Source of the DNA: Amycolatopsis alba DSM 44262
GTDB lineage: Bacteria > Actinomycetota > Actinomycetes > Mycobacteriales > Pseudonocardiaceae
Assembly (NCBI RefSeq): GCF_000384215.1
Contig: NZ_KB913032.1
Span: forward strand, 769,021-833,020
Reading direction: 5' to 3'
DNA: 64,000 bases
This document shows, piece by piece, positions 1 through 64,000 of this stretch. The translations under genes were made by a program, and so were the position numbers. Position 1 is the first letter of the stretch. Every line of letters begins with the position of its first letter. Under the pieces are notes generated by a model. The model saw only the letters and a program-made list of their open reading frames with translations, was not told where the DNA came from and ran no database searches.

Positions 1-470
1 CCGACGTGCACGCGGCCGGAGCTGGTGCTGATGTCGGCGTTGCCGTCGACGTGCTCGACGACGATGTTCCCGGACGCGGAGTGCAGCTTCAGCTCACCGG
101 CGTGGTCGAGCCGGATGTGCCCGGTCCCGGACTTGTAGCGGCACGCGCCGAGCCGCCCGGTCACGGTGAGGTCGCCGAGGCCGGTGCTCCCCTGCACACG
201 GGAACCGGCGGGCAGTTCGATGGTCACTTCGATCGACCTCGACCGGTTGGAGAAGTCGAGCAGGCGCATTTTCGGCGCGCGGACCGTCAGTGTGCCGCCG
301 GAGAACTCGACGACGGTCCGCTTCGCGGCGTCGACATCGGAGTCGTTGTTCTCGTCGAGCGGAGCCACTTCGACGACCGTTTCGGCGCGGTCTCCGGCGA
401 CGATGCGGACGTTGCCGACGACCGGCTCGAGGTCGGCGAGGATGGGTTCCGGGGTGGCGAAAGAAGGCAT
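1..470 (-). CDS. DUF4097-family beta-strand repeat protein (3' end cut by window edge)
   Basis: The frame starts at an ATG at 470 behind a GAGGGG ribosome site and runs off the left edge, so about 156 N-terminal residues are visible. The protein is built from short repeating beta-strand units (RVQGSTGLGDLTVTG, YKSGTGHIRLD, HSASGNIVVEHVDGNADIS), the pattern of DUF4097 'putative adhesin' proteins. No signal peptide or membrane segment is seen. It follows the ribbon-helix-helix gene by about 50 bases on the same strand, so the two are probably co-transcribed. Its biochemical role is unknown. Confidence 0.75.
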   Translation of the reverse strand, partial: MPSFATPEPILADLEPVVGNVRIVAGDRAETVVEVAPLDENNDSDVDAAKRTVVEFSGGTLTVRAPKMRLLDFSNRSRSIEVTIELPAGSRVQGSTGLGDLTVTGRLGACRYKSGTGHIRLDHAGELKLHSASGNIVVEHVDGNADISTSSGRVHV

Positions 471-522
471 GGTTGTCCCCTCAAAAGTGGTGTGATCGGT
501 GTTTGTGCTGGTCGGGCGGGGT

Positions 523-1050
523 CTAGCTGACCCAGCCGGTGTAGCGCTGCGCGGCACGGGGACCGCTGCTCGGCGAGGCGGGCGGGGCGGACTGTTCCGA
601 CGGCCGCAGCGCGGCGGAAGCGGCCCGCACCAGCCACGCGTTGACCGAACGGCCTTGTGCCGCCGCGGCCTCCTCGACGCGTGCCTTGAGCTGTTCCGGC
701 AACCGGAAGTTGATCCGGGCCGTGGCCCCCTCTTCGTCCGGAATCGGGGGCAATGGCGGCATCGGGGGTTCCGGTGCCGCCACGGCGGCGGGCGCGGCCT
801 GCTCGACCGCGGGAAGCGTGACGGCGAAGCTGGCTTCCCCGGCACGAAGCCGGACCTCGACCGAACCGGGCGCGAGGTCCCGCGTGATCTCGTCCGACGC
901 GGCGGACAACGCGTCCAGCAGCGCGAGACGGATGGCCGACGCGAGCGGCGCGGTCAAGCGTTCGGCAAGGGCGCTCGCCTCGGCTCCCCCCGCCTCGGCG
1001 GCGACGGCGAGCTCCCGGCGAACGTTGTCCACAAAGGGCGTCAAATCCAT
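523..1050 (-). CDS. Ribbon-helix-helix (Arc/HicB-like) DNA-binding protein
   Basis: This 175-residue protein has a helical N-terminal half (residues 1-90), a proline/alanine linker near 90-105, and a C-terminal segment with the pattern ARINFRLPEQLKARVEEAAA followed by RSVNAWLVRAA. That pattern matches the ribbon-helix-helix fold of Arc/HicB-type antitoxins and repressors (residues about 110-145). The tail is Ser/Pro-rich. A perfect 12-base inverted repeat lies 17 bases upstream of its start and suggests autoregulation. The downstream DUF4097 gene is its probable operon partner. No toxin gene is adjacent, so a toxin-antitoxin role is not supported. Confidence 0.75.
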   Translation of the reverse strand: MDLTPFVDNVRRELAVAAEAGGAEASALAERLTAPLASAIRLALLDALSAASDEITRDLAPGSVEVRLRAGEASFAVTLPAVEQAAPAAVAAPEPPMPPLPPIPDEEGATARINFRLPEQLKARVEEAAAAQGRSVNAWLVRAASAALRPSEQSAPPASPSSGPRAAQRYTGWVS

Positions 1051-1066
1051 GATGCCATCATGGCAC

Positions 1067-1106
1067 CACGATGGCGCCGTCGCAAGTGCCAGTTGGCGCC
1101 ATCGTG
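1067..1106. promoter_or_regulatory. Inverted-repeat operator candidate upstream of the RHH gene
   Basis: CACGATGGCGCC (1067-1078) and its exact complement GGCGCCATCGTG (1095-1106) are separated by 16 bases, just upstream of the ATG at 1050. Partial copies of the half-site (ATGGCACCA at 1060-1068, GTGCGCC at 1104-1110) surround it. Clustered half-sites are typical of RHH repressor operators. The assignment to the adjacent regulator is inferred. Confidence 0.5.
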
Positions 1107-1466
1107 CGCCAAAGTGGCGTTTCAGCAGCTCAGAGGGCTATAATCACCGAGAGTGACCATTTGTGCCGAACAAGCGAGCGTCCTGGCAATCGTTTCTGTC
1201 CCGAAAGACATCGGGACTGCCCATTCGGCCATTCTCCGCTGGCGCGGAAAGCAGATCCGGCGCAATGGATTGCCGCGGCTATTTCCAGCGGGAAGAATTG
1301 CCGCGAGCCGCGCGGAAAAGGGAGCGACCCACCGTCAGGTGTGGGGGTCACCGAGGCGGGTCGCCACCCGGTCTCCACCGTACAAGAGGTCCGCGCGCTC
1401 GCGCGGGCAAGGCTTTCTGTACTGGCGGCTCTTGACAATCGATGATCCACAGTGGACAGGGAACAC
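1107..1466. other. Non-coding interval between divergent genes
   Basis: About 360 bases with no convincing reading frame. It must contain the leader and promoter of the LuxR gene starting at 1467. A TTGACA hexamer lies at 1432-1437 but has no good -10 box at normal spacing, so no promoter is called. Confidence 0.4.
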
Positions 1467-2090
1467 ATGCGAGCAGTTCGGGTGAGCGTCTGTGCCCTGG
1501 ACCCCATCACGAAGGCCGGAATGGCCGATCTTCTCGACACACGCGCGTCCGTGCGAGTGGTCGACGGCCGCACACGGGAAGAAACAGATGTCGTCGTCGC
1601 CGCCTTCGACCGGCTTTCGGCCGACGCGGTCACCGCGCTGCGCGAAGTCACCGTCGAACTCGGCAAACCGATCGTGCTGGTGACCGACCGGATCGAGGAA
1701 GGCGGGCTCGCGGTCGCGGTGGCGTGCCGGGTGGTCGCCATCCTGCCGAGGTCGGCGGCGACCGACTCACGGGTGGCCGACAGCGTCCGCGTCGCCGCGG
1801 CGGGCGGGGCGGGCCCGCCGTCCGACCTGCTCGACAGGCTGGCCGCACACGCCGAGCGGCTCCACCGGGAGATGCTCGAGCCGAGCGGGCCCGCCGGGGC
1901 CGCGCTGTCGTCACGGGAGATCGACGTCCTGCGCTTGATGGCCGACGGGCTCGACACGCAGGAGATCGCCACCGAACTCTCCTACTCGGAACGAACGGTG
2001 AAGAACATCATCTACGCCGTCACCGACCGGCTGCGGCTGCGGAACCGGTCGCACGCGGTGGCCTACGCGATCCGGGAGGGTGTCATCTGA
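1467..2090 (+). CDS. LuxR-family regulator with degenerate receiver-like domain (paralogue 1)
   Basis: The protein has 207 residues from the ATG at 1467, which follows GGACAGGG. A GTG at 1452 is in frame but lacks a ribosome site. The C-terminal 65 residues form a LuxR/NarL helix-turn-helix (LSSREIDVLRLMADGLDTQEIA, then SERTVKNIIYAVTDRL). The N-terminal 120 residues resemble a response-regulator receiver (VRVSVCALDPITKAGMADLL) but lack the acidic residue expected after the third strand (there TDVVVAAFDR). It is therefore probably not phosphorylated in the usual way. It is convergent with a paralogue at 2102-2746, and a third copy lies at 7962. Confidence 0.85.
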   Translation: MRAVRVSVCALDPITKAGMADLLDTRASVRVVDGRTREETDVVVAAFDRLSADAVTALREVTVELGKPIVLVTDRIEEGGLAVAVACRVVAILPRSAATDSRVADSVRVAAAGGAGPPSDLLDRLAAHAERLHREMLEPSGPAGAALSSREIDVLRLMADGLDTQEIATELSYSERTVKNIIYAVTDRLRLRNRSHAVAYAIREGVI

Positions 2091-2101
2091 AAGGCGCCCC
2101 G

Positions 2102-2746
2102 TCAGATGAGGCCTTCGCGAAGCGCGTAGGCCACGACATGCGTGCGGTTGCGTAAGCCGAACCGGCTGAGCAGGCCGTGCAGGATGTTCTTCACGGTCCG
2201 GTCGGAGTACGCCACCCGCCGGGCGATCTCACCGGTGTCGAACCCCTCCGCGAGCAGCCGGAGCACTTCGGTCTCCCGTGGCGACAGACCGCTGAGGGTG
2301 AGTTCGCGCGGTTCGAGGACTTCCTTGTGCAGCCGCGAAATTCCCCGGAGCAGACTGCCGAGCTGGTCGGCGGGCAGATCGCCGCGGCCGGCGTGGGCGT
2401 CGGCGACAGCGCGCAACAGCCGTCCCGGCGTCGCTTCGGAGCGCGCGACGACGACGGCGAGCCCGCGTTCCACCGCGGCCCACAGTTCCGCCTGCTTGGG
2501 CTGATCGGCGATCAGCACCAGCCGGGCGGGGCCTGCCGGGATCCGGTGCGGCTCGTTCCCCGCGACCGCGACGAGGACGTCGGCCTTCTCCGGGTCGTCC
2601 CGCAGGGTGATGCCGGGGCCGTCGCCGAGCGCGCTGCGCAGGCCCGCCCGGACGAGCGGATCACCGGCGTGCACGGCGACGCGGATCTCACGGCGTTCCT
2701 CGGTCCGGAGGACCGGCCGGACGGGTGTCGTCATGGTCGTCGACAT
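2102..2746 (-). CDS. LuxR-family regulator with degenerate receiver-like domain (paralogue 2)
   Basis: The protein has 214 residues from the ATG at 2746, behind GGAAGG. An open frame extends upstream, but its sequence does not look like this family. The N-terminal receiver-like part (IRVAVHAGDPLVRAGLRSAL) again lacks the phosphoacceptor (ADVLVAVAGN). The C-terminal LuxR HTH reads LSPRETEVLRLLAEGFDTGEIA, then SDRTVKNILHGLLSRF. It ends 11 bases from the convergent paralogue at 1467-2090 and is divergent from the NB-ARC regulator at 2849, with which it shares a 102-base promoter region. Confidence 0.85.
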   Translation of the reverse strand: MSTTMTTPVRPVLRTEERREIRVAVHAGDPLVRAGLRSALGDGPGITLRDDPEKADVLVAVAGNEPHRIPAGPARLVLIADQPKQAELWAAVERGLAVVVARSEATPGRLLRAVADAHAGRGDLPADQLGSLLRGISRLHKEVLEPRELTLSGLSPRETEVLRLLAEGFDTGEIARRVAYSDRTVKNILHGLLSRFGLRNRTHVVAYALREGLI

Positions 2747-2848
2747 GCCTTCCAGGTAACCGGCCGCGGAGAAGGCGGGACAAGCGGAAGCAGGGGGCAG
2801 CTTTTCGCCACCGGAAGCCTGCCGGTTGAATGGACCGCGGTGGAACCG

Positions 2849-5083
2849 GTGGATGCGAACGAGACGCGGTCGGTGTTCGGAAAGCTCCTGCTCGAACACC
2901 GCCGGGCCGCGGGCTGGACACAGGGGCGGCTGGCCGAGGCCTCCGGCATCAGCGTCCGCGCCCTGCGCGAGCTGGAACGCGGCCGCGCGCGAGCCGCCCA
3001 GCAGCGTTCCGCCGAAGTGCTCGCGGACGCGCTCGGCCTGACCGGCGGTGACCGGGAGTTCTTCCTGACCGTCGCCAAACAGGGACGGCGCCGGAACCCG
3101 GCGCTCGCCGCCCAGGTCGCGGCGACCTGCGCGCTGCCCACGCCGCCGTCGGATCTGTCCGGCCGGGAAAGCGAACTGGACCAGCTGTCCGCGAAAGTCG
3201 CCGAGGGCGGCGGCGTGGTCGCCATCGTCGGGCAGGCAGGCGTGGGGAAGACCGCGCTCGCGGTGACGGCGGCGGACCGGTGGCGCCCGGATTTCCCGGA
3301 CGGCAGTTACGCGGTGGACCTGCGCGGAATGGACGAGGAACCGTTGAGTGCCAGGGCCGCGCTCGACCGGCTGCTGCGCGCGCTGGACGTCGCGCCGGGG
3401 CAGGTCCCCGCCTCCGAAGGCGAACGGTCGGCGTTGCTGCGGATGCTGCTCGAAGGACGGAAGGTCCTGCTGCTGCTCGACAACGCCGCCGACGAGGCGC
3501 AGGTCCGGCCGTTGCTGGCCACCGGGCCCGGCTGCCTCACCCTGATCACCTGCCGTCGCACGCTCGCCGGGCTCGAGGGTGCCCGCTGGCTGGCGCTCGA
3601 ACCGCTTTCGGACGGCGGCGCGACCGGCCTGCTCGCCAAGATCATCGGCGCCGACCGGGTGCGCGCGGAACCCGCCGCCGCGCGGGAACTCGTCGAGCTG
3701 TGCGGATACCTGCCGCTCGCGGTCCGGATCGCGGGCAACCGGCTCGCCACCCGGCCGCAGTGGTCACTGGCCCAATTGGCCGACCGGCTGCGTGACGAAG
3801 GCACCCGGCTGCGCGCGCTCGCGGCGGGCGATCTTCAGCTGCGGTCGGCGTTCGACCTGTCCTATCGCGCGGTCTCGGCCGGGGCGCGCCTGCTGTTCCG
3901 GCGGCTCGCGACCGTGCCGGGCGCGGACTTCGGCCTCGAACTCGCGGGCGTCGTGTCCGGTGCCTCCCCCGTCGACGTCCACGAGTACCTCGACGAACTC
4001 GTCGACGCCAGCCTCCTGCAGACCGCGGCCGAGCCGGAACGTCACCAGTTCCACGACCTGATCCGCCTGTTCGCCGAGGAGCGGTTCGAGGCGGAGGAGG
4101 ACCCCGCCGAGCGGGACACCGTGCTCGCCCACCTGCTCGACAAGGCGGCCGAAGCGGCCAAGTTGTTCTACCCCAAGGCGCCGGAGTCCGGACGATTCGG
4201 CTCACGGGACGAGCTCACCCGCTGGCTGGACGTCGAGGGCGACAACTGGGTCGCCGCGCAGCGGGTGGCGGCACGGAAGGGCTGGCACCGGGAGGTCAGC
4301 GGTCTCGCCATCGCACTGCACTGGTATTCCGACGGACGCAGTGCCCAGCGGCCGTGGTGGGAGATCTTCTCGCTCGGCGCGGCCGCGGCGAGCGAACTCG
4401 GCAACACCGGTGACGAGGCGAAACTGCTCAACTTCGTCGGCTGGGCGAGCAGTGTCTGTCTCGGCGACGACAAAGGCGCCGTGGCGGCGCACCGCCGCGC
4501 GCTCGACCTCGCCGTCCGGATCGGCGACCGCGTCGAGCAGACCTGGGCATCCATCTACCTCGGCCAGGTGCTGCGGTTGATCGGAGAGAGCGACGAGGCG
4601 TTCGAGTTCGCGAAGCGCGGGTACGACCTGGCGAGCGAATTGCCGTTCTGGGACGGGCAAACCACGGCGCGGAACATGTACGGACGAGCGCTGCTCAACG
4701 CCGGGCGGCATACCGAAGCGCTCGCCGTGCACCGGGCCGTGCTGTCCGACGCCGAACGACTGGCCGGCGACACCTACCCCGGTTTCCATCAGCTGTTGAA
4801 GACCCTGACCCTGCGCGCCATCGGTGACGTGCTCGGCGGTCTCGCCGAATGGCGGGAGGCGGCGGGCCACTTCCGCGCCAGCAGGTGGCTCGCGTGGGAA
4901 GGCGGTTTCGACGGGCTGGAGGTCATCAGCGCGATCCGCGAGGGACGGGCCTGGCGGGAAGCCGGTGCCTTCGAGGAGGCCAGGGAGTGCTTCACCCTGG
5001 CCGTGGAACTCTCGACCTCGCCGTCGTTCAGCGCTTGGCGGGAACAGGCGTCGGCTGAGCTGGCATCGCTGCCGTCACCCTGA
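2849..5083 (+). CDS. XRE-type HTH / NB-ARC / TPR regulator (STAND ATPase)
   Basis: About 744 residues. The GTG at 2849 is chosen because GGTGGA lies four bases upstream; GTG 2840 is an alternative. Domains: an XRE helix-turn-helix at about 10-65 (GWTQGRLAEASGISVRALRELERG); an NB-ARC ATPase at about 105-420 with Walker A GQAGVGKTAL, Walker B KVLLLLDNAAD and the GxP-type motif CGYLPLAVRIAG; and a C-terminal helical, TPR-like array of about 320 residues. These proteins couple nucleotide-dependent oligomerisation to transcription control and resemble AfsR without its SARP domain. The partner promoters are unknown. Its 3' end runs into a half-hairpin of the intergenic repeat family. Confidence 0.85.
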   Translation: MDANETRSVFGKLLLEHRRAAGWTQGRLAEASGISVRALRELERGRARAAQQRSAEVLADALGLTGGDREFFLTVAKQGRRRNPALAAQVAATCALPTPPSDLSGRESELDQLSAKVAEGGGVVAIVGQAGVGKTALAVTAADRWRPDFPDGSYAVDLRGMDEEPLSARAALDRLLRALDVAPGQVPASEGERSALLRMLLEGRKVLLLLDNAADEAQVRPLLATGPGCLTLITCRRTLAGLEGARWLALEPLSDGGATGLLAKIIGADRVRAEPAAARELVELCGYLPLAVRIAGNRLATRPQWSLAQLADRLRDEGTRLRALAAGDLQLRSAFDLSYRAVSAGARLLFRRLATVPGADFGLELAGVVSGASPVDVHEYLDELVDASLLQTAAEPERHQFHDLIRLFAEERFEAEEDPAERDTVLAHLLDKAAEAAKLFYPKAPESGRFGSRDELTRWLDVEGDNWVAAQRVAARKGWHREVSGLAIALHWYSDGRSAQRPWWEIFSLGAAAASELGNTGDEAKLLNFVGWASSVCLGDDKGAVAAHRRALDLAVRIGDRVEQTWASIYLGQVLRLIGESDEAFEFAKRGYDLASELPFWDGQTTARNMYGRALLNAGRHTEALAVHRAVLSDAERLAGDTYPGFHQLLKTLTLRAIGDVLGGLAEWREAAGHFRASRWLAWEGGFDGLEVISAIREGRAWREAGAFEEARECFTLAVELSTSPSFSAWREQASAELASLPSP

Positions 5084-5086
5084 GCT

Positions 5087-5536
5087 CCGTGAAGGCCTCC
5101 TTGAGGGAGCAGTATTTGCTTACCCGTTGGTGCGGTTGGCGGTCGGGTGTGGAGGATTTGGGACGTTCAACGTCCTGGATCTTCCACGCTCGGTCTCGTT
5201 GATGAGGGATTTGGGATAGTGAACGTCTCAATCCTTCACAGGCGGGCTCTGTTTCGTCTTGGTGCCGGGCGGGGCTTGTGCTGGGCGGCGGTGTGGTCGA
5301 CGGGGGAAAATTCCGGCCGTTGAACGTCCGGAATCCTCCCCCGTCAGGTTCATGGCAGGCACGACCTTGATCAACGGAAGATCGGGGACGCTGAGCGTCC
5401 CGAATCCTCCGTTGATCAAGGTCTGTGACCGGAACACACCCACGCAACCACCACCCTCGCGCAGGTCAGGCACAGGTGAACAAATACCGGGCCTCCTTGA
5501 GGGAGTCAGAGTCCCTCAAGGAGGCCTTCACGGACT
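5087..5536. repeat. Composite block of intergenic hairpins between convergent genes
   Basis: No gene is seen in this 450-base interval. It opens with half of the gene-end hairpin (CCGTGAAGGCC at 5088-5098) and closes with a nearly complete copy (5490-5535). The 16-base string GGCCTCCTTGAGGGAG is present at both 5094-5109 and 5490-5505. Between them lies a segment bounded by GTATTTG (5112-5118) and CAAATAC (5481-5487). It carries several palindromes centred on GACGTT/AACGTC-like cores: 5161-5175, 5301-5343 and 5364-5422, the last with 15-base perfect arms. The right end resembles the repeat at 42.1 kb. It probably acts as a terminator for both flanking genes. Confidence 0.6.
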
Positions 5537-6973
5537 TCACGTCGGGCGCCTCGCCGACCAGGGCGCGGCCTCCTCGAGCTGGGCGGCGAGCCGGATGAGG
5601 ACGTCCTCGCGGTCCTGGGCGGCGACGAGCTGGACGCCGATCGGCAGTCCCTCGGCGTTCCAGTGCAGCGGCAAGGAGATCGCGGGCTGTCCGGTGATGT
5701 TGAACGGCGCCGTGAACGCCGCGCCGGTGGCGATCCCGGCGGCCAGTTCCTCGGGGGACTTCGCGTCCGGGGCCAGGTCGCCGAGTGCGGCGGGCGGCGC
5801 GGGTGACGTCGGGGTGAGGAGGACGTCCAGTTCGTCCTCCCAGAGCGCCGCGACACCGCGGGCCCACCGCTGCGACAAGAGCGACCCGGCGAGCCACTGC
5901 ACGGCGGTGACCGATCGGCCTGCCTCGGCGAGCATCGCGTTCATCGGCTCCAGGACGGACGACGGCAGCCGTTCCCCGAGCCGCTCGGACCAGGCGTCGA
6001 GTTCCCAGGTGACCACGGCCGCGAGCAGGGCGGGCATGGTGTCGAACATCCCTGGCGCGTCCAGCGCGGCCGCCGCGGTGGGCTCGACCCGGTGGCCGAG
6101 CGATTCGAGCAGGCGGGCGGTTCGTTCGACGGCGGCGACGCTGTCGAAGTGCGCGGTTTCGCAGGTGCCGGGCGAGGTGATCCGGAATCCGATCCGCAGG
6201 GAACCGGGATCCGCGCCGACCTCCGTCCGATAAGGACGGTCCGGCGGCGGTGCGCTGTAGGGATCGCCCGGCGCGGCGCCCGCGGTGACGTCGAGTACCG
6301 CCGCCGTGTCCCGGACCGACCTGGTCAGGACGTGTTCGTGGGTGACCTGGCCCCAGTACTCGCCGAACTCCGGCCCGAGGCTGGTCCGCGCGCGGCTCGG
6401 CTTCAGCCCGACCAGCCCGCAGGCGGCCGCCGGGATCCGGATCGAGCCCGCCATGTCGTTGCCGTGCGCGACCGGGACCATGCCCGCGGCCACCGCGGCG
6501 GCCGATCCGCCGCTCGACCCGCCCGGCGACCGCGCCGGGTTCCACGGATTCCGGGTCGCGCCGTACAGGAGCGGTTCGGTGGTGATGCTGGTCGCCAGTT
6601 CCGGCGTGTTCGTCCGGCCGCAGAACAGGAACCCCGCGGCCCGCAGGCGCGCGGCAAGGTACGAGTCCGACGGGGCGCGCCAATCCCGGTCGCGCAGGAC
6701 CCGCATGCCGCCGTGCACCGGATCGCCCGCGGTGTGGCAGAGGAAGTCCTTCAGCAGCATCGGCACACCGTGGAACGGGCCCTGTGCCCGCGCGGTCACG
6801 GCCTCCCGGCGGGCCTGGTCGAACCGGGTGCTGACGACGGCGTTGAGGGCGACGTCGAGCTTTTCGATCCGCGCGATCGCCGCGTCGAGCAGCTCCAGCG
6901 GTGACACCTGTCCCGTACGGACCAGTTCCGCCTGGGCCGTCGCGTCCAGCCAGGTGAAATCGTCGCCAGTCAT
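5537..6973 (-). CDS. Amidase-signature family hydrolase
   Basis: The protein has 478 residues from the ATG at 6973. The frame is open further upstream, but the family begins near this Met. It belongs to the amidase-signature enzymes, which hydrolyse carboxamides through a Ser-cisSer-Lys triad: Lys75 (VPMLLKDF), Ser154 (GGSSGGS) and Ser178 (GNDMAGSIRIPA). The usual GGS around the nucleophile is AGS here. No signal peptide is seen. The divergent TetR gene at 7114 may control it. The substrate cannot be predicted. Confidence 0.88.
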   Translation of the reverse strand: MTGDDFTWLDATAQAELVRTGQVSPLELLDAAIARIEKLDVALNAVVSTRFDQARREAVTARAQGPFHGVPMLLKDFLCHTAGDPVHGGMRVLRDRDWRAPSDSYLAARLRAAGFLFCGRTNTPELATSITTEPLLYGATRNPWNPARSPGGSSGGSAAAVAAGMVPVAHGNDMAGSIRIPAAACGLVGLKPSRARTSLGPEFGEYWGQVTHEHVLTRSVRDTAAVLDVTAGAAPGDPYSAPPPDRPYRTEVGADPGSLRIGFRITSPGTCETAHFDSVAAVERTARLLESLGHRVEPTAAAALDAPGMFDTMPALLAAVVTWELDAWSERLGERLPSSVLEPMNAMLAEAGRSVTAVQWLAGSLLSQRWARGVAALWEDELDVLLTPTSPAPPAALGDLAPDAKSPEELAAGIATGAAFTAPFNITGQPAISLPLHWNAEGLPIGVQLVAAQDREDVLIRLAAQLEEAAPWSARRPT

Positions 6974-7113
6974 GAGGCCAGTGTCGATCACCCGCGACGG
7001 GACTTCCGGTGATTCCCGTCGATCAGGGCGGTTCGTGCAACGGATCATGCCCCTTCGATACCTCGGCACCCGGAGCGCCAACTAAGCTTCGGGCCGACGG
7101 AGCGGGAGGGCCG

Positions 7114-7761
7114 ATGACGGACGCGGACGGGCAGAGCCCGCGGGAGCGCTACCGCGACCAGGTGCGCGCGGAGATCAAGCAGCACGCGTGGGAGCAGATC
7201 GCCGCCGCCGGGGTCCCCGCGCTGTCGCTCAACGCGATCGCCAAGCAGGTGGGGATGAGCGGTCCTGCCCTGTACCGGTACTTCGCCAGCCGCGACGACC
7301 TCATCACCGCGCTCATCCGCGACGCCTACCGCAGCCTCGCTGACACCGTCCGGGCCGCGTTCGAAGCGGGTGCCGACCTGAGCGGGCTCGCCGTCACCAT
7401 CCGGGACTGGGCCAGGAGCGACCCGCAGCGCTACTTCCTGATCTACGGCACTCCCGTCCCCGGCTACCACGCGCCCGACGACACCACCGCCATCTCGCGA
7501 GAGGTCATGGCGGTCCTGCTCGACGCGTGCCGCGCGATCACCGTGGACAGCCCGGAAACCGCGTTCGACAAGCATCTGGACGGCCACCGCGACTGGGCGG
7601 GCGACGATCCGGGCACGTCCGCGACCCTGCACCGTGCGCTCGCCTTCTGGACCCGCCTGCACGGCGTGCTCTCGCTCGAACTCGCCGGCCACTTCACCGG
7701 AATGAAATTCGACCCCGATCTGTTGATCGCAGACGAGCTGGACGATCTCACGACGCGCTGA
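7114..7761 (+). CDS. TetR/AcrR-family transcriptional regulator
   Basis: The protein has 215 residues from the ATG at 7114, preceded by GGGAGGG. A frame open from 7009 is rejected because it crosses the divergent promoter region. The N-terminal HTH reads ALSLNAIAKQVGMSGPALYRYFASRDDL, the canonical TetR recognition helix ending in LYRYF. The C-terminal half resembles the WHG/TetR_C_13 type. It is divergent from the amidase gene with about 140 bases between starts, so that gene is its most likely target. No clear palindrome was found in the gap. Confidence 0.88.
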   Translation: MTDADGQSPRERYRDQVRAEIKQHAWEQIAAAGVPALSLNAIAKQVGMSGPALYRYFASRDDLITALIRDAYRSLADTVRAAFEAGADLSGLAVTIRDWARSDPQRYFLIYGTPVPGYHAPDDTTAISREVMAVLLDACRAITVDSPETAFDKHLDGHRDWAGDDPGTSATLHRALAFWTRLHGVLSLELAGHFTGMKFDPDLLIADELDDLTTR

Positions 7762-7863
7762 CCAGCGTCTGCCAAGCCCGATCACATTCGCACTGAACCT
7801 TTTCCGTGCTTCGGGCGTCTTGCCCTGTGTTGCCGCCATCCGTGGGAGGCGAGGCTCGCGCGG

Positions 7864-7891
7864 TTGACATGCAACGTTGTAACGTTATAGG
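7864..7891 (+). promoter_or_regulatory. Promoter candidate for the LuxR gene at 7962
   Basis: TTGACA (7864-7869) and TATAGG (7886-7891) are separated by 16 bases. The spacer carries two AACGTT copies (in GCAACGTTGTAACGTTAT), which could be an operator. The start codon lies about 70 bases downstream. The local AT-rich patch stands out from the GC-rich surroundings. Confidence 0.5.
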
Positions 7892-7961
7892 TTCTAAGTA
7901 GTGCGATAGCTATTCACGCCACCCGTTTCCGGGTTTCCGAGCGCTTCGGATAGGGACTTCG

Positions 7962-8630
7962 ATGTTGATTCAAGGGGAGAAGACCGCCAGGAGGACCGAT
8001 CGCGTCAGAGTCGCCGTGCATGCCCCGGACCTCCTGGCCGGGCTCGGCACGACGAGCATTCTCGGCGCCGACGAACGGCTGGACGTGCTCGCCGACACCG
8101 ACCTGGGGCCGGCCGAAGTGATCGTGACGGTCGGGGATTCCATCGGCGACGGGGTTTTCGCGTTCCTGCGCCAAGTACGCGCCGCGTCGTCGCTCACGTC
8201 GCCACCGAGATGCGTGATCGTCACCGATCACTTCCCGGTCCAGGTCCTGATGACGGCGATCGAATGCGGGATGGCCGCGTTGCTGCCGCGGCGCGACCTC
8301 GACAGCGAACACCTGGTGCGGACGATTCTCGCGGTCAGCCAGGGCGCAGGCGCCCTGCCGCCGCGGCTGCAGGGCAGCCTGCTCTCGCAGCTCGAACGGA
8401 TCCAGGAAGACCTGCTGGTGCCCAACGGGCTCGCGCTGTCCGGCCTGTCCGACCGCGAACGGGAGGTCCTCCGCCTGCTCGCCGACGGCCATGGCACGGA
8501 GGAGATCGCGGCCAAACTCGCCTATTCGGAGAGCACGGTGAAGAACGTCCTCCATCGGGTGATGTCGCGGTACGGCCTCCACAACCGCACGCACGCTGTC
8601 GCCTTCGCCCTGCGCACCGGGTCGATCTGA
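7962..8630 (+). CDS. LuxR-family regulator with degenerate receiver-like domain (paralogue 3)
   Basis: The protein has 222 residues from the ATG at 7962, behind AGGGA. It has the same two-part layout as the regulators at 1467 and 2746. The receiver-like N-terminus (VRVAVHAPDLLAGLGTTSIL) lacks a clear phosphoacceptor Asp (AEVIVTVGDS). The C-terminal HTH reads LSDREREVLRLLADGHGTEEIA, then SESTVKNVLHRVMSRY. The last 20 residues (NRTHAVAFALRTGSI) closely match the other two paralogues. It has its own promoter candidate and a terminator-like inverted repeat. Its target is unknown; the glycosyltransferase follows 150 bases downstream. Confidence 0.87.
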   Translation: MLIQGEKTARRTDRVRVAVHAPDLLAGLGTTSILGADERLDVLADTDLGPAEVIVTVGDSIGDGVFAFLRQVRAASSLTSPPRCVIVTDHFPVQVLMTAIECGMAALLPRRDLDSEHLVRTILAVSQGAGALPPRLQGSLLSQLERIQEDLLVPNGLALSGLSDREREVLRLLADGHGTEEIAAKLAYSESTVKNVLHRVMSRYGLHNRTHAVAFALRTGSI

Positions 8631-8683
8631 AGGGGGTCCGTCCAGAGTGGACGAGAGAAAGGGGCTTTTCCTCGCCCCCTTCA
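8628..8683 (+). terminator. Terminator-like inverted repeat after the LuxR gene
   Basis: TGAAGGGGG at the stop codon (8628-8636) pairs with CCCCCTTCA (8675-8683). A nested GGGGC/GCCCC stem lies inside. No long T-run follows, as is common in high-GC actinomycetes. Confidence 0.45.
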
Positions 8684-8778
8684 ACTTATAGCCGACACCG
8701 GGGCTTGCGGCAAGACCCCCCTCGTCCCGCAGAATTGCCCGCCGAAGGCCGGTAGCTGCGGAAACGGGGAGTCACGAA

Positions 8779-9993
8779 GTGCGTGTTTTGCTGACGACGT
8801 GGGGATCTCGCGGGGATGTCGAACCCCTGGTGGGACTCGCGAGGGAAGTGCGGGAACTCGGCGCGGAAGCGGTGGTGTGCGCGCCGCCGGACGAAGAGTT
8901 CGCGACGTTGCTGGAGCGGGCGGGTGTGCCGTCGGTGCCGCTCGGCCCGACGGTGCACTCGGTGGTCGCCGGGCCGAAGCCGCCGACGGGGGAAGACGCG
9001 CTGAAGCTCGCCCCGGCGCTGGTCGCCGCCCGCTTCGAGACGCTCGCCAAGGCGGCCGAGGGATGCGACGCGATCCTGGCGACCGGACTGCTGCCCGCCG
9101 GCGCGCGGGACGTGGCCGAGAAACTGGGAATCCCCTACGTGTACGCGTGTTTCCACATCTTCGGGCTGCCGTCGCGGCATTTCGCCCCAGGGCTGCGGCC
9201 GGGCACGCCGTCCCCGGAAGGCGAGACCGACAACCGGGTGCTGTGGCAGCAGGACGCCCAACGGGTGAACGCGTTGTACGGCGGCGCGCTCAACGAGCAC
9301 CGCGTGGCGATCGGGCTGCCACCGGTGGACAACGTCCGCGACCACGTCTTCACCGGCAGTCCGTGGCTGGCCGCCGACGCGGTCCTGTGCCCGTCGGAGG
9401 GGATGACGGATCTCGACATCGTCCAAACGGGAGCGTGGATCCGGCCCGACGACCGCCCGCTCCCGGACGAGCTCGAACAGTTCCTGGCCGCCGGTGAGCC
9501 GCCGGTGTACGTGGGCTTCGGCAGCATGGCCGCGTACGCGCCGAAGGACATCGCCCGTGTGGCCATCGAGTCGCTGCGGGCGCTGGGGCGGCGGATCCTG
9601 CTCGCCCGCGGATGGGCCGGACTGGTCGCGATCGACGACGCCGACGACTGTTTCGTCGTCGGCGAAGTCAATCAGCAGGCGCTCTTCCGCCGGGTGGCCG
9701 CCGTCGTGCACCACGGCGGTGCGGGGACCACGACGACGGCCGCACTGGCGGGCGCGCCCCAGGTGGTCGTCCCGCGGATCGCGGACCAGCCGTATTGGGC
9801 GTCGCGCGTGGCCGAACTGGGAACCGGTGTGGCGCACCAGGATCCGGCGCCTACCGTCGAGTCCCTGTCGGCCGCGCTCACGACGGTCCTGTCCCCCGAG
9901 ACCGGCGCGCGGGCGAAAGCCGTGGCCGGCACGATCCGAACCGATGGAGCCGCGGTGGCGGCGAAACTACTCCTGGAGACGGCCAAAGCCTAA
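8779..9993 (+). CDS. GT1-family glycosyltransferase (glycopeptide Gtf-like)
   Basis: The protein has 404 residues from the GTG at 8779, eight bases after GGGGAG. It is a GT-B fold UDP/TDP-sugar transferase. The N-terminal acceptor domain opens with MRVLLTTWGSRGDVEPLVGLA, minus a few residues the hallmark of GtfA-E of glycopeptide producers and of sterol/macrolide transferases. The C-terminal donor-binding motif is HHGGAGTTTTAALAGAP followed by ADQPYWASRVAELG. The acceptor is unknown. No sugar-biosynthesis or glycopeptide genes are adjacent, so it looks like an orphan. It ends at a perfect hairpin. Confidence 0.87.
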   Translation: MRVLLTTWGSRGDVEPLVGLAREVRELGAEAVVCAPPDEEFATLLERAGVPSVPLGPTVHSVVAGPKPPTGEDALKLAPALVAARFETLAKAAEGCDAILATGLLPAGARDVAEKLGIPYVYACFHIFGLPSRHFAPGLRPGTPSPEGETDNRVLWQQDAQRVNALYGGALNEHRVAIGLPPVDNVRDHVFTGSPWLAADAVLCPSEGMTDLDIVQTGAWIRPDDRPLPDELEQFLAAGEPPVYVGFGSMAAYAPKDIARVAIESLRALGRRILLARGWAGLVAIDDADDCFVVGEVNQQALFRRVAAVVHHGGAGTTTTAALAGAPQVVVPRIADQPYWASRVAELGTGVAHQDPAPTVESLSAALTTVLSPETGARAKAVAGTIRTDGAAVAAKLLLETAKA

Positions 9994-9994
9994 A

Positions 9995-10049
9995 GTCCGT
10001 GAAGGCCTCCTTGAGGGACTCAGAGTCCCTCAAGGAGGCCTTCACGGAC
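9995..10049. terminator. Perfect 27-base-arm hairpin between convergent genes
   Basis: The arms 9995-10021 and 10023-10049 are exactly complementary with a single-base loop; the arm begins GTCCGTGAAGGCC. The hairpin starts two bases after the glycosyltransferase stop and ends ten bases before the stop of the convergent NmrA gene. It therefore probably terminates both. The same arm recurs at several other gene ends in the window. Confidence 0.7.
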
Positions 10050-10058
10050 AACGGAAGG

Positions 10059-10943
10059 TCAGCTCACCGAAGAGACGGCCGGCTTGAGCACCTCTTCGCA
10101 CCACTGGCGGAAGGTCGTCGGCGTGGTGGCCTCCGGCGTCCGCGGCGTGGCGACGTCGATGCCCGCTTCCTTGGCGAGCATCATGTCGACCATGCCCTGG
10201 GCCATCGCCTCGGACCAGCCGTGTTCGCGTTGCGTCGCACGAAAAGCGTCCATGGAGACCTGCTGGTAGCGCACCGGCCGCCCGAGGACGTCGGACATGA
10301 TCGCCGCGAGATCGTTCTGGGACAGGTCTTCCGGACCGAGCACCGGGACGTCGGCCACGCCGTGCCACGACGCGTCGAGCAGCAGCCCGGCGGCGACCGC
10401 GGCGATGTCGCGCGTGGCGCAGGTCGGCGCCTTGCGGTCGGCAGAGACCGGCGCGAAGAAGACACCGTCCTTGCCGATGGACCCGGCCTGCCACAACAGG
10501 TTGTCCATGAACGTGGGCATCGTCAGCGCCCGGTAGTGCACGCCCGTGGCGGCGATCAGGTCGTCCATGGCCCACGACGCCGACAGGTATCCGGCGTTCT
10601 CCCCGACGCCGCGGCCCAGTGCCGAGACGCCGACGACCCTGGTCACGCCGTGCTTCTCGAAGGCCTCGCAAGCGGGCCGGGTGAAGTCCAGGTAGGCGGC
10701 TTCGAGGCTCTCGGCGCGGTGGTCCGCGGCGACCAGCCAGAACACGGTGTCGGCGCCGGCGAAGGCTTCGTCGACGACACCGGCGTCGCTGTGCGAGCCC
10801 TTGACGACCTCGACGCGCTCACGGACGTGATCGGCCAGCCGGGCGGGATCACGGGCGATCACGCGGATCGGCTCGCCGTTTTCGAGGAGGGTGCCGAGCA
10901 GCCTGCTGCCGATCTGTCCGGTCGGCGCGGTGACGACGATCAT
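10059..10943 (-). CDS. NmrA-like NAD(P)-binding oxidoreductase
   Basis: The protein has 294 residues from the ATG at 10943, with GGAG five bases upstream. It is an atypical short-chain dehydrogenase of the NmrA / quinone-oxidoreductase-2 type. The N-terminal Rossmann motif is TAPTGQIGSRLL, and acidic residues follow the second strand. No canonical YxxxK catalytic pair stands out, as in NmrA-type sensors and azoreductase-like enzymes. The divergent LysR gene at 11045 is the probable regulator. Confidence 0.82.
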   Translation of the reverse strand: MIVVTAPTGQIGSRLLGTLLENGEPIRVIARDPARLADHVRERVEVVKGSHSDAGVVDEAFAGADTVFWLVAADHRAESLEAAYLDFTRPACEAFEKHGVTRVVGVSALGRGVGENAGYLSASWAMDDLIAATGVHYRALTMPTFMDNLLWQAGSIGKDGVFFAPVSADRKAPTCATRDIAAVAAGLLLDASWHGVADVPVLGPEDLSQNDLAAIMSDVLGRPVRYQQVSMDAFRATQREHGWSEAMAQGMVDMMLAKEAGIDVATPRTPEATTPTTFRQWCEEVLKPAVSSVS

Positions 10944-11044
10944 GAAGACTCCGTGGTGCTAGGGGGTTTTCGACGTCACCCAGTCAAGTCAGGAGAGGCG
11001 CCGGGCTGAAGGACCGGCTCGGTCGCCATTGATACCCTGGGGAT

Positions 11045-11935
11045 ATGAGTGATCTGGAGACGCGGCAGCTCCGCTACTTCGTGGCCGTCGCGGAGGAGCT
11101 TCACTTCGGACGCGCGGCCGAGCGGCTTTCGATGGCGCAGCCGCCGCTGTCCAGGGCGATCAAGGACCTGGAACGACGCCTGGACGTCCAGTTGCTCGAA
11201 CGCACCACCCGCCAGGTCGCGCTCACGAGAGCGGGCGAGGTGTTCCTGCGGGACGCCAGGACCGCGCTCGAAGCGATCGCCGCGGCGGAACGGCGGGTCA
11301 GGCAGGCGGGCCGTCCCGATCGACGGCTGCGGCTGGCGCTGAAGGCCGACCACGACGCCGGATGCCTGCCGCAGATCATCGAGGCCTACGAGGCCGAGGA
11401 AGGCGCCCTGCCCGTCGAACTGATCCTCGGCGGCCGAGGCGAGCAGCCGGTGCAGCTCCGCGACGGCCGGGCGGACGTGGCGCTCGTCCCCTCCCCCTTC
11501 GACGCGCGCCGCCTGGACTTCGAGCCGCTGCTGACCGAGCCCCGGCTGGTGGCGCTGGCGGCGAACGATCCGCTGGCGGCCAGGTCACGGCTGACCCTGT
11601 CGGATCTGGATGGCAGGCTCCTTCCCGACGGCGCCCCCGCCGAACAGGGCCCTTCGACCGGGCAGCCAGCCGCCGTGGCGCCCCACGGTCCCGTCTCGGA
11701 CCTGACGCAGATCCTCAAACTGGTCGAACTGGGCACCATCGTCTGTTTCCTGCCCGTTTCAGTGGCGGATCGCTACCGCAGGGCGGGCATCGCGTACCTG
11801 GCCGTCGACGATCTGGAGCCCACGACCCTCGCCGTGATGTGGCCGCAGGACTCCCGCTCACCGGCCGTCGCCGCCTTCGTCAGAGCGGCCACCACGGTGG
11901 TGACGAGCGCGTTCGCCCTCACTCAGCGGAGCTGA
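11045..11935 (+). CDS. LysR-family transcriptional regulator
   Basis: The protein has 296 residues. The N-terminal winged HTH reads LRYFVAVAEELHFGRAAERL, then PPLSRAIKDLERRLDVQLLER; a periplasmic-binding-protein-like effector domain follows. The start overlaps a short palindrome (GATACCC/GGGATAT at 11031-11046). It is divergent from the NmrA-like gene, about 100 bases apart, in the standard LysR-target arrangement. Its 3' end overlaps the convergent TetR gene by 13 bases. Confidence 0.88.
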   Translation: MSDLETRQLRYFVAVAEELHFGRAAERLSMAQPPLSRAIKDLERRLDVQLLERTTRQVALTRAGEVFLRDARTALEAIAAAERRVRQAGRPDRRLRLALKADHDAGCLPQIIEAYEAEEGALPVELILGGRGEQPVQLRDGRADVALVPSPFDARRLDFEPLLTEPRLVALAANDPLAARSRLTLSDLDGRLLPDGAPAEQGPSTGQPAAVAPHGPVSDLTQILKLVELGTIVCFLPVSVADRYRRAGIAYLAVDDLEPTTLAVMWPQDSRSPAVAAFVRAATTVVTSAFALTQRS

Positions 11936-12504
11936 ACGCGGCCCAGCACCCTGTCCACGACCTCGGGAAGCGGCTGATCGTCCGGGCCTTCCAGCCACAG
12001 GATGTTCCCGGTCCGCAGAGCGGCGAGGAAAGTCGCCGCGGTGAGGCGGGCCAGCTCCTGGTCGAGGCCGTGCCCCCTGGCGAGCAGCACCGCGATCAGG
12101 TCGCGTTCGAGGGCGAACTGGTCACCGGCCTGCCGCGCGAGCAGCGACGGATGCCGCCGCAGCAGCCTCAGCTGCGCCACCCATTCGCGGTCGGGGACGG
12201 GGTTCGCCCGGTACAGGTCCTGGCACGCCGCTCGCAGCGCCTGCCACGGCTTCTCGCCGGGCGGCCTGCCCTCGACCAGCGTCACCAGCAGCCCGGTCCG
12301 CTCGCGGTCGGCGTACAGGATCGCGTCCTCTTTGTTCGCGAAGTAGTTCGAGAACGTCCGCCGGGACACCCCCACCGTGTCGGCGATGTCCTCGACGGTC
12401 ACGCCGTCGAGACCGTGCTCCATCGCCAGGCGAAGCGCGGCCTCGTGCAGTGACTGCCGCGTCGCCGCCTTCTTGCGGGTGCGGAGCGTGTCGAGGGTGT
12501 CCAC
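11923..12504 (-). CDS. TetR-family repressor, probable regulator of the MFS exporter
   Basis: The protein has 193 residues from the GTG at 12504. The N-terminal HTH reads GVTVEDIADTVGVSRRTFSNYFANKEDAI, and the C-terminal ligand domain is helical. It is divergent from a 14-helix drug transporter at 12591. A 22-base perfect operator-like palindrome lies between them. Repressor plus exporter is a common drug-inducible pair, and that role is inferred here. Confidence 0.87.
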   Translation of the reverse strand: MDTLDTLRTRKKAATRQSLHEAALRLAMEHGLDGVTVEDIADTVGVSRRTFSNYFANKEDAILYADRERTGLLVTLVEGRPPGEKPWQALRAACQDLYRANPVPDREWVAQLRLLRRHPSLLARQAGDQFALERDLIAVLLARGHGLDQELARLTAATFLAALRTGNILWLEGPDDQPLPEVVDRVLGRVQLR

Positions 12505-12535
12505 CAGGACAGCGTAGCGAGGGGAATAAAGTTCT

Positions 12536-12557
12536 CACTGTGCAAGTTTGCACAGTG
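12536..12557. promoter_or_regulatory. TetR operator candidate (22-base palindrome)
   Basis: CACTGTGCAA and TTGCACAGTG form perfect ten-base arms around a two-base centre. The site lies 31 bases from the TetR start and 33 from the MFS start, in the only gap between the two genes. Length and symmetry suit a TetR dimer site. Confidence 0.7.
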
Positions 12558-12590
12558 GGCAATAATTGCCCGAACGCTCGAAAGGACGCC

Positions 12591-14165
12591 ATGAAGACCG
12601 AAGGAACGGCGGAGGCACCGTCCGAGGCGATGGGGCACCGCCAGGTGCTCGAATCGCTGTCCGGGCTGCTGCTCGCGCTGCTCGTGGCAATGATCAGTTC
12701 GACGGTCGTGTCGACCGCCCTGCCGTTGATCATCGGCTCGCTGAACGGCTCGCAGACGCAGTACACGTGGGTGGTCACGGCCACCCTGCTGGCGGCGACG
12801 GCCACCACCCCGATCTGGGGCAAACTCGCCGACCTGTTCAACAAGAAGACCCTGGTCCAGGTCGCGATCGTGATCTTCGTGATCGGATCGATGATCAGCG
12901 GGTTCAGCCAGAACACCGGGCAGCTGATCGCCGCGCGCGCGTTCCAGGGCATCGGCGTCGGCGGGCTGCAGGCGCTGGTCCAGGTCGTGATCGCGGCGAT
13001 CATCCCGCCGCGTGAACGCGGCCGGTACAACGGCTACCTCGGCGCCGTCATGGCGGTCGCCACGGTCGGCGGCCCGCTGCTCGGCGGCCTGATCGTGGAC
13101 GTGCCGTGGCTGGGCTGGCGCTGGTGCTTCTTCGTCGGCGTGCCGATCGCGGTGGCGGCGTTCATCGTGCTGCAGCGGACCCTGAAGCTGGAAACGGTGC
13201 GCCGGGAGAACGTCCAGGTCGACTACCTCGGCGCGGGTCTCATCGCCGCGGGCGTGAGTGTCCTGCTGATCTGGGTCTCGTTCGTCGGCAACAGCTTCGA
13301 CTGGCTTTCGTGGCAGACGACCGTCATGGTGGCCGGCGGTGTCGTGCTCCTCGCGCTCGCGCTGATGGTGGAACGCAAGGTCCGCGAACCCGTGGTGCCG
13401 TTGCACATCATCACCCAGCGCACCCCGGCGCTGGCGATCATCGCGAGCCTCGCGGTCGGCATGGCGATGTTCGGCGGCGCGGTGTTCCTCGGCCAGTACT
13501 TCCAGGTCGGCCGCGGCTACTCCCCCACCGAAGCCGGGCTGCTGACCATCCCGCTGATGGCGGGCGTGCTGGTGTCCTCGACCGTTTCCGGTCGCCTGAT
13601 CAGCCGGACCGGCCGGATCAAACCGTACATCGTGGCGGGCACGATCACCCTGGTGATCGGGTTCCTCGGGCTGGGCACGGTCGACCACGCGTCGCCGCTG
13701 TGGCTGGTCGGCATCGCGATGGCGGTCGTCGGCATCGGTGTCGGCATGACGATGCAGAACCTCGTGCTCGCCGTGCAGAACACCGTGCCGCTGCGGGACC
13801 TGGGCTCGGCGAGCGCGTCGGTCACGTTCTTCCGGTCGCTGGGCGGCACCATCGGGGTCTCGGTGCTGGGCGCGGTGCTCGCGAACCGGGTCACCGCCGA
13901 CCTGTCCGCCGCGCTGCACGTTCCGGAGGGCCAGGCGTCGACGGGCAGTGTCAGCGCGCTGAACCTCAAAGCGCTGCCGCCGGAGGTCCAGACGATCGTG
14001 CACACCGTGTACGGCGACGCGACCGCGCACATCTTCCTGATCTCCGCGGCGGTGGGCGTCGTGGGCGTGATCGCGGCGCTGCTGCTCAAGCCGCTCACCC
14101 TGCGCACCACCCTCGACGTGGAGACGAAGACGGAAGACCAGGCTGCCGACCCGGTCGCGCGGTAG
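12591..14165 (+). CDS. MFS drug:H+ antiporter, DHA2 (14-helix, EmrB/QacA type)
   Basis: The protein has 524 residues from the ATG at 12591, behind AAAGGA. It is an integral membrane exporter with about 14 hydrophobic helices. The motif A region reads GKLADLFNKK. The family motif C region includes the stretch around AVMAVATVGGPLLGGLIVD. The N-terminus up to residue 20 is cytosolic. It is divergent from a TetR gene with a shared palindromic operator. The substrate is unknown. The short UspA gene starts seven bases after its stop and may be co-transcribed. Confidence 0.9.
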   Translation: MKTEGTAEAPSEAMGHRQVLESLSGLLLALLVAMISSTVVSTALPLIIGSLNGSQTQYTWVVTATLLAATATTPIWGKLADLFNKKTLVQVAIVIFVIGSMISGFSQNTGQLIAARAFQGIGVGGLQALVQVVIAAIIPPRERGRYNGYLGAVMAVATVGGPLLGGLIVDVPWLGWRWCFFVGVPIAVAAFIVLQRTLKLETVRRENVQVDYLGAGLIAAGVSVLLIWVSFVGNSFDWLSWQTTVMVAGGVVLLALALMVERKVREPVVPLHIITQRTPALAIIASLAVGMAMFGGAVFLGQYFQVGRGYSPTEAGLLTIPLMAGVLVSSTVSGRLISRTGRIKPYIVAGTITLVIGFLGLGTVDHASPLWLVGIAMAVVGIGVGMTMQNLVLAVQNTVPLRDLGSASASVTFFRSLGGTIGVSVLGAVLANRVTADLSAALHVPEGQASTGSVSALNLKALPPEVQTIVHTVYGDATAHIFLISAAVGVVGVIAALLLKPLTLRTTLDVETKTEDQAADPVAR

Positions 14166-14172
14166 GCGCGCG

Positions 14173-14658
14173 ATGAACGGGAACGCCGCCGGGGCCTTCG
14201 AGTCCACTGTGGAGCGTTTCGGCCCGCCCCGGCACCGGTCGGGGCGGGCCATCCTGGCCGGGGTCGACGGCTCCGACACCGCGATGCGGGCGGCCGCCTT
14301 CGCCTTCGGCATGGCACGGCGGGAAAGCGGCAGGCTGATCGTCGCCTTCGTCGCTTGCCGCACGGCGCTGGCCAACCTCGGACCGGCTGTCGCGGCGACG
14401 GTGGAGCACGACACGACACTGCAGCTCTACGCCGAACTCCGCGATCAGATCCGCGAGGCGGCCGAAGAACTGGAAGTGCCGGTCAGTTTCCTGAAGATCT
14501 TCGGCGATCCGTACACCGCGCTCCGCGACACCGCCGACCGCAGCCAGGTCGACACGGTGGTGGTCGGCGCCTCACAGAAGGCCGGTCACCGGTTCGCGGG
14601 GTCGGTCGCGACCAAGCTCATCAAGACCGGGCACTGGCCGGTGCTCGTCGTTCCTTGA
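14173..14658 (+). CDS. Universal stress protein (UspA family)
   Basis: The protein has 161 residues with a single Usp domain. The N-terminal strand reads RAILAGVDGSDTAMRAAAFAF. The C-terminal nucleotide-binding region is VVVGASQKAGHRFAGSVATKL, similar to the ATP-binding GxxG-x9-G(S/T) pattern. It starts seven bases after the MFS gene. Its 3' end overlaps the convergent EamA gene by 87 bases. It is a cytosolic stress-related protein of unspecified function. Confidence 0.85.
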   Translation: MNGNAAGAFESTVERFGPPRHRSGRAILAGVDGSDTAMRAAAFAFGMARRESGRLIVAFVACRTALANLGPAVAATVEHDTTLQLYAELRDQIREAAEELEVPVSFLKIFGDPYTALRDTADRSQVDTVVVGASQKAGHRFAGSVATKLIKTGHWPVLVVP

Positions 14659-15540
14659 CCGACGGCCGCCCAGCAGGGAGACGGCTCCCACCGTGGCGAC
14701 GACGAGCGCACAGCCCGCGAGTTGCAGCGAGGTCGGCCACTGACCGAGCAGGATGGCGCCGAACAGGATCGCGGCGGCGGGTTGCAGCATGAGCACGGCG
14801 GACCCGCCGCTCGCCGGGAGCGCGGACAGGGCATTCCCGATCAGGAGCCAGCCGAGCACCTGCGCGGTCACGGCCAGCGCGAGCAGCCACAGCAGCGCCG
14901 AGGCGGGCGGCGTGACGTCGAGGTTTCCCGCCACCAGCCCCGAAAGGCCGCCGACACTCGCGGAGGCCGCGGTCGCCGTGGCGAGCATCGTCGTGTGGCC
15001 GCCGCCTTCGGTTCCGGCCCGGCGCAGCAGGATGAGGTAGCCGGCGTAGGCGATGCCTGCCAGCATCGCCATGACGGTGCCGTACCAGGGGTCACTGCCC
15101 GCGGCGCCGCCGTCCGCCAGCCCGCCGGCGAGTGCCGTTCCCGCCAGCATGACCGGGATCGACAACCAGAACAGCCGCGACGGCCGTTCGCCGAACCACA
15201 GCAGCCCGGCCAGCGGGACGAGGACCACCTGGACGTTGACCAGTGCCGTGGCGACGCCCGCGCCGACGGCGAAGATCGCTTCGCTCCACAGCACCATGTC
15301 GATCCCGAGCAGGACGCCGGCCAGCACGTGCCGCCGTCGCGCGGCCGGGGTGGGACGGTGCCCGCGCTCCCGCGTCCGTGCCAGCAGCACGAGGATCGGC
15401 AACGCGAACAGGCAGCGGAAAAACGTCGCCGTCGTCGAGCTCACGCCGGACAGCGCGACGAGCGGGGCGGACAGGGCGATCGCGAGGGCTCCGAGGACTC
15501 CCTGTGCCCGCGGATCGGCGAGAATTCTTTGGTGGGCCAT
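14572..15540 (-). CDS. EamA/DMT-superfamily transporter
   Basis: The protein has 322 residues with about ten hydrophobic helices in two EamA repeats. The first starts GVLGALAIALSAPLVALSG; the second includes WYGTVMAMLAGIAYAGYLILLRR. Such proteins export amino acids or other metabolites. The last 30 residues (after LLGGRRSRN) are hydrophilic and lie antisense to the UspA gene, so the C-terminus may be a recent extension. It is divergent from the LysR gene at 15613, its likely regulator. Confidence 0.85.
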   Translation of the reverse strand: MAHQRILADPRAQGVLGALAIALSAPLVALSGVSSTTATFFRCLFALPILVLLARTRERGHRPTPAARRRHVLAGVLLGIDMVLWSEAIFAVGAGVATALVNVQVVLVPLAGLLWFGERPSRLFWLSIPVMLAGTALAGGLADGGAAGSDPWYGTVMAMLAGIAYAGYLILLRRAGTEGGGHTTMLATATAASASVGGLSGLVAGNLDVTPPASALLWLLALAVTAQVLGWLLIGNALSALPASGGSAVLMLQPAAAILFGAILLGQWPTSLQLAGCALVVATVGAVSLLGGRRSRNDEHRPVPGLDELGRDRPREPVTGLL

Positions 15541-15586
15541 GGTTTTGATTCGATCGCACGAAGCAGGGGAGGACCAGCGAGATCCT

Positions 15587-15604
15587 CTTACCCCGAGGGT
15601 TAAG
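15587..15604. promoter_or_regulatory. Operator candidate between EamA and LysR genes
   Basis: CTTAC and GTTAAG flank CCCGAGG, giving an imperfect palindrome with TTAcCC/GGgTTAA arms. It lies nine bases before the LysR start and about 50 from the EamA start. The T-N11-A spacing fits a LysR box. Confidence 0.4.
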
Positions 15605-15612
15605 CTCGGCTA

Positions 15613-16536
15613 ATGAGTGGCGATCTGTCCAATGTGGAGCGGCTGCGGATGCTGCACGCGGTGTGGCGCCGGGGCTCGCTCGCCGCGGCGGCCGAACTGC
15701 TGCACGTGACGCCGTCGGCGATCTCCCAGCAGCTGACCAAACTGGAACGGGAGGCGGGCACCGCGCTGCTCGTCCGGCACGGGCGCGGCGTCCGGCTCAC
15801 CCCGGCGGGGCTGCTGCTCGCGCAGCGCTCGGACCGGGTCCTCACCGAACTCCGGGCCGCCCGCGCCGACCTGGACTCGCTCACCGGGGAAACCACCGGA
15901 GTCGTCGAGATCGGCGCCATCCCCTCCGGGGTGCACACGTTCATCACGCCCGCGCTCACCGGTCTCGCCGTCCGCTACCCCGGTATCGAAGCGCGGCTGC
16001 ACGAGGTCGAACCGGAAGACGCCCTTCCCGCGCTCGCCGACGGCGTCTTCGACGTCGTGGTCGTCGAGAGCTGGGAGAACCTGCCGCTCACCCGGCCGCC
16101 GAACACCCGATGGACCGTCCTGCGCGACGACGCGGCGACGATCGTGCTCCCGGCAGGGCACCGCCTGGCAGGCGCGGACTCGATCCGCGCCGAGGACCTG
16201 GCGGACGAGATCTGGGTCGCCTGGGCCCGCCCCACCCTGGCGAACGCCTGGATCCGCCAGACCCTGCGCGAACGCGGCATCGAACCGACGGTGCGGCATA
16301 CGGTCAGCGGGTTCGGCACCCAGTTCGCCGTCGTCGCCGGGCTCGGCGCGGTCACGGTGGTGCCGAGCATGGCCACCACGATCGCGCCGCCGACCGTGGT
16401 GTGCGCCCCGCTCGAACCCGCGCTGCACCGGCAGCTCTATGCCGTGCAGCCTCAGGGTGAGACGCGGCCCGCCGTCGCCGAATGCGTCGCGGCCCTGGTC
16501 GAGGCGGCCCGCTCCTGGGGCGCGGAAGGTTCGTGA
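15613..16536 (+). CDS. LysR-family transcriptional regulator
   Basis: The protein has 307 residues. The HTH is N-terminal (LRMLHAVWRRGSLAAAAELL, then SAISQQLTKLEREAG). An effector-binding domain follows from about residue 90. It is divergent from the EamA transporter, as for ArgP-type regulators of amino-acid exporters; this functional analogy is an inference. Its stop is followed immediately by half of the gene-end hairpin (CGTGAAGGCCTCC at 16532-16544). Confidence 0.88.
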   Translation: MSGDLSNVERLRMLHAVWRRGSLAAAAELLHVTPSAISQQLTKLEREAGTALLVRHGRGVRLTPAGLLLAQRSDRVLTELRAARADLDSLTGETTGVVEIGAIPSGVHTFITPALTGLAVRYPGIEARLHEVEPEDALPALADGVFDVVVVESWENLPLTRPPNTRWTVLRDDAATIVLPAGHRLAGADSIRAEDLADEIWVAWARPTLANAWIRQTLRERGIEPTVRHTVSGFGTQFAVVAGLGAVTVVPSMATTIAPPTVVCAPLEPALHRQLYAVQPQGETRPAVAECVAALVEAARSWGAEGS

Positions 16537-16583
16537 AGGCCTCCAAGCGGACAGGAGCGCCGGTGGCCGGTCGGTCCAGCTGG

Positions 16584-16992
16584 TCGTGAATGGCGATTCG
16601 GGTTATTGAGGGGTAAGTCAAACGTGTCGTGTCGTTGGGGTGTGCGCCGTGTCTCGAAGGCCCCCTGTGGGACGTTCACCGTCCTGAAGGCCCCCTTTGA
16701 GACATCCCGAAGTGCGGCGAGTCTGTGAGCCGCCGGACTTTGTGGCACTGACTGTGTGGATTTTGGTGCGTTGGACGCGCAGAAATCCACACGGTCCCGC
16801 GTGACAGGTCCTGTCATGACGGGGTGTGTGGAAACAGGGACGTTGAACGTCCCTATTTCCACACACCCCTCACTTTCAGTGACCCCTCGCACCCCGTCCA
16901 CGTGCAGTCTGTGAAGGAGGCCTTCACGGACTCGCCGCCCGCCAGGACACGTTTGCCTTACCCCTCAATAGAACGCGAAACGCCACTCACGA
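16584..16992. repeat. MITE-like non-coding element with about 45-base inverted ends
   Basis: The left end (16584-16628) and right end (16946-16992) are imperfect inverted repeats of 45-47 bases. The inner 25 bases match at 24 positions, including TATTGAGGGGTAAG and its complement. The outermost bases read TCGTGAATGG on the left and CCACTCACGA on the right. Inside are further palindromes: 16752-16793; 16821-16869, with 14-base arms GGGGTGTGTGGAAA; and 16907-16932, a short gene-end hairpin. No reading frame encodes a recognisable protein. The element fills the gap between the convergent LysR and serine hydrolase genes. Confidence 0.65.
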
Positions 16993-16998
16993 AGGTGA

Positions 16999-18153
16999 TC
17001 AACGACCGCAGAGCGCGTGGTCGATCACCGGGTCCAGGGGATTCCCCGAAGGCAGTTCGGCATCGGGTTTGAAGGGCGTCAGGGTGTTCAGCGACACCAT
17101 CACGCTGCGCTTGCCGTCCTCGGTCACGCCGTTGCCCGTCGAGTTGCCGGGCAGCGAGCCGCCGTGGCCCCAGAAGGCGCCGCAGGAGCTGGTCAGCTTC
17201 TTGAGCCCCAGCCCGTATTCCCCGAGTCCCGGCGCGGGCACGGTCTTCTTCATCTCGGCCAGCAACGCGGGCTTGAGCACCTTGCCGCCCAGCAGCGCCC
17301 GCAGGAACTTGTTGCCGTCCTCGGTGGTGCTGTTGATCGAACCGTCCGCTCCGCCGCCCATCGACGGATTCATCAGCGTCACGTCCACCTGCCGTCCGAG
17401 CCGCGGCGGGTTCGAGCCCTCGACGACGAACCGGTCGTAGCCCCTGGCATGCGGGGCGGGGAGGAACGGCGAGGTGTGGGGCAAGGTCGTTTCCCGCAGG
17501 TCGAGCGGGCGGACGATGCGGTCGGTGATCGCCTGCCGCCAGTCCCGGCCGGTCACCTTCTCGGTCACCATCCCGGCGAGCACGTAGTTGGTGTTGGAGT
17601 ATTGCCAGCTCGTTCCCGGCGCGAACTCCGGCGGCTTCCCGACCGCGAGCTTCACCGCCTCGGACGCGCTGAGCCTGTCGAACCGGTGACGCAGAAAGCC
17701 TTTCTCGGTGAAGAGGTCGAGTTCCGCCATGTAGTCGTGCAGGCCGCTGGTGTGCTGCAAGAGCTGCCGGACGGTGATCGCGCGGCCGTCGTTGCCGTTG
17801 CCGCTCACCACCCCTGGCAGCCACCGGTCCACGGTGTCCTCCAGGGAAAGCCTGCCCTCGCCGACGAGCTGGAGCATCGTCGCGGACAGGAACGTCTTGC
17901 TGAAACTGGCGATCCGGAAATGCGCGTTCCACGGCATCGGGGTCCTGGTCCGCAGATCACCGTGACCGCTGCGCACCTTGACGCTGCCCTGGGCCGTGCT
18001 CAGTTCCACGAGCACGCCCGGTGAGCCGTTCGCCACGAGCACGTCGGCGTCATGCTGCAAGGTCCGCTGCGACTGCGATGCCGCGGACGCGAAGGCCGGG
18101 GAAACGAGCGTTGCCGCGCACACCGCGGCGATGACCACTGAAGTTCGTTTCAT
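16999..18153 (-). CDS. Secreted serine hydrolase, beta-lactamase / D-Ala-D-Ala carboxypeptidase class C fold
   Basis: The protein has 384 residues from the ATG at 18153, chosen because it starts a clear signal peptide (MKRTSVVIAAVCAATLVSPAFASAA). Penicillin-binding-type motifs are present: SxxK as SFSK, YxN as YSN (in WQYSNTNYV), and HxG as WGHGGSLPG. It is probably exported. It may act on peptidoglycan stem peptides or small esters/amides, which the sequence cannot separate. It is related in style to the Streptomyces R61 DD-peptidase. Confidence 0.88.
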   Translation of the reverse strand: MKRTSVVIAAVCAATLVSPAFASAASQSQRTLQHDADVLVANGSPGVLVELSTAQGSVKVRSGHGDLRTRTPMPWNAHFRIASFSKTFLSATMLQLVGEGRLSLEDTVDRWLPGVVSGNGNDGRAITVRQLLQHTSGLHDYMAELDLFTEKGFLRHRFDRLSASEAVKLAVGKPPEFAPGTSWQYSNTNYVLAGMVTEKVTGRDWRQAITDRIVRPLDLRETTLPHTSPFLPAPHARGYDRFVVEGSNPPRLGRQVDVTLMNPSMGGGADGSINSTTEDGNKFLRALLGGKVLKPALLAEMKKTVPAPGLGEYGLGLKKLTSSCGAFWGHGGSLPGNSTGNGVTEDGKRSVMVSLNTLTPFKPDAELPSGNPLDPVIDHALCGR

Positions 18154-18258
18154 ACCGGCAAAACTACGAAGCATCGGCCCGACCGGCATCGGCATCGAGG
18201 CGGAAACCGCCTACCCCCGCAGTGCTAGCCGTGGCGGGGCCTTCTCAGGGTTCAGCCC

Positions 18259-18894
18259 TTACACGATCATTCCCGGCATCACGAGGGCCAACCGCGCCGC
18301 CGGCGGCAGCGATGCCTGTTCCGGCACGGCCTGGAAGGCCTGGATGACGAGCGCGGCGAACCGCCGGGACGCCGCGACCTCCGCGGCGGGCGAAGCGGCT
18401 TGGATCCCGTTGTTGGCCATGAGCATGAGGATCAGGTCTTCGAGGACGAAGTCGGGACGCAGTTTCCCGGCGGCCTTCGCCCGGCCCGCGAGCTCCGCGA
18501 TCGCCTTGAGCGCGTGGTCGCGGCCCGTGGTGAAGTCGACCGCTTTGGGGAAGGCCGACACGAAAGCCGCGGTGAAGCCCCGGTCGTGCGAGTGCAGTTC
18601 GCAGATCTTCTCGATCACGGAACAGAACCCACGCCACGGATCCGGGTCGGCCAGTCCCTCGTCGACGATGACGTGGCACAGGCACATCTGGTCGGCGAAG
18701 GCCTCCGTCGCCAGGATCTCCTTGGTCGGGAAATGGCGGTACAGCGTGGCGGGGCCGACGTCGGCGCGGCGCGCGACTTCCCGCAGCGGCACGTTCAGGC
18801 CTTCGGTGGCGAACAGCGCGCGAGCCGCTTCGAGGATGCGCTCGCGGTTGTCCTGGGCGTCGGAACGCGGGATCCGAGTCAAACGGTCGGTCAC
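18259..18894 (-). CDS. TetR-family transcriptional regulator
   Basis: About 211 residues from the GTG at 18894; in-frame GTG 18897, GTG 18903 and TTG 18912 are alternatives. The HTH is LREVARRADVGPATLYRHFPTKEIL, the typical TetR pattern. The C-terminal region is of the SACE_7040-like type common in actinomycetes. It is divergent from the zinc-type oxidoreductase at 18974. A palindrome at 18913-18932 sits directly at its start and is a likely autoregulatory operator. Confidence 0.87.
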   Translation of the reverse strand: MTDRLTRIPRSDAQDNRERILEAARALFATEGLNVPLREVARRADVGPATLYRHFPTKEILATEAFADQMCLCHVIVDEGLADPDPWRGFCSVIEKICELHSHDRGFTAAFVSAFPKAVDFTTGRDHALKAIAELAGRAKAAGKLRPDFVLEDLILMLMANNGIQAASPAAEVAASRRFAALVIQAFQAVPEQASLPPAARLALVMPGMIV

Positions 18895-18912
18895 CACTCT
18901 CACTTTAGCCAA

Positions 18913-18932
18913 AACGGACGGGGGCGTCCGTT
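18913..18932. promoter_or_regulatory. TetR operator candidate
   Basis: AACGGACG and CGTCCGTT are perfect eight-base arms around GGGG. The site lies between the divergent TetR and oxidoreductase genes, directly upstream of the TetR start. Binding by that TetR protein is inferred. Confidence 0.6.
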
Positions 18933-18973
18933 AGCGTCCGCCTGCCAGTGATCGAAGACCGAGGAGACAGAGC

Positions 18974-19930
18974 ATGCGAGCAGTCGAGATCCGGAAGTTC
19001 GGGGCCCCCGAGGGCCTGGCCGTCATCGACCTCCCTTCCCCCGTTCCCGCCGCGGGCGAGGTGCTGATCGGCGTGGAAGCGATCGGCGTCGGCGGTGTCG
19101 ACACCGTGGTCCGGAGCGGGGTCCTCGCCGGCTTCGGTTTCCAGGAAGGGTTCATCCCCGGCAACGAGGTGGCGGGCACCGTCACCGCGGTCGGTGACGA
19201 CGTCGATCCGTCCTGGGTCGGGCGGCGCGTCTGGGCGTTCACCGGTGAGGGCGGCGGTTACGTCGAGCAGACGGCCCTCCCGGTCGATAAGGTCGTTCCC
19301 CTGCCCGAAAATCTGCCCGCCGACGCGGCGGTCGCGCTCGGGACTTCCGGCATGGTTGCCCATTTCGCGCTCGCCCGCGCCCGTTTCGCGGCAGGCGAGT
19401 CGGTGCTCGTGCGCGGAGCGGCGGGCAGTATCGGGATCATGACGGTGCAGCTCGCGGCGGCAGGCGGCGCGAGCGCGGTGGCGGTCACGACGTCCTCGGC
19501 CGAACGTGGCGAACGCCTGCGCGGACTGGGCGCGACCCACGTCCTCGACCGCTCCGGCGAAGGGGACGGTCCCGCCGGGTATGACGTGATCATCGACATC
19601 GTGTCCGGTGTGGACATGCCCTCCTTCTTCGACAGGCTCGCACCGAACGGCCGACTGGTGACCGTCGGCGTGATCGCGGGCATGCCACCGGCGGACTTCG
19701 GCGCGAAGCTGCTGGCGAGGTTCCGCGAATCGCTGTCGGTCGCGGCCTTCAGCGCGGACTCGATCCCCGAACCGGATCGGCGGGCAGTGACCGCGGCGCA
19801 ATTCGACGCGGCGGCACACGGCGAACTGCGTGCGGTGGTGCACGAACTGCTGCCGTTGGAGAAAGCCGTGTCGGCGCACCGGAAGATGGACGACGGCGAG
19901 GTGTTCGGCCGGATCGTGCTGACCCCGTAG
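18974..19930 (+). CDS. Medium-chain (zinc-type/quinone) oxidoreductase
   Basis: The protein has 318 residues and is of the quinone oxidoreductase-like MDR class. The N-terminal GroES-like domain includes GFIPGNEVAGTVTAVGDDV. The Rossmann motif is GAAGSIGIMTVQLAAAGG. The zinc-ligand cysteines of alcohol dehydrogenases are absent, so it is probably a zinc-free NADPH-dependent quinone or enone reductase. It is divergent from the TetR gene and likely repressed by it. Confidence 0.86.
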   Translation: MRAVEIRKFGAPEGLAVIDLPSPVPAAGEVLIGVEAIGVGGVDTVVRSGVLAGFGFQEGFIPGNEVAGTVTAVGDDVDPSWVGRRVWAFTGEGGGYVEQTALPVDKVVPLPENLPADAAVALGTSGMVAHFALARARFAAGESVLVRGAAGSIGIMTVQLAAAGGASAVAVTTSSAERGERLRGLGATHVLDRSGEGDGPAGYDVIIDIVSGVDMPSFFDRLAPNGRLVTVGVIAGMPPADFGAKLLARFRESLSVAAFSADSIPEPDRRAVTAAQFDAAAHGELRAVVHELLPLEKAVSAHRKMDDGEVFGRIVLTP

Positions 19931-20044
19931 CCAGGTCCTTTGTGGAGGTCGCGTCACCCGGTCAGTGCACTTTCCCCCATTGCGTGCGCCCGCGCACTAG
20001 GCTGCCCACTCGTGCCTGAACCGTCCAGACCGAAGGCGGCGCCG

Positions 20045-21091
20045 ATGCCCGAGGGACCCGGTTTCACGGCGGTCGACCTGCGACCGCTCGCCGCCGGGGA
20101 GGGAACCAGCGCCTACTGCGTGAACGACGCCGGGATGATCGTCGGCGAGTCGGGTTCACGGCCGGTGCGCTGGGATCCCGACGGGAGTCCCGCTCCCTTG
20201 CCGGTCCTCGACGGCTGTTCCGGCGGCCGCGCCGTCAGCGCCAACGCCGACGGCGTCATCGCGGGCGCGCTCTACACCGGCGAGCATCTCCGGCCCGTCT
20301 GCTGGCGGCCCGACGGCCGGGTGCACGCGCTCGAACTCCCGCTCGGCATGATCTCGGGCACGACGTGCCGGGTGAACGAACGTGGCTCGGTGCTGGGGAA
20401 CGCGATGCGGCCGGGTTACCGCTGGCGGGCGCTGCGCTGGGAGCCCGGCGGCGAGGCGGTGGAACTCGGCGCCCTGTCCGGCGGCGAGACCCAGGGCCAC
20501 GACCTGAACGGACTGGACGAGGTCGTCGGCTCGGCCAAGAACGGCACGGGTGGCCGGACAGCGGTGCGCTGGAGCCCGTCGGGCAAGATCAGCAAACTGC
20601 CCCCGCCCCGCCGCGCGACGGCCTGCGGGATCACCGACTCCGGCGCCATCCTCGGCGACGGGGTCGTGTGGAACCGTGACGGGGGCACCGTCCTGCTCAC
20701 CGGCGACCAGGAGTTCTCCGCCGGGCAGGTCGTCCGGATCACCGAACACGGGGTCACGATCGGCTGGGGCGTGACCCCGGACCGGCTCGGCACCTGCGCC
20801 CGCTGGGATCGCGACGGGCGGCACACCGTGCTCCCGCCGCTGCCTTCGGACATCGGCAGTACGTGTTACGACATCGACGAAGCCGGGACGGTCGTCGGCG
20901 AGTCCGTGAGCCGGGGAGCGGTGCGGCCGGTCCGCTGGGACGCGGACGCGACGCCGTTCCCGCTGCCGTCGCCACGCGGTCTCACCGCGATCATGGCCCA
21001 GCACATCACCGCGAGCGGCGCCGTCATCATCGGCTACGGCTTCGACAAGGACAGCTCCACTTATCGCGGGATCGCTTGGCACCGCTCGTGA
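20045..21091 (+). CDS. HAF-type beta-repeat protein
   Basis: About 348 residues from the ATG at 20045, with GAAGGCGG upstream; GTG 20012 is an alternative. The protein has about eight repeats with the core (N/D)xxGxVxGxS: NDAGMIVGES, NADGVIAGAL, NERGSVLGNA, TDSGAILGDG, TEHGVTIGWG and DEAGTVVGES among them. They alternate with RWxPDG segments. This is the 'HAF' / probable extracellular repeat pattern, likely a beta-propeller-like fold. No signal peptide is visible, so location and function are unknown. Its stop abuts the stop of the convergent EthD gene. Confidence 0.7.
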   Translation: MPEGPGFTAVDLRPLAAGEGTSAYCVNDAGMIVGESGSRPVRWDPDGSPAPLPVLDGCSGGRAVSANADGVIAGALYTGEHLRPVCWRPDGRVHALELPLGMISGTTCRVNERGSVLGNAMRPGYRWRALRWEPGGEAVELGALSGGETQGHDLNGLDEVVGSAKNGTGGRTAVRWSPSGKISKLPPPRRATACGITDSGAILGDGVVWNRDGGTVLLTGDQEFSAGQVVRITEHGVTIGWGVTPDRLGTCARWDRDGRHTVLPPLPSDIGSTCYDIDEAGTVVGESVSRGAVRPVRWDADATPFPLPSPRGLTAIMAQHITASGAVIIGYGFDKDSSTYRGIAWHRS

Positions 21092-21427
21092 TCAGCGTGA
21101 GCCCGAGTGTTCCTCGACCGTCCACGACCGGGTCCGGGAGCGGTCGAGGAACCGGGCTTCGTCCTCGGCGACCCCGGAACCCTCGGCGAGCACGAGCGCG
21201 AGCCAGGCGCCGCGGGTGCCCTCGTCGGCGAACTTCATGTGCGTGATCACGTCGAAGTCGGCCGGGAAACCGCGTGCCCCGATCTCCGGCAGATAGTTGC
21301 GGGTGTAGAGCGCGGGCGACGGTGCGAGGCCGAGGATGAGCGGCACGTGCCGGTTCTCGTAGTAGTCGACGAACTCGTCCCGGCTGAGCCCCTCGCGGGC
21401 CTTGAGCAGGGCGATGGTGGTGATCAC
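21092..21427 (-). CDS. EthD-domain protein
   Basis: The protein has 111 residues and is a small ferredoxin-like alpha+beta barrel protein. The N-terminal pattern ITTIALLKAREGLSRDEFVDYYENRHVPLI is diagnostic of the EthD / stress-responsive dimeric barrel superfamily. It lies 21 bases downstream of the tartrate/malate dehydrogenase gene on the same strand, so the two form an operon. A role in catabolism of a small organic acid or ether is inferred from context only. Confidence 0.82.
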   Translation of the reverse strand: MITTIALLKAREGLSRDEFVDYYENRHVPLILGLAPSPALYTRNYLPEIGARGFPADFDVITHMKFADEGTRGAWLALVLAEGSGVAEDEARFLDRSRTRSWTVEEHSGSR

Positions 21428-21448
21428 GGTCGTGCTCCTTCTGTCGCG

Positions 21449-22501
21449 TCAGCGGCCCACCCGGTCCAGCACCGCGTGCGTGTACCGGGCGGTGTCGGCC
21501 GTTCCGCCGAGATCGACAGTACTGATGCCGTCGGCCAGCGCGCCGAAAGCGGCGGCCAGCAGATCCTCGCTCGCCTCGGGATGTCCCAAGTGGTCGAGCA
21601 TCATGGCCGCGGACCACAGCGCGCCCAGCGGGTTGGCCTTGCCCTGCCCGGCGATGTCGGGGGCGGAGCCGTGCACCGGCTCGAACATCGAGGGGAATTC
21701 GCGCTCGGGGTTGAGGTTCGCCGCCGGGGCGACACCGATGCTCCCGGCCACCGCGGCGGCCAGGTCGCTGAGAATGTCGCCGAAGAGGTTGGAGCCGACG
21801 ATCACGTCGAACCGTTCCGGCGCCAGGACGAGTTTGGCGGCGAGCGCGTCGATGTGCTCCTTGTCGGTGCGCACGTTCTGGTGCCGTGCCGCGACCTCTT
21901 CCACCAGTTCGTCCCAGAACGGCATCGTGTGGACGATACCGTTGCTCTTCGTCGCCGAAGTCACGTGTTTGCCGCGGGTCCCGGCCAGCGTGTAGGCGTA
22001 CTCGACGACGCGGCTCACTCCCTTGCGGGTGAACACCGCCTCCTGCACGGCCAGTTCGTCTTCGGTGCCCCGGCCGAGCCGCCCGCCGATCTCGGAGTAC
22101 TCGCCCTCGACGTTCTCCCGGACCACGACGAGGTCGACGTCCCCGGCGGCACGCAGCGGGCTCGGCACCCCGTCGAGCACTTTGACCGGCCGCAGGTTGA
22201 CGTACTGCCGGAAGCCGCGCCGGATCGGGATCAGCAGCCCCCACAGCGAAACGTGGTCCGGCACGCCCGGCCAGCCGACCGCGCCCAGCAGCACGGCGTC
22301 GTGCCGCCGGATCCGGTCGAGACCGTCGGACGGCATCATCGCGCCCTCGGCGAGGTAGCGCTCGCAGGACCAGTCGAAGGAGTCGTAGGTGAAGGCGATC
22401 CCGTGCCGCCTGCCGACGGCGGCGAGCACGGCCTGGGCCGGGGGCAGCACCTCGGTGCCGATGCCGTCGCCGGGGATGAGCGCGATGCGGTAGCTGGTCA
22501 T
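21449..22501 (-). CDS. Tartrate/D-malate dehydrogenase (TtuC/DmlA type)
   Basis: The protein has 350 residues of the isocitrate/isopropylmalate dehydrogenase family. The loop GAVGWPGVPDHVSLWGLL and the following RGFRQYVNLRPVK segment mark the tartrate dehydrogenase/decarboxylase and D-malate dehydrogenase subgroup rather than LeuB. Metal- and substrate-binding Asp residues lie in GSNLFGDILSDLAA. It oxidatively decarboxylates D-malate, tartrate or a related beta-hydroxy acid with NAD+. Neighbours are an EthD protein downstream and a GntP permease and LysR regulator nearby, so a hydroxy-acid utilisation locus is likely. Confidence 0.87.
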   Translation of the reverse strand: MTSYRIALIPGDGIGTEVLPPAQAVLAAVGRRHGIAFTYDSFDWSCERYLAEGAMMPSDGLDRIRRHDAVLLGAVGWPGVPDHVSLWGLLIPIRRGFRQYVNLRPVKVLDGVPSPLRAAGDVDLVVVRENVEGEYSEIGGRLGRGTEDELAVQEAVFTRKGVSRVVEYAYTLAGTRGKHVTSATKSNGIVHTMPFWDELVEEVAARHQNVRTDKEHIDALAAKLVLAPERFDVIVGSNLFGDILSDLAAAVAGSIGVAPAANLNPEREFPSMFEPVHGSAPDIAGQGKANPLGALWSAAMMLDHLGHPEASEDLLAAAFGALADGISTVDLGGTADTARYTHAVLDRVGR

Positions 22502-22585
22502 GGGTCCAGTGGACGTCGAGCCGGGCCGGTACGTCCAAGACCCAGTTCTTGCCGCACTGAAAGGCTGCGCCTATCAACCCCTGGT

Positions 22586-23218
22586 CGGACTTCCCCGGAC
22601 GAACGCTCCCATTTCGGCGGCCTCGGCGACGGGACGTCCGTCCTCACCGTCGTGCGGCTGTGCCTGATGACGTTCGGCATCCTCACCGCGACGGCCGAGT
22701 ACTCCACCGGGATGATCCGCACCAGCCTCGTCGCCGTTCCCGTCCGACGGAAACTCTTGCTGGGCAAGGTCGTCCTCGTCGCGGCGAGCACACTGATCGC
22801 GGGTGAAACGATCGCCGTGGCGACGTTTTCCGTGAGCAGGCTGCTGATCGGCGACCGGCCGATCGGCTCGCTGACCACTGTGGACACCGGGCTTCCCGCG
22901 ATCCTCGCCGAGGGCCTGCTCATGATGGTCGTCGCGCTGATCGCGCTGGGCCTCGCGACGATGATCAAGTCGACCGCCGGGACACTGGTCACGATGGCGG
23001 TCCTGCTGTTCGCCCTCCCGATGGCCCCGCGGATGCTGCTGCCCGAACCGTGGGGCGGCCGGATCGCCTCGGTGCTGCCCTCGGAACTGGCAGGCCAGCT
23101 CGGCGGCGGGGCGACCGAAATCGTCCTGTCCCCGCTCGGCGCGCTCATCGCGATGGCCGTCTGGGTGATCGCGGCGATCTACGCCGGGCTCACCGCCATC
23201 GGCAAACGAGACGCCTGA
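22586..23218 (+). pseudogene. 5'-truncated ABC-2-type permease remnant
   Basis: In-frame sequence from about 22586 to the stop at 23218 resembles the C-terminal two thirds of antibiotic-type ABC permeases. It has EYSTGMIRTSLVAVPVRRKLL (the cytoplasmic loop signature) and several hydrophobic helices. The usual N-terminal cytosolic segment, first helix and any good start with ribosome site are missing. The frame runs directly into the promoter side of the dehydrogenase gene, and no ATPase partner is adjacent. A short protein from GTG 22652 or ATG 22667 is possible. I read it as a decayed gene. Confidence 0.6.
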
Positions 23219-23219
23219 A

Positions 23220-24098
23220 TCAGTCCTGCTCCGCCAAACCGCGGAAGGCCGCCGCGGCGGGGCTCAGCCGTCCCGGCCTGGACACCAGGGACACCACCAG
23301 GGAATCGGGACAGTCGAGCGCCCGCACGGCGGCACCCGCGGCTTTCGCCAGTGCTCGCCAGGAGTCGCTGACCACCGCGATACCGACCCCGGCGAGAACG
23401 AGTGGCAGGACGGCTTCCCGATGTTCGACCTCGACCGCGAACCGGCTGCCGGGTGCTTGACCGAGTACGGCGTCGGCCACGGCACGCATTCCCGTGCCCT
23501 GCTGGCCGACGATGAGCGCGGCACCGGCGAGATCGGCGGGGCGCACCGGATCCGCGGCGGGCAGCGCCGCCTCGTCGCGGCCCAGTACGGCGAAACGCTG
23601 CGTCTCCAGGTGCAGGGCGTCCAAGCCGGGCAGCGGCGGGGCCGTCGGGGAGGCCGCCACGATGCCGAGCTCGGCGTCACCGGTCGTGAGCGTCCTCCCC
23701 ACGTCGGCGGGGGTGCTCGCCGCGCGGACGGAGATCCGCACGAGCGGGTTGGCGGCGGCGAAGGCGGCGATCAGGTCCGTGAGCGGGCTGACCGACTGCG
23801 ACGGCATCGAGGCGATGACCAGCTCCCCGCCGAGGAGACCGTCGACCGACTCCACCGTCGCACGGGCGAGGTCCAGCCCGCGCAGGACCTCCCGCGCGGG
23901 CGCCACGAGAGCGTGACCGGCCGCCGTCAGCACCAGACGGCGGCCGGTCCGGTGGAACAGAAGGCTCCCCAGGTCCCGCTCGAGCGCCCGCAAGGACTGG
24001 GAGACCGACGGCTGGGCGACGAAAAGCAGCTCCGCGGCCTTGTGGACGCTTCCGGCGTCGACGACGGCCAGGAAGTACCTCAGCTGACGAGCATCCAC
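23220..24098 (-). CDS. LysR-family transcriptional regulator
   Basis: The protein has 292 residues from the GTG at 24098, six bases after a strong AGGAGG. An upstream in-frame ATG at 24113 lies inside that ribosome site and is rejected. The HTH is N-terminal (LRYFLAVVDAGSVHKAAELL, then PSVSQSLRALERDLG), followed by an effector domain. It is divergent from the GntP-family permease, with a LysR-box palindrome between. It likely senses the acid handled by the permease and the nearby dehydrogenase. Confidence 0.88.
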   Translation of the reverse strand: MDARQLRYFLAVVDAGSVHKAAELLFVAQPSVSQSLRALERDLGSLLFHRTGRRLVLTAAGHALVAPAREVLRGLDLARATVESVDGLLGGELVIASMPSQSVSPLTDLIAAFAAANPLVRISVRAASTPADVGRTLTTGDAELGIVAASPTAPPLPGLDALHLETQRFAVLGRDEAALPAADPVRPADLAGAALIVGQQGTGMRAVADAVLGQAPGSRFAVEVEHREAVLPLVLAGVGIAVVSDSWRALAKAAGAAVRALDCPDSLVVSLVSRPGRLSPAAAAFRGLAEQD

Positions 24099-24117
24099 AC
24101 CGCACCTCCTCATGGTC

Positions 24118-24134
24118 GATAGCCGGGGCCTATC
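24118..24134. promoter_or_regulatory. LysR-box candidate between LysR and GntP genes
   Basis: GATAG and CTATC flank CCGGGGC, giving the ATAG-N7-CTAT pattern typical of LysR binding sites. It lies 20 bases upstream of the LysR start and about 110 bases from the permease start. Confidence 0.55.
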
Positions 24135-24242
24135 ACCTTGCCAGCAACCCGGTCTTGGACCGGCGACCCGCCCGAAGGGCTTACTGGGTCGCTACGAGGG
24201 ACGGCAGCGGCGCCGGCCCGCCGCGAGCCCGAGGAGGGCACC

Positions 24243-25580
24243 GTGTCCGATGCCTGGCTCCTTGCCCACACCGGTATCGCCATCGTGGGCGTCGTCGTGC
24301 TGATCACCCGGCTCAAGACGCCCCCGATCTTCGGCCTGCTGATCGGCGCCACCTATCTGGGGCTGGCCACCGGCCTCGGAGCGGGCGGCACGACCGAAGC
24401 GCTCGCCGCCGGATTCGGCGACGTGATGGCCGAGATCGGCCTGCTCATCACCTTCGGCGTCGTCATCGGCTCGCTGCTCACCGCCACGGACACCCTGCAC
24501 CGTGTCCTGGAACGGCTGCTGGGCGTCTTCGGGGAGAAGCGCGTGCCGATGGTGTTCGCGGTCTCCCTGTCCACCTTGTTCACGTCGATCTATTCGGACG
24601 TGGTCCTGGTGCTCACCGCGCCGCTGGCCCGGCGTCTCGGCGTCCGGCTGGGCCCGCGGGGTGTCGCGCTAATGGGCGGCGCGCTGACCGCGGGGATCGA
24701 GGTCGGGCTGGTGTTCGTCGTGCCGGGGGTGGCCGCTCTCGCCGTCGCGGGCCTGCTTCGCGTGCCGCTCGGCGAGATGTTCCTGTTCGGGCTCGCGGTC
24801 GGTCTCCCCACCGCCGTGCTGACCACGCTGGTCTTCACCGTCCTCTTGCGGCGGACGCTCCGCTGGGATCCGGCCACCGACGAACTGGAGACCGGACGCG
24901 CCGCCGAGACCGTCTCCACCGCAACTGGCGCGCGGCGGCTGCCACTGTCGCTGTCGATCTCCCCGGTGCTGCTGACGCTCGCGCTGATCGCCCTCGGCGC
25001 GCTCGCCGTCGCCTTCCGTTTCCCGCTGGGGCCGGTCTCGCTGCCGACCGAGCCGCCGATCGCCATGGCGATCGGCGCCGGGCTCGCGCATCTGCTGGCC
25101 CGGCGCGTCCTGCCCCGGCACGAGGTCGACGCGGCCGTCGGCAAGGCACTGGCGCTGGCCGGGCCCATTCTCGTGCTGTCCGGGCTTTCCGGCTCGGTCG
25201 CCGAGGTGATCGGCAGATCGGGACTGCGCGACGTGCTGGCGAGCTCGTTCGGCACGGGTTTCCTGCCGCCGCTGGTGCTCGTCTGGCTGATCGCCGCCGT
25301 CCTGCACATCGCGATGGGGTCCATCTCGATCTCCGCGATCACCGCGGCGGGCATCCTCGCGCCGATCGCGGGATCGCTCGGTGTCCCGGTGGTGCTGGTC
25401 GCCCTCGCCGCCTGCTCGGGCGCGCTGTTCCTCCCGCACGTCAGCAGCAACTTCTTCTGGATGTTCCAGTCACTGCTCGGGCTGAGCACGCGGGGCACGT
25501 TCAAGACCCACACCGTCGCCATGTCGCTGGCTTCGGTGATCTCGCTCCCGATCGTGCTGCTGCTCGGCCTCGTCGTCTGA
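24243..25580 (+). CDS. GntP-family gluconate/hydroxy-acid permease
   Basis: The protein has 445 residues from the GTG at 24243, after GAGGAGG. It is an integral membrane protein with about 12 hydrophobic segments (for example GIAIVGVVVLITRL, LITFGVVIGSLLTATDTL, LVFVVPGVAALAVAGLL). The C-terminal region includes HIAMGSISISAITAAGILAP. Length and pattern fit the GntP family of H+-coupled gluconate or related hydroxy-acid importers. The LysR regulator is divergent and the tartrate/malate dehydrogenase is close by, suggesting uptake of an acid used by that enzyme. Confidence 0.85.
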   Translation: MSDAWLLAHTGIAIVGVVVLITRLKTPPIFGLLIGATYLGLATGLGAGGTTEALAAGFGDVMAEIGLLITFGVVIGSLLTATDTLHRVLERLLGVFGEKRVPMVFAVSLSTLFTSIYSDVVLVLTAPLARRLGVRLGPRGVALMGGALTAGIEVGLVFVVPGVAALAVAGLLRVPLGEMFLFGLAVGLPTAVLTTLVFTVLLRRTLRWDPATDELETGRAAETVSTATGARRLPLSLSISPVLLTLALIALGALAVAFRFPLGPVSLPTEPPIAMAIGAGLAHLLARRVLPRHEVDAAVGKALALAGPILVLSGLSGSVAEVIGRSGLRDVLASSFGTGFLPPLVLVWLIAAVLHIAMGSISISAITAAGILAPIAGSLGVPVVLVALAACSGALFLPHVSSNFFWMFQSLLGLSTRGTFKTHTVAMSLASVISLPIVLLLGLVV

Positions 25581-25588
25581 CCGCGAAG

Positions 25589-25990
25589 TCACTCACGCCA
25601 ACGGTTGTTGAGGAAGGCGTCGTCCTCGTCGTCCGCCGGTACCGGACGGCGAGGAGCGCGCCGGGGGGTGTCCCGGCCCGCACGGGCCGGCGGCTCCGAA
25701 GCGAACGGAGCCGCCGGGTCCTCGAAAGCGGGGGCGTCGTCGAACGCCGACGCGTTCCCCGGCTGCGCGTGCGACCGGTCGGTGCTCCAGCCGGACTTCG
25801 TCTTCCGCTCCCCCAGTTCACGCCGATGCTCGACATAGCGCTGGGCGGTCTGGACCTGCTTGGTCATGAACTCCTGCGAGCTTGCCTTGATTTCGTCGGC
25901 CTTCTGGTCCCGCAGGACCCGGCGCTCCGACTGCTCGCGGACCAGACCGTCCAGGGTCGCCTTCATCGCGGAGGTTTCATCGGCGCTCAT
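25589..25990 (-). CDS. Hypothetical protein of the FAAL/type VII operon
   Basis: The protein has 133 residues from the ATG at 25990, behind GGGGAG. The N-terminal 60 residues are helical and charged (MSADETSAMKATLDGLVREQ onward), possibly coiled coil. The C-terminal half is disordered and rich in Pro, Ala and acidic residues. No family is recognised. It is the last gene of the five-gene minus-strand operon, 21 bases after the glycine-rich protein, so it may be a chaperone or co-substrate of that protein. Confidence 0.65.
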   Translation of the reverse strand: MSADETSAMKATLDGLVREQSERRVLRDQKADEIKASSQEFMTKQVQTAQRYVEHRRELGERKTKSGWSTDRSHAQPGNASAFDDAPAFEDPAAPFASEPPARAGRDTPRRAPRRPVPADDEDDAFLNNRWRE

Positions 25991-26011
25991 CTGTTTCTCC
26001 CCTGCCTCGGA

Positions 26012-29011
26012 TTACCGCCTGCGGATGGACGACTGATCCTCATCGTCCAGCAGCGAGCCGGTGATACGCCCGGTGGGTTCGTTGATCTGGTCGAACACCT
26101 CGCCCTCGATCCGGTACGCGCGGTTGGTCCGTTCCTGGTCACCACCGCCGCCGCCCTGGCCACCGCCGCCCATGCCGCCCATCGGCGGCATCGCGCCGCC
26201 ACCGAACGACTGACCGGTCGATCCGCTCATCGGGGCGGACGGGGCACCCGCGGCCACGGGCTGCGGCTGATGTGTCCCGCCGCCGGTGTGCACGCCTTCG
26301 GTCAGCGGCTGGCCCGTCGACGGGGTCGCGGTTTCGAACGGGGCCGGAATCGCCGAACCGCCGACGCCGTGGGCGCCGCCACCGCCACCGCCGACGTCAC
26401 CGCCGCTGATGTCGCCGCCGCTGATGGGGCTTCCGCTGAGACCGTCGGGAACGGTTCCGCCGCCACCGTGATGTGGGGTGAACGCCGGACGGGGTTCGGG
26501 CTGCGTCGTCCCGGTGACGGGCTTGGCCTCGTGCAAGGGCTTGTGTGTGTCCGAGGGATCCTTGTCCTCGCCGAGGGTGTACGTGGTCGGCTTTCCGGTG
26601 CCGTCGTCGACGGTGACGACCGTCGGCCCGGACGGGCCGTCGGGACGTTCGGCGGTGATCTTCGTATCGCCGTCCTGGAAGTGGATCTTGCCGTCCGGGC
26701 CGGGGCGGTGGACGTCATCGCCCGGTTTCCCGTCGTCCGCGCCGGGAATCGAGCCCATCTTGGACTCGTCGTCGGTCCAGTCGAGTTTGAAGTCCTTGGC
26801 AGGCCCGGAACCGTCGCCGACCTTGATCTCCATTTCGCCGTCTTTGTTCGGCTCGGTCATCTCGAAGGTCTTGTCACCCTGCTTGACCTTGAGGGTTTCG
26901 CGCTCGCCGTCCTCGGTCTTGTCCTTGTCACCGTCTTCACCGGGTTTGTCACCGGTCAGCTTGTCGCCGCCCTCACCGGGCAGCTCGTCGTCGAGCTTGT
27001 CCAGTGCCTCCGAGGCCTTCTTCTTGGCCTCTTCCGCGGCTTCCTTGGAGTCGGAGTCCTTGGAATCGGTGTCGCCCGTGCCACCGCCGGGGGCGTCGCC
27101 CATCTTGTCCAGCGCTTCGGACGCCTGCTTCTTCGCGTCTTCAGCGGCCTTTTCGGCCGCTGCCTTGGCTTCGGCGGCGGCATCCGTGCTGCCACCGGTT
27201 CCGCCGCCCGGACCGGAACCCGAACCACCCGAGCCGCCACCACCGAGATCGCCGCCGGTGGGAACGTCACCCATCTTGTTCAGCGCTTCCGACGCCTGCT
27301 TCTTCGCGTTCTCGGCAGCCGCCGCGGCCTGCTTCTTCGCCTCTTCGGCCGCGGCCTTCTGCTCGTCGCCGGAAGACGACGGCGGCGGAGCCGAGCCCGA
27401 AGGCGAGGTCTGGTCCTTGCTCGGGTCCGGGCCGCCACCGGAGCCGCCCTCGGGGATCTTCACGTCCGGGACCGGGACCGGCGCGGGCTTGTAGTCACCC
27501 GACGAACCGGTGCCACCGCCGGAGCCGGAGCCCCCCGTACCGGAGCCGCCGCCCGTACCGGAGCCACCAGCGCCCGAGCCGCCACCCGTGCCGCCCTCGG
27601 GAATGTTCACGTCCGGGACCGGCGGGGGCTTCTGCTGGCCCGACGGACCGGTGCCATCACCCGAACCGCCACCAGGGCCGCCGGTACCCGAGCCGCCGCC
27701 GTACCCGCCGCCCTGGCCGCCACCTTGCCCGCCGGTGCCCTGACCGCCGGTGCCTTGGCCGCCAGGCCCCTGGCCACCGGGGCCACCGCCGGTACCCGAG
27801 CCGCCGGGTCCACCGCCCGTGCCGCCTGCCCCGCCGTTTCCGCCCGCGCCCGCGCCCTGGAACTCGTTCTTGACCTTGCCCATGACCTTGTCGAGCTCGT
27901 CGTAGGCCTGGTTGACGAAGTCCTTGGTTTCCTTGCAGTTCTTCTCGAAGCCCAGGTAGATGACGGTCCACATCTCGGGGATGAACTGCCGCTGGATCCA
28001 CTGCTTGGCGAGGTTCTGGCCCGCCTTCTTGAACTCGTCGTCGTCGCAGCAGCCGTCGTTGTTCAGCTGCTGGACGAGGTTGGAGCCGAAGTTGGCGTCC
28101 ATCCAGCCCGCGATCGCGCCGAGGTCCTCCTTGCCGCTCTTCTCACCGGCGGCGATGGCGACGACCTTCTGCGCCATCGGATAGTCGGCCTTGCCGACGA
28201 TCTCCTTGTACCCCTTGACGACCTGGTCGGCCTTCTCCTTGCAGAGCTTGAACACCGCGGTGGTGGTGTGCAGCGTCGCTTCGCTCGCGGTGTTCAGCGT
28301 CTGGGAGAGTTTCTTGGCCTTGGGAAGGATCTTCTCGTTGTAGTTGGTCGACGACGCGTCCGCGGCTTGCCCGGTCCAGGTCCCGTAAAGGGTGTTCAGC
28401 TGGGACCCGGTGTCGTCGATGGCCTTCTCGACCGTCTTCGACCCCGTCTTGAAGTGCGCGGCGTCGTCGACGAAGTTCTTGAAGCTGATGCCGCGCTGCT
28501 CGTCGAACGGCTTCTTGATGTCCTTCTCGAAGTCGAGCGCGCGGCTGGTCCCCCGGCAGTCCTCCGGGAGCTTCGCCAGCAGCGAACCGAAGGTCTGGAA
28601 GACCTTGAGCGCGGGCATGGCGGCGTCGAAGATCTCGTCCGACGTCTTGGTCCCGCCGCCTTCCGGCGTGGGTTCCTTCGTGCCGTCCAGCTTCTTGTCG
28701 CCGTCGTTGACGGCCTTCGTCTCTTCCTTCTGGGTGAAGCTGGCCTGATCGCCGGCGTTCTTCGCGCCCTCGTAGATCTTCTTGGTGTCGTCGCCGTAGG
28801 GCAGGAAGGGAAGAGCGTTGTAGGTCTCCGCGTACTTCGCGGCTTCCTTGCGCTTCGCTTTGATGTCCTCCGGCTCGTCGATCCCGCTCCAAGGAGGGGG
28901 CGCCGGATGGGTCTTGATCCACGAGCCGATGAGCGCGGTCTTGTTGGCGGGCGGCACGCTCGGGTTGTCGAGGAGGGCCTTGACGTCGGTCCAGGTGAGT
29001 TCGTCGGCCAC
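26012..29011 (-). CDS. Large WXG/glycine-rich putative type VII secretion substrate
   Basis: The protein has 999 residues; its GTG start shares a base with the TAG of the preceding gene. Residues 1-385 are helical and contain a W-x-G turn (YGTWTGQAADAS near 213), as in WXG100/PPE-like ESX substrates. Residues about 385-545 are glycine-rich repeats (GGQGTGGQG-type) with two similar PVPDV(N/K)IPEGG blocks. Residues about 545-690 carry three copies of a KK(Q/K)ASEALxK helix repeat in Ala/Lys/Glu-rich DNA. The rest is acidic, Gly/Thr-rich and ends with a conserved-looking helix near DQINEPTGRITGSLLDDEDQ. There is no signal peptide and no recognisable toxin domain. Confidence 0.7.
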   Translation of the reverse strand: MADELTWTDVKALLDNPSVPPANKTALIGSWIKTHPAPPPWSGIDEPEDIKAKRKEAAKYAETYNALPFLPYGDDTKKIYEGAKNAGDQASFTQKEETKAVNDGDKKLDGTKEPTPEGGGTKTSDEIFDAAMPALKVFQTFGSLLAKLPEDCRGTSRALDFEKDIKKPFDEQRGISFKNFVDDAAHFKTGSKTVEKAIDDTGSQLNTLYGTWTGQAADASSTNYNEKILPKAKKLSQTLNTASEATLHTTTAVFKLCKEKADQVVKGYKEIVGKADYPMAQKVVAIAAGEKSGKEDLGAIAGWMDANFGSNLVQQLNNDGCCDDDEFKKAGQNLAKQWIQRQFIPEMWTVIYLGFEKNCKETKDFVNQAYDELDKVMGKVKNEFQGAGAGGNGGAGGTGGGPGGSGTGGGPGGQGPGGQGTGGQGTGGQGGGQGGGYGGGSGTGGPGGGSGDGTGPSGQQKPPPVPDVNIPEGGTGGGSGAGGSGTGGGSGTGGSGSGGGTGSSGDYKPAPVPVPDVKIPEGGSGGGPDPSKDQTSPSGSAPPPSSSGDEQKAAAEEAKKQAAAAAENAKKQASEALNKMGDVPTGGDLGGGGSGGSGSGPGGGTGGSTDAAAEAKAAAEKAAEDAKKQASEALDKMGDAPGGGTGDTDSKDSDSKEAAEEAKKKASEALDKLDDELPGEGGDKLTGDKPGEDGDKDKTEDGERETLKVKQGDKTFEMTEPNKDGEMEIKVGDGSGPAKDFKLDWTDDESKMGSIPGADDGKPGDDVHRPGPDGKIHFQDGDTKITAERPDGPSGPTVVTVDDGTGKPTTYTLGEDKDPSDTHKPLHEAKPVTGTTQPEPRPAFTPHHGGGGTVPDGLSGSPISGGDISGGDVGGGGGGAHGVGGSAIPAPFETATPSTGQPLTEGVHTGGGTHQPQPVAAGAPSAPMSGSTGQSFGGGAMPPMGGMGGGGQGGGGGDQERTNRAYRIEGEVFDQINEPTGRITGSLLDDEDQSSIRRR

Positions 29012-29322
29012 TAGCGCATCCCCGTCTTGGTGATCTTGTTCTTCTGCTCGTTCTCATTGGCGCCGTAGGCGGAACCCGCGGTGGCGAGGTTCGTGCCGAA
29101 CGAGCCGAGCGTGGTGCTGTACCCCTGGACCGAGGCCCACAACGCGGCGACACCGTCGGTGTATTTCTTCGAGTGGTCGCCGTGCGCCTGGCCGAAGCCC
29201 GCAGCGTTCACGGGAGTGCTCGACAGATCGGGATTGTCTTCGAGCAACTGCTCCGTCAGCTTTCCGATGTCCTTCGACGCCGATGAAAGCGCATCGGTCG
29301 CCGCGGTGAAGCCCCCGCTCAT
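29011..29322 (-). CDS. EspC-like small ESX-secretion protein
   Basis: The protein has 103 residues and is an all-helical small protein (MSGGFTAATDALSSASKDIG at the start, then AALWASVQGYSTTLGSFGTNL). The pattern matches the EspC / 'type VII secretion target' family, with no cysteine. It starts five bases after the ACP gene, and its stop overlaps the start of the large glycine-rich gene. The two are therefore translationally coupled and may form a heterodimer, as WXG100-like pairs do. No ESX membrane or ATPase genes lie in the window. Confidence 0.75.
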   Translation of the reverse strand: MSGGFTAATDALSSASKDIGKLTEQLLEDNPDLSSTPVNAAGFGQAHGDHSKKYTDGVAALWASVQGYSTTLGSFGTNLATAGSAYGANENEQKNKITKTGMR

Positions 29323-29327
29323 TCTTC

Positions 29328-29591
29328 TCAGCGCCTTTCGTCGGATCCGTCGGCCTTACCGTCGAGTGCCTCTTCGAGCACTTCCGCCACCGACCCGATG
29401 TCGATGAACCGGTCCAGCTGGTCCAGATCAATCCTCACATCGTGGTAGATCTCCAGCGCCGACAGGAGTTTTATGCGTCCTTTGGAGTCGATGCCCAGCT
29501 CTTCGAGCGGTGCGTCGAACTCGATTTCGGCGGGATCAAGCCGGAAAATCTCACTGACGACCTTCACGACCTGCGCGCGGTGATCACCCAC
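29328..29591 (-). CDS. Acyl carrier protein
   Basis: The protein has 87 residues from the GTG at 29591, which overlaps the FAAL stop by eight bases. The phosphopantetheine site is LEELGIDSKGRIKLL. The family consensus (G(I/V)DS(L/I)) is matched, with Lys-Gly in place of the usual Leu-hydrophobic pair. It is probably loaded with a fatty acid by the adjacent FAAL. The downstream genes encode ESX-type proteins, which is an unusual setting for an ACP. Confidence 0.83.
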   Translation of the reverse strand: MGDHRAQVVKVVSEIFRLDPAEIEFDAPLEELGIDSKGRIKLLSALEIYHDVRIDLDQLDRFIDIGSVAEVLEEALDGKADGSDERR

Positions 29592-31233
29592 GGGGCCGAC
29601 TATAACGCGCCTTCGCGGCCGCTCGCGCCACCTTGCCACTGGAAGTGCGCGGAAGGTCACCAGAGGGAACCAGACGGACCGATCGCAACGTCAGATCATG
29701 TTCACGTGACACCGCCCGCAATACCACTCTGGTGACTTCTTTGACATCCGCTTCGGCATTCTTTGCCCATTCGGCTACCAACATCGCCCCTTCACCCATT
29801 TCGTCCGACACGCCGAATGCGGCGACGCGATCGCGGCGGATCGCCGGATGCGCTTCGCCCGCCACCGCCTCGATGTCCTGCGGATGGAAGTTGCGGCCGT
29901 CGATGACGATGAGATCCTTGAGCCTGCCGGTGATGTAAAGGTCACCGCGATGGAACACGCCGAGGTCGCCGGTGCGGAGCCAGCCGCCGACACCGTCGAG
30001 TTCTCCTTCGAACGCGGTGGCGTCGCCGCGACCCCAGTAGCCGTCGGCGACGTTCGGTCCGTGGATCCAGATCTCCCCGGTCAGGCCGTCGGGTCGCGCG
30101 ACCCCGTCGCGGACGATCCGGACCCGCTGCCCGAGGGGACGGCCGACCGAGACGAGCCCCTGACCATCGGGGACTTCGATCGCGCGGCCCTGCGCGAGGG
30201 CTTCCCGGTCGAACACCGCGCCTCGCGGTCCTTCTTCCCCGGCGCTCGCGACGTACACGGTGGCCTCGGCCAGGCCGTAGGACGGGCGGTGGGCTTCGGG
30301 CCGGAAGCCGCGCGGGCCGAAAGCCTCATGGAACCGCGCGACCGTGCGCGGCTGGACCGGTTCGGCGCCATTGAGCGCGACCCGCACGTCGGAGAGATCG
30401 AGGTCGTCCCCCACCTCGTCGGCGGCGTCCGCGGCCAGGTCGAACGCGAAGTTCGGCGCGGCAGTGAACACGGCCGGGTGATCGGCGAGCTGACGCAGCC
30501 ACCTCGCGGGCCGCCGGACGAACTCGGCGGGCGACATGAACACCGACCGCGCGCCGGCGTGGACCGGCAGGCAGAGAAGCTGGATCAGGCCCATGTCGTG
30601 GAAGAACGGGATCCAGCCGGCACAGGTGGTGCCCTCGTCGACGGCGTAGGCCCGGCTCGCCTGCCAGCAGGCGGCGGCGACCGCCCGGTGCGGGATCACC
30701 GCACCGGCGGGCTCCCGCGTCGACCCGGACGTGTACTGGAGGTACGCGGGGCTCTCGGGGGTGACGGGGAGCGGCTCGGCGCCCGGCCCGGAGAGTTCGT
30801 CGACCAGGATCAGGTGTTCGGGCGCCCCGGCTTCACGGACTTTCGCGGCGGCGGCCGAGGAGGTCAGCCAGACCCGCGCGCCGCAGTCCGCCAGCACTCC
30901 GGTGAGCCTGGCTCGCTGGGCGGCGCTGCCCGGCGCCATCAACGGCACGGCCACGAGCCCGGCGGCGAGCGCGCCGAAGAACGCCAGGGGGTAGTTCAGG
31001 TCCTGGCCGGTGAGCACGGCGGCACGATCACCCGGTCGCGTGACCTCTCGCAGCGCTCCCGCGACCACCCGCACCCTCGAGGCGAAGTCCGCCCAGGTGA
31101 CCGTGTCGTCCACCCCGGCGCTGTGATCCTGATGCGTGAACAGCGGTCGCTGGTCGGTCTCGCGAGCGAACAACCGCTCGACGATCGAGGTGCGCAGCAC
31201 CTGCTCCGGAACATCCACCGGCGACGCGGTCAT
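29584..31233 (-). CDS. Fatty acyl-AMP ligase (FAAL)-type adenylating enzyme
   Basis: The protein has 549 residues from the ATG at 31233, with GGGA upstream; longer frames cross a hairpin and are rejected. Adenylation motifs: YLQYTSGSTREPAGAVI (A3), SYGLAEATVYVAS (A5), GEIWIHGPNVADGYWGR, WLRTGDLGVFHRGDLYITGRLKDLIVIDGRNFHPQDIE (A7-A8). The layout and IDGRNFHPQDIE motif are those of FAALs, which make acyl-AMP and pass the acyl group to an ACP rather than CoA. The ACP gene follows with an eight-base overlap. The acyl chain is unknown. Confidence 0.88.
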   Translation of the reverse strand: MTASPVDVPEQVLRTSIVERLFARETDQRPLFTHQDHSAGVDDTVTWADFASRVRVVAGALREVTRPGDRAAVLTGQDLNYPLAFFGALAAGLVAVPLMAPGSAAQRARLTGVLADCGARVWLTSSAAAAKVREAGAPEHLILVDELSGPGAEPLPVTPESPAYLQYTSGSTREPAGAVIPHRAVAAACWQASRAYAVDEGTTCAGWIPFFHDMGLIQLLCLPVHAGARSVFMSPAEFVRRPARWLRQLADHPAVFTAAPNFAFDLAADAADEVGDDLDLSDVRVALNGAEPVQPRTVARFHEAFGPRGFRPEAHRPSYGLAEATVYVASAGEEGPRGAVFDREALAQGRAIEVPDGQGLVSVGRPLGQRVRIVRDGVARPDGLTGEIWIHGPNVADGYWGRGDATAFEGELDGVGGWLRTGDLGVFHRGDLYITGRLKDLIVIDGRNFHPQDIEAVAGEAHPAIRRDRVAAFGVSDEMGEGAMLVAEWAKNAEADVKEVTRVVLRAVSREHDLTLRSVRLVPSGDLPRTSSGKVARAAAKARYSRPRG

Positions 31234-31306
31234 GTCCCGCAACCTACTGGAACGTCGGGGCGCTTGCCCGACCGGGAAGCGTGCTCGGCCGCCGGTGCGT
31301 TCGGGG

Positions 31307-31374
31307 GTCCGTGAAGGCCTCCTCGAAGGTCCATCCATGCCCCCGCCGCCGCCCTCAAGGAGGCCTTCACGGAC
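31307..31374 (-). terminator. Gene-end hairpin downstream of the DUF6801 gene
   Basis: Arms 31307-31323 and 31358-31374 (GTCCGTGAAGGCC plus CTCCT) are complementary over 17 bases, with a 34-base loop. It lies 20 bases past the DUF6801 stop. Transcription of the FAAL operon starts on its far side, so it should insulate that operon. Confidence 0.6.
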
Positions 31375-31394
31375 TTGCGCTCGGGAGGGAGGGG

Positions 31395-32015
31395 TCAGTT
31401 CACGGTGACGGTGGCGAGGGAAGCGTCCTGGCCGGGGTCCATGCCGCACGGCAGGTCGAAGGTGCCGAGATCCGTCGGCGTCCCGTCCGCCCGCTTCGGC
31501 GTGACCTTCCCGGTGAAACCGCCGCCAACGGTGAACACGATCGACCCCGGTTTCTTCACGGTGAGCCCTGGGATCGGACCGGTGATGACGATCCCCAGCG
31601 GCCCGTCCTGCGGTACGGCGGTCACCGGGAAACCCAGGCCGTTGAGCGTGACACCGAGTTCGGTGCCGTTGTAATCGACGCCGACGTTCGCCGACGCGGT
31701 CCCGTCGATCGTCGCGGCGCCGATCAGGTTCAGTGCGGAGACGATGTCCCCGTCGAGGGAGACGGCCACGGAAAAGCCGGTGACGTCGATCGGGGTACCG
31801 ACGGCCACCGCCTCGGGAAAGGTCGCGGTCACCGCGGCGGTGACCTGACGTGCGCCGATGAGCGGCATTTCGCAGGTGAAAGTCAGGTTCTTGGTCACCG
31901 GCCCGGCGGCGGGGGCGGCGGAGGCGACACCCGAGGGCAGGGTGACGGCGGCTCCGGCGAGGACGAGCGCGGTCGCGATCCGGGCAAGGGGTCTCAGGGA
32001 AGAGAAACGCGTCAT
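31395..32015 (-). CDS. Secreted DUF6801-type protein
   Basis: The protein has 206 residues from the ATG at 32015, five bases after GGAGGA. The signal peptide is clear (RIATALVLAGAAVTLPSGVASAAPA). The mature part is a beta-rich domain with two cysteines (TFTCEMPLIG and LPCGMDPG) that could pair, the layout of the actinobacterial DUF6801 domain. Function is unknown; it is probably a cell-surface or extracellular protein. It is divergent from the secreted protease gene. Confidence 0.75.
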   Translation of the reverse strand: MTRFSSLRPLARIATALVLAGAAVTLPSGVASAAPAAGPVTKNLTFTCEMPLIGARQVTAAVTATFPEAVAVGTPIDVTGFSVAVSLDGDIVSALNLIGAATIDGTASANVGVDYNGTELGVTLNGLGFPVTAVPQDGPLGIVITGPIPGLTVKKPGSIVFTVGGGFTGKVTPKRADGTPTDLGTFDLPCGMDPGQDASLATVTVN

Positions 32016-32067
32016 GGAAATCCTCCGGTCGGGAATTCGGGGAGAAAGAATGACGAAATCCGGGAAA

Positions 32068-32096
32068 ACGTTACGACGCCCGGAACCGGTCAACAA
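32068..32096 (-). promoter_or_regulatory. Promoter candidate for the DUF6801 gene
   Basis: Read on the minus strand, TTGTTG (32096-32091) and TAACGT (32073-32068) are 17 bases apart and about 55 bases before the ATG at 32015. The surrounding DNA is unusually AT-rich for the window. Confidence 0.35.
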
Positions 32097-32306
32097 CACA
32101 CCAACGCGCTCGTATCGATTCAGGCGTTCTTGCCCCCATTTTTCTTGTCATTCGGAGACGATTTCACGATCCCGTTATTACCAGGTCCAGGAATCGAGTG
32201 TGGCCGCGCCCGGCGCCGTCGGTGTCGCCGGGCACCCTGATCGGAAGCGGCGGCCGTGAGAGCGGAGCCCTGCCCGCCCGGCCACATCGTTCGAAGTCGT
32301 TTACTC

Positions 32307-32336
32307 TTGTTAATTTCGGACAGAAGACCGGACAAT
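32307..32336 (+). promoter_or_regulatory. Promoter candidate for the secreted protease gene
   Basis: TTGTTA (32307-32312) and GACAAT (32331-32336) are 18 bases apart, about 75 bases before the ATG at 32413. The remainder of the 397-base divergent gap (32016-32412) shows no gene. Confidence 0.35.
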
Positions 32337-32412
32337 TCTCGCCATCTCCGAACCTTTGGCCGCACACTCGACGGGCAGTGTGTTTCTTTCCCCCGGCCTT
32401 GGAGGAGTCACC

Positions 32413-33537
32413 ATGCGTCGAAGAATCGCCCTGGCACTCGGCGGAGCCGCCGTCCTGACCGCGAGTCTCGCTTCCGCCGCCCTCGCCCCGGTCGCGCAGG
32501 CTTCCCCCGGACTGCTCGCCGCCCTGCAGCGGGACCTGGGGCTCACCGCCGCACAGGCCTCGACCAGGCTCGCCCAGGAAATGACCGCCTCTCGCGTGCT
32601 GCCCGCGGCGCAGCAGGCCGCCGGTGCGGCGTTCGGCGGTGCCTGGTTCGATCCGGCGCGCGGCAAACTCGTCGTCGGCGTCACCGATCCCGCCGCGGCT
32701 TCCGCCGTCCGCCAGGCCGGTGCCGAGCCCACCTCGGCCACGATCAGCTCCGCCGCGCTCGACGCGGCGAAGGCCGAAATCGACTTGTCGGCCAAGCGCC
32801 ACCCCGCACCCGCCGCCGTCAGCGGCTGGCGTGCCGACCCGCGCAGCGGCAGTGTCGAGGTCGCCTTGCGGCCCGGCGCCCAGGGCGCCGATGTCGACGC
32901 CTTCCTCGCCACGGCACGGAAAGCCGGTCCGGTCACCGTGGTCACCGCGCCGAAGGCCGAACCGTTCGCGGCGGGCACCGTCGGCGGCGACCCGTACTAC
33001 ATCAACGGGAACACCCGCTGTTCGATCGGGTTCTCCGTGCAGGGCGGCTTCGTCAGCGCGGGGCACTGCGGCGGCACGGGCAGCTCCGTCGTCGGCTGGG
33101 ACGGCTCGGCCATGGGCAGCTTCGCCGGTTCTTCCTTCCCCGACAACGACTACTCGTTCATCCGGATCGGCAACGGCTGGTGGACCGCGCCGGTCGTCCT
33201 CGGCTGGGGCACGGTGAGCGACGCGCTGGTCCGGGGATCGTGGGTCGCGCCCGTCGGCACCTCGGTGTGCCGGTCCGGTTCGACGACGCACTGGCACTGC
33301 GGCACCGTGCTGGGGCAGAACGAGACGATCAACTACTCGCAGGGCGCGGTGCACCAGATGACCCGCACCAACGTCTGCGCGGAACCCGGCGACTCCGGGG
33401 GTTCCTTCATCACCGGTGACCAGGCGCAGGGGGTCACCTCCGGCGGCTGGGGGAACTGCGGTTCCGGCGGCGAGACCTGGTTCCAGCCGGTGAACGAGAT
33501 CCTGCAGCGCTACGGCCTGTCCCTCGTCACCGCGTAG
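32413..33537 (+). CDS. Secreted S1-family serine protease (alpha-lytic/streptogrisin type) with prodomain
   Basis: The protein has 374 residues from the ATG at 32413, behind GGAGGAG. Signal peptide 1-30 ends AQA. A prodomain of about 150 residues follows (LLAALQRDLGLTAAQASTRL onward, alpha-lytic pro type). The mature chymotrypsin-fold protease begins near GGDPYYINGNTRCSIGF. The catalytic triad is His in SAGHCGG, Asp in DNDYSF and Ser in EPGDSGGSF. Paired cysteines match streptogrisins. It is an extracellular peptidase, with no C-terminal binding module. Confidence 0.92.
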   Translation: MRRRIALALGGAAVLTASLASAALAPVAQASPGLLAALQRDLGLTAAQASTRLAQEMTASRVLPAAQQAAGAAFGGAWFDPARGKLVVGVTDPAAASAVRQAGAEPTSATISSAALDAAKAEIDLSAKRHPAPAAVSGWRADPRSGSVEVALRPGAQGADVDAFLATARKAGPVTVVTAPKAEPFAAGTVGGDPYYINGNTRCSIGFSVQGGFVSAGHCGGTGSSVVGWDGSAMGSFAGSSFPDNDYSFIRIGNGWWTAPVVLGWGTVSDALVRGSWVAPVGTSVCRSGSTTHWHCGTVLGQNETINYSQGAVHQMTRTNVCAEPGDSGGSFITGDQAQGVTSGGWGNCGSGGETWFQPVNEILQRYGLSLVTA

Positions 33538-33541
33538 ACCG

Positions 33542-33600
33542 AAGTCCGTGAAGGCCTCCTTCCCTACTCTCAGGGTAGGGAAGGAGGCCTTCACGGACTT
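33542..33600. terminator. Perfect 26-base-arm hairpin between convergent genes
   Basis: Arms 33542-33567 and 33575-33600 are fully complementary around a seven-base loop. The outer part is the shared AAGTCCGTGAAGGCCTCC arm; the inner part (TTCCCTAC) differs from the other copies. It fills the gap between the protease stop (33537) and the stop of the stand-alone A-domain gene (33601). It is the likely terminator of the NRPS operon. Confidence 0.7.
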
Positions 33601-35085
33601 TCAGAACATCGCCCGCAGCTTCGCCCGGTCGATCTTCCCGTTCCGCGTCGAAGGCAGGGCGTCGAGTTCGGTGAACTGCTTCGGCACCATGAACCGGGGC
33701 AGCCCGGAGGCACACGCGCGGGCCAGCTCGTCCTGATCGACGACAGAGCCGGTCACGCTGGTGTAGAACGCCACCAGCTGGGTGGAGGCGCCGGCCTTGA
33801 CCCCGACGACCGCCGCCCGGCGGACCCCGGCGACCCCGGCGAGCACCGCTTCCACCTCACCCGGCTCGACCCGGTAGCCGTTCACCTTGAGCTGGTCGTC
33901 GAGCCTGGACAGGAAATGGAACCGGGAGCCGTCGAAGCGGACCAGGTCGCCGCTGAAGTAGCAGCGGCGCGTCCCGCCGTCGCGGTGGCCGACCTTCCGG
34001 AACTTCTCCGCGGTGAGCTCGTCGTCGCCGAAATACCCGATCCCGACACAGTTCCCCGCGATGATGAGTTCGCGGGTCTCGCCGGGAGCGAACGGGCGCA
34101 GCTGACCGTCCACATGGCACAGCAGCTCCGCGTCGACGACCGCGGTGCCGATGGGCGGCCGGTCGGGCCAGTTCGTGACGTCACCGGTCAGCCGGTACTG
34201 GGTGACCACGTGCGTTTCGCTGGGCCCGTACTGGTTCACCAGCGTGAGCGCACCGTCGGCGCAGAACTTCCGCACCTCGTCGTTGATCACGAGCTGTTCG
34301 CCCGCCACCGAGATCTCCCGCAGGCTCGGTGTCTTCTCCCCGGCGACGCACGCGGCCGTCGCCAGTCCGTGCAGCCCCACCACCGGCTGGAAGAGCCGGG
34401 CGGCGTCGTGCTCGCGGATGATGTCGAGCAGGGTGAACGGGTCCAGCCTGTCGTGATCGTTCACCACGATCAGGGTCGCGCCGGCGAGCCAGGTCGCCAC
34501 CATGTCCTCGTACACCATGTCGAAACCGATGGACGACATGTGCAGGGTGTTCGGCGGCCGGTCGTGGCTCCACCGCCGCAGGTGCCAGTGCCCCAGGTCC
34601 GCCAGGACGACCGGCGGCACCGCGACCGCCTTGGGCTCGCCTGTCGACCCCGAGGTAGGAATGACGTAGCAGACCGGACCGGTCGCGACCTCGTCCCGTT
34701 TCGCTCCCCGGATCGAGGCGAACGTGTGCTCGGGGATACCCGCCCCGACCGGCGCGCAGTCCCCGTCCCGCAGGATCATCGCGCAGCCCGCGCCGCTCAC
34801 CAGTTTCCCGGTCCAGGCGGGCGGCATGGCCGGATCGATGGACAGCACGCCCGCTCCGACGCGCCATACGCCCAGTACCACCGCGCACCGGTTCCACGAA
34901 CGGGTCCCGTGCACGTCGACGACGTCACCGGGGCCGACACCGCGTTCGGCGAGCCCGCCCGCGATCTCGGCCGACAGCTCGGCGAGTTCGCGGTAGGTGT
35001 GGGACACGCCGTCGTCGACGACCGCGACGGCTTCCGGATTCCGGGCGATGGCCTCGATCAGCGATCGGATCAGCGGGGCACTCAT
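33601..35085 (-). CDS. Stand-alone NRPS adenylation domain
   Basis: The protein has 494 residues; its ATG overlaps the PhyH stop in ATGA. It is a complete A domain: VCYVIPTSGSTGEPKAV (A3), NQYGPSETHVV (A5), RCYFSGDLVRFDG (A7), DDQLKVNGYRVEPGEVE (A8), and the C-terminal lysine in STRNGKIDRAKL (A10). There is no carrier domain after A10. Pocket residues read by eye (FDMVYED, FQPVV, SVAGEQ, QYGPSETHVV) do not match a specificity I recognise. It activates an amino acid as its AMP ester and must load a carrier in trans. Candidates are the PCP-E protein and the A-less last PCP of the large NRPS. Confidence 0.9.
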   Translation of the reverse strand: MSAPLIRSLIEAIARNPEAVAVVDDGVSHTYRELAELSAEIAGGLAERGVGPGDVVDVHGTRSWNRCAVVLGVWRVGAGVLSIDPAMPPAWTGKLVSGAGCAMILRDGDCAPVGAGIPEHTFASIRGAKRDEVATGPVCYVIPTSGSTGEPKAVAVPPVVLADLGHWHLRRWSHDRPPNTLHMSSIGFDMVYEDMVATWLAGATLIVVNDHDRLDPFTLLDIIREHDAARLFQPVVGLHGLATAACVAGEKTPSLREISVAGEQLVINDEVRKFCADGALTLVNQYGPSETHVVTQYRLTGDVTNWPDRPPIGTAVVDAELLCHVDGQLRPFAPGETRELIIAGNCVGIGYFGDDELTAEKFRKVGHRDGGTRRCYFSGDLVRFDGSRFHFLSRLDDQLKVNGYRVEPGEVEAVLAGVAGVRRAAVVGVKAGASTQLVAFYTSVTGSVVDQDELARACASGLPRFMVPKQFTELDALPSTRNGKIDRAKLRAMF

Positions 35086-35882
35086 GCGATCAGGCCTCCG
35101 TCGACCGGCTCCAGGGGCCGGTAGTCACGAGACGCCACGAATTCCGGCCGCGGGCTGGGCACTTCGCGCAGTTCGTTGTCGACACTGTTGTAGCTGACGA
35201 AAGCCATGGTCCGGTCGCTGGGCGACATGTTCGCGCCGGAGCCGTGCGCGATGCAGGGGTGGAAGAACAGCAGGCTCCCGGCGCGGCCGACGACGGACCG
35301 GATCTCCGAACCGGCGGTCACCTTGGCCATCTGCTCGGAATCCAGCGCGAACTTCAGCTTCGCCGACAGATCGGCCTCCCACTGCGAAGTGGCTTCGGAT
35401 TCAGGGCGCCAGCTGGAGATCTCACCGTCGCGATGCGAACCGGGCACGACCAGCAACGGTCCATTGTGCTCGGTCGCGTCGTCCAGCAACAGCGCGACGT
35501 TGACCGCCCGCGGCTCCGGCATCCCGTCCTTCTGCCCCCAGACGCTGTAGTCCTGGTGCCACTGCCAGACCTCCCCGCGCAGCGCCCGCTTGGCGTTGAC
35601 CTTGCACTGGAACACGTGGACCTTGCTCTCCAGCAGCTCCTCCGCCGCCGCCAGCAGCTCGGGCAACCGCACCAGCCGGGAGAACAGCGGGCCCGTGGTG
35701 TGGCAGCCGTGGATGCCGCGCACCGTGGTCCCGTCCTCTTCGAAGATGCGCCCCGGATGCTCGGTCGCGTAGAGATCGGACACCTCGCGGCGCAAGGCGG
35801 CGATGTCGCCGTCGTCGAAAACGTCTTCGAGGAGCAGGAACCCTTCGGACCGGTATTCCGCTATCTGACTTTCCGTGAGCAT
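35082..35882 (-). CDS. PhyH-family Fe(II)/2-oxoglutarate dioxygenase (amino-acid hydroxylase type)
   Basis: About 266 residues from the ATG at 35882; an ATG at 35924 overlapping the upstream stop as ATGA would add 14 residues. The N-terminus LTESQIAEYRSEGFLLLEDV and the iron site H-x-D in WQWHQDYSVWG are typical of PhyH/EctD enzymes. A distal His lies in FFHPCIAHGS, and Arg in SPSDRTMAF probably binds 2-oxoglutarate. Its layout resembles GriE-type hydroxylases of free branched-chain amino acids. It is coupled to the stand-alone A gene, so it may hydroxylate that enzyme's amino acid or its precursor. Confidence 0.85.
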   Translation of the reverse strand: MLTESQIAEYRSEGFLLLEDVFDDGDIAALRREVSDLYATEHPGRIFEEDGTTVRGIHGCHTTGPLFSRLVRLPELLAAAEELLESKVHVFQCKVNAKRALRGEVWQWHQDYSVWGQKDGMPEPRAVNVALLLDDATEHNGPLLVVPGSHRDGEISSWRPESEATSQWEADLSAKLKFALDSEQMAKVTAGSEIRSVVGRAGSLLFFHPCIAHGSGANMSPSDRTMAFVSYNSVDNELREVPSPRPEFVASRDYRPLEPVDGGLIA

Positions 35883-35920
35883 GGCTCGGTTACCTCTCTC
35901 CGTGAATGTGTGGTGCCCGT

Positions 35921-37684
35921 TCATGTCCGGAGCCCCAGTTCGTCGATCACCGCGCTGATGCTGATCACGCTCAGCCGCGCGTCCCCTTTGCCCCCGGCCT
36001 CGATCCGGTCGAGCGCGTCCGCGCGGAAGACACCACCGGCGGCGACCAGATCCCGCCAGCCGTCCATCAGGTCGTCCTGGTCGAGGGCGCTCAAGGCGTG
36101 GGCGGTGAAACCCTGCTTCGCGCGCCGCAGAACCGATTCCGGGACGATGCCCGCATACGCCGACTTGAGGCAGGCCTTGCCCTCGAAGTCGACGACCTTC
36201 TCCTCGTCGCCGATCCGCAGTGCCAGCTCGACGACGGGATTGCCGAGGAACGGATACCGGCCCTCGACGGAGTTGGCCATCAGCATCGCGTCGCCGTGGT
36301 CGCCGAGCAGATGCCCGCCCAGTTGCACGGAGACGTCGGCCACCGACCGCAGCTGCATCGGGGTGAGGGCCGAGACCTCGTCGTCGGAGAAGGGAATCAG
36401 CCTGTCTCTCCAGAATTCCTGGCCACCGAGCGCTTCCCGGCTTTCCGGGGTCAGGACGGCCCGGCGCCCGTCCACCTTTCGCCAGTCGACTTCCCAGGCG
36501 AAATCGGCGCGCCCCCAGGCACTCTCGTTCTCCTCGCGGCGCTGGTGCGGCTTCCTGCGCTGCCCGTCGAACGCGTACGAGTCGTAGCCGAAGAACAGCT
36601 CGTCGGCTCCCTCTCCCGAAAGCACGCCTTTGATCCCGCTGAACCGGACTTCCCGCGAAAGCATCAGGGCCGCGACGTTGTAGGTCTCCCGCTGCGGGGA
36701 ACAGCAGTGCCGCACCATCCGTTCGAATTCGGTGGCGATGTCCTTGGCGAGGCAGGAAACCTCGACGTGCTCGCTGCCGACGGCCTCGGCGATCTCGCGC
36801 TGGAACCGATGCTCGTCCAGCAGCGCGTCGCCGAACACCGCCGAGTACGTGCGAAGCGGTTTCCCCAGGGCCGCGGCGGCTTCCACGACCAAGGTCGAGG
36901 AGTCGAAGCCTCCGCTGAGGTACGCCCCGATCTCGACGTCGGCACGGAGACGATCACGCACCGCCTGCCGGACCCCGTGGCGGATCTCCTCCGCGGTCAC
37001 CGGGGCCCCGCCCGTCTCGAACTCGCCGTACCGCCAATACCGGACCGTCCGGTGCCCGCCGTCGCCGAACCGCACCACGGTCCCCGGCGGAACGGCGCGG
37101 ACGTCCCGCACCAGCGTGCGCGGCGGGACGATGTTGCCGAGCTGGAGATACTGATCGACCGCGCCGAGGTCCAGTCGCCCGCTGCCCGGCACCGACCGCA
37201 CGAGCGGTCCCAGCTCCGAGCAGAAATGCGTCCGCCCGCCCTGCCCGGTGTAGTAGAGCGGGCAGATGCCGAACCGGTCCCGGCCGAGGTGGAGGGCGTT
37301 CTCGGCCCGGTCGTGGATCGCGGTGGCGAACTGCCCGTCGATCAGGGCGAGCCCGGCGGGCCCGTAGCGCGCGAACAGTTCAGGGATGACGGCCACGTCG
37401 ACGCGATTGGCGGTCCGCTCCATGCCGAGCCGGGTGCGCAACTCGGCGGCGTTGTAGATCTCGCCGTTCGTGATGGCGGCGAACCGGCCGCTCGCGTCCT
37501 CGGCGGGCTGCCAGCCGTCCTTGAGCGCGGTCATGCCGAGGCGGCCGAGTTTCGCCGAGAGCACCGGGGTGTTCAGCGAATAGGTCTCGTCGGGTCCGCG
37601 ATGGGTGAGCCGGGAATGCATGGTCGCCGCGATGGTCCGATCGACCTCGCCGTCCGGCGCGAAAGTCCCGCAAAGGCCGCACAT
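35921..37684 (-). CDS. Glutamine-hydrolysing asparagine synthase (AsnB family)
   Basis: The protein has 587 residues from the ATG at 37684, which puts the glutaminase nucleophile at Cys2 (MCGLCGTFAPDG). N-terminal class II glutaminase motifs: THRGPDE, NGEIYN. The C-terminal synthetase PP-loop is AYLSGGFDSSTLV, and GVLSGEGADELFFGYD is also intact. It would convert an aspartate-like beta-carboxylate to the amide with ATP and glutamine. Its gene sits four bases after the A-PCP gene, whose pocket looks Asp/Asn-like. A free or carrier-bound (hydroxy)aspartate is therefore a plausible substrate. Confidence 0.9.
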   Translation of the reverse strand: MCGLCGTFAPDGEVDRTIAATMHSRLTHRGPDETYSLNTPVLSAKLGRLGMTALKDGWQPAEDASGRFAAITNGEIYNAAELRTRLGMERTANRVDVAVIPELFARYGPAGLALIDGQFATAIHDRAENALHLGRDRFGICPLYYTGQGGRTHFCSELGPLVRSVPGSGRLDLGAVDQYLQLGNIVPPRTLVRDVRAVPPGTVVRFGDGGHRTVRYWRYGEFETGGAPVTAEEIRHGVRQAVRDRLRADVEIGAYLSGGFDSSTLVVEAAAALGKPLRTYSAVFGDALLDEHRFQREIAEAVGSEHVEVSCLAKDIATEFERMVRHCCSPQRETYNVAALMLSREVRFSGIKGVLSGEGADELFFGYDSYAFDGQRRKPHQRREENESAWGRADFAWEVDWRKVDGRRAVLTPESREALGGQEFWRDRLIPFSDDEVSALTPMQLRSVADVSVQLGGHLLGDHGDAMLMANSVEGRYPFLGNPVVELALRIGDEEKVVDFEGKACLKSAYAGIVPESVLRRAKQGFTAHALSALDQDDLMDGWRDLVAAGGVFRADALDRIEAGGKGDARLSVISISAVIDELGLRT

Positions 37685-37688
37685 GGCG

Positions 37689-39356
37689 CTACACGCTCCG
37701 CTCTCGCAGCTGATCCGTGAGCACGCGCAGATCTCCGGCGCGCAGGACGTCACGCACCCCCGCGTCCAGCCAGCCCAGCTCGCGCAGCTTCGCGACCAGG
37801 ATCAGCGTCGACGCCGAATCGCCGCCCAGCGCGAAGAAGTTGTCCTCCAGCGAGGCGTCCCCGACGCCGGTGAGGCGGCGGACGAGGGTGATCACCTGCC
37901 GATCCGGGCCCGGCGCCCCGTCTTCGCCGAGGATCCGGTTCCCCCGCAGGGCATCGCGGTCGACCTTGCCGTTGACGGTGTACGGCAGCGCGTCGACGCG
38001 TTCGAGCACGGAAGGAATCTTGTACGGGTCGAGGACCCCTTCCAGATGCCTCCGGAGTTCCCTCGGGTCGGCGTCACCCAGGTAGTAGCAGACCAGGGCG
38101 TCGTCACCGGCGACCTCCGAACCGTCGTGCGATTCGACGGTCAGAACCGCCTCGGCGACCGATTCCGCCTGGCACACGACGTTCTCGAGCTCGCCGAGGT
38201 CCAGCCGGTAGCCGCGGACCTTCACCTGGTGGTCCAGCCGTTCGACGAAGTACAGGCCGCCGTCGCGGAGCTCGGCGACGTCACCGGTCCGATACTCCGT
38301 GCCGTCGCCGAAAGGCCGCACACCGTGTTCGGTCAGATAGCCGGCGGCGACCGCGGAGCCGGTGATCACGATCTCGCCCCGGTGCACAGGGCCCCCGGCC
38401 GACGCGGGCGAATCGTCGATGTCGCGCAGGTGGTAGCCGCAGTCACCGATCAGGTCGCCGAGGGGAACGCCGTCGCGGCAGCCCTCCGGGTCGAGCGGAC
38501 CGCTCAGCAGATTGCACACCGTGGTTTCCGTCGCGCCGTAGGCGTTGTGCAACGCCGCCACCGCGGACCATTTGGCGACCACCGCGGGACGGCACGCCCC
38601 GCCGCCGTTGATCACGTGGCGCAGCCGCATCGCGGCACTGGGCTCCGTCGCGGTCAACGCGAACGGAGTGGTCTTGAGGTGGGTGATCCCGAAGCGCTCC
38701 ACCGTGTCCCGCAACTCGGCGCCGGGTGCCAGGCGTGCTTCGTCGAGCACCACCAGGCAGGCGCCCGCGGTCAGGGTCCAGAGGATCTCGGTCATGCACC
38801 CGTCGAAGGTCAGCCGGGCGAATTGCAACGTCCGCGAGCCCGGCCCCACGGACAGCCGTTCCGCATGCTCCCGGACGACGACGGCGAGCGGTTCCGGGCG
38901 CACCAGGACGCATTTGGGTTCGCCGGTCGAGCCGGACGTCTGGATGGCGTAGCAGAGCTCCCCCTCGACGCTGGGGGTTCCGAGGGATTCCTTGGCACGC
39001 CAGGCTTCCGGGACGTCGGCGAGGTCGACATCGCCGTCCTCCCGAGACCGCGCCAGCCGCCGGACGCCGAGCAGCCGGACCTTCTCGGAGTTCGAAGACA
39101 CGCTGTCCCGGCTGTCGAGGAAGACGAACGGGCGTCGTGCCCGGAGGGCCCCGACCATCGCCGTGATCGCGCCGAGGCCCCTGCCCGCCTCGATTCCGAC
39201 GAACCCGCCGGGCGGGATCTCCGCGCGCAGCTCGTCCGCGAACACCTGGGTGAGCTTGTCGAACTCGCGATAGCGGACCGTCCGGTCCGCCGTCTGCACG
39301 GCGTCACCGTCCGGGTTCTCCCGCAGGGCGCGTTCGAAGGCGTCTACAAGGGACAT
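37689..39356 (-). CDS. NRPS A-PCP didomain, Asp/Asn-like pocket
   Basis: The protein has 555 residues from the ATG at 39356, which has GGAG four bases upstream; ATG 39377 is an alternative. A domain about 1-475: YAIQTSGSTGEPKCVLV (A3), NAYGATETTVC (A5), TEYRTGDVAELRDG (A7), DHQVKVRGYRLDLGELE (A8), NGKVDRDAL (A10). PCP about 485-550 with ALGGDSAST, Ser near 513. Pocket residues by eye are D-G-T-K-I-G-A-V-C-K. Thr and Lys at the third and fourth positions are shared with Asp/Asn-type codes (DLTKxG...). There is no C domain, so it probably presents a carrier-bound residue to tailoring enzymes, as SyrB1 does. Confidence 0.88.
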   Translation of the reverse strand: MSLVDAFERALRENPDGDAVQTADRTVRYREFDKLTQVFADELRAEIPPGGFVGIEAGRGLGAITAMVGALRARRPFVFLDSRDSVSSNSEKVRLLGVRRLARSREDGDVDLADVPEAWRAKESLGTPSVEGELCYAIQTSGSTGEPKCVLVRPEPLAVVVREHAERLSVGPGSRTLQFARLTFDGCMTEILWTLTAGACLVVLDEARLAPGAELRDTVERFGITHLKTTPFALTATEPSAAMRLRHVINGGGACRPAVVAKWSAVAALHNAYGATETTVCNLLSGPLDPEGCRDGVPLGDLIGDCGYHLRDIDDSPASAGGPVHRGEIVITGSAVAAGYLTEHGVRPFGDGTEYRTGDVAELRDGGLYFVERLDHQVKVRGYRLDLGELENVVCQAESVAEAVLTVESHDGSEVAGDDALVCYYLGDADPRELRRHLEGVLDPYKIPSVLERVDALPYTVNGKVDRDALRGNRILGEDGAPGPDRQVITLVRRLTGVGDASLEDNFFALGGDSASTLILVAKLRELGWLDAGVRDVLRAGDLRVLTDQLRERSV

Positions 39357-39379
39357 GGGACTCCAGTTCCGGGGCATGA

Positions 39380-40129
39380 TCACGCGGGCTTGAGGTAGCC
39401 GCCGTCGCAGCGGATCCCGGTACCCGTGATGTAGGCGGCGCGGTCGCTCGCCAGGAAGGTCACCAGCTCCCCGATGTCCTGGGGAGTGCCGTAGCGGCCC
39501 AAGGGAATCGTTTCGAGGACCTCGCCCCGCACCGATCCGGCTGACCGCCCGAGCCGCTCGGCGGTGGCCGCTTCGACCACGCGGAGCCGGTCCGTGTCGA
39601 TCTTGCCGGGCAGTACGTGGTTGACCGTGATGCCGTACCGGCCGACGCTTTCGGCCAGCAGCTTGAGATAGGCCTGCACGGCGGCACGGGCGATGGTCGA
39701 TCCGGCGAGGCCGCCGATCGGCACCGACAGCGAGGTGGAGGTGATCCCGATGAGCCGTCCCCAGCGGTTGCTCTTCATCGACGGCAGACACGCCTCGACG
39801 GCGCTGCGGACCGAAAGGAGCATCGACCGCACGGCCTCGTCCAGCTGCTCACCGGACAGCTGCTCGACCGTTCCGGGGCCGAATCCGGGCGTGTTCAGCA
39901 GGACGACGTCGTACGGGCCGTTCTCGGCGACCAGGTCGCCGACCCGCCGGGGGTCGCCGAAGTCGCAGGCGAACGAGTGGTGACCGGTCCCCGGCAGGTC
40001 CTCGGCCACCTCGGCGGCCCGGATCGCGTCCCGGCCGGTGACCGTGACCGCGTCGCCGGAAGCCGCCAGGCACCGGGCCACCCCGAGCCCGATCCCCTTG
40101 GTGCCGCACAGCACGAGCGCTCGCCTCAT
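39380..40129 (-). CDS. Atypical short-chain dehydrogenase/reductase
   Basis: The protein has 249 residues; its ATG at 40129 overlaps the FAH stop in ATGA. The SDR fold is clear: LCGTKGIGLGVARCLA at the nucleotide site, an LLNTPGFGPG segment where NNAG is usual, ITSTSLS for the catalytic Ser strand, and CDGGYLKPA at the C-terminus. However, the expected YxxxK reads STIAR (after GGLAG), so the catalytic Tyr and Lys seem replaced. It may use another mechanism or have lost redox activity. Operon neighbours suggest work on a keto or hydroxy acid. Confidence 0.83.
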   Translation of the reverse strand: MRRALVLCGTKGIGLGVARCLAASGDAVTVTGRDAIRAAEVAEDLPGTGHHSFACDFGDPRRVGDLVAENGPYDVVLLNTPGFGPGTVEQLSGEQLDEAVRSMLLSVRSAVEACLPSMKSNRWGRLIGITSTSLSVPIGGLAGSTIARAAVQAYLKLLAESVGRYGITVNHVLPGKIDTDRLRVVEAATAERLGRSAGSVRGEVLETIPLGRYGTPQDIGELVTFLASDRAAYITGTGIRCDGGYLKPA

Positions 40130-40956
40130 GGCCCGACGGGGTGGGTGAGGGTGCCCACGCGCTCGACCACGGCCCGCACGACGTCCCCGCCGTCGATCGG
40201 GACGGCGCCAGGGGTGCCGGTGCAGATCACCGTGCCGGGTTCGAAGGTCCGGCCCGCGGTGAAGTACTCCACGAGGTAGCCCAGGTCGTACTTCATGTCC
40301 CGCGGCGTCGCCTTCGCGATCACCTCGCCGTTGCGGACGGTGGAGATCCGGACCTCGTCCAGGCTGCCGCCGGGGAACTCGTCCAAGGTCACCAAGGCCG
40401 GGCCGATACTGCAGAACGTGTCGAACCCCTTCGCCCAGGGGATGTAGCGCGGGTTCTCGCGGATCGCGTCCTCCGCCGTCAGGTCGAGGACGGCCGTGAC
40501 CCCGGCGATGACGGACCGCCAGTCGTCGCGGGACACGTTCTTGCAGCGGGTGCCCACGACCAGGCCCAGCTCCGCCTCCGCGGTGACCCGCCGCGACTGC
40601 GACGGCAGCCGGATGGTCCCGCCGTTGCCGATCAGGCAGGAGGACGGCCGCAGGTACGACCCCGGACCGCGGGCGGGCTGCTCGGTGGCCAGATCCTCCG
40701 AGTGCCGCCGGTAGTTGAGACCGGCGCCCCAGATGTCGGCGTCGCGGTCGGCGATGGTGGCGGCACCGGACAGGTCGACGTCGACCCCGTCGCCCGGCTG
40801 GGCCCTGATCCTGGCCGCCAGGTCGCCGAATCCCTTGTCCCCGACCACGTCCCCGATGCGGGTGAAACCTTCGTAGCCGCTGATCTCCCGCAGCGGGAAC
40901 CACCTGTCGTCGATTCCCGCGACGATGTCCTGTCCGCTGCCCTTGGCCAGCTTCAT
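40126..40956 (-). CDS. Fumarylacetoacetate hydrolase (FAH)-family enzyme
   Basis: The protein has 276 residues with a C-terminal FAH fold. The metal-binding acidic residues are in AEAELGLVVGTRC. The following segment LDLTAEDAIRENPRYIPWAKGFDTFCSIGP matches the NDVSxRD...KxFDTFxPxGP block. The family includes 2-oxo-4-pentenoate hydratases, decarboxylases, acylpyruvases and C-C hydrolases. Because it lies 13 bases after a DmpG-like aldolase gene and overlaps the SDR gene, it probably processes the aldolase product. Which reaction it catalyses is not visible. Confidence 0.85.
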   Translation of the reverse strand: MKLAKGSGQDIVAGIDDRWFPLREISGYEGFTRIGDVVGDKGFGDLAARIRAQPGDGVDVDLSGAATIADRDADIWGAGLNYRRHSEDLATEQPARGPGSYLRPSSCLIGNGGTIRLPSQSRRVTAEAELGLVVGTRCKNVSRDDWRSVIAGVTAVLDLTAEDAIRENPRYIPWAKGFDTFCSIGPALVTLDEFPGGSLDEVRISTVRNGEVIAKATPRDMKYDLGYLVEYFTAGRTFEPGTVICTGTPGAVPIDGGDVVRAVVERVGTLTHPVGP

Positions 40957-40969
40957 CGAGCCAGTCCTC

Positions 40970-42010
40970 TCAGTTCGCCAGCTGGTAGTACCGGGGAGTG
41001 CCGTTGCCGGCGATCCGGGCCGCCGCGGCGTGGAAGTCGGCCGCGCGCGGGCTTTCCCCGGCGACCACGACCGCGGTCTCCATGAGCCGGGCCGGATCGG
41101 TGTGGAACTTGACCGCGAGCTCTTCGACCAGCGGGAAGAAGCCGGAGTGGATACCGATCACGCCACCGAGGACCTGCATCTTGCGGTCCTCGCCGATCAC
41201 GTCCATGTTGACCCGGCAGACCTCGGCGAGTTCGGCCAGCGCCTGGTAGTCGAACCGGTCCGTGTCCAAGATCTTGAGGATCGCGGCGAGGGATTCGGTC
41301 GCGGCGTTGCCCGCCCCTCGGCCGATGCCGTTGAGTGTCCCGTCGAGAATCGTGGCGCCCGCCCGGAAAGCGGTGACGGTGTTGATGTTGGCCAGGCCGA
41401 GATTGTCGTGACCGTGGAAGCCCACGACGGGATACCGTTCGGCGACGGCGCCGACGTACTCCTCGACGGTCTCCGGGATCATCGCGCCGTAGGAGTCGAC
41501 CACGTAGACACCCGCGATCTCCGGCCCGATCCCGTCCAGCATGTCGAGCAGCCGGTGGACCGGCGTGGCACTGGACTTCATCAGGTTGAGGTACACCTGC
41601 CCGCAGACGTCGGTGACCTGCCGCAGGTACGGCAGATGTTCCCGGACCCGGTCCGGCTCCACGCCGACGCGGACGAAGGACATGCCGCGGTCGCACATCT
41701 GCCGGATGGTCGAGGTCCGGGTGAACTCGGGCTGGGCGAACATCCCCCACGGTTTCGTGGCCAGCGTCGACCTGGCGAGTTCACACCAGCTGAAATGGTC
41801 GATGTTGCCCGCTTTGATCCCGGTGCGCTCGGCCTCCAGGCCGATCCCGTGCCCGATCTCGACCTTGGAAACGGGGGTCTCTTCGAGCCGGGCGAGCAGC
41901 TCGACCACGAAATTCTCGTCGAACTGGAAGTCGACGGCGTAGGCACCGTCGCGCAGGGTGCAGTCGAGCAGTTCGATCTCCGACGTGGCCCGCGATCGGC
42001 TGTCTTCCAT
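40970..42010 (-). CDS. DmpG/HMGL-like aldolase (4-hydroxy-2-oxo acid aldolase type)
   Basis: The protein has 346 residues from the ATG at 42010, after GAGGAGGG. The TIM-barrel opens with ELLDCTLRDGAYAVDFQF, the HMGL/DmpG metal and catalytic signature. Further motifs are VVDSYGAMIP and GFHGHDNLGLANINT (metal-binding HxH). The helical C-terminal domain (MQVLGGVIGIHSGFFPLVEE) resembles the DmpG communication domain. There is no acylating aldehyde dehydrogenase partner nearby. A biosynthetic aldol addition of pyruvate to an aldehyde is plausible, giving a 4-hydroxy-2-oxo acid for a non-standard amino acid. Confidence 0.85.
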   Translation of the reverse strand: MEDSRSRATSEIELLDCTLRDGAYAVDFQFDENFVVELLARLEETPVSKVEIGHGIGLEAERTGIKAGNIDHFSWCELARSTLATKPWGMFAQPEFTRTSTIRQMCDRGMSFVRVGVEPDRVREHLPYLRQVTDVCGQVYLNLMKSSATPVHRLLDMLDGIGPEIAGVYVVDSYGAMIPETVEEYVGAVAERYPVVGFHGHDNLGLANINTVTAFRAGATILDGTLNGIGRGAGNAATESLAAILKILDTDRFDYQALAELAEVCRVNMDVIGEDRKMQVLGGVIGIHSGFFPLVEELAVKFHTDPARLMETAVVVAGESPRAADFHAAAARIAGNGTPRYYQLAN

Positions 42011-42046
42011 AGGCTTTCGCCCTCCTCGGATCGGCTCGGAAAGGAC

Positions 42047-42173
42047 TCGTGAGTGGTGACGGGGGTTAGCGCGGACCAGCATTTACCTACCCACGCCTGA
42101 CCTGAGCGAAGGTGGCGGTTCCGCGGCTGTCGGGCAAATACGGGTCCGTCAGAACCGGCCTTGCCACTCACGA
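42047..42173. repeat. Small inverted-repeat element inside the NRPS operon
   Basis: TCGTGAGTGG (42047-42056) and CCACTCACGA (42164-42173) are perfect ends of a 127-base non-coding piece. Similarity continues inward on both sides (GGTT, CGGACC, ATTT, CC at matching positions for about 40 bases). It lies between the aldolase start and the stop of the 2OG dioxygenase gene. The inner CTGACCTG...GGTGG string also occurs at the right end of the 5.1-5.5 kb block. Confidence 0.6.
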
Positions 42174-42190
42174 GGACGGGGTACTCCGCC

Positions 42191-42967
42191 TCAGATGTGC
42201 TGCCGCATCGGCGTGAAGTCGGTCAGGATCACCGCGCGCTCACCGGTCTCCGGGCCGGGCCCGCGTTTGATCGGGGACACGTAGTGGCTGACCTTCGCGT
42301 CGGTCACCCCGTAGGACTCCAGCGGCTTGACCAGTTCGAATTCGGCCAGCGCCTCGCCGTCGGGCACGTCCGCGGGCAGCAGGCCCCGGTACTTCGGCGG
42401 CGCGATCACGTTCCGGCCGCCCACGACGTTCTGGCGGTAGACGAGATGCGCGAAGACGAACGGTTCGCCGTCCTGGTGCAGTTCGTTGGGCGAGGAGATG
42501 GCTTCGCCGCCGTCGTCGTCCACGGCCAGCTTGATCAGGTGCACGCCGACGTGCAGCGGGAACGCCGCGTCGTCCTCCGACCACCGCGTCTGCGCGAAGT
42601 CGAAATCGAGGATCTCGCGGATGATCGGGTTGTTCCTTGCCGTTTCGCTCATGGCGGGCAGTTTGCGGACCACGCCGACGTACTCGGGATTGTGGTCGGC
42701 CTGGTAGTACCCGTTCATCCAGCCCTGGTCGCCGAAATGGGTGTCCGGAATCCAGCTGAACTCCCGTGACCACGGCAGATAAAGGCCGCGGGCATAGCGG
42801 CGGTTGCGTCCCGCTTCGGTCGCGTAAGGATCCGGCGGGAGGTCGACGAACTCGGTGAGAAGGCGCTGGAAGACACCGTCGGATTCGGCGATCCCGAATT
42901 CCTCGGCGAGGTCGTAGCGGGCGAATCCGTGCTCGACGAGAGCGGGCGTTTCGGTTGCCGTCTGCAT
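42191..42967 (-). CDS. 2OG-Fe(II) dioxygenase, free amino-acid hydroxylase (IDO/PF10014) type
   Basis: The protein has 258 residues. The iron site is in SPNELHQDGEPFVFAHLVYRQ (H-x-D), followed by NVVGGRNVIAP, the pattern of the isoleucine/leucine dioxygenases of PF10014. The N-terminus carries FARYDLAEEFGI and ARGLYLPWSREF blocks seen in that family. It probably hydroxylates a free aliphatic amino acid used by the NRPS. It follows the AspH-type gene by 48 bases and is separated from the next gene by the 42.05-kb repeat element. Confidence 0.82.
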   Translation of the reverse strand: MQTATETPALVEHGFARYDLAEEFGIAESDGVFQRLLTEFVDLPPDPYATEAGRNRRYARGLYLPWSREFSWIPDTHFGDQGWMNGYYQADHNPEYVGVVRKLPAMSETARNNPIIREILDFDFAQTRWSEDDAAFPLHVGVHLIKLAVDDDGGEAISSPNELHQDGEPFVFAHLVYRQNVVGGRNVIAPPKYRGLLPADVPDGEALAEFELVKPLESYGVTDAKVSHYVSPIKRGPGPETGERAVILTDFTPMRQHI

Positions 42968-43015
42968 GAACTGTCCCTAGCAGTAGTCGAAATGGTGAAT
43001 GGCGGTGACGGGAAT

Positions 43016-44005
43016 TCAGACCGTGGTGAGCGGGCGTGCCTGCCGGACGACCACCTGACGCCGTCGTCCTCGCCGGGTGGAAAGCTCGACCTGCGGCGTT
43101 TCGCCGAAGAGGTCGAAGCGCAGCAGGCGTTCCTCGCTCCAGCCGAGCAGGCGGAACTCGCCGGCGCCCAGGTGCAGCAGCTCCACCGGCGCGCGTCCGT
43201 CGACACGCAGGACGAGCGCGCCGTCCTCGCCGGTCACTTCGGCGGCCAGGTCGGTCTCCGGGTCGTCTTCGACGGCGAGCCCCCATTCCATGAAGGTGAA
43301 CGGGACCGCGAAGCGGCAGGAGAACTCGGCGAGCTCGGACCGGGTGAGCGGCAGGACCGGCCGGTAGAAGGCGATGTCGCTGGACGGCAGCCCCGCCCGG
43401 AAGCTGTCCGGGAACAGGGCGAGCAGGTTGTCGTTGGTCGCGCAGTCGGCGACCAGGTGGATCCGGACCCGGTCCCCGGTGTTGCGCACCGAATGCGGGC
43501 GGTCGAAGTCGGCGTACCAGAGGGTTCCCGGCTGCCAGCGGTGTTCTGCCCCGTCCACCACCAGCACGGCACCGGGGTTGGTGACCAGCGGGATGTGCAG
43601 CCGCAGGTATCCGTAGGGAAGCCCGATCGGGTTGTCCGAATGTTCCTCCACGGACACTCCCGGCGCCAGCGCCATCAGCCGGACGCTGCGCAGTTCGGTG
43701 CCCAGTCCGGCCAGGATCTCCGCGAGGTAAGGAGCCTTGGCCATCAGCGGGGTGTCGTGGAACCAGTCGAGCCCCGGACCGCCGGGGTCGGTCCGCCGGA
43801 GATCGCCGCGCGGTGCGCGCAGGGACAGGACCTTCCAGTCCACATCGGATTCCTCACCGACGATACCGTCCTCAAAGGACCGCTGCAGCGCCCAGTGCTC
43901 GGACCCGCCGAGCTCCGCGAGATCCGCGCCGAGGCGATCGAGATCCAGGTCGTCCCGCAGCATCACCGCGGCTGGAAGGTTACTCAAGGAGCTGCTTTCG
44001 TGCAT
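43016..44005 (-). CDS. Aspartyl/asparaginyl beta-hydroxylase-type Fe/2OG enzyme with C-terminal extension
   Basis: The protein has 329 residues from the ATG at 44005, behind GAGG. The AspH domain spans about 40-215. The iron ligands are in SVEEHSDNPIGL (H-x-D) and the distal RPHSVRNTG; the RIHLVADC strand follows. The C-terminal 100 residues form a second, unassigned domain. SyrP-like AspH proteins in NRPS clusters hydroxylate carrier-bound Asp or Asn, and the A-PCP didomain here has an Asp/Asn-like pocket. The 110-base gap upstream contains a TAGAAT hexamer (minus strand, 44071-44066) that might be an internal promoter. Confidence 0.83.
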   Translation of the reverse strand: MHESSSLSNLPAAVMLRDDLDLDRLGADLAELGGSEHWALQRSFEDGIVGEESDVDWKVLSLRAPRGDLRRTDPGGPGLDWFHDTPLMAKAPYLAEILAGLGTELRSVRLMALAPGVSVEEHSDNPIGLPYGYLRLHIPLVTNPGAVLVVDGAEHRWQPGTLWYADFDRPHSVRNTGDRVRIHLVADCATNDNLLALFPDSFRAGLPSSDIAFYRPVLPLTRSELAEFSCRFAVPFTFMEWGLAVEDDPETDLAAEVTGEDGALVLRVDGRAPVELLHLGAGEFRLLGWSEERLLRFDLFGETPQVELSTRRGRRRQVVVRQARPLTTV

Positions 44006-44116
44006 GGAAACCTCACTTGAATGAGCCTTGATCGAGGGTGGCCCTGTGACCGGTGCCGTTCTTTCATTCTACGCCGGGAAAAGCATTCCGAAACGCGCGG
44101 AAACGGCCAGGACCAT

Positions 44117-45370
44117 TTAGGACACGGCCGCGGCGGCGACCCGCGGCGATTCGGGAAAATCACGCATTTTCCGCATGCCGCCGAACAACAGAATCGCCGT
44201 CGACAGCACCTGGAGGCCGCTCATCATCCACAATGTTTCCCGGACACCGAACACTTCACCGAGAGCCCCGCCGAGCAAACCGCCGACGGCGATGGCGCCG
44301 AAGCTGATCACGGCGGCGCTCGCGCTGATCCGCCCGATCAGTTCCGGCGGGCAGTACCGCTGCCTGAAGGTGTCGGTGATGATGCTCGCCGCGACCACAC
44401 CCGTGCCGAGGCCGACACCGCCGATGACGAAGTACGCGAGGCCGGCACCCGGTCCGGTCAAGGGGAACAACAGCGTGAAAGGTGCGGCGCCCAACTGGCA
44501 GAGCAGCGCGGCCCTCGCGGTGCCGAACCGGTGCGCGATCCGGTGGGACACCAGGACTCCGAGGACACCGCCCAGACCGCACAACGTCAGCACCACGCCG
44601 ACGATCGCCTCCCCTGCGCCGACCGTCCGCACCAGGAACACCACTTCGATCGAGCTCAGCCCGGTCAGCGCGAGGTTGGACACGGCGCTGAACACCGCCA
44701 GCGTGCGCAGGATCGGGTCCCGGAACAGGAACCTGAGCCCGTCGCCGACCTCGGTGCGCAACCGGCGCCGCCGGAGGGCCGCGGGCGGTGGCTCGACGGT
44801 CCGGATCGCGCGCAGGCAGATCCAGGAGACGACGAAGCTGAGCGCGTCGGCCACCAATCCCGCGACGGCGCCGAAAGCCTGCACCAGCATTCCGGCCAGC
44901 CCCGGACCGATGACCTCCGCCGTCGATTCACTGCCCTGCAGGCGCGCGTTTCCCGCCAGCAATTCTTTGTCGGTGAGCAAGGTCGGCAGATACGCCCGAT
45001 ACGCGGTGGTGAAGAAGACCTTGGCGCAACCACCGGCGAAAGCGGCCAGAAGCAGATGGGGAATGGTGAGCGCGCCCGCCCAGGCGGCGACCGGAACGCT
45101 GACGTAAGCCACGAAAGAGACGGCGTCACAGACCAGCATCACCGGGCGGCGCGGCAGGCGATCCACCCAGGCGCCCGCGGGCAGGCCGAGGATCAGCCAG
45201 GGCAGCCAGGCGACCGACGTCAGCAGTCCGACGACGAAGGTGTCCGCGTGCAGTGCCACGACGGCGACCAGCGGCAGTGCCACCACGGCGATCCCGCTGC
45301 CGAGCAGGCTCGTGGTCTCCCCGAACCAGAACAACCGGAAATCCCGTCCGGTCACCGCGCGCGCGGTCAT
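44117..45370 (-). CDS. MFS exporter (MFS_3 type), probable product efflux
   Basis: The protein has 417 residues; its ATG overlaps the NRPS stop in ATGA. It has about 12 hydrophobic helices. The loop between helices 2 and 3 carries the motif [17 protein letters not shown], characteristic of the actinobacterial MFS_3 / macrolide-efflux-like group. Translational coupling to the terminal NRPS makes export of, or self-resistance to, the peptide the likely job. Confidence 0.87.
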
Positions 45371-48300
45371 CGGTCGTCCGCCTTCGCCCGCTCGCCGTCC
45401 AGCCTGGCGAGCTCCGCGGCGAGGACGCCGCCGATCAGCGCGATCGGCTTCGGCTGGGTGATCTCACCGTGCGCGCAGGCGATCTCGTGCACGTCCACCC
45501 TTCCGGTCACGTGGTCCCGCCACGACCCCGGCTCGGGGGAATCCGCCGATCTTCCCTCCGTGGCCGAGAAGAACACCACTTCTCCTCGGTACTTTTCGGG
45601 CCGGAGTTCGCTGTAGACCCGATCGTTGTCCACGAAGACCCTGGCCAGGGCGGTGACCTCGTCGGTGTTCAGCCACTCCAGCGGGCCGCCTGGCCGTCGG
45701 ACGGCGCGCTCGAAGTCTTCGTGGCTCAGCGACCCGGACTCGGAGAGGTCATACCCCAGGGAGTCCAGGAGATCGGTGTACACCTCCGGGCTCCCGTCGA
45801 CGAGCGGCCGGTAGCCCGGCACCACGGCGGGCGGGTAGCCGTCGAGCAGGACGAGCAGGTCCACTTCAGCACCGGCGGCCTGAAGATCGGTGGCCATCAG
45901 GTGGACGAGCACGGCACCGAAGGACCATCCCACCAGTCGATAGGGCCCTTCCGGTTGGACGGACCGGAGCTGCTCCACGTAGTCCTTGACCATTTCGTGC
46001 GCGGACCGGCCGCTCGCGGACGGGTCGGTGAGCCCCCTCGACTGCAGGCCGTAAATCGGATAGCCGGCGTCGATGTGGCCGAGCAGACCCGAATAGACCC
46101 AGCTGATGCCGGCGGCCGGATGCACGCAGAACAACGGCGTCCGGCCCGCTCCCGTCCGCAGCGGGAGCAGGGCCGACAGCGGGTCCTGTCCGGCACCGGC
46201 GGCCAGCCGGTCCACCAGATCCGCGACGGTCGGCGCCTGGAACAGGTCCAGGATGGTGAGGTTCCCGCCCAGTACCGCCCGCACCCGTGACAGCAACCTC
46301 GTGGCGAGCAGGGAATGGCCACCCAGTTCGAAGAAGCTCTCCTCGGCGCCGACCCTGGCCAGCCCGAGCACGTCCGCGAACAGCCCGCAAAGGACCTCTT
46401 CGTACGGCCCTCGCGGACCACGCGACACCGGGCGGTGTTCGAGGTCCGGCGGCGGCAACGCGTCCCGGTCGAGTTTTCCGTTGGACGTCATGGGAAGCCG
46501 GTCCACCGGCTGGAAGAACGACGGGATCATGTAGTCGGGCAGGGTCGACGACAGCCGCCTGCGCAGGTCTCGCGCCTCGATGACCTCGCCGGGGAGCGCC
46601 TGCGCGTAGGCCACCAGCCGTTTGTCGCCTCCGGCGTCCTCGTGCACGGCCACCGCGGCTTGCGCCACCTCCGGGCAGCGGGCCAGCGCGGCCTCCACCT
46701 CGCCGAGTTCGATGCGGAAGCCCCGCACCTTCACCTGGTCGTCGATGCGGCCCAGATAGTCCAGCCGCCCTCGGTGGTCCCAGCGGACCAGGTCGCCGGT
46801 CCGGTACATGCGGGCCCCGGCCGGGACGAACGGGCAGGCGACGAACCGTTCGGCGGTCGCACCGGGACGGTTCAGATAACCGCGGGCGAGGCCGGGGCCG
46901 GTCACGTACAACTCCCCCGGCACCCCTGGCGCGACGGGCCGCAAGCGCTCGTCGAGCACGAAGACCGCGGTGTTCCCGATCGGACGGCCGATCAGCGGCT
47001 GCGGGCTGTCCGCGGCGTCCCACCACAGCGCGTCCAGGGTGCATTCCGTGGGGCCGTAAAGGTTGTAGCAGAACGTCCCGGCCGCCTCCCGGACGCTGGT
47101 CCACAGCGCCTGCCCGGCGGCTTCCCCGCCCAGCAGCAGCACTCGCGGCGGACGCGGCCCGGTGAGCATCCCCTCATCGAGCAGTTGCTCCGCGTAGGTG
47201 GGCGTGACGTCGAGGACGTCGATCCCGGCCATGGCGACGTAGCCGGTCAGCGCGGCGGCGTCCCGCCGGATGTCGTCGCGGATGACGTGGAGTTCGTGTC
47301 CGGCCAGCATCCAGAACAGCGCTTCCCACGAGGTGTCGAACGACAGCGAGGCGGTGACGGCCGACCGCAGCCGCCGTCGCGCGCTGTCCTCGGTGCGGGC
47401 GATCAGCCCGGCACGGTGGAAGGCGTACAGATTGCTCAACGCGGAATGCGGTGTCACCACGCCCTTGGGGCGGCCGGTGGATCCGGAGGTGTAGATGACG
47501 TACGCGGCGCTTTCGGGTGGCACGGGCAGATGCAGATCCGCCACGGGATCCGGCGGGGTCACGAGCCGGTCCGCGAACACCGCGGGCAGGTCGCCGAACC
47601 CCCGGCTGCTGTCGGTGACGACCGCGACCGGCGCGGCGTCCCGGAGCATGTGCCCGATCCGCTCGGGCGGGTACTCGAGATCGACTTGCAGATAGGCCGC
47701 GCCGGTCTTGAGCACCGCCAGCATCGCCACGATGGAATCGGCCGACCTCGGCAGGGCCAGCGCGACCACGCGCTCCGCCCGCGCTCCCAGCTCGATCAGC
47801 CGGTGCGCGAGGAGATTGGCCCGGCTGTTGAGCTCCGCGAAGGTGAGCACGGTGTTCTCGCACACCAAGGCACTCGCCCGCGGAGTCCGCGCGGCCTGCG
47901 CCTCGAACAGCTCCGCGACGGTGGCCGTCGACGCCGGCTCGGCGGTGTCGTTCCATTCGACGAGGACCTGATGGCGCTGCTCGGGAGAAAGCGGATCGGC
48001 TTCTCCGACCGGCCGTCGCGGAGCGGACAGGAGCTGCCGCAGCACTCGGGGCAGGGCGCCCGCGATGAGTTCCGCCGTGGCCCGGTCGAACAGGCCGGTG
48101 GCGTATTCGAGAGCGCCGCCGATCCCCGCGGGCGTGCCGTCCGGCTCGTGGTGCTCCTGGAAATCGGCGGACAGGTCGAACTTCGCGACCTCCCAGCCCA
48201 GCTGTTCCTCGGAACAGTCGAGCCCTGGCAACGAAAGGGTGGCTTCCGTGCCCTCGGACAGGGTCATCATGACCTGGAAGAGCGGATGCCGCGCCGGTGA

Positions 48301-49308
48301 ACGCTCCGGGTTCAGCTCCTCGACCAGCCGCTCGAAAGGGACGTCCTGATGGTCGTAGGCGGCCAGATTCGCGTCCCGTACCCGGAGCAGCAGCTCGGTG
48401 AAGCCCGGATCGCCGGAGAGGTCGTTACGCAGCACCAACGTGTTCACGAAGAACCCCACCACCTCCTCCAGCGCCTCGTCCAGCCGTCCTGCCACCGCGG
48501 TGCCGATCGGGATGTCCGTTCCGGCGCCCAAACGGGAGAGCAGGACGGCCAGTGCCGCCTGCAGCGCCATGAACGTGGTGCAGCCGTGTTCGGCGGCGAC
48601 CGCGACCAGGCGGCGGTGCAGGCCGGCGTCGAGCTCCAGCGGCACCCAGCCGCCACGGTGATCGGCCACGGCGGGACGCGGCCGGTCGAACGGCAGGTTC
48701 AGCTCGGCGGGCAACCCGGCCAGCCGCTCCCGCCAGAAGGACACCTGCGTGGCGAGCAGGCTCGCCGGATCGTCCGGGTCGCCCAGCAACTCCCGCTGCC
48801 AGACCGCGTAGTCCGCGTAATGCACCGGCAGCGGCGTCCACTGTGGAGCGTCGCCCGCCGCCCTCGCCCGGTAGGCCGTGGCGAGATCGGTCAGCAGCGG
48901 CTGCCAGGACCAGCCGTCACAGGCGATGTGGTGGATCACCAGCGCCAGCACCTGTTCCCGTGGCGCCGTCGTGACCACCGTCGCGCGGATCGGAAGGTCT
49001 TCGGTCAGGTCGAAACCGCGGTCGACGGCGGCCGAAAGAACGACGGCGAGTTCGTCCTCCCCGCATTCGGCCTCGTCGAGCTCTGGCCTTCGCGCGAGTA
49101 CCCGCGGTACCGGCTCCCCGTCGACGGCGGGATAGACCGTGCGCAGGACGGGGTGCCGGTCGACCAGGTCGGCGAGCGCCGAGGCCAGGGCGGCACGGTC
49201 CAGCTCACCTCTCGTCCGTATCGCCAGCGGGCAGTTGTAGACCGTCGACCGGCTGTCGAGGCGGTTCAGGAACCACAGCCTCCGCTGGGCATAGGACACT
49301 GGGGACAC
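45367..49308 (-). CDS. Terminal NRPS module: C-A-PCP-TE
   Basis: The protein has 1,313 residues from the GTG at 49308, six bases after GAGGAG. C domain about 1-440 is LCL-like with [11 protein letters not shown] near 127. A domain about 460-940: [52 protein letters not shown] has [10 protein letters not shown] near 995. TE about 1055-1313 has the nucleophile in VGWSFGAV, Asp in LLDGYPP and His in CAHGEI. Pocket residues read as D-T-E-D-L-G-L-L-D. The acidic residues suggest a cationic or hydroxylated side chain, at low certainty. It releases the finished peptide by hydrolysis or cyclisation. The MFS gene overlaps its end. Confidence 0.93.
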
Positions 49309-49318
49309 GAGCTACTCC

Positions 49319-50074
49319 TCAGGAAGCAGAGTCGAGCGAAGCGATCCGGGCCGGGAGGGCACTCCAGATCTCCGGGGTGTAGAAGTGGCCGCCGCCGAGG
49401 ACGTCGTGCCGGTGCGGGCCGTCGGTCAGGCCGCCCCACCGGGCACCCGCGTCCGCGCTGATCAGCTGATCGTCGCCGCCGGAAAAGACCTGAAGCGGCA
49501 CGCTCACCCGCGCACCCGTGTACTCGAAGGTGTCCCGCACCCCGATATCGGCCCGCATCAGCTCCAGTGCCACTTCGGTCAGGTCGGCGTCTTCGAGCAC
49601 GTACGAGGGCAGCACACCGTGGGTGCTCATCCACTCCAGCAGCCGCTGGTCGTCGTCCTGCCGCGCCGGGAAGAGTTCGGCGGCGGTCAGGCCGCGGTCG
49701 GGAGCGTTGCAGGAGGACACCACGAGCGCCTCGGGCTTCCGTGTCCCGCCGGCTTCGAGCCGCGCGGCCACGTCGAAGGCCAGCCAGCCGCTCATGCTGT
49801 GTCCGAAAAGGACATACGGGCCGAGGTCCGCCGCGCGGACCGCGCGCGTCACATCCGCCGCCAGTTCGTCCCAGTCGCGGGGGAAGGGCTCGTTGAACCT
49901 TCCCTCCCGGCCGGGATAGCAGAGCACGACGAGGTCCGTCCCGACGGGCATGTTCGCCGTCCAGTGCCGATAAGCGGCCGTGCCGCCGCCGAAGAAGCTC
50001 AGGCCCACCAACGTTCGCTCGGCGTCGGGCGTCCGGAGCAGCGGCACCACCGTCGTGTCCCTCATACCGCTCAT
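49319..50074 (-). CDS. Type II thioesterase
   Basis: The protein has 251 residues from the ATG at 50074; Met4 at 50065 is also possible. It is an alpha/beta hydrolase with the nucleophile in LFGHSMSGW, Asp in SGGDDQL and His in GGGHFYTP. This is the GrsT/LipX-type editing thioesterase, which removes misprimed or stalled groups from PCPs. It lies between the MbtH gene (three bases) and the terminal NRPS (ten bases). It could also act as an aminoacyl shuttle between the orphan carriers, since no SyrC-like transferase is seen. Confidence 0.9.
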   Translation of the reverse strand: MSGMRDTTVVPLLRTPDAERTLVGLSFFGGGTAAYRHWTANMPVGTDLVVLCYPGREGRFNEPFPRDWDELAADVTRAVRAADLGPYVLFGHSMSGWLAFDVAARLEAGGTRKPEALVVSSCNAPDRGLTAAELFPARQDDDQRLLEWMSTHGVLPSYVLEDADLTEVALELMRADIGVRDTFEYTGARVSVPLQVFSGGDDQLISADAGARWGGLTDGPHRHDVLGGGHFYTPEIWSALPARIASLDSAS

Positions 50075-50077
50075 CGG

Positions 50078-50290
50078 TCAGGTCTCGTTCATCGCTGCCG
50101 CCAGACTGGCCGGCCGCATATCCGTCCAGTTCGCCTCGATGTGGTCGAGGCAGGCGGTCCGCGTTCCCGCGCCGAACACGGTGGACCAGCCGTCGGGCAC
50201 GGCGATGTTCGCGGGCCACAGGGAATGCTGCCGCTCCGCGTTGATCAGGACGAGGTAGGAGCCGTCTTCATCGTCGAACGGACTTTTCAC
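50078..50290 (-). CDS. MbtH-family NRPS accessory protein
   Basis: The protein has 70 residues from the GTG at 50290, after GGAAAG. The family core is intact: SPFDDEDGSYLVLINAERQH, SLWP, VPDGWSTVFG and the terminal WTDMRP, including the conserved Trp residues. MbtH proteins bind A domains and are needed for their folding or activity. It should serve one or more of the four A-domain proteins of this cluster. Confidence 0.92.
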   Translation of the reverse strand: MKSPFDDEDGSYLVLINAERQHSLWPANIAVPDGWSTVFGAGTRTACLDHIEANWTDMRPASLAAAMNET

Positions 50291-50340
50291 AACTTTCCTT
50301 CCACAATAGGAATCCGTAACTGTTCCGCTTCGGTTGGCGT

Positions 50341-50358
50341 GGTCCGTGAAGGCCTGGC
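50341..50358. repeat. Half copy of the gene-end hairpin inside the NRPS operon
   Basis: GGTCCGTGAAGGCCTGGCTC lies directly downstream of the LuxR stop (minus strand). The GTCCGTGAAGGCC arm is present, but the second arm is missing. A short GGCTC/GAGCC stem overlaps the stop codon. It probably attenuates rather than terminates, since MbtH and later genes are downstream. Confidence 0.4.
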
Positions 50359-50721
50359 TCAGAGCCAGCCGAGCCGCGCGGCCTTGACCCCGGCCTCGAA
50401 CCGGCTGCGGGCGCCGAGCCGCTCCATCAGGGCCGCCATCATGCGCCGCGCCGTCCGGTGCGAAATGTGCAGCCTGCCCGCCGCGGCGGCGTCGGTGCAC
50501 CCCGCGGCGAGCAGCTTGAGCAAGGCCAGTTCCTTGCCGTTCAAGGAGTCGCCCGGCGGTGGCTCGGCCTGGCCTGCGGTGAGCAGGCGGATGACCTCGG
50601 CACGGGTTTCGGCGACCTGCCGCTGCCGTCGCATCAGTTCCTCGTGCTGGACGGCCAGCGACCGCCCCAGGTCGGCCATCTCCCGGCCGACCGCTTCTTC
50701 CATCATTTCCAGTCCGGACAT
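50359..50721 (-). CDS. Small LuxR-type HTH regulator within the NRPS operon
   Basis: The protein has 120 residues from the ATG at 50721, after GAGGAG. Residues 1-55 form a charged helix, possibly coiled coil (REMADLGRSLAVQHEELMRR). Residues 60-120 form a LuxR/GerE HTH (NGKELALLKLLAAGCTDAAAAGRLHISHRTARRMMAALMERL). There is no receiver or ligand domain. It starts ten bases after the large NRPS gene, so it is co-transcribed with it. It is the only obvious pathway-linked regulator in the cluster. Confidence 0.85.
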   Translation of the reverse strand: MSGLEMMEEAVGREMADLGRSLAVQHEELMRRQRQVAETRAEVIRLLTAGQAEPPPGDSLNGKELALLKLLAAGCTDAAAAGRLHISHRTARRMMAALMERLGARSRFEAGVKAARLGWL

Positions 50722-50731
50722 GGTGCTCCTC

Positions 50732-53700
50732 TCAGCGGGAGATGGTGGGTCGCAGCGCCGGCCGCGCGGGCCGGGCCGTGGCGAGGTATTCGGCGATCCC
50801 GGCGACGGTCGGGGACCGGAAGAGCTCACGGATCGGCAGTTCCAGTTCCAGCGCCGAACGCACACGGGAGATCAGCTGGGTCGCCAGCAGCGAATGCCCG
50901 CCGAGAGCGAAGAAGTTGTCGTCGACGCCGACCGAGTCCCGGCTGAGCACCCCGGCGAACAGCCCGCGGAGCACCTCTTCGTGCGGCGAACGCGGGCCGG
51001 TGGCGGCCGGTGCCACGACCTCGGGCGGGCCTTCGACGACACCACCGGGCCGCTCCTGCACGGGTGCCACGTCAAGATCACCGATCGGCCGGTCCGGGTC
51101 CTCGGCCACCTGTTCCAGCAGCCCCCGCAGGCGTTCGGCCAGCCGCTCACCGGTCGAGGGATCGAACAACGCCGTCGAGTACGTCAAGGCCCCGGCCAGC
51201 CCGGCCGCCGCGCCTTCGTGGTCGAGGCGCTCCTCCACCTCGACGAGGAGGTCGAATTTCGCCGTTGTCGACGGCACCGGCCATTCGACCGCTCGCAGCC
51301 CGGCGAATTCCGGCTCGGCGGTCGCGTGCTGGAGCTGGACCATGACCTGGAAGAGCGGGTGGCGACCGGCCGAACGCGGCGGGTTCACCGCTTCGACCAG
51401 CCGCTCGAACGGGACGTCCTGATGTTCGTATGCGGCGAGGTCGACGTCCCGCACGCGACGGAGCAGCTCCGCGAAACTCGGGTCCGCCGAGACGTCGGTG
51501 CGCAGGACCACCGTGTTGACGAAGAACCCGACGACCTCGTCCACCGCGTCGTCCGTCCGGCCGGCCACCGGGGTGCCGATCGGGATGTCCGCCCCCGCGC
51601 CCAGCCTGCTGAGCAGCGCGGCGAACGCGGCCTGGACCACCATGAACAGCGTGCAGTCGTGCGCCTTGGCGAGCGCGAGCAGGCTTCGGTGGAGTCCGGG
51701 GCCCCACTCGATGTCCGCCACCGCCCCGGCGTGGTCGCTGGTCTCCGGGCGCGGCCGGTCCACCGGCAGGGTCAGTTCCACCGGCAGCTCGGCCAGCCGG
51801 TTCCGCCAGTGGTCCAGCTGCCCGGCCAGCATCTCCGTCCCCAGTAGTTCCCGTTGCCAGAGCGCGTAATCGGCGTACTGGACCGGCAGCGCGTTCCACT
51901 GTGGAGTGCCGTCTCGCAGCCGGGCGGCGTAGGCGCCGGACAGGTCCCGCAGAAGCGGTCCGAGTGACCAGCCGTCGCAGACGATGTGGTGGAACACCAG
52001 CAGCAGGACGTGGTCCTCCTGGCCGGCCGCGAAAAGGTGGGCGACCATCGGCGGCCGTGCGGCCAGGTCGAACTGGTGCTCCGCCGCCGCGCGGATCGCC
52101 GTCTCGATCTCCGGCACTTCGCGATACGCCAGTTCCGGCCGCACCGATCCCGGCGCGAGCACCGACTGCACCGGTTTGCCGTCCTGTTCGGTGAAAATCG
52201 TCCGCAGGGCCTCGTGCCTGTCGACGACGTCGGCCAGCGCCCGTTCGAGCGCGTCCCGGTCCAGCGGACCGGACAGCCGCAGGGCGACGGGAAGGTTGTA
52301 GCTGGTCCCGGTCTCCTCCCACCGGCTCAGGAACCACAACCGCTGCTGGGCGAACGACAGCGGCAGCACCTCCGGGCGGCTTCCCACGCGCAGCGGCGGC
52401 CTGCCCGGCAGGGCCTCGTCCAGGCTGTCCGCCAGCCCGGCCACGGTCGGGGTGGCGAACAGCAGCCGGGCGGGCAGCTCCACGCCGAGGACCGAACGCG
52501 CCCGGCCGCTCAGCCGCATCGCCAGCAGCGAGTGGCCGCCGAGGTCGAAGAACCCGTCGTCGATCCCCACCGAGTCACGGCCGAGGACCTCCGCGAACAG
52601 CCCGCACAGGAGTTCCTCGCGGAGATTGCGTGCCGCACGACGGGTTCCGGTGGCGTACGCCGGTTTCGGCAGCACCGCGCGGTCGAGTTTCCCGTTCGGG
52701 GTCAACGGCAGTTCGTCGATCACGACGATCGCCGACGGCACCATGTAGTCCGGCAGGCTTTCCCGCGCGAAATCGCGCAGCCGCTTCACGTCCAGGTCCG
52801 CGTCACGCGCCAGCACGTATCCGACGAGCCGCTTGTCGCCGGGCTGGTCCTCGCGCAGCACAGCCACCGCGTGCACGACGTCTTCGTGGCGGGCCAAGGC
52901 CGCTTCGACCTCGCCGAGCTCCACCCGGAAGCCGCGGATCTTCACCTGATCGTCGGCGCGGCCGAGGAATTCCAGCGCGCCGTCCGCGGTCCACCGGACG
53001 AGGTCACCGGTCCGGTACAGGCGCCGTCCGGGCCGGAACGGGTTCGCCACGAACCGTTCCGCGGTCAGCGCGGGACGGTTCACGTAGCCGCGGCCCAGCT
53101 GGGCTACCCCGACGTAAAGCTCCCCGACGACTCTCGGCGGGACGAGCCGCAGTCCTTCGTCCAGCACGAACACCTCCACGTCGGCGATCGGGCGGCCGAT
53201 GAGCGGGCGGTCGCTCTCGTCGGAAGTCCAAAACAGACTGTCCACAGTGGTCTCGGTCTGCCCGTAGATGTTGTACGCGGTGATCCCGTCGGTCTCGCGG
53301 ATCCGGGCCCACAGCTTCTCTCCGACCGTCTCGGCGCCGGTCATCAACACCGCAGGCGGGTTATCGAGCATCCCTTGCTCGACCAGTTCTTCGGCGTAGC
53401 TGGGCATCACGTCGAGGGCGTCGATGCCGACGGTCTCGATGTACCGCGCCATCGCGGCGGGATCGCGGCGGGTCTCGTCACCGATCAGGTGGAGCTCGTG
53501 GCCGACGGCCTGCCACAGCAACCCGACGACCGAGGTGTCGAACGAGAGGGACGCGCTCAACGCCATCCGGCAGCGTCGCGATCCGCGGATCCGCTCCGAG
53601 GTGGCGATGACCTCGGTGCGGTAGAAAGCGAGCAGATTCGCCAGCCCGCCGTGGGTCACCATCACCCCCTTGGGCCGTCCTGTCGATCCAGACGTGTACA

Positions 53701-56700
53701 CGACGTACGCCGGGTGGTCCGCGGCGAGCGCGACGACGGGTTCTTCCGCCTCGTCCGCCGCGACGTCGTCCAGGAGGACCGTCTCGAATCCGGGCAGCGC
53801 GGAGGCGCTGTCGGTGACGGCCAGGACCGCGCCGGAATCCTCCAGGAGATAAGCGATGCGTTCGGCCGGGTACGCCGTGTCGACGAACAGGTACGCGGCC
53901 CCCGCTTTCAGCACCCCGAGCAGCGCGACCACGAGGTCCGCGGACCGGGGAAGGGCGACCGCCACCACCTGGTCCGGTCCGGCTCCCCGGCTCGCGAGGT
54001 GGTGCGCGAGCCGGTTGGCGCGGGCGTCGAGTTCCGCGTAGGTCAACGCCGTGTCCTCGAACACCAGCGCCGTCTCCTCCGGCGTACGGGCGACCTGCTC
54101 GCGGAACACACCGGGCAGGAACAGGGTCGGCGGCGCGGGCTCGGCACTCTCGCCGACGAGACGCTCCCGTTCCTCCGCCGAGAGCACCTCGACCGCCCCG
54201 ATCGGCCGGTCCGGCGCGGCGAGCACCTGCTCCAGCAGCCGCCGCAACCGGTCTGCGAGCTGTTCGGCGGTGACCCGGTCGAACAGGTCGGTGGCGAACT
54301 CGAGATAGCCGGTCAGCCCGGCGGGCGCGCCACCGGCGTCACGTGCGTCCTCCAGTTCCAGGCTGAGATCGAACTTGGCGACATCCCAGCTCACCGGGCA
54401 CCGTTCGACCCGCAGGCCGCCGAAGTCCGGAGTGCCGGAGCCGGCGTGCTGCACCTGGATCATGACCTGGAACAGGGGGTGCCGGGACAGCGAGCGTTCG
54501 GGCTGTACTTCTTCGACGAGGCGCTCGAACGGCAGGTCCTGCTGCGCGAAAGCCTCCAGATCCGTGTCGCGGACCCGTCGCAGCAGTTCGGCGAATCCAG
54601 GATCGTCCGAGGTGTCGGTGCGCAGCACCAGGGTGTTGACGAAGAAGCCGACCAGATCGTCGAGCGCGCTGTCCTGCCTTCCCGCGACTGGGGTCCCGAA
54701 CGGGATGTCGGTCCCCGCGCCCATCCGGGTCAGCAAGGCCGCGAAACCGGCCTGCACCACCATGAACAACGTGCAGCCGGTGGACCTGGCGAGGTCGAGA
54801 AGCCTGCCGTGCAGCTCCGGCTCCCAGCGGATCTCCACGATCTCCCCGGCATGCCCCGCCACGGCCGGGCGCGGCCGGTCCGTCGGCAGCGTCAGCTCCG
54901 ACGGCAGACCGGCCAGCCGCGTCCGCCAGTACCCCAGCTGACGCGTGAGCAGGCTGTCCGGGTCCCCGGCGTCGCCGAGCAGTTCCCGCTGCCACAGTGT
55001 GTAGTCGGCATAGCGCACCGGCTGCGGCGGCCACTCGGGCGCCGAGCCGGAACAGCGGGCGGAGTAGGCCTGGCCGAGGTCGTCCAGCAGGGGCTTCAGC
55101 GACCATCCGTCGGCGGCGATGTGCTGGATGACCAGCAGCAGCACCTGCCGATCCTGCTCGAGCTGGAACAGAGTGGCCCGGACGGGCGCGTCCTCGGTGA
55201 GGTCGAACCGGTGACGGACCCGCTCAGCCATCGCCTCGGAGAGGTCCGACGGCGTCACTTCGACGACCTCGATACCCGGTACCGACCCGAGGATCACCGG
55301 ACGCGGCGCGCCACCGGACTCGGGGAAGATCGTGCGCAGGCTTTCGTGCCGTTCCGCGACGTCGGCGAGCGCCCGATCGAGCGCGGCCCTGTCCACCGTC
55401 CCGGTGAGCCGGACCGCGACCGGCACGTTGTACGTTCCCTCGCCGCGTTCCATCCGGTTCAGGAACCACAGCCGTCGCTGGGCGAACGACAGCGGCACCT
55501 CGTCGGTCCGCCCGCGGGCGCGCAGCACGGGACGCGCCACTCCGGCCGTACCGGTCCGCCGGGCCAGCCCGGCCACCGTGGGTTCGGCGAACAGGTCCCG
55601 GATCTCGAAACCCTCCCCCAGCACCGACCGGATCCGCGAGATCAGCCGGATCGCCATCAGGGAGTGGCCGCCCAGGTCGAAGAAGTGGTCGTCGATCCCC
55701 ACCTGCGCGACCCCGAGCACTTCCGCGAAGAGTCCACAAAGGATCTCTTCGCGCGGGTTCCGCGGCAGGCGCGCGGTTCGCGCGGCCCGGTCCGGCTCCG
55801 GCAGCGCGGCCCGGTCCAGCTTCCCGTTCGTCGTCATCGGCATGGCCTCGACCAGGACCACCGCGGCGGGGACCATGTAGTCGGGCACGCTGTCCGCCAC
55901 GAACCGGCGCAGCTCCCGGTCCGTGACTTCGGGAGAGCGAGCGACGGCGTACGCGACCAGCCCTTGGTCCTCCCGGAGCACGACAGCGGCTTGGGCCACG
56001 CCGGGGTGGCCAGCCAGCACCGCTTCGATCTCCCCGAGTTCCACGCGGAAGCCCCGGATCTTCACCTGATCGTCCACCCGGCCTGCGAAGTCCAGTGTCC
56101 CGTCGTCGTTCCAGCGGACCAGGTCACCGGATCGGTACATCCGCTCGCCGGGCAGGAACGGGCAGGCCACGAACCTCTCGGCGGTCAATCCAGGGCGGCC
56201 GGCGTACCCCCTGGCGAGCTGGACCCCGCTCAGGTACAGCTCCCCCGCCACCCCTGGCGGCACCGGCCGCAGCCCGCCGTCCAGGACGAACACCGACACG
56301 TTCGACACCGGCTTGCCGATCGGCACCGTGCTCCGCCGGTCGTCGCGGTGGCAGTCCCAGTAGGTCACTTCGACCGCCGTTTCGGTCGGACCGTAGAGGT
56401 TGCGCAGTTCGACGGCGTCGAAAGTGGCGAACAGATCGCGCTGTGTCTCCGCGGGCAGCGCCTCGCCGCTGCAGGAGACCCAGCGCAGCTTCGTGCAGTC
56501 CGCCGCGCTCGGCTCCCGGAGGAACGCCTGCAACATCGACGGCACGAAATGGACGACGCTCACCTCTTCACGCCGCATCAGCTCGGCGAGATACGCGGGG
56601 TCACGGTGGCCGTCGGGCTTCGCCAGCACCAAGGTCGCCCCGAAGAGCAAGGGCCCGAAGAACTCCCAGACCGACACGTCGAAACCGGCCGAGGTCTTCT

Positions 56701-58597
56701 GAAGCACGTTGTCCGCGCCGGTGAGCGGATACCGCCCTTGCATCCACCGCAGACGGTTCGCGATGGCGGCGTGGGACACCACGACACCCTTCGGCCGCCC
56801 CGTGGAACCGGAAGTGAAGATGACGTAGGCGGGATTCGCCGGGCACGGCGCTTCCGGCCGGGCAGAAGCGGGCGAGACCGGTTCGTCGAGCAACAACCTC
56901 GGGACGGACTCGGGGACGGCGTCGGCACTCTTCGAGTCGGTCAGGACGAGCATCGGGCCGCCGTCCTCGACCATGGCGGCGATCCGCCCGGCGGGGTACT
57001 CCAGATCGATCGGCAGGTAGGCGGCGCCCGCCTTGACCACGGCGAGGAGCGCGACCACCAGCTCCACCGAACGCGGCAGCGCCACGGCCACGATCCGCTC
57101 CGGACCGGCGCCCCGCCCGGCCAGCGCCGACGCCAGCCTGTCCACCCGCTCGTCCAGCTCGGCGTAGCTCACCCGTTCCTCCGGCGACACCAGGGCGACC
57201 GCGTCGGGTGTACGCCCGGCCTGTTCGGACCACAGTTGCGGCAGAGTCACGTCGGGCAGTTCGGCGGCGGTGTCGTTCCACTCCCGCAGAATCCGGTCGC
57301 GTTGCCCCGCCGACAGCATGGTCAGCGCGCCGACCTGCTGTCCGGGGTCGGCGGCCACCTGCTCCAGAAGCAGCACCAGCCGTTCGGCGAGATCGGCGGC
57401 AGCGGCGGCGGTGAACAGGTCCGGGCGGTAGTGCAGGCGCAGTTCGAGCCGCTCACCCGGTTCGACGGCGAGGGTCAGCGGGAAATGCGCGCTGTCGCGG
57501 AAAGTGATGCCGACTTCGAGCTCACCGCCGGGCGAGTCCACCTGGTAGTCGGCCATCGGGAAGTTGTCGAAGACCACGTTGGTGTCGAAGAGCGCGGTGG
57601 AAAACCCTGCCAGGCGCTGGATTTCCGGCAAGCCGAGGTGGTCGTGGGCGAGCAGCCCGGCGCGCTCGGCCTGGATCTGCTCGAACAGCGCGCTCACCGG
57701 CGCCGTCCGGTCCAGCCTCGCCCGCACCGGGACCGTGTTGATGAGCATGCCGATCATCGAGTCCGCGCCGGTCAGCTCCGCCGGGCGGCCGCTGACCGTC
57801 GAGCCGAACACCACGTCGTCGCGTCCGGTGAGCGAGCCGATCAGAATGGCCCAGACCCCTTGGCACACGGTGTTGAGCAGGACGTGGTCACGCCGGGCGT
57901 GCGCGGTCAGCAGCGCCGTCGTCTCCACCGTCAACCGGACAGCCACCTCCTCCGGCGGCGGCCCGCTCTGGGAATCGGCGGACGCGACGAAGGTGGGCTC
58001 GGTGATCCCTTCCAGTGCCGCCGCCCAGCTCCGCTCCGCGGCGGGCCGGTCCTGCGCCGTCAGCCACGCCAGGTGGTCCCGGTACGGACGGACCGGCGGC
58101 AGGCCGGTGGCGTCGCCGTCGCGGGAGTACACCGCGAACAGCTCCTGGAAGAGCAGGGCGAAGGACCAGCCGTCCAGCAGGAGGTGATGGGCGGTCACGA
58201 CCAGCCGGTGGCGGACGGCGGAATCCCGCAGGAGGGTGAACCGGATCAACGACGCGCCGCCGATGTCGATCCCCCGCGCCCAGTCCCGCTTGATCAGGTC
58301 CGCGGCGTCCTCGCGGCCGACTTCGACTTCCCGCCACTCCAACGGCGCGTCACGGCGGACCACTTGGATCGGTTGACCTGTTTTGCGGTACCGGAATCCG
58401 GACCGCAGGGTGGCGTGGCGCCGGATCACGGTTCCCGCGGCCGCGCGCAGGAGTGCCGGATCCAGCAGACCGGTGAGGTCGACCACGAACTGGGCCAGGT
58501 AGGGGCTGTGCGCTTCGCGGTCGTACAACGCGTGGAACAGCAGCCCTTCCTGCAGCGGTGACAGGGGAAGGATGTCCTCGACTACCGACTGGCTCAT
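50732..58597 (-). CDS. Three-module NRPS: C-A-PCP-C-A-PCP-C-PCP (last module lacks A)
   Basis: The protein has 2,621 residues from the ATG at 58597; a longer open frame is rejected because it overlaps the E-domain gene. Module 1: C, DCL-like ([25 protein letters not shown] near 137); A about 450-925, pocket D-V-W-H-S-S-L-V-E, close to Ser codes; PCP near 976. Module 2: C with [10 protein letters not shown] near 1159 (first His is Gln); A about 1500-1965, pocket D-T-V-D-L-T-I-V-D, unassigned; PCP near 2019. Module 3: C with [10 protein letters not shown] near 2204, then a short linker straight to PCP ([10 protein letters not shown] near 2562). The first C domain suits a D-residue donor, matching the upstream PCP-E protein. 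Confidence 0.94.
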
Positions 58598-58614
58598 CTT
58601 CAGTGTCACCTTCC

Positions 58615-60348
58615 TCAGAATGCCCGCAGTTCGGATTCGATCTCTTCGAGTTCGTTCTGCCCGAGCGAACTCAGGGTCAGGTCGGACGGGGTGAGACCGC
58701 CCGCCCAGGGTTGACGGGCGTGCGCGACCAGGGTCCGGAGCATCGTGAACCACGATTCCGCGAGCTCGCGTGTGTCCACTTCGGACACCATGCTTCCGGC
58801 CCAGGTCCAGGTGGCACGCAGCACCGGGCCGTCTTCCCGGTCCACGGTGGCCGCGTTGACCTCGATGCCGTGTGCCATGGGCATCCCCGAACCCGTGTCG
58901 TCCATGCCGGTCCCGTACTCCGGCATGACCGCCCAGTCGGCGTAGTCGGCGGCCCGGTGCCTGCCGAGGTAGTTGAAGCAGAACTCCGGTCGAGCCGCTT
59001 TCTCCAGCAGCGGCGCGGTTTCCGGGTTCAGGTAGCGAAGAAGGCCGTAGCGGACGCCCTTGTCGGGAATCGCGCGCAGTTGTTCCTTGACGCGCTTGAC
59101 GACGTCGCCCACCGTCGGCCCGGCGGACCGGATCTCGGCCCAGTCCGGCTCGCCAGGGTCGAGCCGGACCGGGAACAGGCTGGTGAACCAGCCAACGGTC
59201 CGGGAGAGATCCACGTCCGCGAGCGCGCTTTCCCGGCCGTGGCCTTCCAGGTTCAGCAACACGGTGCCGTCGCCCGCCGTGCCACGCCGTCGATGCCAGT
59301 CGGCCATCGCCAGCGCGAGACCGGCCAGGAGGACGTCGTTGATCTCGGCGTTGAACAGCGCGGGGACGGTGGTCAGCAGCGGTTCGGTGAACTCGCCGGG
59401 CAGGGACAAGGTGAAGCACCGGTCCCGGCTCTCCCGGTCACGGCCGGGAACGCTGTCCACGGCACCGATCCGGGCGGCGCCGGGCCGCAGCCGCTCCAGC
59501 CAGCCGGGCAGTTCCGCCAGCGTGGCCTTCGCGCTCGCCTGCGCGTTAAGCGTTTCGGACCAGCGGCGGAACGAGGTCGGGACCGGATCGAGCTCCCGGC
59601 CCGCCGTCTCCAGATCGGAAATCAGGACGCGCCAGGACATCGCGTCGATGGCCAGATGATGGACGACCAAGGCGAGCATGCCCTGCCGCGCCGGTCCGGC
59701 ATCGAACCACACGGCCTGGACGACGTTGCCCTCGCGGGGACGAAGGCGATCTCGCGCCTCGTCCGATTCTTGCCGGACCAGGGTGGCCAGGTCCTCCTCG
59801 GGGCGCCCTGCCACGTCGATCCGGCGGACGGCCGCGGTGACCGCGCCCACGGGAAGGGTTTCGAGTGCCCACGGTGTCCCCGTCAGGCGCAGGCGCAGGA
59901 TGTCGTGACGGTCCAGCAACGCCTGCACCATCAAGGTCAACCGCGCCTCGGTCAACGTCGAAGGCGTGCGGAGGACCGCGAACTGGTTGTAGGTGTCCAC
60001 CGGTCCGCCGCGTTCGGCCAGCCAGTGCATGACGGGCGTGGCGACGATCGGTCCCACCCCGTTGTCCTCGGCGGGCGCCGTGTCCACGGTGGTGGCCGTC
60101 GCCGCCAACGCTCCGATGTCCCGATGCCGCAGCACATCGCCGACGGTGATCCGCAGACCGGCCTTCCTGGCGCGGCTGACGAGCTGCATGGCGATGATGC
60201 TGTCCCCGCCGAGCGCGACGAAACCGTCGCCGATCCCGACGTCGCTCACCCTGAGCACGTCGGCGACGAGTGCACAAAGGACACTCTGGCTCCGGGTGAG
60301 CTCACCCGGATTCGGTTCAGCGAAACGACTGGTCACGTCTTCCCTCAT
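58615..60348 (-). CDS. PCP-epimerization didomain protein (NRPS start unit without A domain)
   Basis: The protein has 577 residues from the ATG at 60348; GTG 60336 with AGGGA upstream is an alternative. PCP about 15-85 has [11 protein letters not shown], Ser near 47; the GGDS form is usual before E domains. E domain about 110-560 has [12 protein letters not shown] near 230 and LEGHGRE near 368, both with the expected catalytic His and Glu, plus FCFNYLG. It should epimerise an aminoacyl group loaded in trans and hand the D-residue to the DCL-type C domain of the next protein, whose gene starts 17 bases after its stop. It is the first gene of the operon. Confidence 0.92.
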
Positions 60349-60543
60349 TCCGATTCCGGTCCCGCACGGGGAAAAGCTATCGAGGGGCGGCAGGCGGCAG
60401 CGGTAGTCGAGGCGGCAGTCCAGGGGAAACTCCCGCGGGAAGGCGCGGTGAACTGCCGGTGCGATTGCCGCCGTCCGCGACGGCTTCCGCCGAAACTGAC
60501 AGGCGCGACGTCCCCACGAACCACGGTGAGAAGAGGCACAGCG
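60349..60543. promoter_or_regulatory. Divergent promoter region of the NRPS operon and aminotransferase gene
   Basis: This 195-base gap holds the starts of both transcripts. Three GGCGGCAG direct repeats (60386-60393, 60393-60400, 60411-60418) lie 40-70 bases upstream of the NRPS operon start. They could be regulator sites. No clear -35/-10 pair was found on either strand. Confidence 0.4.
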
Positions 60544-61890
60544 GTGACAACCCAGCGACCGGTCCGGCAGGCGGCCGACCTCGCGATGTTCGGCGGCGGC
60601 CGGGCGGTACCCAGGGAACTCCGGATCAAGGCCTGGCCGGTGGTGACCGAACAGGACGAACAAGCGGTCCAGCGGGTACTGCGGTCCGGGCGGTTCACCT
60701 CGGCGTCCTCCGGGGAGCAGGAGATCGCGGGGCTGGAGCGGGAATGGGCCGAGTACGTCGGCACCGAACATTGCGTGGCGGTGAGCAACGGCACCACGGC
60801 CCTGTCGATCGCGCTGAGCGCGGCGGGCGTCGGCCCCGGCGACGAGGTCATCGTGCCCGCGCTGAGTTTCATCGGCAGCGCCATCGCTCCCCTGCATCTC
60901 ATGGCCGTCCCGGTCTTCGTGGACATCGATCCCGTGACGTTCAACCTGGACCCCGCTGCCCTCGACGCCGCGATCACCGGCCGCACCAAGGCGATCGTCG
61001 TCGTCCACCTGCACGGCCTGCCCGCCGAACTGGACCGGATCACCGCGATCGCCGACCGGCACGGGATCGCCGTGATCGAGGACGCCGCGCAGGCGCACGG
61101 CGCGCGGTACCGAGGCCGCGCGGTCGGGTCGTTCGGGGCGCTGAACACCTTCAGCCTCAACGTGAGCAAGAACCTCGCCACCTGCGGCGAGGGTGGCCTG
61201 ATCACCACCGACGACGCGGACCTGGCCACCAAGGCGACCATGCTGCGGCAGTTCGGCGAGCTCATCCCGGCACACGGTGAACGCAGCTACGTCGCGCATC
61301 TGCTGGGCTGGAACTGCAAACCGAACGCGATCCAGGCGGCCTTCACCCGCAGCCGTCTCAAGCGTTTCCCCGCCGAAGCGGGAATCCGCGAGGACAACGT
61401 CGGCAGACTGCTGGAACGGCTGGCCGAGTATCCCGGCTTCCTGCTGCCCGAGGTGCCGCCGGACCGCACCCATGCCTGGCACATCCTGCGTTTCCGGGTG
61501 AACCCCGCCGAATTCGGGCTCGCCGACGAGTTCGCGGGTCCGCTGCGCGCCGTCGTGCAACGGGCTTTGCGCGCCGAGGGCGTGCCCGCCGCCCCTTACC
61601 AGCTACAGCCGCTGCCCGCGCAACGGGTCTTCGACGGCATCAAGGCTTTCCGCGCCGAGGATTTCCCGGCGACCCTGCGGGTTCTCGACGATTCCTTCGC
61701 CCTGCAGAAGGCGCACCTGCATCCGGAATCGGGGCAGCTGCTCGCCCGGTACGCCGACGCTTTCGAGAAGGTCTGGCGGCAGCGCGACGGTCTGGCGGCT
61801 TACGCGACGACGGCGGCGTACAAGCCGCATTGGGAACGTGCCTCGGAGATCGCGGACGAGGAATGGGCGGCGGCCTTCCCCCAGCGGTGA
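60544..61890 (+). CDS. DegT/DnrJ/EryC1-family PLP-dependent aminotransferase
   Basis: The protein has 448 residues from the GTG at 60544, seven bases after GAAGAGG; the longer open frame is antisense to the E-domain gene. Motifs: SNGTTALSIALSAAGVGPGDEVIVPALSF, VVVHLHGLPAELDRI, IEDAAQAHGARY, and the PLP-lysine region FSLNVSKNLATCGEGG. The family aminates keto sugars and cyclitols, and includes AHBA and scyllo-inosose enzymes. The C-terminus is longer than usual (LAAYATTAAYKPHWERA). Divergence from the NRPS operon and proximity to the split transketolase suggest an amino sugar or cyclitol-like building block. Confidence 0.87.
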   Translation: MTTQRPVRQAADLAMFGGGRAVPRELRIKAWPVVTEQDEQAVQRVLRSGRFTSASSGEQEIAGLEREWAEYVGTEHCVAVSNGTTALSIALSAAGVGPGDEVIVPALSFIGSAIAPLHLMAVPVFVDIDPVTFNLDPAALDAAITGRTKAIVVVHLHGLPAELDRITAIADRHGIAVIEDAAQAHGARYRGRAVGSFGALNTFSLNVSKNLATCGEGGLITTDDADLATKATMLRQFGELIPAHGERSYVAHLLGWNCKPNAIQAAFTRSRLKRFPAEAGIREDNVGRLLERLAEYPGFLLPEVPPDRTHAWHILRFRVNPAEFGLADEFAGPLRAVVQRALRAEGVPAAPYQLQPLPAQRVFDGIKAFRAEDFPATLRVLDDSFALQKAHLHPESGQLLARYADAFEKVWRQRDGLAAYATTAAYKPHWERASEIADEEWAAAFPQR

Positions 61891-61956
61891 CCTCCCGGCC
61901 GGGCGTGCCAACCCCGGATGTCGCGAAAGCGACGTTCACAACGCAACCTAGCCGTC

Positions 61957-62019
61957 TGAAGTACGTGATGGCCCCCTTACTTGCGTCTAGCGCAGTGAAG
62001 GGGGCCTTCATGTACTTCA
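61957..62019. terminator. Hairpin downstream of the aminotransferase gene
   Basis: Arms 61957-61978 and 61998-62019 (TGAAGTACgTGAtGGCCCCC) pair with two mismatched positions around a 19-base loop. It lies 67 bases past the DegT stop. The arm is a variant of the gene-end hairpin with GGCCCCC in place of GGCCTCC. Confidence 0.55.
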
Positions 62020-62046
62020 AGCGGGCGAGGGTGGCGGTCGGGTTGG

Positions 62047-62096
62047 TCGTGAGTGGTCAGTGTCGTTCTATTGGGCCGACAGGCAAGGGTGTCGTA
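62047..62096. repeat. Solo end of the TCGTGAGTGG repeat family
   Basis: TCGTGAGTGG (62047-62056) is followed by CGTTCTATTG, a GGCAA and GTGTC at spacings like those of the right end (complement) of the 16.6-17.0 kb element. No matching opposite end is found nearby. It is part of the 330-base gap 61891-62220, which carries no gene. Confidence 0.45.
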
Positions 62097-62129
62097 CTCG
62101 GTCGCTCGCATGTCTGGCGGGATTCGGGT

Positions 62130-62182
62130 GTCGCGAAAGCCACTTTCAGGACGTCTGATGTCCTGAAAGTGGCTTTCGCGAC
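62130..62182. terminator. Perfect 23-base-arm hairpin
   Basis: Arms 62130-62152 and 62160-62182 (GTCGCGAAAGCCACTTTCAG outward) are exactly complementary around a seven-base loop. It lies 38 bases past the transketolase C-subunit stop on the minus strand. Its arm differs from the GTCCGTGAAGG family. Confidence 0.6.
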
Positions 62183-62220
62183 GTGGGGGTCCTCTCGGAG
62201 CGCCGCCGTCACCCACCTGC

Positions 62221-63180
62221 TCACCCAAGCAGCCGCCACACCTGCTCCGTGACAGCAGCGCTGGAAATCCCGTTACGGGCCAGCAGATGCCGGTGCCCGC
62301 CGGTACCCACCGCGAACCGGTCCGCCACCGCCACCCGCCGGACCGGGCAGGCCACCCCGAGTTCCGCCACGACCTCGGCGACGGCGGACCCGAGACCACC
62401 GGCCGCCCAGTGTTCCTCGACGGTGACGATCCCGCGCGTCCGCGTCGCGGCCTCGACGATCGCCTCGTGGTCGAGCGGCTTGACCGTGTGCATGTTGAGC
62501 ACGGCCACGTCGATTCCGTCGCCTGCCAGGTCTTCGGCGGTCTCGACGGCGGCGAGCACGGGGTGTGGTCCGGTGGCGATCACCGTCACGTCGGCACCCT
62601 GCCGCAACCGCTGCGCGACACCGATCCGCACCGGTTCCGCGGACGGCGGAAGATCCGGCGTCGCACCACGGCCGAGCCGTAGGTACACCGGTCCAGGCAG
62701 ATCGGCGCCCGCTCGCAGCAGGCTCTCGGTCGAGGGGCCGTCCGCCGGTACCAGCACCGTCATGTTCGGCAGCAGCCGCATGATCGCGAGATCTTCCAGC
62801 GAATGGTGCGTGGAGCCGAGGTGGCCGGCGGACAGCCCGCCGTGGGTGGCGGCGATCCGCACCGGCAGGTTGTTCCACGCGATGTCGAGTTTCACCGCTT
62901 CCAGCGCACGGGTGGCGGCGAACGTCGACATGGTGTTGACGAACGGGATCCGGCCGGACCGGGCGAGACCGGCGGCCACGCCCATCAGGTTCTGCTCCGC
63001 GATACCGAGGTTGAGATACCGCTCCGAAGCCGCGCCCCAGTCGGTGGAGGAGAACAGCCCGGTGTCGCTGTCCAGGCACACCTGCCGTTCGTCCTTGCCG
63101 AGCAGTTCGACCAGCACGTCCCGGTAGACCTCGCGTGCCGCACGGGCCTCGTTCCTGGTCAGCGTGTCGTTCCCGGTCAC
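62221..63180 (-). CDS. Split transketolase, C-terminal subunit (pyrimidine-binding and C domains)
   Basis: The protein has 319 residues; its ATG overlaps the stop of the N-subunit in ATGA. The ThDP pyrimidine domain includes RYLNLGIAEQNLMGVAAGLA with the activating Glu, then THGGLSAGHLGSTHHSLEDLAI. The C-terminal domain has VEEHWAAGGLGSAVAEVV. It pairs with the N-subunit to move two-carbon ketol units. Two-gene transketolases occur in many actinomycete secondary-metabolite clusters. Confidence 0.87.
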   Translation of the reverse strand: MTGNDTLTRNEARAAREVYRDVLVELLGKDERQVCLDSDTGLFSSTDWGAASERYLNLGIAEQNLMGVAAGLARSGRIPFVNTMSTFAATRALEAVKLDIAWNNLPVRIAATHGGLSAGHLGSTHHSLEDLAIMRLLPNMTVLVPADGPSTESLLRAGADLPGPVYLRLGRGATPDLPPSAEPVRIGVAQRLRQGADVTVIATGPHPVLAAVETAEDLAGDGIDVAVLNMHTVKPLDHEAIVEAATRTRGIVTVEEHWAAGGLGSAVAEVVAELGVACPVRRVAVADRFAVGTGGHRHLLARNGISSAAVTEQVWRLLG

Positions 63181-63986
63181 GGTCGTTCACCTCGCAGGAC
63201 CGCCGCGCGGGCGCGCTGGTACCCGCGCCCGGTGAGCCGGACGTAGTGGCTGCGCGCCTGGTCTTCGACGTAGGGCAATCCCTTGCCTTTCACCGTGCGG
63301 GCCAGCAGGACGGTCGGACGGCCGGGGGTGTGCGGAACCCGGTCCAGCGCCGCCCGGAGCTGCCCGGTGTCGTGCCCGTCGACCTCGATCACCGTCCACC
63401 CGAAACCCCGCCAACGGTCTGCGAGCGGTTCCAGGGCCACGGTTTCCTCCGTGTCCCCGGTGATCTGCAGCCCGTTGCGGTCCACGATCGCGACCAGCCG
63501 GTCGAGACGCTGGGCACCGGCGGCCATCGCGGCCTCCCATACCGAGCCCTCCTGCAGTTCGCCGTCGCCCAGCACGACGAAGCACCGGCGATCGCTGCCG
63601 TCCAGCCGGGCGGCGAGCGCGAAGCCGACACCGAGCGGCAGTCCGTGCCCGAGCGACCCCGTCGGCATCTCGACGCCGGGCACCGCCGGATTCGGATGAG
63701 CGGTGAACACGCTGTCCGGAGCGCCATAGCTCGCCAGCGACTCCTCGGGGAAGAACCCCCGCCCCGCCAGGACCGCGTACAGACCGATCGCGCCGTGTCC
63801 CTTGCTCAGCAACAGGATGTCCCGGTCCGGCGCCTGTGGCCGGTGCGGGTCGATCCGCAGCACGTGATGGTAGAGCGTCACCAGGATCTCCACCATGGAC
63901 ATCGATCCGCCCAGATGGCCGCCTTCCGGGTTGGCGCACATCCGCACGATCAGTTCCCGTGCCTTACGCGTGTGGTCGTCGGTCAT
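63177..63986 (-). CDS. Split transketolase, N-terminal subunit (ThDP diphosphate-binding domain)
   Basis: The protein has 269 residues from the ATG at 63986, behind GGAGAGGG. ThDP motifs: NPEGGHLGGSMSMVEIL, LSKGHGAIGLYAVL, and the GDG...N diphosphate/metal signature VVLGDGELQEGSVWEAAMAA followed by IVDRNG. It ends VRLTGRGYQRARAAVL. The gene is probably not first in its operon; the window ends 14 bases upstream. Together with the DegT aminotransferase it may make an amino-modified sugar-like precursor for the NRPS product. Confidence 0.88.
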   Translation of the reverse strand: MTDDHTRKARELIVRMCANPEGGHLGGSMSMVEILVTLYHHVLRIDPHRPQAPDRDILLLSKGHGAIGLYAVLAGRGFFPEESLASYGAPDSVFTAHPNPAVPGVEMPTGSLGHGLPLGVGFALAARLDGSDRRCFVVLGDGELQEGSVWEAAMAAGAQRLDRLVAIVDRNGLQITGDTEETVALEPLADRWRGFGWTVIEVDGHDTGQLRAALDRVPHTPGRPTVLLARTVKGKGLPYVEDQARSHYVRLTGRGYQRARAAVLRGERP

Positions 63987-64000
63987 CGGCCCTCTCCGGT

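Follow-up and report, generated by a model that had tools for sequence, protein, structure and literature searches.

NRPS modules without an A domain that are fed in trans are already known from syringomycin, enduracidin, rotihibin and WS9326A. The enduracidin and ramoplanin peptides are much longer than a pentapeptide, and the pacidamycin assembly line has a dissociated layout. In enduracidin and ramoplanin, a line module that fails to activate the residue it adds relies on a separate A-T protein with an N-terminal extension of ~300 aa, for which the 560-aa A-PCP described here has no room, and in the SyrB1/SyrC system of syringomycin an A-T protein likewise supplies the A-less last module (PMC8949500). 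The rotihibin cluster of S. scabies shares with our locus an A-less C-T module (RthA), a stand-alone A-T (RthB) and a proposed TEII-like shuttle (RthD), but rotihibin is a lipopeptide with allo-Thr supplied in trans, a first residue with its own A domain and reductase release, and the available part of its description does not mention an AmCP set (PMC8552735). WS9326A similarly combines two trans A proteins (Cal22/Cal23), both required according to knock-outs, with an A-less C-PCP; these A proteins are, however, attributed to modules 5 and 6, around a single A-less module, the residues differ, and a discrete PCP-E is not mentioned in the part of its description available (PMC7539972). Capreomycin CmnI is, as here, an A-less module 3 in a five-residue NRPS, but the A domain of module 1 serves it instead of a separate A-PCP (PMC12400406). 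Finally, the DADH (diamino-dihydroxy-heptanoic acid) pathway of vazabitide and azinomycin uses a kinase, a reductase, a transketolase pair and an aminotransferase, as found here, with an AmCP carrier in vazabitide (PMC9570651).

We analysed 64,000 nucleotides of Amycolatopsis alba DSM 44262 (contig NZ_KB913032.1, positions 769,021 to 833,020), hereafter the window, by Pfam scans and motif parsing, and signature codes were read with GrsA numbering. The minus-strand NRPS genes read PCP-E, C-A-PCP-C-A-PCP-C-PCP and C-A-PCP-TE, alongside a free A and an A-PCP, the order given in the initial annotation, and no missed A domain was found in module 3 of the central NRPS or in the PCP-E protein. The A-domain count for a pentapeptide closes, as had been proposed, once the free A and the A-PCP serve in trans, and comparison across relatives supports the suggested trans loading of PCP-E and of the last central PCP. 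The earlier reading of five carriers has to be corrected to six, since the A-PCP has its own; it also placed the end of the cluster too early, as this continues past the right edge given there with DegT and a transketolase pair and, outside the window, an AmCP operon, and omitted the AmCP amino-acid pathway, which lies mostly beyond the right edge of the window. Nor is the arrangement unique: it is common to eight further named genomes (seven Streptomyces/Kitasatospora and Umezawaea tangerina), which makes chance or mis-assembly unlikely, and a six-residue version occurs in three Streptomycetaceae clusters (G656, G677 and G927). Our sample thus comprises 9 five-residue clusters, including the window, and 3 six-residue clusters, 12 in total and related by descent. 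The open papers searched yielded no description of this PCP-E/central/terminal NRPS family. SyrB1 and pacidamycin had been named as partial precedents with a different layout; enduracidin/ramoplanin, rotihibin RthB and WS9326A are closer. We consider it likely that the cluster makes a pentapeptide with trans-loaded residues 1 and 4 and a DADH-type residue 3; from these comparisons we infer which protein loads which, the monomers and the product of the A. alba cluster, which would be a TE-released D-X1 - Ser - DADH-type residue - X4 - X5, with X5 probably basic.

The discrete PCP-E (58615..60348, minus strand; PF00550 and PF00668), a 577-aa protein without an A domain, is the proposed loading and epimerising protein for residue 1. 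It is encoded by a closed ORF with PCP and C/E-type domains as sole Pfam matches, carries an 11-residue E motif and the carrier motif GGDS, and has orthologues of 70-76% in 8/8 genomes; a discrete PCP-E was found in all eight genomes with a close free A. Its proposed loader, the free A (33601..35085, minus strand; Pfam and signature code), retains A3, A8 and the A10 lysine, and its code DMEFSAQVV is constant in the nine five-residue clusters. The two genes lie ~23.5 kb apart in the window, which would fit a reversed pairing, under which PCP-E would obtain its residue from the A-PCP or its partner, and module 3 from the free A. However, in all three six-residue clusters the free A ORF immediately precedes that of the discrete PCP-E in the same orientation, ending 36, 46 and 58 bp before it in G656, G677 and G927, respectively, so that the pair resembles a split A/PCP-E module. 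The free A code is, moreover, the constant one and the second A the variable one, and we regard the reversed pairing as very improbable. The gene context instead supports loading of PCP-E by the free A in trans: X1 would be activated by the free A, loaded onto PCP-E and epimerised. The first C domain of the central NRPS bears the motif SPLQEG, which we take to indicate the post-E type, and would accept the epimerised X1.

The central NRPS (50732..58597, minus strand; 3 C, 2 A and 3 PCP by Pfam) has the order C-A-PCP-C-A-PCP-C-PCP and 2621 aa when started at a ten-residue stretch within a 2895-aa ORF that is too long. Its C motifs are a 16-residue stretch and HHIVCDGW; all three C domains retain the second His and the Asp, but Gln replaces the first His in C2 (likewise in 7/8 relatives). 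The serine is intact in all three carriers. The A1 code DVWHSSLVE is Ser-like, and module 1 would incorporate serine. Module 3 (approximately 50783..52369, minus strand; Pfam C match at residues 2351-2789 of the 2895-aa ORF) is a C-PCP without an A domain: motif parsing gave 359 residues between the C3 and PCP3 motifs, where the complete modules have 835 and 858. This spacing is similarly short (353-389) in 9/9 homologous five-residue clusters, all of which have an A-less module 3.

The proposed supplier of residue 4 is the stand-alone A-PCP didomain with the code DGTKIGAVC (37689..39371, minus strand; PF00501, PF13193 and PF00550). The clusters of S. phyllanthi and S. longispororuber encode orthologues of it (86% and 83%, respectively). 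Of two unrelated kinds of second A protein, each with its own PCP, 8/9 five-residue genomes have one and never both, as an A-PCP in three and as separate A and PCP in five. Alternatively, the cis A domain of another module might act a second time to charge module 3, with the A-PCP yielding no more than a side product or a modified amino acid. CmnA-A1 indeed loads A-less CmnI in capreomycin, as observed by protein mass spectrometry (PMC12400406); in S. netropsis, neither second A was found in the genome at E <= 1e-70, though its module 3 is A-less; and the A-PCP cassette occurs on its own in other genomes. With a cis A for module 3, however, there would be little reason to retain either second A, yet two unrelated kinds are kept in eight of the nine clusters while the free A and terminal A codes are constant in 9/9 and the A2 code in 8/9, and the three six-residue clusters also combine an A-less module 3 (motif parse) with an A-PCP. 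We therefore consider the cis A unlikely, and the distribution supports service of module 3 by the second A in trans. The residue would be handed over from the A-PCP or directly trans-loaded, perhaps via the type II thioesterase (TEII); neither kind of second A shows the route to PCP3, and the shuttle is putative. The same cassette encodes an HMGL-type aldolase (40970..42082, minus strand; PF00682), whose nearest NCBIfam match, 4-hydroxy-2-oxovalerate aldolase, falls under the cut-off, an FAA-hydrolase family protein (40126..40956, minus strand; PF01557, 8.5e-45) and a glutamine-dependent asparagine-synthetase-type amidotransferase starting with MCGLCG (35921..37684, minus strand; PF00733/PF13537; TIGR01536, 315 bits, over the cut-off), which presumably form or modify the amino acid of the A-PCP. 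To the short-chain dehydrogenase encoded nearby (39380..40129, minus strand; PF13561), the clusters of S. phyllanthi and S. longispororuber gave no match. The A count is not tidy everywhere, because K. papulosa has an extra NRPS protein (A code DPMQLGLVW) ~4 kb past its free A, and S. longispororuber has a second A-PCP relative (64%) on a different contig.

For residue 3, the window contains the genes expected for the C2 extension in a vazabitide-type DADH pathway, namely a DegT/DnrJ/EryC1-type aminotransferase (60544..61890, plus strand; PF01041, 9.6e-92) and the C-terminal (62221..63180, minus strand; PF02779 and PF02780) and N-terminal (63177..63986, minus strand; PF00456, 1.5e-43) transketolase subunits. 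LysK-, LysZ-, ArgC/LysY- and LysX-like genes and an AmCP follow in this run beyond the window (L026, 1004-4939). The AmCP matched PF21344 (LysW) with 45.3 bits (cut-off 27) and TIGR01206 with 49.0 bits, slightly under the cut-off of 53.2, and it has CxxC pairs and the C terminus EEDWGE, with the expected EDWGE. The LysZ-type kinase and ArgC-type reductase exceeded their NCBIfam cut-offs, the LysK-like hydrolase fell slightly short (354.8 vs 363), and the LysX-like ligase passed for the LysX domain PF22626 but was slightly under for TIGR02144 (266.5 vs 275.6). The A2 code DTVDMGIVD is shared by 8/9 five-residue clusters. Orthologues of the LysX-, LysZ-, LysY/ArgC- and LysK-like genes are present in 8/8 clusters with this code, those of the aminotransferase (80-84%) in the 7/7 others, and an AmCP sequence in A. 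alba's own genome and 7/7 Streptomyces/Kitasatospora clusters, whereas no such aminotransferase was found in the fetched stretches of the four clusters with the Hpg-like code DIYHLGLLC. Taken as sets within the fetched stretches, the eight AmCP genes accompany DTVDMGIVD in 8/8 clusters and DIYHLGLLC in 0/4, and the three Hpg genes in 0/8 and 4/4, respectively, although, given the common descent of the 12 clusters, these counts overstate the independent evidence. This co-switching of codes and supply genes suggests that residue 3 is probably a DADH-type amino acid, which module 2 would incorporate. Glutamate on AmCP would pass through the kinase, the reductase, transketolase C2 addition and the aminotransferase before release. 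DADH leads to azabicycles in vazabitide and azinomycin, whereas here the AmCP set lies beside a pentapeptide NRPS, and the cluster genes scanned gave no sulfotransferase-type Pfam match. If residue 3 is of the DADH type, a pentapeptide family with an AmCP-made amino acid is predicted in at least eight genomes.

In Umezawaea tangerina, the central synthetase is exchanged along with the Hpg genes, and for position 4 three A-plus-PCP kits are proposed, with the codes DGTKIGAVC, DLRHLGQDV and DAQDLGLVD. We hold it to be an even chance that this is a modular peptide family, in which the residue-3 supply with the central NRPS, and the position-4 A-plus-PCP kits, are exchanged as complete residue kits between constant flanking subunits, with an AmCP-made DADH-type residue at position 3. 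The A-less module 3 would then be a universal socket, with the trans protein, not the line, setting the residue. Re-programming of NRPSs by domain or subunit swaps usually costs activity; these clusters provide natural pairs that differ in the central subunit, or separately in the trans A kit, among otherwise similar lines, and thus supply testable junctions (PCP-E/central C and central PCP3/terminal C) and a candidate socket module.

The terminal NRPS (45367..49308, minus strand; C-A-PCP-TE by Pfam and signature code) has orthologues of 75-81% in 8/8 five-residue relatives, and its A code DTEDLGLLD is identical in 9/9 clusters. The HHxxxD motif of its C domain is intact in all nine; the residue after it is Glu in seven clusters, but Gly in S. 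netropsis and the window. An A-less module and a split module could also indicate a decaying cluster with no product or a truncated peptide, and the S. netropsis cluster is indeed decaying, with one oxygenase and most of TEII gone and AsnB reduced to a remnant. Nevertheless, the key catalytic residues are intact and the core genes are 70-92% conserved across two families, and we judge decay to be improbable. TEII (49319..50074, minus strand; PF00975, 1e-28), a possible aminoacyl shuttle, is conserved among the relatives, though S. netropsis has a truncated copy; in G656 and G677 its homologue and the A-PCP gene share 4 bp. TEII carries the serine motif GHSMSG, where SyrC has a cysteine.

Three 2OG oxygenases would hydroxylate residues. 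The PhyH-family hydroxylase (35082..35924, minus strand; PF05721, 3e-37), overlapping the free A gene, matches the PDB leucine hydroxylase 5nch (E 1.6e-57) and has orthologues of 86-92% in 8/8 relatives; it accompanies the free-A code DMEFSAQVV (9/9) and was not found with DVEFAAEVV (0/3 clusters). In PhyH-type halogenases, Ala or Gly replaces the iron-binding Asp. The iron site reads HQDYS in the window, an HxD motif that we take to be of the hydroxylase type, and H123 and D125 are invariant in 9/9 clusters; this speaks against SyrB1-type supply of a chlorinated residue, where, in syringomycin, SyrB2 halogenates. The second oxygenase, of the Asp_Arg_Hydrox/proline-hydroxylase type (43016..44005, minus strand; PF05118, 2.4e-18), weakly matches L-proline cis-4-hydroxylase 4p7w (E 4.3e-4). 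The third, an isoleucine-4-hydroxylase-like 2OG-Fe dioxygenase (42191..42967, minus strand; PF10014, 4.6e-26), matches 8w8h and 6lnh in the PDB and is absent from the S. netropsis cluster. The remaining genes encode an MFS exporter (44117..45370, minus strand; PF07690, 1.8e-36), an MbtH-like protein (50078..50290, minus strand; PF03621, 9.6e-27), with matches in 7/8 relatives by motif scan, and a small LuxR/GerE-type protein (longest ORF 50359..50865, minus strand; PF00196, 1.3e-06), whose start is uncertain and probably lies near 50720; S. phyllanthi has a 326-aa GerE-type protein at the matching place.

The cluster lies in a 9.8-Mb single-contig genome, of which the window spans positions 769021-833020, and its core forms a minus-strand run from 60348 down to 33601. 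By Pfam matches and motif parsing, this run encodes, in order, a PCP-E protein, a central NRPS of the form C-A-PCP-C-A-PCP-C-PCP, a small GerE-type protein, an MbtH protein, a type II thioesterase (TEII), a terminal NRPS (C-A-PCP-TE), an MFS exporter, two 2OG oxygenases (PF05118 and PF10014), an HMGL-type aldolase, an FAA hydrolase, a short-chain dehydrogenase, an A-PCP protein, an AsnB-type amidotransferase, a PhyH hydroxylase, and a free A protein. The initial annotation had allowed for an overlooked A domain in module 3 or before the E domain. None is present, as ruled out by Pfam and by the spacing between C3 and PCP3: the C and PCP motifs of module 3, whose domains are joined by a short linker, are separated by 359 residues, as compared with 835 and 858 residues in the complete modules. 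PCP-E is a separate protein of 577 aa, and the first C domain of the central NRPS carries SPLQEG, which we take to be a sign of a D-accepting C domain and which thus fits the reception of a residue from PCP-E. The catalytic residues are retained in the NRPS domains of the cluster, with two unusual features. In the C2 motif, Gln takes the place of the first His in the window and in seven of its eight relatives, and the terminal C motif, usually HHxxxDG, reads HHIACDE in 7/9 clusters (for example, loci L023 and L050) and HHIACDG in the window and S. netropsis.

This arrangement had not been recognized in the initial annotation, but it is not unique to the window. When GTDB species genomes were searched using the free A as query, 19 loci were obtained, eight of which, at 80-85% identity, belong to close relatives sharing the arrangement (S. 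phyllanthi, S. netropsis, S. tagetis, [Kitasatospora] papulosa, Umezawaea tangerina, S. longisporoflavus, S. longispororuber, and Streptomyces sp. TSRI0281), while the eleven at 23-38% were left out as unrelated A domains. All eight relatives encode a discrete PCP-E, and among the matches listed for this protein are 19 others at 70-75% identity in addition to the window's own, part of them belonging to genomes analyzed here. The domain architecture, including the A-less module 3, is common to 9/9 of these five-residue clusters; the terminal C domain of seven clusters, not caught by the first motif parse, was assigned by homology and a separate motif check. The free A is rare, occurring in 2 of 394 class-wide genomes, one of which is the window's own, and in 8 of 394 genomes of the family of genome G562. 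In G562 and G781, whose coordinates match those of S. netropsis and K. papulosa, and in G939, a discrete PCP-E lies 19-26 kb from the free A, and no discrete PCP-E was found with the free A matches in G731 and G889. Three of these eight genomes (G656, G677, and G927) contain a six-residue variant, consisting of free A, PCP-E, C-A-PCP-C-A-PCP-C-PCP, C-A-PCP-C-A-PCP-TE, and A-PCP, although the G927 central NRPS has a frame break close to C3, which may be real or a sequencing error, and its A-less module was therefore read in pieces. Stretches of genome G051 with a 51-52% AspH-type relative contained, on a 10-kb scale, no further cluster gene beyond a 31% AsnB match.

We then considered which proteins would load the two carriers lacking A domains. 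In the six-residue clusters of G656, G677, and G927, the free A and PCP-E ORFs share a strand, and the end of the former precedes the latter by 36, 46, and 58 bp, respectively. Such an arrangement would be expected if an A|PCP-E module had been split, and it supports the loading of PCP-E by the free A. The proposed supplier of module 3, the second A protein, occurs in two kinds. An A-PCP orthologue is present in 3/9 genomes (the window, S. phyllanthi, and S. longispororuber, the last with an additional 64% relative on another contig), whereas an alternative A with a separate PCP is present in five (U. tangerina, TSRI0281, S. tagetis, K. papulosa, and S. longisporoflavus, the last on another contig), and the two kinds occur together in 0/9. 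The alternative A orthologues are the five matches at 82-100%, and matches at 36-38% were regarded as ordinary A domains. A single stop lies within four of these orthologues; in S. tagetis it falls in the last codons at the ORF end, and the others were taken as alike. Neither kind was found in the genome of S. netropsis. The orthologous cluster of this species is decaying, with a truncated TEII, no PF10014 oxygenase, and only a piece of AsnB left, and a tree of five core proteins, in which the position of the window branch is weakly supported, groups it with S. longispororuber and S. phyllanthi, both of which bear A-PCP. This grouping fits a loss of the second A. The A-PCP protein has its own carrier, and its gene shares 4 bp with the TEII gene in G656 and G677, an overlap reminiscent of rotihibin, for which a shuttle has been proposed (PMC8552735). 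An additional NRPS protein, with the A code DPMQLGLVW, is encoded in K. papulosa about 4 kb past its free A.

The cluster is larger than the span initially annotated, as genes of amino-group-carrier-protein (AmCP) type flank PCP-E and run past the window edge. Pfam identified a DegT aminotransferase (60544-61890, plus strand) and a two-subunit transketolase (62221-63986), and the gene run continues beyond the window with a LysK-like hydrolase (354.8 bits, just under the NCBIfam cut-off of 363), a LysW-aminoadipate-type kinase (242.7 bits, above the cut-off of 223), an ArgC/LysY-type reductase, a LysX-like ligase, and a LysW-like carrier of 54 residues with the C-terminal end EEDWGE, the last two identified by Pfam and both just under the NCBIfam equivalog cut-off. 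Judged by homology, the gene set from DegT and transketolase onward is that of an AmCP pathway. According to a review (PMC9570651), a kinase, a reductase, a transketolase pair, and an aminotransferase lead to diamino-dihydroxy-heptanoic acid (DADH) in azinomycin biosynthesis, and an AmCP serves as the carrier in the DADH route of vazabitide. Between the DegT and transketolase genes lie a 26-nt inverted repeat (62130-62182, 96% complementary, 1 nt between the arms) and a second one of 34 nt (61952-62024, 79%), which look like small mobile repeats or terminators. Elsewhere in the A. alba genome (G000:C1:7212097-7213271), a second LysX-like gene (47%) adjoins a sequence that partially matches the PF10014 dioxygenase (41%), and this is probably another AmCP-type locus.

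The A-domain codes, read by alignment at the GrsA positions, connect these supply genes to the assembly line. The A1 code is Ser-like (DVWH[SIV]SLV[DE]), while A2 has the code DTVDMGIVD in eight clusters and the Hpg-like code DIYHLGLLC in U. tangerina and the three six-residue clusters. In a co-occurrence table of 25 genes in 12 clusters, where a gene counts as absent if it did not occur in the stretches fetched (36-60 kb for the DIYHLGLLC clusters, and 36-52 kb for the AmCP genes in G656, G677, and G927), all eight AmCP-pathway genes accompany DTVDMGIVD in 8/8 clusters and DIYHLGLLC in 0/4. In contrast, the FMN_dh (Hmo-like), HPPD-like (HmaS-like), and HpgT-like genes are found in 0/8 and 4/4, respectively. 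The 12 clusters are related by descent and hence are not twelve independent observations. This switch of supply genes with the A2 code suggests that module 2 of the window cluster probably takes a DADH-type amino acid. The terminal A was ruled out as the site of this monomer, since its code, DTEDLGLLD in 9/9 five-residue clusters, is the same in U. tangerina, in which no AmCP set was found near the cluster and the nearest LysX-like gene (54%) is on another contig.

Similarly, 9/9 clusters whose free A has the code DMEFSAQVV contain PhyH, which was not found in the three with DVEFAAEVV, and this tracking of the free-A code suggests that PhyH probably modifies residue 1. Solved relatives of PhyH include the leucine hydroxylase 5nch, and a literature search on the closest one (PDB 7dzz/7e01/7e07) gave no relevant paper among the 10 of 13 matches listed. 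The AlphaFold model of PhyH, based on 9 close sequences, has a pLDDT of 31.5. A role as a halogenase was ruled out from the sequence, as HxD is kept. A full-text literature search for the A-domain codes gave no match.

The subunits of U. tangerina differ in their closest relatives. Its PCP-E, terminal NRPS, free A, TEII, and MFS proteins are 70-91% identical to those of the five-residue clusters (excepting the truncated S. netropsis TEII, which gave no match) and 47-60% to those of the six-residue clusters, whereas its central NRPS, compared per domain within bounds set by us, is closer to G656 and G677 (66-77% identity) than to the five-residue clusters (40-63%). Against G927, identity is 67-78% from C1 through PCP2 and drops to 44 and 29% past the broken frame. 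The exchange thus apparently took in the central subunit together with the Hpg genes, but neither of its partner subunits.

No description of this cluster family was found in the open-licence literature, though precedents for its logic were. Modules with missing or inactive A domains are served in trans in syringomycin, ramoplanin, enduracidin, and albicidin (PMC8949500), the same logic applies to WS9326A (PMC7539972) and rotihibin (PMC8552735), and an A-less module is served in trans in capreomycin (PMC12400406), so that the mechanism is already known in kind. As far as we have seen, what is new relative to these precedents is the combination of an initiating A|PCP-E in split form with an internal module that lacks an A domain, the tie between AmCP-type supply genes and an NRPS A-domain code, and the natural swaps.

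To the left of the cluster (29584-32099), a FAAL/DIP2-like acyl-AMP ligase adjoins a DUF6801 protein, with no link to the cluster seen. A 999-aa ORF at 26012-29011 has a WXG100 match just under the Pfam cut-off, and the AT skew there is strongly negative (-0.26 at 24-28 kb). Finally, HMGL-FAA-(SDR)-A-PCP-AsnB forms its own small cluster at loci L070 (G022), L076 (G080), and L078 (G045), followed by an A-domain protein and a P450 in G022 and G045 and by a thioesterase in G022 and G080; G022 also has an amino-acid permease. Identity to A-PCP is 58-100% throughout its best 120 database relatives, and this set is apparently a widespread building-block cassette.
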